IMG/VR virus record: IMGVR_UViG_3300034682_000175
Coordinates: 1 to 31,920 of that record
Strand: one strand, 5' to 3'
DNA: 31,920 bases
Source of the DNA: a virus
The notes beneath the pieces were generated by a model. It was given only the letters and a program-made list of their open reading frames with translations, had not been told where the DNA came from and did not search any database. Made by a program: the position numbers and the translations under genes. Below, piece after piece: positions 1 to 31,920 of this stretch. The first letter of the stretch is position 1, and each line of letters begins with the position of its first letter.

Positions 1-918
1 ACGAACCTGGAATGGGTCGACGGCGAAGTCAACGCCGGCCACGCCTATAGCGCCATCCTGGGCCGTAATATCCCGACGATCAAGGAACTGCAGCAACGCC
101 TGATCGACCTGCAAGCGCGCGTCGTGCTGCCGCTGCCAGACCTGCGCAACATCAACCGTCAAATGGCGGCCGGTGAAATGAAGGCCCGCAAGGCCAAGCG
201 CGAAATGACCGAGGCCAACTTGCGTCTGGTGATTTCGATCGCCAAGAAATACACCAACCGCGGCCTGCAATTCCTCGACCTGATCCAGGAAGGCAATATC
301 GGCCTGATGAAGGCGGTGGACAAGTTCGAATACCGTCGCGGCTATAAATTCTCGACGTATGCGACGTGGTGGATTCGCCAGGCGATTACCCGCTCGATCG
401 CGGACCAGGCGCGCACGATCCGTATTCCGGTGCACATGATCGAAACGATCAACAAGATGAACCGGATCTCGCGCCAGATCCTGCAAGAAACCGGCGCCGA
501 ACCGGATCCGGCAACGCTCGCGATCAAGATGGAAATGCCGGAAGATAAGATTCGCAAGATCATGAAGATTGCAAAAGAGCCAATCTCCATGGAAACGCCG
601 ATCGGTGACGACGACGATTCGCATCTGGGCGATTTTATCGAGGACAACAATACCCTGGCGCCGTCGGATGCGGCCCTGCACGCCTCGATGCGCGGCGTGG
701 TGAAGGACGTGCTCGACTCGCTGACGCCACGCGAAGCCAAGGTGCTGCGCATGCGCTTCGGCATCGAGATGTCGACCGACCACACGCTGGAAGAAGTGGG
801 CAAGCAGTTCGACGTGACCCGCGAGCGGATTCGCCAGATCGAGGCGAAGGCGCTGCGCAAGCTGCGTCACCCATCGCGTTCGGACAAGCTGAAGAGCTTC
901 CTCGAAGGCAGCAGCTGA
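1..918 (+). CDS. rpoD: RNA polymerase sigma-70 factor RpoD (3' part, 5' end outside window)
   Basis: This is the C-terminal 305 residues of the housekeeping sigma factor, which directs RNA polymerase to -10/-35 promoters. The open frame runs in from base 1 without a start, so the gene is cut by the window edge. Region 2 is visible ([12 protein letters not shown], then [17 protein letters not shown] and [15 protein letters not shown]), with region 3 after it ([25 protein letters not shown]). Region 4 ends the protein with the -35 reading helix-turn-helix ([20 protein letters not shown]) and the terminal [12 protein letters not shown]. These blocks match RpoD rather than RpoS or RpoH, and the C-terminus is complete. 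It is a host gene; the tRNA and the prophage follow on the same strand. Confidence 0.97.
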
Positions 919-962
919 TTGGTCCTGCAGGCTTGACGTACTGGCAGTAAAGGCAATATGCT

Positions 963-1009
963 CTCGCCACTTCGCTCATCTGGTGTCCAGCCAGTGAGCA
1001 GGTGGCGAG
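963..1009 (+). terminator. Long stem-loop after rpoD, possible terminator or processing hairpin
   Basis: CTCGCCAC at 963-970 pairs with GTGGCGAG at 1002-1009. Inside it GCTCA pairs with TGAGC and CTGG with CCAG around a TGT loop. The stem lies 45 bases after the rpoD stop and 26 bases before the tRNA. No real T-run follows, so it may act as a weak terminator, an mRNA 3' stabiliser or a tRNA leader processing site. Confidence 0.5.
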
Positions 1010-1034
1010 TTCACTTTCCACCGTACCAGTTTCT

Positions 1035-1113
<79 letters not shown>

Positions 1114-1449
1114 ATAAAATCATAGAGTTGCGATCATTTCTCTCCGGTTGCAAGTTCCGCAAAAAAAAAGTTGTTCCGCAAAAATGCTCGGGATGGCTGG
1201 TGCGTGGCCTAGCCAGGTCCGGCCCATAGGAATATTATGTGAGCTGTTAGCGCCAGATTGCCGTATCTCACACCGGGATGCAGACTGGGTAGAGACTAGC
1301 ACTCGGCAATAAATATATCGTGCGTACTTACAAGTTTGGCAGCCTCTAAAAACCAGTATCTGGTTAGTTGATCGATGTGAAGACTCTATTCTCATCGCAA
1401 CTTAGGAGCCGTGGGGGCGGTCTCCTGTTTAATAATTCACAAGCATAAA
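1114..1449. other. Non-coding stretch between tRNA and cargo operon, with a direct repeat
   Basis: No convincing gene is seen in these 336 bases. Two direct copies of GTTCCGCAAAAA occur at 1154-1165 and 1173-1184, start to start 19 bp. Placed about 40-70 bp from the probable att core, they could be arm-type integrase sites. A weak promoter-like pair (TTTGGC, 16 bases, TATCTG) lies at about 1334-1361 ahead of the cargo operon. GGAG at 1405-1408 and CTCC at 1422-1425 could form a small hairpin near its start. Confidence 0.4.
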
Positions 1450-2520
1450 ATGACAATTCAAACCGCTTTGGAGCAGCTCAAGAGCCGTTCACCTAAATTT
1501 TCTACACTCAAGTCGGCGCTGGTGCATTTAGGTCTTCCAAAAAGCAACAACATGATAAACTTGGAGAACAAGTTCTTAAATCAGACCGCTCCGACAGCAC
1601 AACTCATCACGCAGGCGCAAACGTTGGAGCGTATCTACAGGGATAATGTAGATTGGGGTGATAAAGCTGTGCAGTTTGCTGTGTTTGAATCTGCAGATAG
1701 GCCGCTTCTCGACGCACTTGTCGCACATACCTATATTCCGCAGTACGTAGATTCTCGTGGTAAGTTTCCTCGCCAGTTGACTTTGGGTGAGATGGACGAA
1801 TTGTCAATCGATCCTAAACTGGTGAAGTGCGTAACTAATGCAACGCGTACGACCGCTACCCTCTATTTTTACAGTCGCGGCTATGAAACCTCCAAGGAGG
1901 AGTTCCCTGTGTCTGGGATGACGGACTCAATATCTCAGCAACGGTTTTTGGGTTATGACCACGTCGTTGCATACCGTCGCACCGCTTTTCAGCGGATTGA
2001 CACCGTTTTTATTGATCCAGCGAGCCTCCGAATTGAATTCCGTGTAGATGCTACCAGGTTAACGCGGATTGCCGATGCCACTAAGGCATTAGTAGCCCTG
2101 AAGGCAGTATTCCGCTCCGTTGCTCAATCGCAGGTAGATTCGAATTGGCAACGGAAGGAGCTCAAGCTTGCCAATTTCTTCCCGAAAATTGAGCAGTTGT
2201 ATAATGGCGGTGATGGTCGTCTTTCTTCATTGGGGCATAATACTGCTGCTGGCGCCACTAATAATGGAAAAATGCGCCGTGGTCTGAGCGGTGACCTTAA
2301 AGCTGATCCTAGCCATCAAGCAAGCCTGACCGCATCATTAACCGAAAAATTTTCCATCGCAAAAGCATATTCGTACTATAACGATATCTCGACGGTACTG
2401 CTTACGATTCCTGGGAAAGCTGCTGACACTAGTTCCGTGCCGCCAACGATCAATACTGCCATTGTGGAAGACTGTATTAACGAAACACAATTTATCGAGA
2501 TGATGAACAAACTCAGATGA
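1450..2520 (+). CDS. Hypothetical protein, first gene of three-gene cargo operon
   Basis: A 356-residue protein that I do not recognise. The N-terminal third looks helical (TIQTALEQLKSRSPKFSTLK and following). The middle has alternating hydrophobic strands (ATLYFYSRGY, IDTVFIDPASLRIEFRVDA). The C-terminus ends in an acidic helix with FIEMMNKLR. There is no signal peptide, membrane segment or obvious catalytic motif. A longer frame starts at GTG 1411, but its AGGAG is only two bases from that codon and the extra 13 residues look unstructured, so I prefer ATG 1450; neither start has a strong ribosome site. Its stop overlaps the next start as ATGA, so it is translationally coupled to the next two genes. 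Base composition is clearly AT-richer than rpoD or the phage genes, which suggests separate acquisition. Confidence 0.8.
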   Translation: MTIQTALEQLKSRSPKFSTLKSALVHLGLPKSNNMINLENKFLNQTAPTAQLITQAQTLERIYRDNVDWGDKAVQFAVFESADRPLLDALVAHTYIPQYVDSRGKFPRQLTLGEMDELSIDPKLVKCVTNATRTTATLYFYSRGYETSKEEFPVSGMTDSISQQRFLGYDHVVAYRRTAFQRIDTVFIDPASLRIEFRVDATRLTRIADATKALVALKAVFRSVAQSQVDSNWQRKELKLANFFPKIEQLYNGGDGRLSSLGHNTAAGATNNGKMRRGLSGDLKADPSHQASLTASLTEKFSIAKAYSYYNDISTVLLTIPGKAADTSSVPPTINTAIVEDCINETQFIEMMNKLR

Positions 2521-2939
2521 ATCAGCGAATCGCAATCGAACGGTTTCGCCAGTTTCCTTCAGAGGATTTTGATGAAGGCGATCCCGTTCGTCCCGCGATT
2601 TCAAAGATCATCGATTATCTCATCGACGCCAAACCAGAGAACGTATGTCACTTGTCCTTTGGGATGATTCAAGCAGTAGCTGGTCTCAGGGACAGCGAAG
2701 AAGATCATCGTACACTTTATAGAATTATTTCATACATTACTGGCGAACGTACGCAACTCTTGGAGTTGGTGTTCGAATATGTAATGGACGATTATGCCTA
2801 TATCTTGGATGATGAGGAAGAAGCTGATTACAAAATCACGGGTGTGTTTTCTGACCCTCGCACAGGGGTAGAGGTACCTGATAGTGCTAATCATATCCAT
2901 ATTTACTTTAAGGCTAGCCGGGCGGTGCTTCAGAAATGA
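2517..2939 (+). CDS. Small acidic hypothetical protein, second gene of cargo operon
   Basis: A 140-residue acidic protein that I do not recognise. It begins at an ATG inside the stop of the gene before (ATGA) and ends with the same arrangement against the next gene, so all three should be made in similar amounts. A helical first half (RPAISKIIDYLID, LYRIISYITGERTQLLELVFEYVMD) is followed by an acidic linker (ILDDEEEAD) and a strand-rich end (YKITGVFSD, HIHIYFKA). The helical middle could be a small winged-helix or adaptor fold, but nothing in the sequence proves this. Given its place between a large unknown protein and a nuclease-like protein, an adaptor, regulator or antitoxin role is a reasonable guess only. 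Confidence 0.8.
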   Translation: MNQRIAIERFRQFPSEDFDEGDPVRPAISKIIDYLIDAKPENVCHLSFGMIQAVAGLRDSEEDHRTLYRIISYITGERTQLLELVFEYVMDDYAYILDDEEEADYKITGVFSDPRTGVEVPDSANHIHIYFKASRAVLQK

Positions 2940-3607
2940 TGCGCCTGCCTTCTACTATGACGCTTGCAGCCCTTAAAGAGCACGAAGCATTAAATCCTCA
3001 AATGCCTCAGTTCGCGCATCGTATGATGGCTCAGACGTATTCCGATTTCGTTGAGACTGTGTACACGCAACTGGAAGCATTCATACGTGATTTGGAGCGA
3101 GACCGCAATTATTACCAAGAAGCTAGTGAGAATCTTCTCAACTCATCGGTTGCCCGGCACTTTCGTGCACTAGGATATACGGCTGATTTTGATAAAAATA
3201 ATGGTGGTCATGCCGATATCACAGTTCAATTTGCTGACTATGAGTGGATCGGAGAGGGTAAGATTGTTCGTTCGGTTGATAATAGCTATTTGACAAAGGG
3301 ATATGACCAACTAATTTACCGTTATGGTTTGGGTAAGCCGAAAGCGAATCACGCCGCTGTATTGATTTACAGCTTCGGCCCAGATACACCTAAGGTAGTA
3401 GGCAAGTGGGCAGAACATCTCAGCCAAGCAAATGCTTCCAATGCTGGCTACGCAGAAGGACTCTATTCGCCCATTGCTAACCAGGGCTTCACTGTTAGCT
3501 GTGAACACGTCCACGTTGGTGGGGGAAAGCTGTTTATTCGGAGTGTTGGTTTTCAGTTGTATTGGAACCCTGCTGCTGCTGCCGCGGCGCGCCAATCGGG
3601 CTCGTAG
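2936..3607 (+). CDS. Putative PD-(D/E)XK-fold nuclease, third gene of cargo operon
   Basis: A 223-residue protein whose middle matches a PD-(D/E)XK nuclease core. A helix (NLLNSSVARHFRALGY) leads into a strand with Asp94 (GGHADITVQF), and the next strand carries the Glu107-x-Lys109 pair (YEWIGEGKI). A later helix has Gln125 (KGYDQLIYRYG) before a hydrophobic strand (HAAVLIYSF). This is the usual order of catalytic residues in restriction-endonuclease-like folds, so metal-dependent DNA or RNA cleavage is likely. No methyltransferase is beside it, so it is not an ordinary restriction-modification pair. It overlaps the previous gene by ATGA and ends 26 bases before the convergent integrase stop. 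The family is not one I can name; the nuclease call rests on motif order only. Confidence 0.75.
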   Translation: MMRLPSTMTLAALKEHEALNPQMPQFAHRMMAQTYSDFVETVYTQLEAFIRDLERDRNYYQEASENLLNSSVARHFRALGYTADFDKNNGGHADITVQFADYEWIGEGKIVRSVDNSYLTKGYDQLIYRYGLGKPKANHAAVLIYSFGPDTPKVVGKWAEHLSQANASNAGYAEGLYSPIANQGFTVSCEHVHVGGGKLFIRSVGFQLYWNPAAAAAARQSGS

Positions 3608-3633
3608 AGACAGGCCTGAGGAGAGAGTGTGTT

Positions 3634-4737
3634 TTACTTCGTAGGGCTGACTAGCTTCCCCTTGCGGTGACGAACGTAATGCCTGGTCATTGTCGCAGAC
3701 GCATGACCCAATTGGCTTTGGGCCGCTTCCATGCCTTGTTGCTCTTCCTTGTCAGTGCCGGCCTTGGCACGCAGGTCGCGGAATTGGAACTGGCGGATCT
3801 CAGTCGCTAGATCCGGATGCTGCTCAGCAGCTAGCGTACGCGCTTTATCAAACGCCCCGCGAAACTGGTTATAGCTTTTCGGAACCAGCCTGAGGCTCGT
3901 TACCTTCTCTGCGACGTTCCGTGCGAGGATTCGGTTGATTACCGTCTCCAGTTGCCCTTCGATCGCCACTCGCAGCTTTGCGCCTGTCTTGTTCTGCTGC
4001 ACCCATACCGCGCCCTCTTTCACATCGGACCGACTGACCTTGAGCGAATCAGCTGGCCGCTGGCCAACCAGATACGCGAGGTCGAGCAGATCCTGCAGCC
4101 AATCGACTGCCGCTGACCGCACTGCGTTATAGACGTGATCCTCAATGTACACATCGCGCCCGACCTCCCGATGCCCCTTGACCCCAGCACAAGGGTTCGG
4201 GAGCTTGGTCAAGCCCTTCTCACGAGCGTGATTCCATATGTGCGAGAACAGAGCTTTTTCGCGGTTTGCTCGGACGTGGCCAGCGTTGGGTGGAACGGGT
4301 AGCGGTTCCTTACCGTCAGCGATGCGCTTAACGTTCTCGGCTTTCTTTCTCTCGACGGTCCACTGAACGCGCCAGTCAAGGAATTGTCGAATATGAATTG
4401 GCTCGATATCGTCCAGGGCAGTCGGAGGGTCATCGAAAAACTTGTAAATCACCTTGAGCTCATCGAGGTTATCCTCCTGCGTGCGAAGCGCCTTCGACGG
4501 GAGCACGTCCTTAATGTAGCGTTCGGCCGCGCGGCGGAACGTGATGGTTTTCCCTGCGGACGGGTTGCTGTTTAGCTCAGCCCACTGGCGCACCGCCTCG
4601 GTGTAGTCCTGCCCGACAGGCTTTTCGCGACGCTTGCCGCCCTCGATCACCTCGACATAGTAATACGTTCCCGAAGGCCGGTGACGCGCACGCATGCCCG
4701 AAGGGAGATTGAGATTTTTGGTTGGCGTCCTGCCCAT
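3634..4737 (-). CDS. int: Prophage tyrosine integrase
   Basis: A site-specific recombinase of 367 residues from the chosen start. Numbered from an upstream ATG (4749), the catalytic set is Arg231 (LVGQRPADSLKV), Lys254 (QQNKTGAKLR), Arg327 (FQFRDLRAKAGTD), His349 (SQLGHASATM) and Tyr358 (RHYVRHRKG). The usual His of the H-x-x-R box is Arg324 here. The N-terminus (MGRTPTKNLNLPSGMRARHR) is the arm-binding end common in phage integrases. I start at 4737 because that N-terminus is typical and the upstream gene then ends one base before it (TGACATG). As the last gene of the leftward early operon it would be expressed with the excisionase-position gene when the repressor is lost. Confidence 0.95.
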   Translation of the reverse strand: MGRTPTKNLNLPSGMRARHRPSGTYYYVEVIEGGKRREKPVGQDYTEAVRQWAELNSNPSAGKTITFRRAAERYIKDVLPSKALRTQEDNLDELKVIYKFFDDPPTALDDIEPIHIRQFLDWRVQWTVERKKAENVKRIADGKEPLPVPPNAGHVRANREKALFSHIWNHAREKGLTKLPNPCAGVKGHREVGRDVYIEDHVYNAVRSAAVDWLQDLLDLAYLVGQRPADSLKVSRSDVKEGAVWVQQNKTGAKLRVAIEGQLETVINRILARNVAEKVTSLRLVPKSYNQFRGAFDKARTLAAEQHPDLATEIRQFQFRDLRAKAGTDKEEQQGMEAAQSQLGHASATMTRHYVRHRKGKLVSPTK

Positions 4738-4738
4738 G

Positions 4739-4960
4739 TCACGCTGCACTTAGTACTCGAGGAACCCATGGCTTTTTCGGCTCTGTAGCAGCGGGAGACG
4801 GCGTGCGTCCCTCAACTGCGGTGCGAGCCACTATAGCCCATCCAGTTGCATTTACAAAAAAAGGAACCCCCATTCGCCGAAGCGCTTCAATTTGCAGGTT
4901 TCGCTGTGCACGACCAGTGAGCAGTCGCACATCGTCTCTGGATAGAAAGGTAGCACTCAT
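4739..4960 (-). CDS. DUF4224-like protein in excisionase position
   Basis: A 73-residue protein beginning MSATFLSRDDVRLLTGR, followed by RNLQIEALRRMGVPFFVNATGW. It fits the DUF4224 family of small phage proteins found just upstream of integrases, which has a MerR/excisionase-like winged helix read. It ends one base before the integrase start, so the two are co-translated. A role as recombination directionality factor (Xis) is inference from position and size. The Pro/Lys-rich tail looks disordered. Confidence 0.8.
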   Translation of the reverse strand: MSATFLSRDDVRLLTGRAQRNLQIEALRRMGVPFFVNATGWAIVARTAVEGRTPSPAATEPKKPWVPRVLSAA

Positions 4961-4963
4961 TTG

Positions 4964-5245
4964 TTAAATTCCTTCCACCGAAGAATCGAGTGGTGGTGGT
5001 TGCACGTGGACATACGTCTTTATCTGAATTTCCTTGCTGTCGAAGCCGTCAACCTTGTCGGCCAAGTAGACGGTCATCGAGATGCGGCCGCCGTCGCGGT
5101 TGGCGGTCAGGCAACTGATGAACTGGTTCAGTCCTTCATGCACTACGGGACGAGCGCAGTGCATGGACTTAAGCAGCAGCAGGTGATGTTTGTAGGCAGT
5201 CGGGTCGTTCGGCTCGTCCTGCGTGCCTTGTACGGGGCCGGTCAT
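4964..5245 (-). CDS. Hypothetical phage protein (93 aa)
   Basis: A soluble protein that I do not recognise. It has a His/Leu-rich helix (AYKHHLLLLKSMHCARPVVHEGLNQFISCL) and then strands (GRISMTVYLADKVDG, EIQIKTYVHV). It overlaps the preceding gene by ATGA and ends 3 bases before the DUF4224 gene, so it belongs to the leftward early operon. Its codon use matches the neighbours, which supports it as a real gene. Confidence 0.7.
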   Translation of the reverse strand: MTGPVQGTQDEPNDPTAYKHHLLLLKSMHCARPVVHEGLNQFISCLTANRDGGRISMTVYLADKVDGFDSKEIQIKTYVHVQPPPLDSSVEGI

Positions 5246-5484
5246 GCCGCCTCCCGTTTGCTATCCGAGCCGTCGAGCCAGTACTGGAAAATGACCAGGC
5301 CGTCTTCGCTGGAGACGCTTTGGTTTCCGATGGTCTTTGACAGCACCCTCATGCCCGCGGGACCTGCGGAGTGATCGGTCATCGGCCGGGCGATTTGGTC
5401 GAACTTCGCACGGTCACCGACGATCACATACACCACGTTGCCGCCTGGTGCTGGCCCGACGTAATCGCTTGCAAGCATGCTCAC
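5242..5484 (-). CDS. Hypothetical phage protein (80 aa)
   Basis: An 80-residue protein of the leftward early operon with mixed strands and turns (GGNVVYVIVGDRAKFDQIARP, DGLVIFQYWLDG). I do not recognise it. It overlaps both neighbours by ATGA, so its expression is tied to the ATPase upstream and the 93-aa protein downstream. Confidence 0.7.
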   Translation of the reverse strand: MSMLASDYVGPAPGGNVVYVIVGDRAKFDQIARPMTDHSAGPAGMRVLSKTIGNQSVSSEDGLVIFQYWLDGSDSKREAA

Positions 5485-6236
5485 GCTGCCTCCCTGTCGA
5501 GGATTGGCATTTCGGTCGGGGGCGGGGTGTCCTCGTTGAACGCTCCCATGTCGAGGCCGTGCATCAGGTAGTCGCGAAATGCGTCGACGCCGCCGTCGGC
5601 GATCTCGTGCACGACCGCCTGATAGAAGGCGCCCTGGCGTGCTGGCGGCACCTCGATGACCATGAACCTGCGGTTGCCGATGTCAGCCGGCAGGAAGTCG
5701 GGGCTGCTGGTGACGAGGATGAAGTTGAGCCGATTCGGAACCATGTTCGAGTTCGGTCCCTTGGGCTCAACGTCGAGCGATTCTGCCGTCATCATTTCCT
5801 TCATCCGGGCGATGTGTGTTCGTGCGAATTCGCCGTCGACGAGGGCGAGGCTCGTGCCTTCGATCCACCCGTCAACCCTACTGTGCAAGGCGCGTGGCCG
5901 GATCTTTGCGGCCGCATCGCCGTAGAGGTCGGCGACGACGAAGTTCATGAACAGGGACTTGCCGGAGCCTTCGCCGCCATTGAAGATCAGGGCCGTGGAC
6001 ATCTTCGCGCCAGGCTTACGGAGCGGGTACGCCAGCCAGCGGAGGACCCACAGGCGCAGCTCGTCGTCCATGTCGCAGAGGTGGGCGAGCAGCGTCATGA
6101 TGTTCCTGCAGTGGCCTGGTCGCGCCTCGTTCGCCGCTAGCGGCGCCGGCTCCAGCCGGTTCACCTGGCCAGTTTTCGGCAACGCCGTGATGAAGAGGGC
6201 TGCGATCGTGCGAAACATCGTGGTGATCGTTTTCAT
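5481..6236 (-). CDS. DUF5906/P4-primase-type helicase domain ATPase
   Basis: A 251-residue superfamily-3-like ATPase. The Walker A loop is GGEGSGKS at residues 87-94 and a Walker B-like strand is LALVDGE at about 130-136. A sensor/motif C strand NFILVTSSPD (171-180) and an arginine-finger stretch GNRRFMVIE (187-195) follow. This is the C-terminal helicase module of phage/plasmid P4-type primases, here without any primase domain. Such modules unwind DNA at replication origins. It sits in the leftward operon between an 83-aa and an 80-aa protein with overlapping starts and stops. A second, larger primase-helicase lies on the other strand at 11876, so this copy may be an accessory helicase or a degenerate remnant, though its motifs look intact. 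Confidence 0.85.
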   Translation of the reverse strand: MKTITTMFRTIAALFITALPKTGQVNRLEPAPLAANEARPGHCRNIMTLLAHLCDMDDELRLWVLRWLAYPLRKPGAKMSTALIFNGGEGSGKSLFMNFVVADLYGDAAAKIRPRALHSRVDGWIEGTSLALVDGEFARTHIARMKEMMTAESLDVEPKGPNSNMVPNRLNFILVTSSPDFLPADIGNRRFMVIEVPPARQGAFYQAVVHEIADGGVDAFRDYLMHGLDMGAFNEDTPPPTEMPILDREAA

Positions 6237-6484
6237 GAAGGGTCCTTGCGTACGATGGTGAATGGGTAGGTCGGGTGCTGCTTGAGCCAGGGCGCCATGT
6301 TCTCGGCTAGTTCGATCAATGCAGCGGTGTTGGCCTGTAGGGCAGCGCGGGCCTGTTCGTGGAAGGTCGCCTTGCCTGGACGGCGCCAGTGCGCTGCCCA
6401 GAACGCCAAGTCATTGATGAGCGCTGTCCGTTCGTGGAGCAGGGCCGCGACGATCGCGCTGATGGATGCTTGGCTCAAGCTCAT
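6233..6484 (-). CDS. Hypothetical phage protein (83 aa)
   Basis: A mostly helical small protein (SQASISAIVAALLHERTALI, then a Trp-rich stretch and ARAALQANTAALIELAENMA). I do not recognise it. Its start shares one base with the stop of the ParB-like gene (TAATG), and its end overlaps the ATPase start by ATGA, a standard coupled position in this operon. Confidence 0.75.
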   Translation of the reverse strand: MSLSQASISAIVAALLHERTALINDLAFWAAHWRRPGKATFHEQARAALQANTAALIELAENMAPWLKQHPTYPFTIVRKDPS

Positions 6485-8745
6485 TACGCCGCCTCAGTCG
6501 CCTTGCTCGACGACGGCTTGCTTGTAGTCGCTTTCTTCGGCGCGACCTTGGGTGCCGTCTTGTTGGCCGCGGCGGACGGTTTCGCTTTTCCGGAGGCTTT
6601 GCTCGAGGTAGCCTTCCTCGAAGCCTTCTTTTCGGAAGCTGCTGGCGCCGGCGCTGCGGGCATCGCTTCGAGCATCTGTTCGGCCAGCTGCTCACCATCA
6701 GCAAGATCAGCGGCCGCCGGCACCACCTCATGCCCCGCCTGGGCGATATCGTCGACGACGTGGGCTGCTAATGACCTCTCGTCCTGCGCCTGGCTGTCGA
6801 TCTCGATCTGGCTAGCTGTAGCTGGCGTCGATTCGCTCTGCGGAGGCATGGCGACGGACTGTTCGGCCTCGGCCTGCTGGTCACCTTTAATCCAATGATG
6901 ACCAGACCAGATGTAACCGAGTGCATTGCATGCTGTCTCGAGCATTCCTGTCAGCTCACCGCGGGGGTGGGACATGATGATCGTCGTGAGTTCTGCCAAG
7001 CGTTGAGGATGAGCGGTGATAAATTCCACCAGGTCGAATTCGCCCATGTCAGAGACGTCGATCGGTGTTGGCTGCAACTCCTGTCGCACCGCTTCGGGAT
7101 CAATGCCTTCGTGGCGCGCCATGGCCAGCACCGACTGGAATCCATCATCCACATGGTGATTATGCTGAATGCCCCAACGATCGACCGACAGGGTCTCGCC
7201 AACTAAGAGGTCAATCAGGAGCAGCTGCACTTGGGCCAAGTCGGCCTGGTCAATGTACGCCGCTGCCGCGGCGTCGCTCGTCGCCTCAAAGTCGTATTCG
7301 TCGCCGAGTAGATCATCTGGCAAGTGATGCTCTTGCAATGCCAGCTTTGTCAGTTCTCGCAATGACTGCAAGCAGAAGCCGGAGCTTGCTCGGCGGCGCA
7401 GGCGCTTGTAAAGCTCCACGCGGTACGCGGTCTCCAGCTCCGCTTTTTCCTTGAGCGCGTTCCATTCAGCCTCTTCGGCCTCGCGCTTCTTCTCATGCGC
7501 GACCTTGGCGGCTTGAGCGCTCGGGCTTTCCTCAAGCTCGGCCATGCGCGCAGCGTGTGCCTCGACGGTCTCGCATACGCCGGCCGCCTCCAGCGCAGCC
7601 TGCATAGCTGTGCGGAGATAGAGCGGAGTGAGGGCACCGTCCTCGCGTTTCACATACTTGACCACGGGCGGAAGGGCTTTCTCGTCCAGGTAATCTTTTG
7701 GCGCGCCGTGATTCTTGGTGGTAGGGGCGTTTCGAGGGAAGTTGTAGAGCGCAGCAGTGTCGGTTACCAATTCACTGCTGTTATCCCAACTGTTCGGGAG
7801 CGCCTTCTTTCCTTCGTCTCCCTCAAGCACTGGAATGCCCTGTTTGTTCGCCTTTACGACGGTTGCTGCGAAGTGCGCGGCACGCTTCTCTTTGAAGCAG
7901 TCTGGATCAGTGCAGACGTCTGCACTGACGCCAGCGAATACCTCTGGCTGATTTCCGGTCCGTTTCGGGCAGCTGGTGCACGCCCCGGCCGCGATGAGCA
8001 GCTTCGAGTCGGCAACCTTGAACACGGCCGTTTTCAGGTCGAGCATATAGGTGGACTGCACGTGCTGGACTGCCTGACGGTAGGACATTGGGTCGGAGCC
8101 CATCCATGCCGGCGGCTTGAGGATCTCGCCGAGGGCGCGGATCTGAAGTGCAGGCACTGGAATGCGAGCAATCAGCAGAGCGGTTGAGGCCGGGATTTTG
8201 TCGTCCAGGAATTGCTCGCGCACTTCAGTGGTCAGTGCACACAGCTTGAGGCGTCCATAGATGTATGCCCGGCTCTTCTTAACTTCATCGACCAGCTGGT
8301 CCGCGGTGAAGCCGTGCTGCAGCATCAGCAGCTGATAGCCCTCGGCCTCTTCCATCGGGTGTGGATCCTCGCGCTGCAGGTTCTCGAGAATGCGAATCTT
8401 CGCGGCGTCAAGGTCGCTGAGCTTCCGGCACAGGGCTGGGATGGTGGTCTTGCCGGCGATCTTCGATGCGCGGAACCGCCGCTCGCCGGCAACGATTTCG
8501 AACAGCTGCGGCGACTCCGGCGTTGGAGTGACCGGGCGAATCAGGATGGCCTGGGCGACGCCCATGGTCTTGATGCTGGCCGCGAGCTCCTGCAAGGCCT
8601 GTTCATTGAATCGCTTGCGGTTGTCTGGCGACGCTCGCATTTTGTCGAGCTCGAACTGCCCGTAGTATCCGTCGGTCAGCGCGTGTTCGGCTTGGGCCTC
8701 AGCAGTGGTGACTTCGTGCGCAGAGAGTGGGGGCGGAAGATTCAT
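6484..8745 (-). CDS. Orphan ParB/Spo0J-like DNA-binding protein
   Basis: A 753-residue protein with the ParB N-terminal CTP-binding fold: IVAGERRFRAS at about 84-94 (box I) and ILENLQREDPHPMEEAEGY near 117-135 (box II). A helix-turn-helix segment follows (FTADQLVDEVKKSRAYIYGRLKL). A Cys cluster (CTSCPKRTGNQ, then VCTDPDC, about 255-283) resembles a zinc knuckle seen in phage ParB relatives. The C-terminal 80 residues are Ala/Lys-rich, like a histone-type DNA-coating tail. No ParA is encoded nearby, so plasmid-style partition is unlikely. A transcriptional, DNA-clamp or replication role is more likely. A perfect palindrome (7907-7928) that I interpret as its own parS-like site lies inside the gene. 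It overlaps both neighbours in the leftward operon. Confidence 0.9.
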   Translation of the reverse strand: MNLPPPLSAHEVTTAEAQAEHALTDGYYGQFELDKMRASPDNRKRFNEQALQELAASIKTMGVAQAILIRPVTPTPESPQLFEIVAGERRFRASKIAGKTTIPALCRKLSDLDAAKIRILENLQREDPHPMEEAEGYQLLMLQHGFTADQLVDEVKKSRAYIYGRLKLCALTTEVREQFLDDKIPASTALLIARIPVPALQIRALGEILKPPAWMGSDPMSYRQAVQHVQSTYMLDLKTAVFKVADSKLLIAAGACTSCPKRTGNQPEVFAGVSADVCTDPDCFKEKRAAHFAATVVKANKQGIPVLEGDEGKKALPNSWDNSSELVTDTAALYNFPRNAPTTKNHGAPKDYLDEKALPPVVKYVKREDGALTPLYLRTAMQAALEAAGVCETVEAHAARMAELEESPSAQAAKVAHEKKREAEEAEWNALKEKAELETAYRVELYKRLRRRASSGFCLQSLRELTKLALQEHHLPDDLLGDEYDFEATSDAAAAAYIDQADLAQVQLLLIDLLVGETLSVDRWGIQHNHHVDDGFQSVLAMARHEGIDPEAVRQELQPTPIDVSDMGEFDLVEFITAHPQRLAELTTIIMSHPRGELTGMLETACNALGYIWSGHHWIKGDQQAEAEQSVAMPPQSESTPATASQIEIDSQAQDERSLAAHVVDDIAQAGHEVVPAAADLADGEQLAEQMLEAMPAAPAPAASEKKASRKATSSKASGKAKPSAAANKTAPKVAPKKATTSKPSSSKATEAA
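7907..7928. repeat. parS-like palindrome, copy 1 (perfect)
   Basis: A perfect 22-bp palindrome with core GTGCAGACGTCTGCAC (7910-7925), flanked by TCA and TGA. It lies inside the ParB-like gene, over its SADVCT codons. Confidence 0.8.
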
Positions 8746-9110
8746 GCATGCTCCAGTCTGGAAGGTTGGGGTTTGTTAGCGGCGCGGTTCTCAGCCGCGA
8801 TTGGGGTGTAAAAAGCGAGATCGAACTCGACGTGTCGGATGCGGATGTGCACGATCCATGCGGTGAGGCCTTGACGAGCTTTCGGCTGATGCTGAGGTTT
8901 GATCGGCGGGGAGATCTCGTAGCCGCGATTGCGCATGAGCTGTAAAACGCTGGGCAGATGCAAATGCAAGCCGTCTTCCGACACTTCAGCGGGAGTGCAG
9001 ACGTGTGCACTGCAAAAGCGATTCAGGACCGCTCGATCGCGTGTCTTATGCAAGGCCTGGCTGAGCTCCCCGGTCCCGACGGTCGCGCGTGGGGCAGTGG
9101 CGGCAATCAT
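8742..9110 (-). CDS. Hypothetical phage protein (122 aa), restarted
   Basis: The open frame extends to 9275, but a real small gene occupies that upstream DNA in another frame and stops here. I therefore start this protein at 9110, where ATG overlaps that stop as ATGA. The 122-residue product is basic with a possible helix (LPSVLQLMRNRGYEI) and a Cys pair in FCSAHVCTPAE. No family is recognised. It overlaps the ParB-like gene by ATGA. A near-perfect copy of the 16-bp palindrome lies inside it at 8995-9010. Confidence 0.65.
   Translation of the reverse strand: MIAATAPRATVGTGELSQALHKTRDRAVLNRFCSAHVCTPAEVSEDGLHLHLPSVLQLMRNRGYEISPPIKPQHQPKARQGLTAWIVHIRIRHVEFDLAFYTPIAAENRAANKPQPSRLEHA
8995..9010. 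repeat. parS-like palindrome, copy 2 (one mismatch)
   Basis: GTGCAGACGTGTGCAC is one base from the perfect 16-bp palindrome. It lies in the 122-aa gene just upstream of the ParB-like gene. Confidence 0.7.
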
Positions 9111-9247
9111 GCGCGCATCACCGAGATCGGCCGTGGCTGTTCGAAGCGACTTGCAGCCTCCAACCATGCGTCGTAGCTCGAGGATGAGGTGAAAAAGAAG
9201 GTGAGCGGGCCGTTTTCGGTCGCTACGGTGACGCGGAACAGGATCAT
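9107..9247 (-). CDS. Small phage protein (46 aa), first gene of leftward operon
   Basis: A short gene not obvious from length alone: MILFRVTVATENGPLTFFFT, then a Ser-rich turn, SYDAWLEAASRFEQPRPIS and VMRA before TGA. It has a good ribosome site (GAGGAAAAG just before ATG) and ends in an ATGA overlap with the next gene. The strand-turn-helix look resembles small proteins encoded just after leftward promoters of Burkholderiales phages. It is the first gene behind the operator-controlled leftward promoter. Function is unknown. Confidence 0.65.
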   Translation of the reverse strand: MILFRVTVATENGPLTFFFTSSSSYDAWLEAASRFEQPRPISVMRA

Positions 9248-9294
9248 CTTTTCCTCGGAAAATGACGACTCGCAACGGAGTCCATTCCGAGACT

Positions 9295-9309
9295 TTAGCC
9301 TAAAGCTAA
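9295..9309. promoter_or_regulatory. Operator copy 1 (left)
   Basis: TTAGCCTAAAGCTAA, one base away from the perfect 15-bp dyad TTAGCCTAAGGCTAA. It lies between the leftward promoter and the first gene. Centre-to-centre distance to copy 2 is 34 bp, the same as between copies 4 and 5 on the right side. Confidence 0.75.
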
Positions 9310-9325
9310 ATCAACCGCAACATTA

Positions 9326-9353
9326 ATTTTAGCCTAAGGCTAACTGACGTAAA
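9326..9353 (-). promoter_or_regulatory. Putative leftward early promoter (PL-like)
   Basis: On the minus strand, TTTACG (9348-9353) and TAAAAT (9326-9331) are separated by 16 bases. The spacer and -10 overlap the perfect operator at 9329-9343, so repressor bound there would block polymerase. It faces the 46-aa gene and the whole leftward operon down to int. Confidence 0.5.
9329..9343. promoter_or_regulatory. Operator copy 2 (left)
   Basis: TTAGCCTAAGGCTAA is a perfect dyad about its central A. It overlaps the leftward promoter, and the same sequence family flanks the Cro-like gene, so it is almost certainly a repressor/Cro binding site. Confidence 0.8.
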
Positions 9354-9364
9354 CGTGCGGGCGT

Positions 9365-9388
9365 AAAAAAGCCCGCGCAGGCGGGCTT
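9365..9388 (-). terminator. Terminator of the repressor-HIRAN operon
   Basis: AAGCCCGC (9369-9376) and GCGGGCTT (9381-9388) form an 8-bp GC stem with a 4-base loop. Read on the minus strand a T-run follows (plus-strand A-run 9365-9370), so it ends transcripts of the HIRAN-like and repressor genes before the leftward promoter. Confidence 0.85.
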
Positions 9389-9408
9389 GTTTGATTGAAA
9401 ACCTGTGA

Positions 9409-9792
9409 TCAGTCGTCGTCTTGTGGCAGATCGAGGCGGACACCGTAGTCACCGCGGTCACCGGGGCCGCGGTCCCAGCCACCTCGAATGATGGCGGCAC
9501 ACTTAAACGTTTCGTGCACGCTAAGCTTCCCGTAGCGAACTATTCGCCGGAAATCACGTGCCGCCTGACGAGACAAGTGCCCGACGTGTAGCCCGTTGAT
9601 TTCAACTCGTACAGCTTTATTGTCGTGAGGGTTTTCGTCATCCAGGATGAGATGTGCGTCGGCTTGCAGGTCAACGCCTTCTTCGCCCCATGGGCCACAA
9701 ATCCTTAAGAGATTGTTGCGGTAGAAGCTCTCACCGGCCACGTTAATTCTGAAGTGTCCTGGGCCAGTGATTCGTGGGATAGTGTCAGGCAT
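9409..9792 (-). CDS. HIRAN-like domain protein
   Basis: A 127-residue protein fitting a stand-alone HIRAN domain. An N-terminal strand with GESFY (FRINVAGESFYRNNLLRICG) is followed by DAHLILDDENPHDNKAVRVE and the signature GLHVGHLSRQAARDFRRIV. A final strand follows (FKCAAIIRGGW, YGVRLDLP). HIRAN domains bind 3' single-stranded DNA ends and occur in Rad5/HLTF-type repair proteins and alone in phages and bacteria. It is 12 bases after the CI-like repressor on the same strand and ahead of a shared terminator, so it should be made in the lysogen. A role in sensing damaged DNA or in protecting the lysogen is inference from position. Confidence 0.7.
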   Translation of the reverse strand: MPDTIPRITGPGHFRINVAGESFYRNNLLRICGPWGEEGVDLQADAHLILDDENPHDNKAVRVEINGLHVGHLSRQAARDFRRIVRYGKLSVHETFKCAAIIRGGWDRGPGDRGDYGVRLDLPQDDD

Positions 9793-9804
9793 TTGTTACT
9801 TGAT

Positions 9805-10512
9805 CTAAGGGCGGCGGAGCTTTTTTCTGTGTTCCGTTACCACACCGATTACAGCGAGTGCCTCGGTGTCGCTCCGTAATGTAGGGTAGTCGTCATTTAA
9901 GGGAACAAGCTCGAAAATCAAGTTCCCGGCTGCATCTATCCCGCGAGGCCGATATTTCTTGAATGTTGCCTGTTCGCTCCCGTTGCGTGCTACGACGTAG
10001 TCGCCGGGATTCGGCGAGATTTCAGGGTCGACCATGATCCGATCTCCTGGGCGAAAATCGGGCATCATCGAGAGTCCTTCTACGTCGAGGGCAAACGCCC
10101 AGCTCGACAAATCCTGATCTGTGTATTCGTATGCGTACCCTGCACCCGGAGGATACGGATTCTCCATATCTCTTAGCGCGCCGGCTTGAATAGACGAGAT
10201 AACAGGAATAGGGCGTAGGCCGCCGCTAGTCGAAGGCTTTACGTTCTCATCGAAGGGTTGGGCGCTTCCTTCGTTGTCGGTGTGTGGCTGATCCAGCCAG
10301 CCAGCAGGTTTTCCTGCTGCCAGCTCAATGCGTCTTGCCGAGCTCGAGCGCATACCGCGGGGCTTGCCAGTAGCAGAGTGCGTAGATCCGTTCATCCACT
10401 GGCTGTACTGCGAAGCGCTGCAACCTATCCGCGCAGCTACAGCGGCAACGCCACCAAATTCATCCGCCAGCAATCGCAGATTTTCTTTGTGGATCGTTTC
10501 TAGTGTTTTCAT
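9805..10512 (-). CDS. LexA/CI-type self-cleaving prophage repressor
   Basis: A 235-residue repressor that should keep the lytic promoters off. The N-terminal helix-turn-helix (FGGVAAVAARIGCSASQYSQ, then WMNGS) reads DNA. The C-terminal S24 peptidase has Ser148 (DVEGLSMMPDFRPGD) and Lys185 (ATFKKY), with the cleavage pair Ala110-Gly111 (SSIQAGALRD). RecA-stimulated autocleavage, giving SOS induction, is therefore expected. It is transcribed away from the Cro-like gene with three operators between them. The likely -10 TAAATA (10521-10526) is only about 8 bases before the ATG, so the mRNA may have almost no leader. Confidence 0.93.
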   Translation of the reverse strand: MKTLETIHKENLRLLADEFGGVAAVAARIGCSASQYSQWMNGSTHSATGKPRGMRSSSARRIELAAGKPAGWLDQPHTDNEGSAQPFDENVKPSTSGGLRPIPVISSIQAGALRDMENPYPPGAGYAYEYTDQDLSSWAFALDVEGLSMMPDFRPGDRIMVDPEISPNPGDYVVARNGSEQATFKKYRPRGIDAAGNLIFELVPLNDDYPTLRSDTEALAVIGVVTEHRKKLRRP

Positions 10513-10523
10513 CTATCCATTAT

Positions 10524-10538
10524 TTAGCAATTGGCTAA
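10524..10538. promoter_or_regulatory. Operator copy 3 (right, next to repressor)
   Basis: TTAGCAATTGGCTAA matches the 15-bp dyad with changes in the inner bases. It overlaps the likely -10 of the repressor promoter, so binding here would give negative autoregulation. Confidence 0.7.
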
Positions 10539-10547
10539 TGGAGTAAA

Positions 10548-10562
10548 TTCGCCTATGGCTAA
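10548..10562. promoter_or_regulatory. Operator copy 4 (right, middle)
   Basis: TTCGCCTATGGCTAA is a weaker copy of the dyad. It is centred 24 bp from copy 3 and 34 bp from copy 5. Confidence 0.65.
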
Positions 10563-10570
10563 CATTCCTC

Positions 10571-10599
10571 TTGCGCTTTATTTAGCCTTAGGCTAATCT
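10571..10599 (+). promoter_or_regulatory. Rightward early promoter (PR-like) for the Cro-like gene
   Basis: TTGCGC (10571-10576), 17 bases, TAATCT (10594-10599). Operator copy 5 covers the spacer and part of the -10. The predicted start point falls at about 10605-10607, on the ATG of the Cro-like gene. Confidence 0.65.
10582..10596. promoter_or_regulatory. Operator copy 5 (right, next to cro)
   Basis: TTAGCCTTAGGCTAA is a perfect dyad, the complement of copy 2. It overlaps the rightward promoter. Confidence 0.8.
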
Positions 10600-10605
10600 G
10601 GCGAA

Positions 10606-10851
10606 ATGAACCTCTCCCAATACCTCGTCCAAGAGCGTGGCCGTCAAGCTTCGTTGGCCCGCGCGATCGGTGCACACGCGCCTGACATTAGCCGTTGGGC
10701 TGACGGTACGAGACCCATTCCCATAATCCACGCAGCAGCGATCGAATCTGCTACCGGGGGATTGGTAACTCGTCAGGAGATGTTCCCAGACGACTGGGCG
10801 CGCATCTGGCCCGAATTGGCAGCTGCCTGTATCGAAGGCAACCCAGCATAA
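10606..10851 (+). CDS. Cro/YdaS-like antirepressor-type helix-turn-helix protein
   Basis: An 81-residue protein with an early helix-turn-helix (GRQASLARAIGAHAPDISRW) and the DGTRPIPIIHAAAIESATGG pattern typical of YdaS/Cro proteins of lambdoid phages. It is the first rightward gene and divergent from the repressor. There is no ribosome site before the ATG, and the promoter puts the transcript start at the ATG, so translation is probably leaderless. It likely competes for the same operators to commit to lytic growth. Confidence 0.85.
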   Translation: MNLSQYLVQERGRQASLARAIGAHAPDISRWADGTRPIPIIHAAAIESATGGLVTRQEMFPDDWARIWPELAAACIEGNPA

Positions 10852-10873
10852 GAAAACTTACCCAGTGTAAAGC

Positions 10874-10931
10874 GGCGTGGTCGCTCGATCAGGCACGCCC
10901 CTGCAGTTGCCGCACGGAAATAAAAGCGGCA
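10874..10931 (+). promoter_or_regulatory. Two adjacent hairpins in the leader of the YmfL-like gene
   Basis: GGCGTG (10874-10879) pairs with CACGCC (10894-10899). TGCCGC (10908-10913) pairs with GCGGCA (10926-10931). They sit between the Cro-like and YmfL-like genes without T-runs. They could be an antitermination (nut-like) or processing site. This is weak evidence from pairing alone. Confidence 0.35.
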
Positions 10932-11001
10932 GATAAGTATCCATGTTGCAAGAATAGGTTGGCGCGAGGTCGGCGGCAACCACAGCGAAAGAGAGGCAGT
11001 T

Positions 11002-11463
11002 GTGAATTTAAGGCAATCTTACCTGTCGATGATCAAGGCGTTTCCCGGTGGCTGGGACGCCATGGCCGGGGCTCTCGGCATGAGCCGTGACGCGCTCGAG
11101 AACCGCGTGTACGAGCGCAAGGGGCAAGGCGTTACGGTCGAAACCGCGCTGCAGATCCAGGCGTTCTCGCAGACCACCCACTTTGCCGAAGCGGTCGCAA
11201 CCGCGAGCGGCGGCACGTTCCTCAAGTTGCCTGACGATCTCGACGAAGGTAACGAGCTGCTGATGTCCAAGTTCCAGACGCTCTACGTGCGACTGGGAGA
11301 GTTTTCCAAGGACTTTACCGCGGCGACGGCGGACGACCTGATCGACCGTCGTGAGCAGGCCATCCTCGAGCACGACGCCGCCGAGCTGCACAAGGTCGTC
11401 GCCGAACTCCTCGCGCTTACCTTGCGCATCTATGCACCGCAGGGCGGCAGGGAGGCGGAATGA
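11002..11463 (+). CDS. YmfL-like phage regulatory protein
   Basis: A 153-residue protein starting at GTG after GAGAGGCAG. The N-terminus (MNLRQSYLSMIKAFPGGWDA, then MAGALGMSRDALENRVYERKG) is the YmfL-family helix-turn-helix that occupies the CII-like slot in lambdoid prophages. The rest is helical (LYVRLGEFSKDFTAATADDL, AELHKVVAELLALTLRIYAP) and probably mediates oligomer formation. It likely acts on early promoters, but the targets are unknown. It overlaps the next start by ATGA. Confidence 0.85.
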   Translation: MNLRQSYLSMIKAFPGGWDAMAGALGMSRDALENRVYERKGQGVTVETALQIQAFSQTTHFAEAVATASGGTFLKLPDDLDEGNELLMSKFQTLYVRLGEFSKDFTAATADDLIDRREQAILEHDAAELHKVVAELLALTLRIYAPQGGREAE

Positions 11464-11879
11464 CTCTGCATCGTCTGCCGCGCGCAGGCAGCCGCGCACA
11501 TTCGGTCTTGCTTCACCTAGTGCGGTGTGGCGGGACGTCGACGCCGACAGCGCTGCTTCGCGCAATAGCTTATCCGCGTGCGCGCGCGGAGTTCGACGTA
11601 GCCGTCATCGGACTGCTGGAGCGTCAGGGCCTCGTGGTCAGGAGCAACGAGACGGTACTGCTGACGGTCTGGGGCCGCCAGCTTGTAGAGCCAGAGCCGG
11701 CGCCAGCAGCCGAGGTCGCGGTAGTGACGCCCGGCCGCTACGCGCCGCCGATGCGGCCGCTGTCCCTCAAGAATCGCCCACGCCTGGTGTCGATGCGGCC
11801 AGGTTCGCTCGCATATCGCGACATCCCCTCGCGTATGGCAAATGAACTCGTCTATCACGTAGAGAAGGCGACTGCGTGA
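11460..11879 (+). CDS. Hypothetical phage protein with winged-helix look (139 aa)
   Basis: The first half reads like a winged helix (HSVLLHLVRCGGTSTPTALLRAI, EFDVAVIGLLERQGLVVRS, TVLLTVWGRQLVE). The second half is Pro/Arg-rich and probably disordered. It is coupled at both ends (ATGA with the YmfL-like gene, GTGA with the primase-helicase). A replication-initiation or accessory DNA-binding role is plausible from its place just before the primase-helicase, but unproven. Confidence 0.75.
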   Translation: MTLHRLPRAGSRAHSVLLHLVRCGGTSTPTALLRAIAYPRARAEFDVAVIGLLERQGLVVRSNETVLLTVWGRQLVEPEPAPAAEVAVVTPGRYAPPMRPLSLKNRPRLVSMRPGSLAYRDIPSRMANELVYHVEKATA

Positions 11880-14380
11880 CCGGCCAAGATTTTATTGCTG
11901 TTGGGCGCGCAGCGCTCAACCAAATTGAAACACTCCTCGCCGAATGGTTCCCGAACGGCGCGCGGGAAGGTCACGAATTCTGCATTGGATCGCGCGACGG
12001 TGAGGCTGGCCAGTCGCTGCGCATTCGTCTCACCGGCGACAAGGCCGGGGTTTGGTCTGACTTCTCCGACGGCGAAGCCGGCGGCGATCTGATCTCGCTC
12101 TATGCATTCGTCAACAGCCTCTCTCCAGGCCGCGCCTGCGCGGCCCTGGCCGAGCGCCTCGGTATCCCGCTGACCCCGCGCGATAAACCGAGTGGTAACG
12201 GAAGCGCACCGATCGTCTTGAAGCCGAAACAGTCCCCTATTCGCACGCCTGCGCAAGCCGGCAAAGGGGTAGAAGCACCTGCCGAGAAAAAATCACGGAC
12301 GCCATGGGCGCCGATGCTGCCGGTCCCCCAGGACGCTGGATCGCCACCGAAAGCCCACGTGGTCCGCGGCCGACCCGAAGCATCCTGGGAATACCGCGAC
12401 GTCGATGGCCACCTGCTCGGCGTGATCTACCGGTTCCTGCGTTCTGACGGCGGCAAGGAAGTGCTGCCCTGCGTTTATGCGCGCAACGCGGAGTCCGGAC
12501 GGAAGGAATGGCGTTGGATGGCCTTCCCTGAGCCGAGGCCGCTCTACCTTCGTGGGCCACACCGGCCCGAACTTCCGGTGCTGGTCCTCGAAGGCGAGAA
12601 GTGCGTCGATAAGGCTGTTGGACTTCCTGCGGTGCATGAGAACTTCGAGGTGCTGACGTGGTCCGGCGGCGGCAAGGCTGTCAAAAAATCTGATTGGTCC
12701 GCGATCCGCAGCCGCAACGTGATCTTGTGGGCTGACGCCGACGCAAAGGTCTACAAGGAGGGCCACGAATACGCCGGCCAGATCATGCCTGAATGTGAGC
12801 AGCCGGGCATGGTCGCCATGGTCCAGGTCGCGGCGATCCTGCAGGCGCAGGACTGCAGCGTGTTCTTCATCGATATTCCTGCACCTGGCGATGTGGCCGA
12901 TGGGTGGGACATTGCCGACCTGATCGATGGCGGCGCCACCGAGGAGCAGGTCGTCGCCTGGCTCACTAGGCTGCGCGTCGATCAGGCGGCCGAGGATGAC
13001 GACGAGCTGGTGCAGGAGCCGTCTGCTGACGATGTGCCAGCATGGGTAGCCGAGCAACTGGACGCGGCACCGGCAGGCACTTCCACCCCTTTGCCGGCTG
13101 GCGCGGGCGTGTCGAAGAAGCAGCTTCGCCAGATGCTGATCCAGACGGCGAACGGCGGCGTGAAGGGGTGCCGTGAGAACGTCTACATGGTGATGGAGAA
13201 TGACCCGCGCCTGATTGGCCTGGTTGGCCTAGACATGTTCTCCGGCCTGCAGATGAAGCGCCGCCCGACGCCATGGCCGAGCGAGCCAGGCGAATGGACC
13301 GAATCCGATGACTTCCGCCTGGGCATGTACATGGCCGAGCATCACAGCCTCGTCCTGGCGTCTATCGGCGACATCGAGCGCGGCGTCGCCCAGGCAGCAC
13401 GCGAACATTCCTTCAATCCGGTCGTGGATTACTTCGACCGCTGCGCATCCATGTGGGACGGGCAGGCGCGGGTAGCGACGGCCTTTACCACGTATTGGGG
13501 CGCAGCCGACTCGGAGTACCTGCGGCTGGTGGCTACGATGTTCTTCATCGGGATTGTGGTCCGCGGCTACCGGCCGGGGGTGAAGAACGACCACGCGCCA
13601 GTGTTCGAAGGCGGCCAGGGCCGTGGTAAATCGACTGCGCTCAAGGTGCTGGGCGGCGACTGGTTCGCCGACACGCCTTTCCGGATGGGGGAGAAGGACG
13701 GCTACCTGTCGATCCAGGGTGTGCTGCTGTATGAGGTCGCCGAGCTCGAGCAGTTCAACCGCTCCGAGGTCACGGCCATCAAGGCCTTCATGTCCAGCAC
13801 CGTCGACCGCTTCCGCGAGCCATACGGCCGCCGCATGAAGAACATGCCGCGCCGATGCGCTTTCGCCGCGACGACGAACGAAGACGCCTATTTCAAGGAC
13901 TCAACCGGGAACCGGCGCTTCTGGCCGGTCGAGACGGGGCGCCTCGATATTGAAGCGCTGATCGCGGATCGCGACCAGCTGTTCGGCGAAGCGATCGCGC
14001 TGATGAATGCCGGCGTCCAGTGGTGGCCGACATACGAGCAGCAGCAGCGCCTGATCAGTCCGATGCAGGAAAGCCGCGAGATCCCGGATCCATGGCATGG
14101 ACGCGTGTACGAATATCTGGAAGGGATGGACACCGAAGGCAAGCCGACGATGGTTGGCAAGGTCACGCGCATCACCGCGCGCGAGCTGCTGACCAGGGCG
14201 CTGCACTTCGAGTTGTCGAAGATGGGGCCAGCGCGGGCAGAGACGATGCGTATCGGCGCGATCATGCGCAAGCTGGGATGGAGCAAGGAGCGGAGTACGG
14301 AAGGCGCACGCGAGTATTTTTACGAGCGGCCGAAGGCAGCTCCTGCAGGGGGCGAGGTGGGAAATGGCCTGCCAGGTTAA
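11876..14380 (+). CDS. Toprim/VapE-type primase-helicase
   Basis: An 834-residue replication protein starting at a GTG that overlaps the previous stop. A short N-terminal primase-associated part is followed by a Toprim-like segment (PVLVLEGEKCVDKAV at about 233-247 and NVILWADADAKV at about 281-292). The C-terminal VapE helicase has Walker A GGQGRGKS at 579-586, Walker B-like LLYEVAELEQF about 616-626, a sensor (CAFAATTNED) and an arginine-finger region (STGNRRFWPVE). It should prime and unwind phage DNA. No DnaB or DnaC-type loader is present, so it probably acts alone, as P4 alpha does. The inverted-repeat cluster right after it may be its origin. Confidence 0.9.
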   Translation: MTGQDFIAVGRAALNQIETLLAEWFPNGAREGHEFCIGSRDGEAGQSLRIRLTGDKAGVWSDFSDGEAGGDLISLYAFVNSLSPGRACAALAERLGIPLTPRDKPSGNGSAPIVLKPKQSPIRTPAQAGKGVEAPAEKKSRTPWAPMLPVPQDAGSPPKAHVVRGRPEASWEYRDVDGHLLGVIYRFLRSDGGKEVLPCVYARNAESGRKEWRWMAFPEPRPLYLRGPHRPELPVLVLEGEKCVDKAVGLPAVHENFEVLTWSGGGKAVKKSDWSAIRSRNVILWADADAKVYKEGHEYAGQIMPECEQPGMVAMVQVAAILQAQDCSVFFIDIPAPGDVADGWDIADLIDGGATEEQVVAWLTRLRVDQAAEDDDELVQEPSADDVPAWVAEQLDAAPAGTSTPLPAGAGVSKKQLRQMLIQTANGGVKGCRENVYMVMENDPRLIGLVGLDMFSGLQMKRRPTPWPSEPGEWTESDDFRLGMYMAEHHSLVLASIGDIERGVAQAAREHSFNPVVDYFDRCASMWDGQARVATAFTTYWGAADSEYLRLVATMFFIGIVVRGYRPGVKNDHAPVFEGGQGRGKSTALKVLGGDWFADTPFRMGEKDGYLSIQGVLLYEVAELEQFNRSEVTAIKAFMSSTVDRFREPYGRRMKNMPRRCAFAATTNEDAYFKDSTGNRRFWPVETGRLDIEALIADRDQLFGEAIALMNAGVQWWPTYEQQQRLISPMQESREIPDPWHGRVYEYLEGMDTEGKPTMVGKVTRITARELLTRALHFELSKMGPARAETMRIGAIMRKLGWSKERSTEGAREYFYERPKAAPAGGEVGNGLPG

Positions 14381-14862
14381 ACACGCAGCCGTGATCATGA
14401 CGGCGACTCACCAGGGATCGCGGGCGCATCGTGCGCAGGCGGAAAAGGTGCTGTCGTCGCTGCTCAAGGTAGCGATTCTTGTCCAAGGACGGACAGCCGT
14501 CCAACCTCGATTTTTTGAGGTTAGACGGCTGAAACCTGCATGGATAGTGGGTTTCCCAACCTCCCAACCTCGCCAACCGACACGCGCCCCCGCGCACACC
14601 CGCGTATACGTGCGCGACGGGTCGATGTGGCTCTTGCCCCTTTTGGCAAAACTTAGAAAGAGGTTAGGTAGGTTAGGAGGTTGGCAAACACAGCATCCAT
14701 GCGGGTTCCAGCCGTCCAACCTTTTCGCCAACCCTTCAGCGGTTAGACGGATCGAAAGCAGGTCGACCAGTGGATACGGGCAGTTCGGATATTGGGCAGG
14801 CCGATGTTGAAGGACAAGTAGGGAGCAACCCGGCAAGGACCGGGCAGGGCAGGGCAGTGACG
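14381..14862. other. Non-coding stretch holding the inverted-repeat cluster
   Basis: About 480 bases with no gene that I trust. An open frame at 14364-14810 runs through it, but its product has no domain look and is written by the repeats. The main content is the nested repeat block at 14494-14750, described separately. Confidence 0.6.
14494..14750. repeat. Nested inverted-repeat cluster, candidate replication origin
   Basis: A left hairpin has a 15-bp stem with one mismatch (14494-14508 with 14517-14531, loop GATTTTTT). Then a 46-base arm (14533-14578) pairs imperfectly (about 80% by eye) with 14662-14707. Inside their 83-base spacer CGCGCAC (14591-14597) pairs with GTGCGCG (14610-14616). 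A right hairpin CCGTCCAACC/GGTTAGACGG (14712-14721 with 14741-14750) mirrors the left one. The short word YAACC or its complement recurs about a dozen times. Repeat-rich DNA directly behind a primase-helicase gene suggests an origin with iterons. A structured RNA is the alternative. Confidence 0.7.
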
Positions 14863-15315
14863 ATGAATGTGAGAACAGCAAAGGGGCAGGACATGGAAGG
14901 GGTGCAGATGCAACACGAGGCGAACGATTGGATCGAAGTGGCCGCGGCTTCAGAGGGAGCGGGTGAGATGGTCTTGGCCGGCCACGGCGTAGGCGGCGCG
15001 GATGTCGAGCGGGACAGCCCGTTTCGGAAGGTGATGAAGACCTGGGCGCGATGGATGACGCTGGCTGATCAGCAGCACTCGAATGGGTGGGCGAATCCAC
15101 AGGATGTGAAGGAATTCATGGCATGCGGCTCGGCGGTCGAGATCATGATCGACAACCTGCCGCGCATCCAGTGGTGGGCAGTGCGCAAGGCATTCGGAAT
15201 CGCAACGGTGTGGCGATTCCCCGAGCACTCCTACGAGTACGCTTTGGAGGAGGCCGAGCGCACACTGTCCAGGGCAATGCAACGGAATATTGCCACGAGA
15301 CGATATTTCCATTAG
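14863..15315 (+). CDS. Putative late regulator (Q/antiterminator-position protein)
   Basis: A protein of 150 residues from ATG 14863. The frame opens at GTG 14770, and ATG 14894 after AAGGGGCAGG is also plausible. The C-terminal half is well structured: KTWARWMTLADQQHSNGWAN, then MIDNLPRIQWWAVRKAFGIA and TVWRFPEHSYEYALEEAERT, ending in a basic helix. The helix with WWAVRKAFGIATVW resembles a DNA-binding helix-turn-helix. It sits between replication genes and the terminator before the morphogenesis genes, the slot of Q or RinA/ArpU-like late activators. That role is inference; I cannot name its family. Confidence 0.65.
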   Translation: MNVRTAKGQDMEGVQMQHEANDWIEVAAASEGAGEMVLAGHGVGGADVERDSPFRKVMKTWARWMTLADQQHSNGWANPQDVKEFMACGSAVEIMIDNLPRIQWWAVRKAFGIATVWRFPEHSYEYALEEAERTLSRAMQRNIATRRYFH

Positions 15316-15357
15316 GATACGCGTGCTAGATGCCGATATTGCGTCTAACACACGAGC

Positions 15358-15389
15358 AAAGCCCGCCCCGAAAGGTCGCGGGCTTTTTT
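15358..15389 (+). terminator. Rho-independent terminator before the late genes
   Basis: AAAGCCCGC (15358-15366) and GCGGGCTTT (15378-15386) form a 9-bp stem with an 11-base loop followed by six T. It ends early rightward transcription, and read-through would need antitermination or a new late promoter. Confidence 0.9.
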
Positions 15390-15527
15390 GTTTTCAGCAG
15401 GACAGCGCCGTCACCTGGCAAACCGTCGGAGCCCATGATAGTGGCTCCAATCCCGAACCTCAAGCGAACGCTGGACGCCGAATCGGCGCAGGTTGTGGAT
15501 GACGCTCGCCAGCGACCGCTGCGTCTT

Positions 15528-15543
15528 GTGCAGACGTCTACAC
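15528..15543. repeat. parS-like palindrome, copy 3 (one mismatch)
   Basis: GTGCAGACGTCTACAC differs from the perfect 16-bp palindrome at one base. It is non-coding and directly touches the ribosome site (GAAGGAAG) of the first late gene at 15556, so a protein bound here would stand at the start of the late operon. Confidence 0.7.
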
Positions 15544-15555
15544 GAAGGAAGAACG

Positions 15556-16311
15556 ATGGCAGTCGACGTGCGCGATGCGATCAGGCAGCTCACCACTGGA
15601 ATCCTGGTGGAGGAAAAGCAGGTGAAGTTCGCCACGCGTGTAGCCCTGACCCGGACGGCCAAGAGAGTCGAGGCCGCAGAGCAGCATGAAATGCGGGATA
15701 GCTTCGACCGGCCCACGCCGTTTACGATGTCGGGCCTTTTCGTGCGGCCAGCGACAGCATCGAACCTGACCGCCGAGGTCAAGCTCAAGGACTTCGCCAG
15801 CAAGAGCAGCACGCCGGCAGCGAAGTACCTGGAGGCGCAGATCAAAGGTGGCACTCGCGGACAGAAACGCTTCGAGCGCGCGCTGGAGTCGATCGGTGCG
15901 CTGCCGCCTGGCTACCGTGTCGTCCCCGGCGAAGGCGCAGAGCTGGACGCCTACGGCAACATGAACCGCGGCCAGATCGTGCAGATCCTCGCGTACCTCA
16001 GGGCGTTCCCGGAAGCTGGGTACAAGGCGAACATGAGCGACAAGCGGCGGGAGGCGCTGCAGCGCGGGAGCAGGACGCGCCAGGGCGTTTCCTATTTCGT
16101 TGGGCGCCCAGGTGATCGCCTTCCGCTCGGGGTCTACCAGCGCGTCCACTTCGCGCGCGGCACGGCGATCAGGGCGGTGATGATCTTCGTGCGCAACGTG
16201 GTCTACCAGAAGACGTTCGACTTCGGCTACGTGGCCACGTCGACGATCGAACAGCACTTCGCCGGCGAGTTCTCCCGCGCGCTTACCGAGGCGCGGGCGA
16301 CGCAGCGCTGA
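15556..16311 (+). CDS. Conserved phage structural protein, first late gene
   Basis: A 251-residue protein (MAVDVRDAIRQLTTGILVEE). I start it at ATG 15556 because GAAGGAAG precedes it; the frame opens further upstream at 15493 across the palindrome. It has the look of phage proteins that begin with a helix of the type KFATRVALTRTAKRV followed by RDSFDRPTPFTMSGLFV. A middle block is RGQIVQILAYLRAFPEAGY. Similar proteins occur near terminase genes in proteobacterial siphophages, but I cannot state the exact virion role; a head-tail or tail-completion part is the best guess. Terminase follows after about 100 bases. Confidence 0.7.
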   Translation: MAVDVRDAIRQLTTGILVEEKQVKFATRVALTRTAKRVEAAEQHEMRDSFDRPTPFTMSGLFVRPATASNLTAEVKLKDFASKSSTPAAKYLEAQIKGGTRGQKRFERALESIGALPPGYRVVPGEGAELDAYGNMNRGQIVQILAYLRAFPEAGYKANMSDKRREALQRGSRTRQGVSYFVGRPGDRLPLGVYQRVHFARGTAIRAVMIFVRNVVYQKTFDFGYVATSTIEQHFAGEFSRALTEARATQR

Positions 16312-16330
16312 CCTTTTGCGATTTCCAAGG

Positions 16331-16370
16331 TACTCCCGGAAGGGGGGCCTTCAAGGGTAATTCGAACCCC
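16331..16370. other. Candidate cos (DNA packaging) site
   Basis: A G/C-rich non-coding run just before the terminase genes. It includes GAAGG (16339-16343), GGGG and CCTTC (16348-16352), a small dyad, then CAAGGG and GAACCCC. Lambda-type terminases cut cos immediately upstream of the small-subunit gene, so the position fits. The exact nicks cannot be seen. Confidence 0.45.
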
Positions 16371-16410
16371 GAGTTTTCTCTAGTCACAGACCCGTCCTAA
16401 GGGGGTTGTA

Positions 16411-16935
16411 TTGTCCACCATTGACCTATCCATGCCGATGACACAGGCAGCATTCGGTGCGCTCGTCGGTGTCAGCCAGCAGGCCATCGGCAACCTGGTC
16501 GGCAGGGGCATCCTCGACAAGGGGATGGACGCCGAGCAGCTGCTGCTGGCGTACTGCTCGCACCTGCGCGAACAGGCTGCCGGCCGCGCCGCCAACGGCG
16601 AGCTGGACCTGGCGACCGAGCGCGCAGGCCTGGCGAAAGCGCAGCGTGAAAAGATCGAAATGCAGAACGCGGTCACGCGCGGCGAGCTCGCGCCCGTCGC
16701 CTTGATCGAGGAGGTGCTGTCCAAGGCCGGTGGCCGTATCGCCGGCATCCTCGAAGCGATCCCAGGCGCTGTGAAGCGCCGGGTGCCCAGCCTGACCGGC
16801 GACGAGATCAAGAACATCGCGGCCGAGATCGCGCGAGTGCGCAATGTGGTCGCCGGCATGTCGCTGGAGGACCTGCGCGAGCCCGACGAGGAAGACGAAG
16901 ACGGCGAGGGCACAGGCGAGGAGCTCGCACCATGA
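16411..16935 (+). CDS. Terminase small subunit (Nu1-like)
   Basis: A 174-residue DNA-recognition subunit of the packaging motor. The N-terminus has a helix-turn-helix (TQAAFGALVGVSQQAIGNLV, then GRGIL). A helical middle (LATERAGLAKAQREKIEMQN) is followed by a second helical part and an acidic tail (EPDEEDEDGEGTGEE), probably the contact with the large subunit. It begins with TTG at 16411, five bases after AAGGGGG; the next ATG (16432) has no such site. ATGA overlap with the large terminase supports a complex made in step. Confidence 0.9.
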   Translation: MSTIDLSMPMTQAAFGALVGVSQQAIGNLVGRGILDKGMDAEQLLLAYCSHLREQAAGRAANGELDLATERAGLAKAQREKIEMQNAVTRGELAPVALIEEVLSKAGGRIAGILEAIPGAVKRRVPSLTGDEIKNIAAEIARVRNVVAGMSLEDLREPDEEDEDGEGTGEELAP

Positions 16936-19010
16936 GCAGCATGCACGAGGTGCTGAACTGGCAGTCGCCCGAGCTGGCCAGGACCGTCTCGCGTGGCCTG
17001 GGTACGTTCGGCGTGCCGCCGCCGATGACGCTCGAGGAGTGGGCTGCGGAGCACTTCTACCTGTCGGCCGAATCATCGTACGTCGAGCAGGCCTGGCGCC
17101 CGTGGCCCTTCCAGCGCGCGATCCTGGCGTGCATCAGCAACGACGACATCCGCGCGATCGACTTCAAGAAGTCGGCTCGGGTCGGCTACACGAAGATGCT
17201 GCTGGCGGCCGTTGGCTACTTTGCCGAGCACAAGCGCCGCAACCAGGCGCTGTGGCAGCCGACCGATGGCGACAGCGACGAGTTCGTGAAGACCGAGCTC
17301 GATCCGATGCTGCGCGACGTGAAGGTCATGCGCAAGGCGATGCCGGCGCACGTGTCCAGGCACAAGGACAACACGCTCGCCCAGAAGAAGTTCCTCGGCT
17401 GCCTGCTGCACACCCGCGGCGGGACGGCCGCGCGGGCATACCGCCGGATCTCGGTCGACGTCGCGCTGCTGGACGAGCTGGATGCGTTCGATCGCGACGT
17501 CGAGAAGGAGGGCTCACCCGACGTCCTGGCGGCCAAGCGCGTGGAAGGCGCGACCTTCCCGAAGATCATCACCGGCTCGACGCCGAAGCTGCAGGGTTTT
17601 TCGCTCATCGACGACCGCTACCGGGCGGCCGACGTGCGGCTCAAGTATGCGATCCCATGTCCGGAGTGCGGCGAGTTCCACGCGCTGACCTGGGGCAAGA
17701 AGGACGAGCAGCACGGCTTCAAGTGGGTGAACGGCGATCCGGAAACCGTGCGTCACCTTTGTCCGCATTGCCACTGCCTGATCACGCAGGCGCAGTACCT
17801 GGCCGTGGCCGACCAGGGCCGCTGGCAGAACGACGACGGCAGCATCACGGTCGATGCCGCTGGCGTGTTCCGCAATGCGGCCGGCGAAGAGATCCCGGCG
17901 CTCGAGCACATCGCCTTCCATGTCTGGACCGCGTACAGCCCGCTGGTGACCTGGTCGCGGCTGGTCGAGGAGTTCCTCGAAGCGTACGAGTCAGCGCAGG
18001 GCGGCGACATCACCAAGCTCAAGGCGTTCACCAACACGACTCTCGGTGAGGTCTGGGCGCTGGAGCAGGAGAAGAGCGACGCCGACCAGCTAAAGGAACG
18101 TGCCGAGCCCTACAAGCTTGGCACGGTGCCGATGGGGTGCGTGCGGCTGCTGGCCGGGTGCGACACCCAGGACAACCGGATCGAGGTCACGGTGCGCGGA
18201 TATGGACGGGGGTGCGAGACCTGGAAGATCGATCACCAAATCTTGTACGGCAACCCGAGCGAAGACCAGGTGTGGCAGGACGTCGCCGAGTACGTGTTCG
18301 AGACCGAGTTCGCGCATGCGGGCGGGCAGCAGCTGCGGATCTACGCGGCCGCGATCGACACCGGCGGCCACCATACCCAGGCGGTGTACGCGTTCGTGCA
18401 TGCGCAGAGTGCGCTGGGCCGGAAGGTGTTCGCCGTGAAGGGCCGTTCGGGCCGGGAGAAGCACATCAAGGACGGCGTCTCGAAGGTCGACATCGACTGG
18501 CGCGGCAAGACGAAGAAGCGCGGCCTGTTCCTGTGGCAGGTCGGTACCAACCTGGCCAAGGACCTGATCTACGGCCGCCTGCAGATCACGAAGCCGGGGC
18601 CCGGCTACATGCACTTTTCAAAGGAGTCGACGGATGAGTATTTTGCGCAAATGGCAGGCGAGGCTCGGGTGGAGCGCGCTACCGCCGGCGGAAAGGAATC
18701 GCGCTGGACGGCGCTGCGCAAGCGAGTGGAAGCGTGGGACTGCACGGTCTACGCGGTCTGGCTCGAAACCCACCTCGAGCTGGCCAAGAAACCGGCGAAG
18801 TGGTGGGACGCCCTAGAAGCTGAAGTACAGCCAGCGATTGGAGATCTCTTCAGCCAGCCGGCTGGAGTAGCTCCCGAACCGATGAGGACGGCGCCGCCGC
18901 CACAACAACAGAAACCGCCAGCCCCAGCCACGCCGCCGGTGCCGGCACAGAACCGAAACGCGAGCAACCGCTTCGCGTCCGATGATTGGTCCAGCAGGGG
19001 ATTTGAATAA
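16932..19010 (+). CDS. Terminase large subunit (lambda gpA family)
   Basis: A 692-residue packaging ATPase and cos nuclease. The lambda-type Walker A variant is KKSARVGYTKML (79-90) and Walker B is VALLDELD (177-184). A zinc-like pair follows (IPCPECGEFH and HLCPHCHC). The nuclease half begins about residue 400 (LLAGCDTQDNRIEVTV, with a metal-binding Asp) and continues to AAAIDTGGHHTQAVYAF. The Pro/Gln-rich tail (PPPQQQKPPAPATPPV) would contact the portal. Length is close to gpA. Its stop shares one base with the next start (TAATG). Confidence 0.95.
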   Translation: MSSMHEVLNWQSPELARTVSRGLGTFGVPPPMTLEEWAAEHFYLSAESSYVEQAWRPWPFQRAILACISNDDIRAIDFKKSARVGYTKMLLAAVGYFAEHKRRNQALWQPTDGDSDEFVKTELDPMLRDVKVMRKAMPAHVSRHKDNTLAQKKFLGCLLHTRGGTAARAYRRISVDVALLDELDAFDRDVEKEGSPDVLAAKRVEGATFPKIITGSTPKLQGFSLIDDRYRAADVRLKYAIPCPECGEFHALTWGKKDEQHGFKWVNGDPETVRHLCPHCHCLITQAQYLAVADQGRWQNDDGSITVDAAGVFRNAAGEEIPALEHIAFHVWTAYSPLVTWSRLVEEFLEAYESAQGGDITKLKAFTNTTLGEVWALEQEKSDADQLKERAEPYKLGTVPMGCVRLLAGCDTQDNRIEVTVRGYGRGCETWKIDHQILYGNPSEDQVWQDVAEYVFETEFAHAGGQQLRIYAAAIDTGGHHTQAVYAFVHAQSALGRKVFAVKGRSGREKHIKDGVSKVDIDWRGKTKKRGLFLWQVGTNLAKDLIYGRLQITKPGPGYMHFSKESTDEYFAQMAGEARVERATAGGKESRWTALRKRVEAWDCTVYAVWLETHLELAKKPAKWWDALEAEVQPAIGDLFSQPAGVAPEPMRTAPPPQQQKPPAPATPPVPAQNRNASNRFASDDWSSRGFE

Positions 19011-19285
19011 TGCAGAACGAACACGATATCGTCGGCGCCTTCGTGAGCCTAGTCGGTGCCACGCTAGGCCTCGGGGTATTCACCCCCGAAAAGCAGCGGA
19101 TGGTTGACACCATGCTCCGTACGCAATGGGGCGGGCAGGAGGTCTATGTCAAGAAGCACAATGTCGACTCTGAAGCGCGTGCACTGGAAATCAAGTCCAA
19201 GTACAACGGCCGCAATCGCAAGGAGCTGATGTTGGAGTACAACATCAGCCGATCGCAGTTCTATAGGTTTATCAAGGGAGGATAG
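19010..19285 (+). CDS. Mor/C-like transcription activator
   Basis: A 91-residue protein whose C-terminus (SKYNGRNRKELMLEYNISRS, then QFYRFIKGG) fits the DNA-reading helix-turn-helix of the Mu Mor/C activator family. The N-terminus is a short hydrophobic helix (GAFVSLVGATLGLGVFTPEK). It follows the large terminase with a one-base overlap. Mor/C proteins turn on phage promoters by binding dyads just upstream of -35. Two matching dyads occur downstream (20028 and 21921), which may be its sites. The place inside the head gene block, next to an inverted moron, is unusual. Confidence 0.75.
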   Translation: MQNEHDIVGAFVSLVGATLGLGVFTPEKQRMVDTMLRTQWGGQEVYVKKHNVDSEARALEIKSKYNGRNRKELMLEYNISRSQFYRFIKGG

Positions 19286-19328
19286 CCGTGAATATATACG
19301 GAGAGAGCTTCTTGATGAAATGTTTTAT

Positions 19329-19901
19329 TTAAAGAGCTGAGCCACTCGACGCTGCCCAGAATTTTGCAAAACCTGCTGTTTCGAAAGGCACGGGGAAACC
19401 TTCAAACTCGACAAATACCCATTTTTTCTCTTCAAATTTTCTTCTTGCGAATTCTTTCCCTTGGGCAGATTTGATTACGTAGACTTGTCGATAGTCTCCT
19501 AGCTTTCCGGGTGGATAGCCGCATGCATAAAACGCATTTATTTTTTGGCCGGCGATTTTGATAATGCGCTCGTTAAGTTTTGATGTATCTGTCAGAACGC
19601 ATTCCGAAAAAACAAGGAACATCAATTCGGCTCCGTCTTTTGTAGGCTGAATTTGCGCTGTAAACAAAGTTGGTTTTTGGTCGACTGAGTTCTTTTTTAT
19701 TCCAGTCATTGCCGTGCCGTTTTCCATGTCATCGAAAGATAAAGGTGAAGCCTGCGCGTCTTCCCCAAATTTAATTTTCAACAAGCTAAGAAATCGACTG
19801 GCTTCATCTGGAGATATATCTTCGTTGGTCTGATAAGCGTATGCGTTCGATACGCTGACTAAGCACAGTCCAAGGAAAAGAAAAAGTCGGAGCGAGCGCA
19901 T
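19329..19901 (-). CDS. Secreted hypothetical protein, moron in reverse orientation
   Basis: A 190-residue protein with a clear signal peptide: basic start, hydrophobic core FLFLGLCLVSVS and an AYA-type cleavage site near residue 22. The mature part has two Cys (SECVL, YACGYPP) that could form a disulfide in the periplasm. I do not recognise a family. It is read against the late operon, is much AT-richer than its neighbours, and has its own promoter and ribosome site (AAGGAAC). These are the marks of a moron, a gene carried by the phage and expressed in the lysogen to change the host. Its benefit to the host cannot be told from sequence. Confidence 0.85.
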   Translation of the reverse strand: MRSLRLFLFLGLCLVSVSNAYAYQTNEDISPDEASRFLSLLKIKFGEDAQASPLSFDDMENGTAMTGIKKNSVDQKPTLFTAQIQPTKDGAELMFLVFSECVLTDTSKLNERIIKIAGQKINAFYACGYPPGKLGDYRQVYVIKSAQGKEFARRKFEEKKWVFVEFEGFPVPFETAGFAKFWAASSGSAL

Positions 19902-19935
19902 TAAAGTTCCTTTTTTAAATCAATAAAAACTAAAT

Positions 19936-19964
19936 ATATTTTTTCAAATTTAATCGCGAGTCAA
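19936..19964 (-). promoter_or_regulatory. Moron promoter
   Basis: On the minus strand TTGACT (19959-19964), 17 bases, AAATAT (19936-19941). The region is AT-rich, and the moron start follows after an AAGGA ribosome site. Confidence 0.5.
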
Positions 19965-19979
19965 AATTTGCGATTAAAT
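19948..19979. promoter_or_regulatory. Inverted repeat over the moron promoter, candidate operator
   Basis: ATTTAATCGC (19948-19957) and GCGATTAAAT (19970-19979) are perfect inverted copies with a 12-base spacer holding the TTGACT element. A dimeric repressor bound here would block the moron promoter. It is unlike the phage CI operators, so the regulator could be a host protein. Confidence 0.55.
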
Positions 19980-20027
19980 GCAGCAACACAACTTGTGATT
20001 CTGCCATGTTTTTTGATGAAAGTCATT

Positions 20028-20053
20028 GTCTCATCTTTCCCTAGAAATGAGAC
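20028..20053. promoter_or_regulatory. Late dyad, copy 1
   Basis: A 26-base element beginning GTCTCAT and ending ATGAGAC, with TCCCTA in the centre. It is 23/26 identical to the copy at 21921. It lies 42 bases upstream of the gpW-like gene and just after the reversed moron, where the late genes need a new promoter or activator site. Confidence 0.6.
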
Positions 20054-20095
20054 GTGTAGCTCGCTAGTGTTGGATAGGCAAACAAGGAGTATCTA

Positions 20096-20329
20096 ATGAA
20101 TAACGCATCAACTATGCTGTCTGAATATTTAAAGGCCGAACTTGCCGTCTTAGCAGGTAAGACCATTACCTTCCAAGGCCGTTCGATGGGCATGGAAAAT
20201 CTCCAAGAGATCCGTGCAGGCCGCCGTGAATGGGAGTCACGCGTGGCACAGGAGTCGCGCGTCGCTAGCTGCCGCCCGTCGATCGGCGGCATGTCGTTCT
20301 CCGTCGCAAGCTTCGGAGACCGCGGATGA
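20096..20329 (+). CDS. gpW-like head-tail joining protein
   Basis: A 77-residue protein: a helical start (MLSEYLKAELAVLAGKTITF) followed by a turn (QGRSMGMENLQEIRAGRREW). This fits lambda gpW, a small protein that seals the filled head before tail attachment, and gpW always precedes the portal gene as here. It has a strong ribosome site (AAGGAG) and overlaps the portal start by ATGATG. The moron insertion separates it from the terminase. Confidence 0.8.
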   Translation: MNNASTMLSEYLKAELAVLAGKTITFQGRSMGMENLQEIRAGRREWESRVAQESRVASCRPSIGGMSFSVASFGDRG

Positions 20330-21861
20330 TGAAGCCGGCTCAAAAGGTCCAACTCAATTTCTTCGACCAGGCGATCGCGTTCTTCTTCCCTGGTGCCGGC
20401 GTGCGCCGTCTTGCTGCACGCAACGTCCTGAGCCAGTACGAAGCCGCGAAGCCGTCTCGCCTACGCAAGGGCCGCAAGGCGAACGGCTCGCCGAACGCCG
20501 GCTCGCAGATGGGCGCGGTCGGCCTGCGCGGCTTGGCCCGACACCTCGAGTCAAACCACGATATCGCGCGCGGTGCGCTGCGCACCCTGGTGAACAACGT
20601 CGTCGGCCCGAGCGGCATCGGCATCGAGCCGCAGCCGCGGCGCCGCGATGGTTCCATCCACGCCGAGTACGCGGCCGCGTTACGCAAAGCCTACCGGGAC
20701 TGGGCGCAAACGCCAGAGGTCACGCAGCGGCACCACTGGAGCAAGGTGCAGCGCATGGTCGCGAAGACGTGGCTGCGCGACGGCGAGTGCTTCTCCCAGC
20801 GCCTCATCGGCGCCGTGCCGCTGCTCGACCACGGCACCAAGGTTCCGTACTCGCTTGAGCTGATCGAGCCTGACCTGATCCCCTTCGATTACTTCGACCA
20901 GGCGCGCGGCATCCAGCAGGGCATCGAGCGCAACACTTGGGGCAAGCCTACCGGCTACTGGGCCTACAAGAGCTTCCCTGGCGGTGACACTTGGACGAAG
21001 GGCAGCTACGAGCTCAAGCGCATCGAAGCCGGCCGCATGCATCACATTGCGTCGATCGACCGCATCGGGCAGATGCGCGGCGTGTCCGAGTTCGCCAGTG
21101 TCATCGGCCGCCTCGAGGACATCAAGGACTACGAGGAGTCCGAGCGCATCGCGGCGAAGGTCGCGGCGTCCTTGACGGCATACGTCAAGAAGGGCTCGCC
21201 CGAACACTACCCTGAGGTCGGCGACGGCGCCGCAGGCCAGCCGCGCGAGCTGCACTTCTCGCCCGGCATGATCATCGACAACCTGGGCGTGGGTGAAGAG
21301 ATCGGCATGATCGATTCCAACCGTCCGAATCCGAACCTGGTCACGTTCCGCCAAGGCCAGCTGCGCGCGGTTGCGGCCGGCCTGGGCGGCAGCTACTCGA
21401 GCATCGCGCGCGACTACAGCGGCACCTACTCCTCGCAACGCCAGGAGCTGGTCGAGCAGTGGATCCACTACGCGGTGCTGTGCGATGAGTTCGTCGGCCA
21501 GTTCGTTCAGCCGACCTGGAACGACTTCGTGCTGGCATCCCGCCTGTCTGGGGCGGTGCCGATGCCGGCCGACGTGGATCCCGAGACCGCAGACGACGCG
21601 CTGTTCGTTGGCCAGTCGATGCCTTGGATTGATCCGCTGAAGGAGGCGATGGCCTGGCACTCCCTCGTACTGGACGGCTTCGCCAGCGAGGCCGAGGTCA
21701 TGCGCAAGCGCGGCGCGAATCCGCGCGACGTCATGGAGCAAGTCGCAGCGCACCGTGCCGAGTGCAAGGACCGCGGTCTCGTGTTCGCTTCCGACTTCGC
21801 CAACACCAACAAGTCGGCGCCGCCGGCCCCTCCGCCCAAAGAAGACGACAAGGACGAGTGA
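20326..21861 (+). CDS. Portal protein (lambda gpB family)
   Basis: A 511-residue protein that would form the 12-mer ring through which DNA enters the head. Family marks include AVGLRGLARHLESNHDIARG and ALRTLVNNVVGPSGIGIEPQ near the start, RMVAKTWLRDGECFSQRLIG and LELIEPDLIPFD in the middle. SSIARDYSGTYSSQRQELVE, the wing/crown part typical of gpB portals, and a charged tail follow. The start overlaps the gpW-like stop, and a terminator follows. Confidence 0.95.
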   Translation: MMKPAQKVQLNFFDQAIAFFFPGAGVRRLAARNVLSQYEAAKPSRLRKGRKANGSPNAGSQMGAVGLRGLARHLESNHDIARGALRTLVNNVVGPSGIGIEPQPRRRDGSIHAEYAAALRKAYRDWAQTPEVTQRHHWSKVQRMVAKTWLRDGECFSQRLIGAVPLLDHGTKVPYSLELIEPDLIPFDYFDQARGIQQGIERNTWGKPTGYWAYKSFPGGDTWTKGSYELKRIEAGRMHHIASIDRIGQMRGVSEFASVIGRLEDIKDYEESERIAAKVAASLTAYVKKGSPEHYPEVGDGAAGQPRELHFSPGMIIDNLGVGEEIGMIDSNRPNPNLVTFRQGQLRAVAAGLGGSYSSIARDYSGTYSSQRQELVEQWIHYAVLCDEFVGQFVQPTWNDFVLASRLSGAVPMPADVDPETADDALFVGQSMPWIDPLKEAMAWHSLVLDGFASEAEVMRKRGANPRDVMEQVAAHRAECKDRGLVFASDFANTNKSAPPAPPPKEDDKDE

Positions 21862-21873
21862 TTCTTTGTGCCG

Positions 21874-21899
21874 AGGCCACCACCAGGTGGCCTTTTTTT
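21874..21899 (+). terminator. Rho-independent terminator after portal gene
   Basis: AGGCCACC (21874-21881) and GGTGGCCT (21886-21893) form an 8-bp stem with a 4-base loop and a run of seven T. It is odd inside a virion operon: expression of the capsid gene then needs read-through or a promoter after it. Confidence 0.9.
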
Positions 21900-21920
21900 C
21901 GTCCACGCCCAGCAAAAACT

Positions 21921-21946
21921 GTCTCATTTCTCCCTAGAAATGGGAC
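21921..21946. promoter_or_regulatory. Late dyad, copy 2
   Basis: A 26-base element beginning GTCTCAT and ending ATGGGAC, with a CTCCCTAG centre. It matches the copy at 20028 at 23 positions, and pairing in the arms is kept. It lies between the portal terminator and the capsid gene. Confidence 0.6.
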
Positions 21947-22003
21947 TGCCGGACCAACAAACTGATGACTTCAAAACGAAGCATTCGACAAGGAAAACGG
22001 ACG

Positions 22004-24055
22004 ATGGCTACAGCAGACCAGAACCAGCCGCCGAAGTGGTACACCATCCGCCCCAACGCGCGCGCAAACGCCGCTGGCGGCGTGCAGGCTTCCGCTGCGG
22101 AGATCCTCATCTATGGCGACATCGGCGAGAGCTGGTATGGCGACACCATCGCAGCGGCGTCGTTCGTGCGCGATGTGATGGCCCTCGACGTCGAGCAGCT
22201 CACCGTGCGCATCAACAGCTACGGCGGCTCGGTGACCGATGGCATCGCGATCCACAACGCGCTCAAGCGGCATAAGGCTGCCGTCACCACCGTCGTCGAC
22301 GGCATCGCCGCTTCGATCGCCAGCCTGATCGCGATGGCCGGCGACACCGTCGAGATGGCGGAGAACGCCCAGATCATGATCCACGCCCCGTGGGGCTGGA
22401 ACTCCGGTAACAGCGCCGCCATGCGGGAGTACGCCGACATGCTCGACAGCTGGGCCGACGCGATGTCGACCACCTACGCGTCGAAGACCGGCGGCGACAA
22501 GGCAGAGATGCTGGCCCTGCTCACCGACGGCAAGGATCACTGGTACACCGCCGAGCAAGCACTGGCTGCCAAGTTCGTAGACGTCGTGGTTGCCGGCCTG
22601 CCGGTCGCCGCGAGCGCTCAGTTGAAGGATTCCATCAAGGCGCGGTACGCATCGTTCCCGCAGCCGACCACCCCGGCGGCATCTGCCGCGCCTCAACCCC
22701 CATCGAAGGAGAGCAACACCATGGCAGGAGCCAATACCCCGGCGGGCGCCAACCCGTCCCAGGACGCCGTGAAGGCGGCAGCACAGGCCGCTCTGGCAGC
22801 CGACAAGACCCGCCGCGCGGGTATCGCTGCGGCGTTCGCGTCGTTTGCCAGCATCGACGGTGTAACTGCCCTGCAGGCGGCCTGCGCCGACGATCACGAC
22901 TGCACCCTCGAGCAGGCCAACACCAAGCTGCTGGCACACCTGGGCAAGGGCTCGGCGCCGGTCGCAGGCAGCTACATCGTCACGCTGGAAGACGAGCGTG
23001 ACAAGTTCCGCGCCGGCGCCCAAGCGTCGATCCTGGCGCGCAGCAACCTCGCCAAGGACGACAAGGCGAACAACTACCGCGGCCTCACGCTGATGGACCT
23101 GGCGCGCGAGTGCCTGGCCCACGCCGGCGTGAACGCACGTGGCATGTCGAAGATGGACGTGGTTGCGGCTGCGTTCACCAACACCAGCTCGGACTTCCCG
23201 CTGCTGCTGGCCAACGTCGCCGACAAGGCCATGATGAAGGGCTACGAGGAAGCGGAAGAGACCTTCCAGCTGTGGACCTCCGTCGGCACCCTCGGCGACT
23301 TCAAGCCGGGCAAGCGCCTGGACCTGAATACCTTCCCGTCGCTGGACAAGATCCAGGACGGCGGCGAGTACAAGTACGCCAACGTGGGTGAGCGCGGCGA
23401 GACCGTGCAGCTGGCCACCTACGGCAAGATGTTCTCGCTGACCCGTCAGACCATCATCAACGACGACCTGGACGCCTTTACCAAGATCCCGCGTCGCATG
23501 GGGCGCGCCGCGATCCGCACCATCGGTGACCTGGTGTACGCGATCCTGACCGGCAATCCGCTGATGGCAGACGGCAAGGAGCTGTTCCACGGCGACCACA
23601 AGAACCTGCTGGCTGCTGCCGGCATCTCCACCGCCGGCGTCGACGCCATGCGTGTTGCGATGGCCAAGCAGACCGATGGCAACGCCACCCTGAATATCCG
23701 CCTGGCCAAGCTGCTCGTGCCGGTCGCGCTGGAAGGCACTGCCAAGGTCGTGAAGGACAGCGAGTTCGAAGTCGGTGCAAACACCAAGAACAACACGGTG
23801 CCGAACTCGGTACGCGGCACGTTCGAGGTCATCAGCGATGCCCGCCTGGATAGCGCGCCAACCACCTGGTACGGCGCGGCCGATCAGAACATTCACGACA
23901 CCGTCGAAGTGCAATACCTGGACGGCAACCAGGCGCCGACGCTCGAGCAGCAAGATGGCTGGACCCGCGATGGCGTCGAGTTCAAGGTCCGCATGGATGC
24001 CGGCGTCAAGGCGCTCGACTTCCGCACCCTGGCCAAGACCCCAGGCGCTGCATAA
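22004..24055 (+). CDS. ClpP-type prohead protease/major capsid protein fusion
   Basis: A 683-residue head protein. Residues 1-215 are an S14 ClpP-like protease with Ser104 (GIAASIASL) and His127 (QIMIHAPWG). A Pro/Ala linker follows, then an HK97-type major capsid protein (about 240-683: SYIVTLEDERDKFRAGAQAS, FTNTSSDFPLLLANVADKAM and VEFKVRMDAGVKALDFRTL at the end). The frame opens at 21965, but the ATG at 22004 has AAGGA in front and starts MATADQNQPPKW. Inside the linker a strong ribosome site (AAGGAG, 22706-22711) precedes an in-frame ATG at 22721, so a separate capsid product is likely as well. Protease-capsid fusions are known in lambda-like phages. Confidence 0.93.
   Translation: MATADQNQPPKWYTIRPNARANAAGGVQASAAEILIYGDIGESWYGDTIAAASFVRDVMALDVEQLTVRINSYGGSVTDGIAIHNALKRHKAAVTTVVDGIAASIASLIAMAGDTVEMAENAQIMIHAPWGWNSGNSAAMREYADMLDSWADAMSTTYASKTGGDKAEMLALLTDGKDHWYTAEQALAAKFVDVVVAGLPVAASAQLKDSIKARYASFPQPTTPAASAAPQPPSKESNTMAGANTPAGANPSQDAVKAAAQAALAADKTRRAGIAAAFASFASIDGVTALQAACADDHDCTLEQANTKLLAHLGKGSAPVAGSYIVTLEDERDKFRAGAQASILARSNLAKDDKANNYRGLTLMDLARECLAHAGVNARGMSKMDVVAAAFTNTSSDFPLLLANVADKAMMKGYEEAEETFQLWTSVGTLGDFKPGKRLDLNTFPSLDKIQDGGEYKYANVGERGETVQLATYGKMFSLTRQTIINDDLDAFTKIPRRMGRAAIRTIGDLVYAILTGNPLMADGKELFHGDHKNLLAAAGISTAGVDAMRVAMAKQTDGNATLNIRLAKLLVPVALEGTAKVVKDSEFEVGANTKNNTVPNSVRGTFEVISDARLDSAPTTWYGAADQNIHDTVEVQYLDGNQAPTLEQQDGWTRDGVEFKVRMDAGVKALDFRTLAKTPGAA
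22721..24055 (+). CDS. Nested major capsid protein from internal start
   Basis: The in-frame ATG begins MAGANTPAGANPSQDAVKAA and is preceded by AAGGAG with 9-base spacing. This is the same device as lambda C/Nu3: one gene gives both a protease fusion and a free 444-residue capsid protein, which the head needs in hundreds of copies. The start is inferred from the ribosome site only. Confidence 0.6.
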   Translation: MAGANTPAGANPSQDAVKAAAQAALAADKTRRAGIAAAFASFASIDGVTALQAACADDHDCTLEQANTKLLAHLGKGSAPVAGSYIVTLEDERDKFRAGAQASILARSNLAKDDKANNYRGLTLMDLARECLAHAGVNARGMSKMDVVAAAFTNTSSDFPLLLANVADKAMMKGYEEAEETFQLWTSVGTLGDFKPGKRLDLNTFPSLDKIQDGGEYKYANVGERGETVQLATYGKMFSLTRQTIINDDLDAFTKIPRRMGRAAIRTIGDLVYAILTGNPLMADGKELFHGDHKNLLAAAGISTAGVDAMRVAMAKQTDGNATLNIRLAKLLVPVALEGTAKVVKDSEFEVGANTKNNTVPNSVRGTFEVISDARLDSAPTTWYGAADQNIHDTVEVQYLDGNQAPTLEQQDGWTRDGVEFKVRMDAGVKALDFRTLAKTPGAA

Positions 24056-24116
24056 GCCGTCCCCATAACCCTGGCGTCGCGCTTGCGGCGCCCCCTGAAT
24101 CGAAAAGGAGCCAGCA

Positions 24117-24446
24117 ATGGCAAAGAATTACGTGAGCGAGGGCGACGTGTTGGACTACACCTCCGGCGCGACCGCAATCGCCTCGGGCTCGGTCGTAGCC
24201 ATGGGCAAGCGGATCGGTATCGCCCTCTCGGACATCCCTCCCAACAGCACCGGCTCGGTCGCTGTTACCGGAGTGTGGACCGTTGCGAAACTGCCGGCCG
24301 ACGATGTCGCCCAGGGCGAGCTGCTGTACTGGGATGCCGCCAATGTGCGTCTCACCGAGACCGCTGGCGCGCTTGCCGTCGCCGGCTACGCTGCAGCTGC
24401 GGCCGGCGCTGGTGCGACTTCCGTCCGCATCAAGATCAACGCCTGA
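24117..24446 (+). CDS. DUF2190-type capsid decoration protein
   Basis: A 109-residue strand-rich protein (AKNYVSEGDVLDYTSGATAI, VWTVAKLPADDVAQGELLYW) fitting DUF2190, the beta-tulip cement proteins that sit on phage heads. It starts after AAAAGGAG and directly follows the capsid gene, as decoration genes do. It shares one base with the next start. Confidence 0.88.
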   Translation: MAKNYVSEGDVLDYTSGATAIASGSVVAMGKRIGIALSDIPPNSTGSVAVTGVWTVAKLPADDVAQGELLYWDAANVRLTETAGALAVAGYAAAAAGAGATSVRIKINA

Positions 24447-24751
24447 TGTTCGACCAGCTCGAAGCCCGCCTGAACCGGCTCGCGATGGAGCGCCTGTCGA
24501 ATGCCCTGGCGCGCATTCCCGGCGTCGAGGGTGACATCCCGGTCATCTTCGACACCGAGTACAGGAACGGCATGGTCGGCATGGGCATGGGTGCGGCGGC
24601 GCCGCAAATGGTCATCGCCAACGATCGCGTACCTCAAGATTTCGACGAGCTGCGCATCACCGTCAACGGTGCGGCCTGGAGGGTGGCCGACTGCCAGCCC
24701 GATAGCTATCTGCCGACCGGCCTGAGCCTGGTCGTCCTGGAGAAAGCATGA
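24446..24751 (+). CDS. Head-tail joining protein (gpFII-like)
   Basis: A 101-residue protein starting MFDQLEARLNRLAMERLSNA. A helix is followed by strands (IPVIFDTEYRNG, MVIANDRVPQDFDELRITVN, AWRVADCQPD and GLSLVVLEKA). This is the small beta-barrel pattern of lambda FII, which caps the head-tail interface. The position between decoration and tail-terminator genes agrees. Its start overlaps the gene before (TGATG) and its end overlaps the gene after (ATGA). Confidence 0.8.
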   Translation: MFDQLEARLNRLAMERLSNALARIPGVEGDIPVIFDTEYRNGMVGMGMGAAAPQMVIANDRVPQDFDELRITVNGAAWRVADCQPDSYLPTGLSLVVLEKA

Positions 24752-25197
24752 CGACCCAGCACATGGCGATCGTACAGGCAGTCGCACAGCGCCTGCAGGC
24801 AGACCCGGCAATCGTCGTGGACCGCGTCTACGTCAACCGCCGGCGCCCACTGGGCAGTGACAAAAGCCGGGCAATCGTGGTCCGTCTCGGCCGCTCGTTG
24901 TCGCAGGAGGTGAAGCAGCTGGGTGGCCGTACCTCGTGGGACACGCTGCTCGAGATCGAGTGCTACGGCCGCGACGGCGCCGACGATGTGCCCGGCACGG
25001 TCGCGGACCAAGTGCTCGAGGCAGTCTTCGACAACCTGGATGGTGGCGCGGGTCTCGGCTATGGCGTGATGGATATCGGACCTCTGCCGGGCGACACCCT
25101 GGCTTGGGACTTCGAGGAGCTGGACAACAGCGTGGCGTGCGTCAGTGCGCGCTTCGTAGTGAAACACCAAACCAACGGGAGGACCCTGAAGTTATGA
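24748..25197 (+). CDS. Tail terminator protein (gpU-like)
   Basis: A 149-residue protein with a helical start (MAIVQAVAQRLQADPAIVVD) and mixed strands (AIVVRLGRSLSQEV, SWDTLLEIECYGRDGADD, SVACVSARFVVKHQ). It fits phage tail terminators, which cap the tail tube and bind the head completion ring. It is placed directly before the tail tube gene and overlaps both neighbours by ATGA. Confidence 0.78.
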   Translation: MTTQHMAIVQAVAQRLQADPAIVVDRVYVNRRRPLGSDKSRAIVVRLGRSLSQEVKQLGGRTSWDTLLEIECYGRDGADDVPGTVADQVLEAVFDNLDGGAGLGYGVMDIGPLPGDTLAWDFEELDNSVACVSARFVVKHQTNGRTLKL

Positions 25198-25379
25198 AAG
25201 AACTGAAAACCGCCGGCGCGAGTACGCCGGATCTGGTCAAGGCTGAAGAAGTGCAGACGTCTGCACTGGCGCCCGTGCCGCAGCAAGACCCTGCGGTGGG
25301 CGGCAGCTACGTCCGCAATGTTGGTACCGGCGAGCTCACCAAGATCGAACCGGTCCGTGAACCGAAAGAACAGGAGTAA
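25194..25379 (+). CDS. Small hypothetical protein before tail tube (61 aa)
   Basis: A 61-residue polar protein (MKELKTAGASTPDLVKAEEV, and so on), probably disordered. It overlaps the tail terminator stop by ATGA and ends 3 bases before the tail tube gene. It has no known family. A perfect copy of the 16-bp parS-like palindrome lies inside it, so the DNA may matter as much as the peptide. Confidence 0.7.
   Translation: MKELKTAGASTPDLVKAEEVQTSALAPVPQQDPAVGGSYVRNVGTGELTKIEPVREPKEQE
25251..25266. repeat. parS-like palindrome, copy 4 (perfect)
   Basis: GTGCAGACGTCTGCAC, extended to 18 bp by flanking A and T. It lies in the small gene before the tail tube gene, read there in a different frame (EVQTSAL) from copy 1. 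Confidence 0.8.
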
Positions 25380-25382
25380 TAC

Positions 25383-26369
25383 ATGGCAGCGGAAACTCAA
25401 CGCCTGATTCGTAAGACCGCAATCCTCGCGAAGCTCGAAGAGGAGTATGGCGTCGACTCGATCCCTGAAGGTGCGGCCAACGCGCTCGTGATCAGCAACG
25501 TGTCGATCAATGCCCTGAACGCCGAATGGATCAAGCGCGACATCATTCGCGAGTACCTGGGCGCGTCTGAAGAGCTGCCAGGCGCGTCGTACGTCGAATG
25601 CGGATTCGACATCGAGCTGGTCGGCGCCGGCACGGCAGGCAAGGCACCGGCATGGGGACCGCTGATGCGCTCGATTGGCTTTGCCGAGATCATCACCGCT
25701 GGCGTGCGTGTCGACTACGTTCCGATCTCCGGCGGCTTCGAGTCGTCGTCGATCTATTACTTCGACGACGGCGTGCTGCACAAGCTCCTGGGCGTGCGCG
25801 GGACGGCTTCGCTGAACCTGACCGTCGGCGAGAAGCCGGTGATCAGCTTCAAGCTCATCGGGGTCGATGGCGGCATCGCCGCGTTGAACAACCCGTCCAC
25901 AACCCTGACCGCCTGGCGCGTGCCGCAGATCGTCACCGATGACAACTCGGGGAATATCACCATCGGCGCTACCCACGCTATCGCCACCGCGCCGGCCTTC
26001 GTTGGCGGCGTCGAATATCCGAGCCAGGGCCTGACCATCGACCTGGGTGTCACCGCGACGTTCCAGAAGATCCTCGGCGGGAAGTCGGTCGCCATCACGG
26101 ACCGCGAAGTCACCGGCGCCGTCAAGCTCAAACAGACTGCCGCCCAGGAAGTGTCGTTCATGGGCAAGGTCAAAGCCGCCACGAAGGAAACGCTCGGCCT
26201 GATCCACGGCACTGTCCCGAACGACAAGGTTGCCGTGTTCATGCCGGCGGCCCAGTTTAAGGAGCCGACCAAGGAAGAGCTGAATGGCGAGCGCCTGATC
26301 GGCTACAACGTGCGCGCAACACCTGTCGCCGGCAACGACGAAATCCGCATCATCGCCAGCTTTGCATAA
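25383..26369 (+). CDS. Major tail tube protein
   Basis: A 328-residue protein. The start (RLIRKTAILAKLEEEYGVDS) and strand-rich body (VECGFDIELVGAGTAGKAPA, FESSSIYYFDDGVLHKLLGV and TASLNLTVGEKPVISFKLIG) are typical of siphovirus tube proteins that stack as hexameric rings around the tape measure. The C-terminal domain (ERLIGYNVRATPVAGNDEIR) is a possible surface domain. It starts after AGGAG. Gene order tube, then G/GT, then tape measure is as in lambda. Confidence 0.9.
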   Translation: MAAETQRLIRKTAILAKLEEEYGVDSIPEGAANALVISNVSINALNAEWIKRDIIREYLGASEELPGASYVECGFDIELVGAGTAGKAPAWGPLMRSIGFAEIITAGVRVDYVPISGGFESSSIYYFDDGVLHKLLGVRGTASLNLTVGEKPVISFKLIGVDGGIAALNNPSTTLTAWRVPQIVTDDNSGNITIGATHAIATAPAFVGGVEYPSQGLTIDLGVTATFQKILGGKSVAITDREVTGAVKLKQTAAQEVSFMGKVKAATKETLGLIHGTVPNDKVAVFMPAAQFKEPTKEELNGERLIGYNVRATPVAGNDEIRIIASFA

Positions 26370-26409
26370 ACACGCGGGTCGCCTGGCCCGCAACGATCTA
26401 GGAAAAATC

Positions 26410-26760
26410 ATGAGCAAGCGCTTTACCACCGTTATCAGCCCAACCGTCCTCGTCACCGTCAAAGGCGCCACCAAGGACGGCAAAGGCCAGCCCGTGCCGT
26501 TCAAGTTCACGCTGACCTGCTCGCGTCTGCAGGCGGACGACCTCAAGCAGCGCATCAGCAGCGGCGAATTCGACATGAAGGACGTGCTGCGCGAAGTCAC
26601 CAATGACTGGAGTGGCCAGCGCCTGGTCATCGACGAGGAGACCAGCCAGCCGGCCGAATTCTGTCCCGAGGCATTCGATGCGCTGCTGAACATCCCCGGC
26701 ATGGCCCTGGTGTGCTTCAACGCCTTCGCCAAGGAGACGAGCGCCGAAGCAAAAAACTAG
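26410..26760 (+). CDS. Tail assembly chaperone G
   Basis: A 116-residue protein (MSKRFTTVISPTVLVTVKGA at the start). It is a lambda-G-like chaperone that coats the tape measure before tube assembly. The last codons contain A AAA AAC (26751-26757), a canonical slippery site, right before the stop. A -1 slip there fuses it to the frame ending at 27116. I start at ATG 26410, after CTAGGAAAAATC. Confidence 0.85.
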   Translation: MSKRFTTVISPTVLVTVKGATKDGKGQPVPFKFTLTCSRLQADDLKQRISSGEFDMKDVLREVTNDWSGQRLVIDEETSQPAEFCPEAFDALLNIPGMALVCFNAFAKETSAEAKN

Positions 26761-27116
26761 CGCAGGTCGCGCGCTACGCGGCCCTCGGCTGGATCGTCGA
26801 CGAAGACCAAGAGGAGCTGGACGACGAGGCTATCAGCGAGGCCGCGGCGGCATTCGGCCTGGCGCCGGTTTATGAGCGGCAACGGGCCGAACCTCTCTAC
26901 CTTTGGCCTGAATGCGTCAAGGCCTGGAACTTCTTCCAGGCCGTGTCGACCCAGTGGGTCGTCGGGCCAGGCGGCGCGGTTGGTCTGAATTACCAGAGCG
27001 TCCTCGTGGTGCGCGATGCGTGGAAGATCAGGCGCAAGGAATGGCCCAAGTTGTTTTCGGAAGTGCAAGCGATGGAGCGCGCGACCTTGTCAGGATGGAG
27101 TGAACGAAAGAAGTGA
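26757..27116 (+). CDS. Tail assembly chaperone T part, made by -1 frameshift (GT)
   Basis: After slippage on A AAA AAC (26751-26757) ribosomes read on from 26757 as LAQVARYAALGWIVDEDQEE and so on. This is a DUF1799-like T domain ending WSERKK. It has no good start of its own, and the reading frame fits the slip exactly. The GT fusion would be about 235 residues and would recruit the tube protein to the tape measure, as in lambda. The stop overlaps the tape measure GTG. Confidence 0.85.
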   Translation, partial: LAQVARYAALGWIVDEDQEELDDEAISEAAAAFGLAPVYERQRAEPLYLWPECVKAWNFFQAVSTQWVVGPGGAVGLNYQSVLVVRDAWKIRRKEWPKLFSEVQAMERATLSGWSERKK

Positions 27117-30100
27117 GCGAATCTCGAGTAATCATCACAGCCGTTGCCGATCGCGCAATTTCCGAGTTCCGCCGGTTCCGCGAACAGGCGACCGGCGCTT
27201 TGGAAACGGTGTCGCAAGCTGGTGGCGTCATTGGTGGCGTGCTTGGTGCGGTCGGGGCCTCGCTGTCGATCGCGGCTTTCACCGGCTGGATCAAAGGTGC
27301 GATCGACGCCACTGACGCAGCAAGCGACCTGTCACAACGGATCGGCGTTGCGGTCGAAGACCTGGCCGGCCTCGAGCTGGCCTTCCAGATGGGCGGCATG
27401 GAAGCGAGCGCCCTCGAGGGAGCGATGACGAAGCTGTCCAAGCAGATCGTCGACAACGGTGACGCGTTCGCGAAGCTCGGCATCAGCTCGAAAAATCTGG
27501 ACGGTTCGTTCAAGAGCAACAAGGACATGCTGTACGAGCTGGCGGATGAGTTTGCAAGCATGGAGGAGGGCGTCCAGAAGGTGGCCCTCGCCCAGGAAGT
27601 GTTCGGCAAATCAGGGGCGGCCATGCTGCCGCTGCTCAACGGCGGCTCCGAGGGCCTCCGCGAGATGGATGCGATGGCCCGCCAGCTCGGCCTGTCGCTG
27701 AGCGAAGAAGCGGTCGAGCAGGCCGGATCCTTCAACGATACCCTGGACTTGCTGATGCTCGGCACCCAAGGCGTGGCGCGCGGGGTAGCGGCCGAGCTTC
27801 TGCCGACTTTGAGTAATCTGGCTGGCCAGTTCCTCACGACCATGACTGCAGGCGATGGGTTGAAGAAGACTGCTGACTTTCTCAGTAGTGGTCTCAAACT
27901 TCTCTACAGCGTCGGCGTTGGCATTGTGGAGGTCTTTTCAACTGTGGGGAAGGTGATTGGCGGATTGGCGGCTTACATCACGAACAGCCTAGCGGGATCG
28001 GTTGAGCAACTGAGCCTTCTTCTAAAGGGTGACTTTGCCGGTGCATGGGAAGCGGTCAAACGCACCGTGACCTCAAGCGGAGGGATCGTCCTCGACGTCG
28101 CCGATGATGTCGGAAAGGGATGGGCAGCGACTGCACGCTCGATTGCGGCGGCCTGGGGCGAAAGCGGCGATGCCTCGGTGCAGGAGATGGCAGCTATCGT
28201 GGCAAACGGAAAAGTCGTCGGGAAGAGCGCGGCTGAGATCGCGGCCGAGACCAAGAAACTTAATCAGGAGCAGCAGGCGCAGGCCAAGCTGCTCGCTGAG
28301 TTGTCGGGCTTGAGCGGCACGTTTGCCCAGGAATGGGATGCACTCAGCAGAGCGTATGCGAACGGCGCGATCTCGGTTGACCAGCTGACGAAGGCACAGG
28401 CGGGCTTACTGGCCAAGCAGCCGGCTATCAAGGCTGCAAACGATGCGGCTGCGAAGGCGGCTGCAGACGAGAAAAAGCTGTTGGACGAAGCTACTGCCGC
28501 GGTCGACCGTGACATCGACGGAATTGTCAAGCAGACCGAAGCCCTGGAACTGAAAATCCGCACCTACGGCATGCTGCCGGAGGCGATCACCGATGTCCAG
28601 ATCGCCGAGCTCGAGGCGGCGAAGCAGTCGCTCGCCTTGTCGGACGCTGGAGTCGCTGATATCCAGCGCAGGATAAACGCCCTGAAAAGCCTCCGCAATG
28701 CCCAGGCCGCGGCGACCATCCATGATGCGGAGATCGAGGCAGTCAAGAAGCTGACCGACGAGGGCAAGCGCATGTCCGAGACCATCGAGTCGTCTTTGAC
28801 CGATGCGCTGCTGCGCGGCTTCGAGAACGGCAAAGGCTTCGCCGAGAATCTGGTCGACACGCTGAAGAATATGTTCAACACCCTGGTGCTTCGTCCGGTG
28901 ATCCAGGGCGTGCTGCAGCCTGTCTCGGGAACGTTGAATGGGCTCGGACAGAGCGTGCTCAACCAGTTCGGCCTCGGCGCCGTTCCAGGCGCAAGCGGTG
29001 CGGGAGGCACTGGCGTCGGTAGCGCGATCAGTTCGGTCAAAGGCATCTACGACGCCATGCAGGGTGGCTTCGCCGCCCTTGGTGACACCGTGGCCGGCTT
29101 CGCACAGAGCGCCTTGAGTTCGATGGGCTACACACCGCTCGCATCGCAAGGTCTTGCGACCGCTGGTGGCCAGGCGCTGACCCCACTGGCTAATGGCTTG
29201 GGTGCGGCAGCGGGCATCGCCGGTGGGGTGGTTGGCGGGGTGATGGGTGGCCGCGCGCTGTCGAACGGCTATTCGGCGTTCGGTGGCTCGGGCAATTCGA
29301 CGGTCAATGCCGGCACCGCAATCGGCGCCGCTGTTGGCTCGATCGTGCCTGTGCTGGGTACCGCCCTCGGTGGCCTGGTAGGTGGCCTGCTGGGTGGCGC
29401 CGTGAACCGGCTGTTCGGTCACAAGCCAAAGGAAGTCATCGTTAGCAATCTCGCGGGCACCCTGGGCGAGGGCGGCTTCGACGGCAAGGTCGTCCAGCAG
29501 TGGAAGCAAAAGGGCGGCTGGTTCAGGAGCGACAAATCCGGCTTTGATCGCGTGGATGTGGCGCCAGAAATGGACCAGGCGCTGTCCGATGCCTATGGCG
29601 TCATGAAGGTGTCCACGAAGGCCTTCGCCGAAGCGCTTGGCGTGGACGCGTCGAGCATCGCTCGTCGAACCGACGCAATCAATATCGCTATCGGAAAGAC
29701 CGATGCCGAGACGCAGGCCAATATCACTGCCTACTTCGAAGGGCTCGCGAACACCATGGCCACCGACCTGGTGCCGGAGCTGGTGAATCTCCAGCAGAAA
29801 GGCGAGTCCGCATCGGCCGCGCTGCAGCGCCTGGCAACGGGGTACGCCATCGTCGACGACGCGCTGGCCTCTATCGGGGTGACGTTCGGTGCGGCTGGCG
29901 TCTCGTCACTGGCTGCTCGCGAACGACTCCTCCAAGCAGCCGGCGGACTGGATGCGTTCGCATCTGGCGTCCAATTCTTCCAGCAAAACTTCCTGTCCGA
30001 GGCCGAGCGTAACGCGCCGGTGCTGAAGGCGGTAATGGAGCAGATGGCGGCCCTTGGTCTGGCCAGCGTCGATACCCGCGACGAGTTCAAGCAGGTCGTG

Positions 30101-31660
30101 CTGGACCTGATCAACAGCGGCGCCCTGGCCAGCGAAGAAGGCGCGAAGCGGTATGCAGCGTTGATGGCGATCCAGGCCGACTTCGCCCAGGTGTATCCGG
30201 CCACCGAAGCCGCTGCACAGCAAGCTGCGGCACAGGCTGCGGCCGTGCTCGAGCAGCGTAAGCAGCTGCAGGCTGAGTACGACGCGCTGACGATGACGTC
30301 GGCGCAGCAGGAGCAAGTGGCGCTTGAGCAGCAGCGGGCTGCGTTGGATGAGAGTGTACGGGCGCTCTTCGACCAGGTGCAGGCTATCAAGGCGCAGAAG
30401 GCGGCGGTGGAAGATGCGAACGCTGCAGCAGCGGCGCTCTTGGGCGAGGTCGATAGCGCGTTTCTCACGCTGCAGCGTGTCGCGTCACGTGAGAAGGCCG
30501 CGCTGCAGGCAAGCGTCGACGTCCATGCTGCAGCGGTAAATCGGCTGCAGGGCTTGGCGCAGCTTCTCAACGGCACGCTCAACAGTATGACGTCGCCGGA
30601 GCAGCAGCTGGCCCAGCGTGCCGCCGCACAGGCACAGATCCGCGCGGCGCTGGTGAAGGCGCAGGCCGGCGGCTTTCTGCCGGATGCGGAAAGCCTGCGC
30701 GACGCTCTGAGCACGGTTACCCGCGATGCATCGGACCAGTTCAGTTCCTACAACGATTATCTGCTGGACCTGTATCGGACCCAAGGCGACATCGCAGCGC
30801 TGGCGGGCATCACGGACAAAGCGCTGACGGTCGAAGAGCGGTCGCTACGGGCACTCGAGGATCAGATTGCCCGCCTGGATCGGATCCTGGAGAACGGCCA
30901 GGAGCAGATTGACGCGTTGAATGGCCAAGCCACCGGGCTGCTGACACTATCGCAAGCAATGGATGCGCTGGCGGCCGCGATCGGAGCGGCCAAAGCCAAT
31001 CCGATCATCAGCGGAACATCGGCAATCTCAAACGCGTACCAGCAGGCGCTGGGGCGGACTCCGGATGCTGGCGGCTTGGCCTACTGGCAGGACCGCGTGG
31101 CCAACGGCGCTTCGCAGAATGCGGTGGTGGACTCGATCGTGAATTCGCCCGAGGCGAAGATTAAGAAGCTCTATGGCGAGGTGCTCGGCCGCACCGCGGA
31201 TGCAGGCGGGCTGGACTACTGGATGGATCGCCTGAAGGGCGGCATCAGCCTGGACGCCATCCGCGACACGTTCCAGAACAGCGACGAAGCGAAGAAGTTG
31301 CGCGGTGTGCCTGGCTTCGCCACCGGCGGTGATCACGCGGGCGGCTGGCGCATCGTTGGCGAGGATGGCCCCGAGCTGGAGGCGACCGGTCCGTCTCGCA
31401 TCTTCAATGCGAACCAGACAAAGGACATGTTCTCGCGACTGGCCAGCCCGGCGGACAACGGTGTGGTACTCGCGCGGGCCGTGAGCAGCTTGAGCTTCGA
31501 AGTCGCCCAACTGCGTTCTGAGAACACGCTCTTGCGTGAGGAGTTGAACGCTGGCCTTGGCGCCATTGCTATCAACACCTTGAACACAGCCGATCACTTG
31601 GATGCGGCCACTAGAGGCGAAGTGCCATTCGCGACGAAGATTGTGAAAGAGGAAGCATGA
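27113..31660 (+). CDS. Tail tape measure protein with two DUF4214 repeats
   Basis: A 1515-residue protein that sets tail length and is ejected into the host cell. It starts at GTG 27113 inside the GT stop. It has an N-terminal tape-measure helix region (SRVIITAVADRAISEFRRFR), long helices, and a Gly/Ala-rich hydrophobic part around residues 690-770 (GGVVGGVMGGRALSNG and VLGTALGGLVGGLLGGAVN). Coiled coils occur about 1040-1120. Near 1305-1390 two tandem repeats (YQQALGRTPDAGGLAYWQDR and LYGEVLGRTADAGGLDYWMD) match DUF4214, a domain seen in surface proteins and adhesins. At roughly 0.15 nm per residue the tail would be near 225 nm (inference). It ends ATGA with the next gene. Confidence 0.95.
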   Translation: MSESRVIITAVADRAISEFRRFREQATGALETVSQAGGVIGGVLGAVGASLSIAAFTGWIKGAIDATDAASDLSQRIGVAVEDLAGLELAFQMGGMEASALEGAMTKLSKQIVDNGDAFAKLGISSKNLDGSFKSNKDMLYELADEFASMEEGVQKVALAQEVFGKSGAAMLPLLNGGSEGLREMDAMARQLGLSLSEEAVEQAGSFNDTLDLLMLGTQGVARGVAAELLPTLSNLAGQFLTTMTAGDGLKKTADFLSSGLKLLYSVGVGIVEVFSTVGKVIGGLAAYITNSLAGSVEQLSLLLKGDFAGAWEAVKRTVTSSGGIVLDVADDVGKGWAATARSIAAAWGESGDASVQEMAAIVANGKVVGKSAAEIAAETKKLNQEQQAQAKLLAELSGLSGTFAQEWDALSRAYANGAISVDQLTKAQAGLLAKQPAIKAANDAAAKAAADEKKLLDEATAAVDRDIDGIVKQTEALELKIRTYGMLPEAITDVQIAELEAAKQSLALSDAGVADIQRRINALKSLRNAQAAATIHDAEIEAVKKLTDEGKRMSETIESSLTDALLRGFENGKGFAENLVDTLKNMFNTLVLRPVIQGVLQPVSGTLNGLGQSVLNQFGLGAVPGASGAGGTGVGSAISSVKGIYDAMQGGFAALGDTVAGFAQSALSSMGYTPLASQGLATAGGQALTPLANGLGAAAGIAGGVVGGVMGGRALSNGYSAFGGSGNSTVNAGTAIGAAVGSIVPVLGTALGGLVGGLLGGAVNRLFGHKPKEVIVSNLAGTLGEGGFDGKVVQQWKQKGGWFRSDKSGFDRVDVAPEMDQALSDAYGVMKVSTKAFAEALGVDASSIARRTDAINIAIGKTDAETQANITAYFEGLANTMATDLVPELVNLQQKGESASAALQRLATGYAIVDDALASIGVTFGAAGVSSLAARERLLQAAGGLDAFASGVQFFQQNFLSEAERNAPVLKAVMEQMAALGLASVDTRDEFKQVVLDLINSGALASEEGAKRYAALMAIQADFAQVYPATEAAAQQAAAQAAAVLEQRKQLQAEYDALTMTSAQQEQVALEQQRAALDESVRALFDQVQAIKAQKAAVEDANAAAAALLGEVDSAFLTLQRVASREKAALQASVDVHAAAVNRLQGLAQLLNGTLNSMTSPEQQLAQRAAAQAQIRAALVKAQAGGFLPDAESLRDALSTVTRDASDQFSSYNDYLLDLYRTQGDIAALAGITDKALTVEERSLRALEDQIARLDRILENGQEQIDALNGQATGLLTLSQAMDALAAAIGAAKANPIISGTSAISNAYQQALGRTPDAGGLAYWQDRVANGASQNAVVDSIVNSPEAKIKKLYGEVLGRTADAGGLDYWMDRLKGGISLDAIRDTFQNSDEAKKLRGVPGFATGGDHAGGWRIVGEDGPELEATGPSRIFNANQTKDMFSRLASPADNGVVLARAVSSLSFEVAQLRSENTLLREELNAGLGAIAINTLNTADHLDAATRGEVPFATKIVKEEA

Positions 31661-31795
31661 TTATTGTCGAACCAATAGCGATAGGCGATGTAGCTTGCAA
31701 GCGCGGATCCCCCAAGTGGGTGTATGACCGGACCGGCACGCTGGTCGAGGTGCCGGCCAATACCCTGGGAGTAACCTATGACCCCTCTGACCTGA
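31657..31795 (+). pseudogene. Tail protein gene interrupted by insertion sequence
   Basis: It starts at ATG in the tape measure stop: MIIVEPIAIGDVACKRGSPK, then WVYDRTGTLVEVPANT and TYDPSDLS. This is the N-terminus of a phage tail or tail-tip protein of the kind whose sequence goes on for hundreds of residues. Here, after the DPSDLS codons, the DNA becomes unlike phage coding sequence. The frame stops at 31830 after about 57 codons. The rest may lie beyond the insertion, outside the window. Confidence 0.7.
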
Positions 31796-31920
31796 GCCCC
31801 CGGTGTCAGAATAGTTGTCGCGTCACCTGAATGGAGTGGGCCATACCGGGGGCGGGCAAAGAGAGATTGTGTGGGACAGTATTCAGCAGAACGAAAAGAA
31901 GCGCTGTTGCGGCAGATGAT
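31790..31920 (+). mobile_element. Left end of an insertion sequence (IS3-like), continues past window
   Basis: The join with the phage gene falls between about 31780 and 31800, near TGACCTGAGCCCCCGGTGTC. After it comes non-phage DNA with a transposase reading frame. The right end is outside the window, so the inverted repeat and target duplication cannot be checked. Confidence 0.65.
31871..31920 (+). CDS. Transposase OrfA, N-terminus only
   Basis: GTG at 31871 after AAAGAGAGATT opens MGQYSAERKEALLRQM, cut by the window edge. This beginning resembles IS3-type OrfA helix-turn-helix proteins of the YSxERKEAVLRKMM kind. Only 16 residues are visible, so family detail is uncertain. Confidence 0.6.
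   Translation, partial: MGQYSAERKEALLRQM

Follow-up and report, generated by a model that had tools for sequence, protein, structure and literature searches.

A ParA-less phage ParB and its dispersed 16-bp palindromes, predicted loading sites on the phage genome

The window analysed here is a 31,920-bp stretch of phage DNA that makes up the whole of its IMG/VR record. As originally predicted, its minus strand encodes a ParB-like protein (6484..8745), an orphan ParB of 753 aa that matches Pfam ParB_N (2.5e-22) and HTH_ParB (5e-11) and whose structure matches ParB, Noc, and KorB. The protein comprises a ParB_N CTPase fold with the motifs GERRFRA and ENLQR, an HTH_ParB domain, a Zn-finger-like segment, and a helical C-terminal region. 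Its N-terminal fold and HTH resemble the chromosomal ParB structure 1vz0 (6e-39); the AlphaFold model, with a pLDDT of 70 and a disordered C-terminal tail, was used for the N-terminal fold only. The CTP-binding motif GERRxRA was found in 55 of 55 ParBs, a partly circular count since the same motif was used for their extraction, and ENxQR in 49 of the 55, while neither motif varies in alignments A1 and A2, whose members were picked by homology. The protein thus combines the features of the ParB CTPase superfamily, namely the ParB_N fold, the CTP-binding motifs, HTH_ParB, and a predicted 16-bp palindromic site. It scored below the cut-offs of the NCBIfam models for Noc (TIGR04285; 132 bits vs 315) and PRTRC ParB (TIGR03734; 130 bits vs 278.6).

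The first gene of the parB operon is a 177-aa ORF from the ORF list (8742..9275, minus strand), which returned no family match and is joined to the parB start by a TGA/ATG overlap. A pL-like promoter of this operon is predicted by consensus match only (9326..9353, minus strand) and overlaps one of two CI-type operator copies (oL; TTTAGCCTAAAGCTAA at 9294..9309 and TTTAGCCTAAGGCTAA at 9328..9343). Three further copies (oR; 10520, 10547, and 10581, spanning 10520..10596) lie between CI and Cro, and the oL and oR operators are common to each other in the window and in the phages VarioGold and Aval. A hairpin that leads into a T run on leftward reading (CGGGCTTTTTTACG; 9369..9388, minus strand), identified from the plus-strand hairpin listing and by reading the sequence, is likely the terminator between the CI-HIRAN transcript and the parB operon. 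The window further encodes an S24-family CI-like repressor (9805..10512, minus strand; Pfam Peptidase_S24 1.1e-15, PHROG transcriptional repressor) and a tyrosine integrase (3634..4749, minus strand; Pfam Phage_integrase 2.4e-14). Judged from the operator repeats at both promoters, the parB operon resembles that of lambda pL and has its operators in common with the CI/Cro region, an arrangement newly recognised here. Since the operators are shared, ParB is expected to be produced early in lytic growth and to be mostly off in lysogens.

Four copies of the 16-bp palindrome GTGCAGACGTCTGCAC were found in the window, all where the original prediction had placed them. The count is a minimum because the IMG/VR record ends at 31,920 bp; complete relatives carry up to eight copies, and the usual number of sites in ParB phages is 4–8. 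VarioGold, which has a lysogen in Variovorax ZS18.2.2, has six. Site 1 (GTGCAGACGTCTGCAC, perfect; 7910..7925) is located within parB at codons 274–279 (SADVCT), where it forms the second half of the Zn-finger-like CxxC...CxxxxC. Site 2 (GTGCAGACGTGTGCAC, one mismatch; 8995..9010) falls within the ORF upstream of parB; it is unchanged in G053, G517, G006, and G511, and both of its arms are altered in G004 (GTGCAAACGTTTGCAC). Site 3 (GTGCAGACGTCTACAC, one mismatch; 15528..15543) lies 12 nt upstream of the ATG of a tail-protein gene (15556), the position at which the PHROG match to this gene starts (residue 22 of a longer ORF); in G511 the mismatch sits on the opposite arm. Site 4 (GTGCAGACGTCTGCAC, perfect; 25251..25266) is situated between the tail-terminator and tail genes in a small ORF of 61 codons (25194–25379), which overlaps the preceding stop codon and reads the site in frame as V-Q-T-S-A; all 16 bases are kept in nine relatives, while the flanks are only 74–92% identical. 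The claim that one copy is non-coding is corrected as follows: the 25251 copy is probably coding to judge from its reading frame, and the 15528 copy, just before a start codon, is the best candidate for a non-coding one. The palindrome was also considered as a CI operator and rejected, as the CI-type repeats differ from it in sequence.

The copy number exceeds chance, as had been claimed. None of 100 dinucleotide shuffles of the window reached four matches at three or fewer mismatches (shuffle mean 0.27). Across 1.29 Mb of family phages (37 sequences, ~10 of them chosen by exact site), the palindrome occurred 72 times exactly, 57 times with one mismatch, and 27 times with two, compared with means of 0, 0.04, and 0.85, respectively, for 200 permuted palindromes, and the whole collection held at least 120 exact stretches vs 3 for a control palindrome. 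At the parB-internal site, the third codon positions are kept to the palindrome, with AGT in 18/22 sequences vs a 5.7% background (p=2e-19) and GCA in 32/39 vs 17% (p=9e-19).

The sites also accompany this ParB family, which is encoded by temperate phages. The site was present in all of the 30 virus records retrieved through ParB homology (reversed-pattern control, 1/30) and, in the opposite direction, 34 of 39 virus records of at least 25 kb found by the exact 16-mer alone encoded the family. Of the window's genes, ParB alone was detected in every one of the 14 diverse phages tested that encode ParB and bear sites. The near-complete phages G518 and G520, which belong to the same TerL lineage, lack both ParB and the site, and in two phages of this lineage that lack sites a C5 DNA methyltransferase occupies the parB slot. 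A few site-bearing records have no detectable ParB; in G086 (36 kb), the early-left region is apparently present and holds a NACHT protein. Four TerL-relative fragments (18–29 kb) without ParB bear sites too, and the parB end may simply be missing from them. Among 401 host-family genomes, in a search centred on the genome of L160, 12 of 15 exact copies had a family parB no more than 21 kb away, which places them at a ParB prophage; ten of 11 other genomes had no copy at one or fewer mismatches, and the remaining one carries a family ParB. A profile scan of genome contigs returned mostly ordinary ParBs, with only L159 and L160 resembling family members. A motif of the host chromosome was considered and rejected, since host chromosomes essentially lack the palindrome except at ParB prophages. 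By these comparisons, the genomic evidence linking ParB to the sites is very strong, and the palindrome is in all likelihood paired with the phage's own ParB. The original inference that the palindromes are the sites of the orphan ParB is supported by every computational test tried, through both co-occurrence and site constraint; neither of the refuting outcomes open to sequence analysis, an equally common palindrome in host chromosomes or in ParB-less phages, was borne out.

That the copies reflect nothing other than chance or protein conservation is scarcely credible. Three of the sites (1, 2, and 4) do fall within ORFs, with site 1 part of a conserved CxxxxC motif, but the shuffle, permuted-palindrome, and control-palindrome tests all speak against this account, which is refuted by the permuted counts together with the codon constraint. 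Rare synonymous codons are fixed at the parB-internal site and the palindrome is read in different genes and different frames, so protein conservation is insufficient for all copies, as first proposed. It is also very improbable that the palindrome serves some other phage protein, such as a repressor, terminase, or late regulator, and only accompanies ParB. Because the early operon moves as one unit, a different gene might in principle co-vary, and G086 has sites and no detectable ParB; however, no other window gene was detected in 14/14 of the site-bearing phages described above, the CI operators differ from the palindrome, and G518 and G520 keep TerS, TerL, and tail genes yet have neither ParB nor site.

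The ParA family (PF13614) was found in 0/33 phages, with 14/14 control genomes positive, and the ParA-binding motif (L/F/I)G[K/R]G(L/F/I) in 0/55 ParBs within the first 200 residues. These results bear out the predicted absence of ParA and rule out partition with the phage's own ParA; together with the CI operators at the parB promoter, they support the earlier view that the role is not partition. Centromere-like clustering of sites was seen in 0/38 phages (P(even)>0.9 in none; mean P(even)=0.28). Strict equal spacing was rejected as a general rule and is merely a tendency, strong in one divergent subgroup only, and the 38 phages are not independent. In annotated genomes, 13 of 17 sites are coding, and for several of these the nearest gene end is hundreds of bases away; nine of 17 lie within 60 nt of a gene end against 3.5 expected, a mild enrichment.

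We propose that a ParA-less phage ParB nucleates at the palindrome, its cognate site in the parS/NBS sense. ParB would be produced soon after infection or induction, under the pL-like promoter, which CI would silence in the lysogen. Its HTH would bind the dispersed 16-bp sites, whereupon ParB would close as a CTP clamp and slide to adjoining DNA and, given sites a few kb apart, would come to cover a large part of the phage genome as this replicates. Such a cover would most likely organise or shield phage DNA during replication and ahead of packaging, rather than serve as an ordinary operator system or partition centromere. The sequences show that ParB and the sites are paired, that the sites are constrained and dispersed, that ParA is absent, and that operator repeats occur at both promoters; we infer binding to the sites, CTP gating, sliding, timing, and an organising role. 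We give this whole explanation, dispersed loading sites for an early CTP-clamp ParB by which replicating phage DNA is organised or covered, a probability of roughly 0.6.

Gene control in the manner of KorB, in which ParB would load at the sites and slide to distant phage promoters to repress or time transcription, perhaps with a partner, is possible, if somewhat unlikely. RK2 KorB represses at >1 kb through clamp sliding (PMC11790492) and is a structural match to the phage ParB, one site precedes a late gene, and the mild enrichment near gene ends would suit gene control as well. Nevertheless, most sites are inside genes, and their genome-wide spread, with copies in parB and tail genes, is unlike an operator set; of the two, we favour DNA organising. 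A further reading, in which a genome-wide ParB coat shields phage DNA, on entry or while it replicates, against host nucleases or silencing as a sequence-primed alternative to DNA methylation, appears doubtful. Distribution of an episomal phage (a carrier state or phage-plasmid) by ParB and its sites with the help of ParA or some other factor from the host is less likely still. The phage-plasmid N15 requires active partition for stable inheritance, with SopB and the IR1-4 sites (PMC7205306), and a complete phage of the present kind is recorded as a 36.9-kb circular 'plasmid' assembly in Comamonas odontotermitis, although this record may be induced phage DNA. Against segregation stand the missing ParA and ParA-binding motif, the integrases, and the CI operators, which predict ParB to be off in stable lysogens.

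Known systems offer several partial counterparts to this ParB and its palindromes. Noc binds a 16-bp palindromic NBS, TATTTCCC-GGGAAATA (PMC7383237), and spreads from it to neighbouring DNA in a CTP-dependent manner (PMC8429893). Bacillus Noc and the phage protein are both ParB paralogues without a ParA motif and with dispersed 16-bp palindromes, here predicted as sites; the phage palindrome, GTGCAGAC-GTCTGCAC, differs from the NBS consensus, and the phage ParB is phage-borne, ~753 aa long, and equipped with a Zn-finger-like segment and a long C-terminal region. KorB of RK2 is a ParB-family CTP sliding clamp that acts from distal sites (PMC11790492). The KorB/OB system resembles the present one in ParB family and structural match, whereas RK2 has the co-repressor KorA, and KorB acts at promoters while the phage sites are mostly inside genes. 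RK2 also carries a ParA, IncC. In N15, a phage ParB (SopB) is paired with four inverted-repeat sites, IR1-4 (PMC7205306). N15 differs in having SopA and a linear plasmid prophage that needs partition, whereas the ParB phages here have an integrase and no ParA. The IR sites are dispersed over the N15 genome. With chromosomal ParB/parS, where parS is TGTTTCAC-GTGAAACA (PMC7383237), the phage system shares the N-terminal CTPase fold, the HTH, and a 16-bp palindrome with 8-bp half-sites, and differs in the lack of ParA and ParA motif, in several dispersed sites, and in the half-site itself.

In the text of the survey PMC12704722 (PNAS 2025), orphan ParBs of mobile elements and prophages are described as common and mostly uncharacterised, and the phage ParB, without a ParA motif and on a mobile element, fits the orphan prophage ParBs portrayed there; as far as that text goes, binding sites, genome layout, and regulation for such a prophage ParB family are supplied here. 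One orphan ParB family thereby gains a genome-wide site layout along with predictions of its cognate site and of when it is expressed. Since the family includes the already isolated phages VarioGold and Aval, its function is directly testable, and the new ParB-site specificity may also serve CTP clamp studies or DNA labelling. No clear rule linked half-site variants to recognition-helix residues, the helix of G036 being divergent and its sites standard. Divergent members carry dispersed variant motifs, such as TTGCAGGCGCCTGCAA in G282, and close site pairs, 27–60 bp apart, occur in G060 and G035.

The 16-bp palindrome was found again at all four places and mismatch levels of the original prediction, being perfect at 7910 and 25251 and one mismatch off at 8995 and 15528 (sites 1, 4, 2 and 3, respectively), and no dinucleotide shuffle of the window held four matches at ≤3 mismatches. 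The accompanying claim that one copy is non-coding stood in part. The copy at 15528 lies a short distance before the ATG (15556) at which a tail gene probably starts and is therefore the best non-coding candidate; the copy at 25251 is in frame within a 61-codon ORF, which overlaps the preceding stop codon, and is therefore probably coding.

The window, a single IMG/VR virus record of 31,920 bases, carries an integrase, the parB operon, an S24 repressor, Cro, CII and a primase, as well as genes for terminase, portal, a protease-capsid fusion and tail proteins. Its 753-aa ParB (6484-8745, minus strand) combines a CTPase fold, a ParB HTH, a conserved CxxC...CxxxxC segment and a helical C-terminal region; the N-terminal part matched structures of ParB, Noc and KorB, and the protein scored below the cut-offs of both the Noc and the PRTRC models. 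Besides the full primase (11876-14380), a short gene for a VapE/primase-like fragment (251 aa, 5481-6236) is located near the integrase, and a similar fragment is also found in ParB-less relatives. An RNA polymerase sigma factor gene (124-918) lies beyond the integrase end, in a left part of the window that is probably host flank.

Across viruses, the palindrome occurred in 30 of 30 records fetched by ParB homology alone, with 1-7 copies each at ≤2 mismatches, and a reversed-pattern control matched one of these 30. Searching with the exact 16-mer alone retrieved at least 120 stretches in the collection, compared with three for a control palindrome of identical base composition; once records already on the ParB-homology list were excluded, family ParB was encoded in 38 of 66 exact-match records and in 34 of the 39 of ≥25 kb. 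In 37 sequences (1.29 Mb, nearly all family phages), copies numbered 72 with no mismatch, 57 with one and 27 with two, the exact count being partly ascertained because about 10 of the contigs were picked by an exact site; 200 permuted palindromes gave means of 0, 0.04 and 0.85 copies, respectively. Two isolated phages have sites spread along the full genome: six in VarioGold, whose ParB is 40% identical, and about five in Aval (45%), those of Aval being mostly the variant GTGCACACGTGTGCAC.

When 24 window genes were profiled across 17 phages, ParB was detected in 14/14 ParB-encoding site-bearing phages and was the only gene to reach all of them. Among relatives with ≥79% TerL identity to the window, nine with ParB carry 2-5 sites each, and no site at ≤2 mismatches is present in the two near-complete ParB-less genomes, G518 (44 kb) and G520 (40 kb). 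Close DNA likeness of these two to the window is confined to the TerS-TerL surroundings, making them packaging-gene lineage mates and not overall sisters. In both, a C5-cytosine DNA methyltransferase fills the operon slot (retrieved loci L398:17044-18834 in G518 and L400:3001-5094 in G520), adjoining in G518 the same primase-like fragment gene as in the window. Four shorter ParB-less fragments carry 1-3 sites and may be missing the parB end. Phage G086 is a real exception, with sites present, ParB not detected and a NACHT protein in that region; this NACHT/STAND NTPase (1011 aa, L415:11586-14621), which may serve in defence, is encoded between the repressor and the integrase.

Among 401 genomes of Pseudacidovorax RU35E's family, 31 had a ParB match at E≤1e-50. 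Twelve of the 15 exact palindromes in these genomes had a family parB no more than 21 kb away, the three isolated copies being in G291, G405 and G227 (contig 27), and among 11 genomes picked via other ParB loci only a MAG with family ParB had a copy at ≤1 mismatch. The original prediction thus held against the possibility that the palindrome is equally common in the host chromosome. Divergent prophages of these hosts carry dispersed variant sites, such as seven TTGCAGGCGCCTGCAA or close forms in G282.

The site inside parB covers the conserved protein motif SADVCT. In 50 non-redundant ParBs, serine 274 was encoded by AGT in 18/22 (background 5.7%) and alanine 275 by GCA in 32/39 (background 17%), with binomial p-values that count related sequences as independent, and no other alignment column with enough residues reached these values; this codon choice indicates a demand of the palindrome and not of the protein. 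All 16 bases of site 4 are kept in nine relatives with flanks 74-92% identical, and both arms of site 2 changed together in relative G004. Clustering of sites was seen in 0 of 38 phages and none had P(even) above 0.9; the mean P(even) was 0.28 vs 0.5 expected, a tendency and not a test result because the phages are related. Divergent G136, G183, G184, G407 and G282 form a strongly even group, with a mean distance between sites of about 4-6 kb. Of 17 sites in three annotated genomes, genes contain 13, and 9 of the 17 are no more than 60 nt from a gene end vs 3.5 expected.

TTTAGCCTAAGGCTAA-type repeats form a lambda-like operator pair, one set between CI and Cro (10520-10596) and the other just upstream of the parB operon (9294-9343), where it overlies the predicted leftward promoter. 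Between this promoter and the CI-HIRAN transcript stands a hairpin that has a T run on the leftward strand, and VarioGold and Aval have the same two-operator layout, each with its own repeats. If the two operator regions act like oL and oR of lambda, parB should be under CI repression in the lysogen, and ParB should therefore be an early product of infection or induction. The HIRAN-domain protein (9409-9792) is encoded directly downstream of the CI repressor, the position of the lambda rex genes.

For ParB and Noc, 16-bp palindromes are the nucleation sites from which the proteins associate with neighbouring DNA in a CTP-dependent manner (PMC7383237, PMC8429893). Were the phage protein the same type of machine, sites every few kb would allow much of the phage genome to be covered, and DNA organisation or shielding in early lytic growth is the most likely function. 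Long-range gene control by ParB from these sites ranks behind it; KorB silences promoters by sliding from distal sites (PMC11790492). Segregation comes third. The absence of ParA was upheld, PF13614 being found in 0/33 phages and in 14/14 control genomes, and the ParA-binding motif, as PMC12704722 defines it, was found in none of 55 ParBs. A complete temperate phage of the same kind, with six sites, is recorded as the circular, 36.9-kb 'plasmid unnamed2' of Comamonas odontotermitis WLL (L368, NZ_CP083453.1), which is evidence of an excised circular form, not of partition.

Among known systems, Noc/NBS shares an orphan ParB and dispersed 16-bp sites, and SopB of N15 with its IR sites is also similar; set against this comparison, ParA is missing from the phage system, which also uses a different site. 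On the Myxococcus stipitatus plasmid pYRE (L369), which also has a parAB pair, several repeated palindromes (36333-49730), such as CCCGGCCGTGGCCGGG in 7 copies, cluster around a second ParB gene without an adjacent parA.
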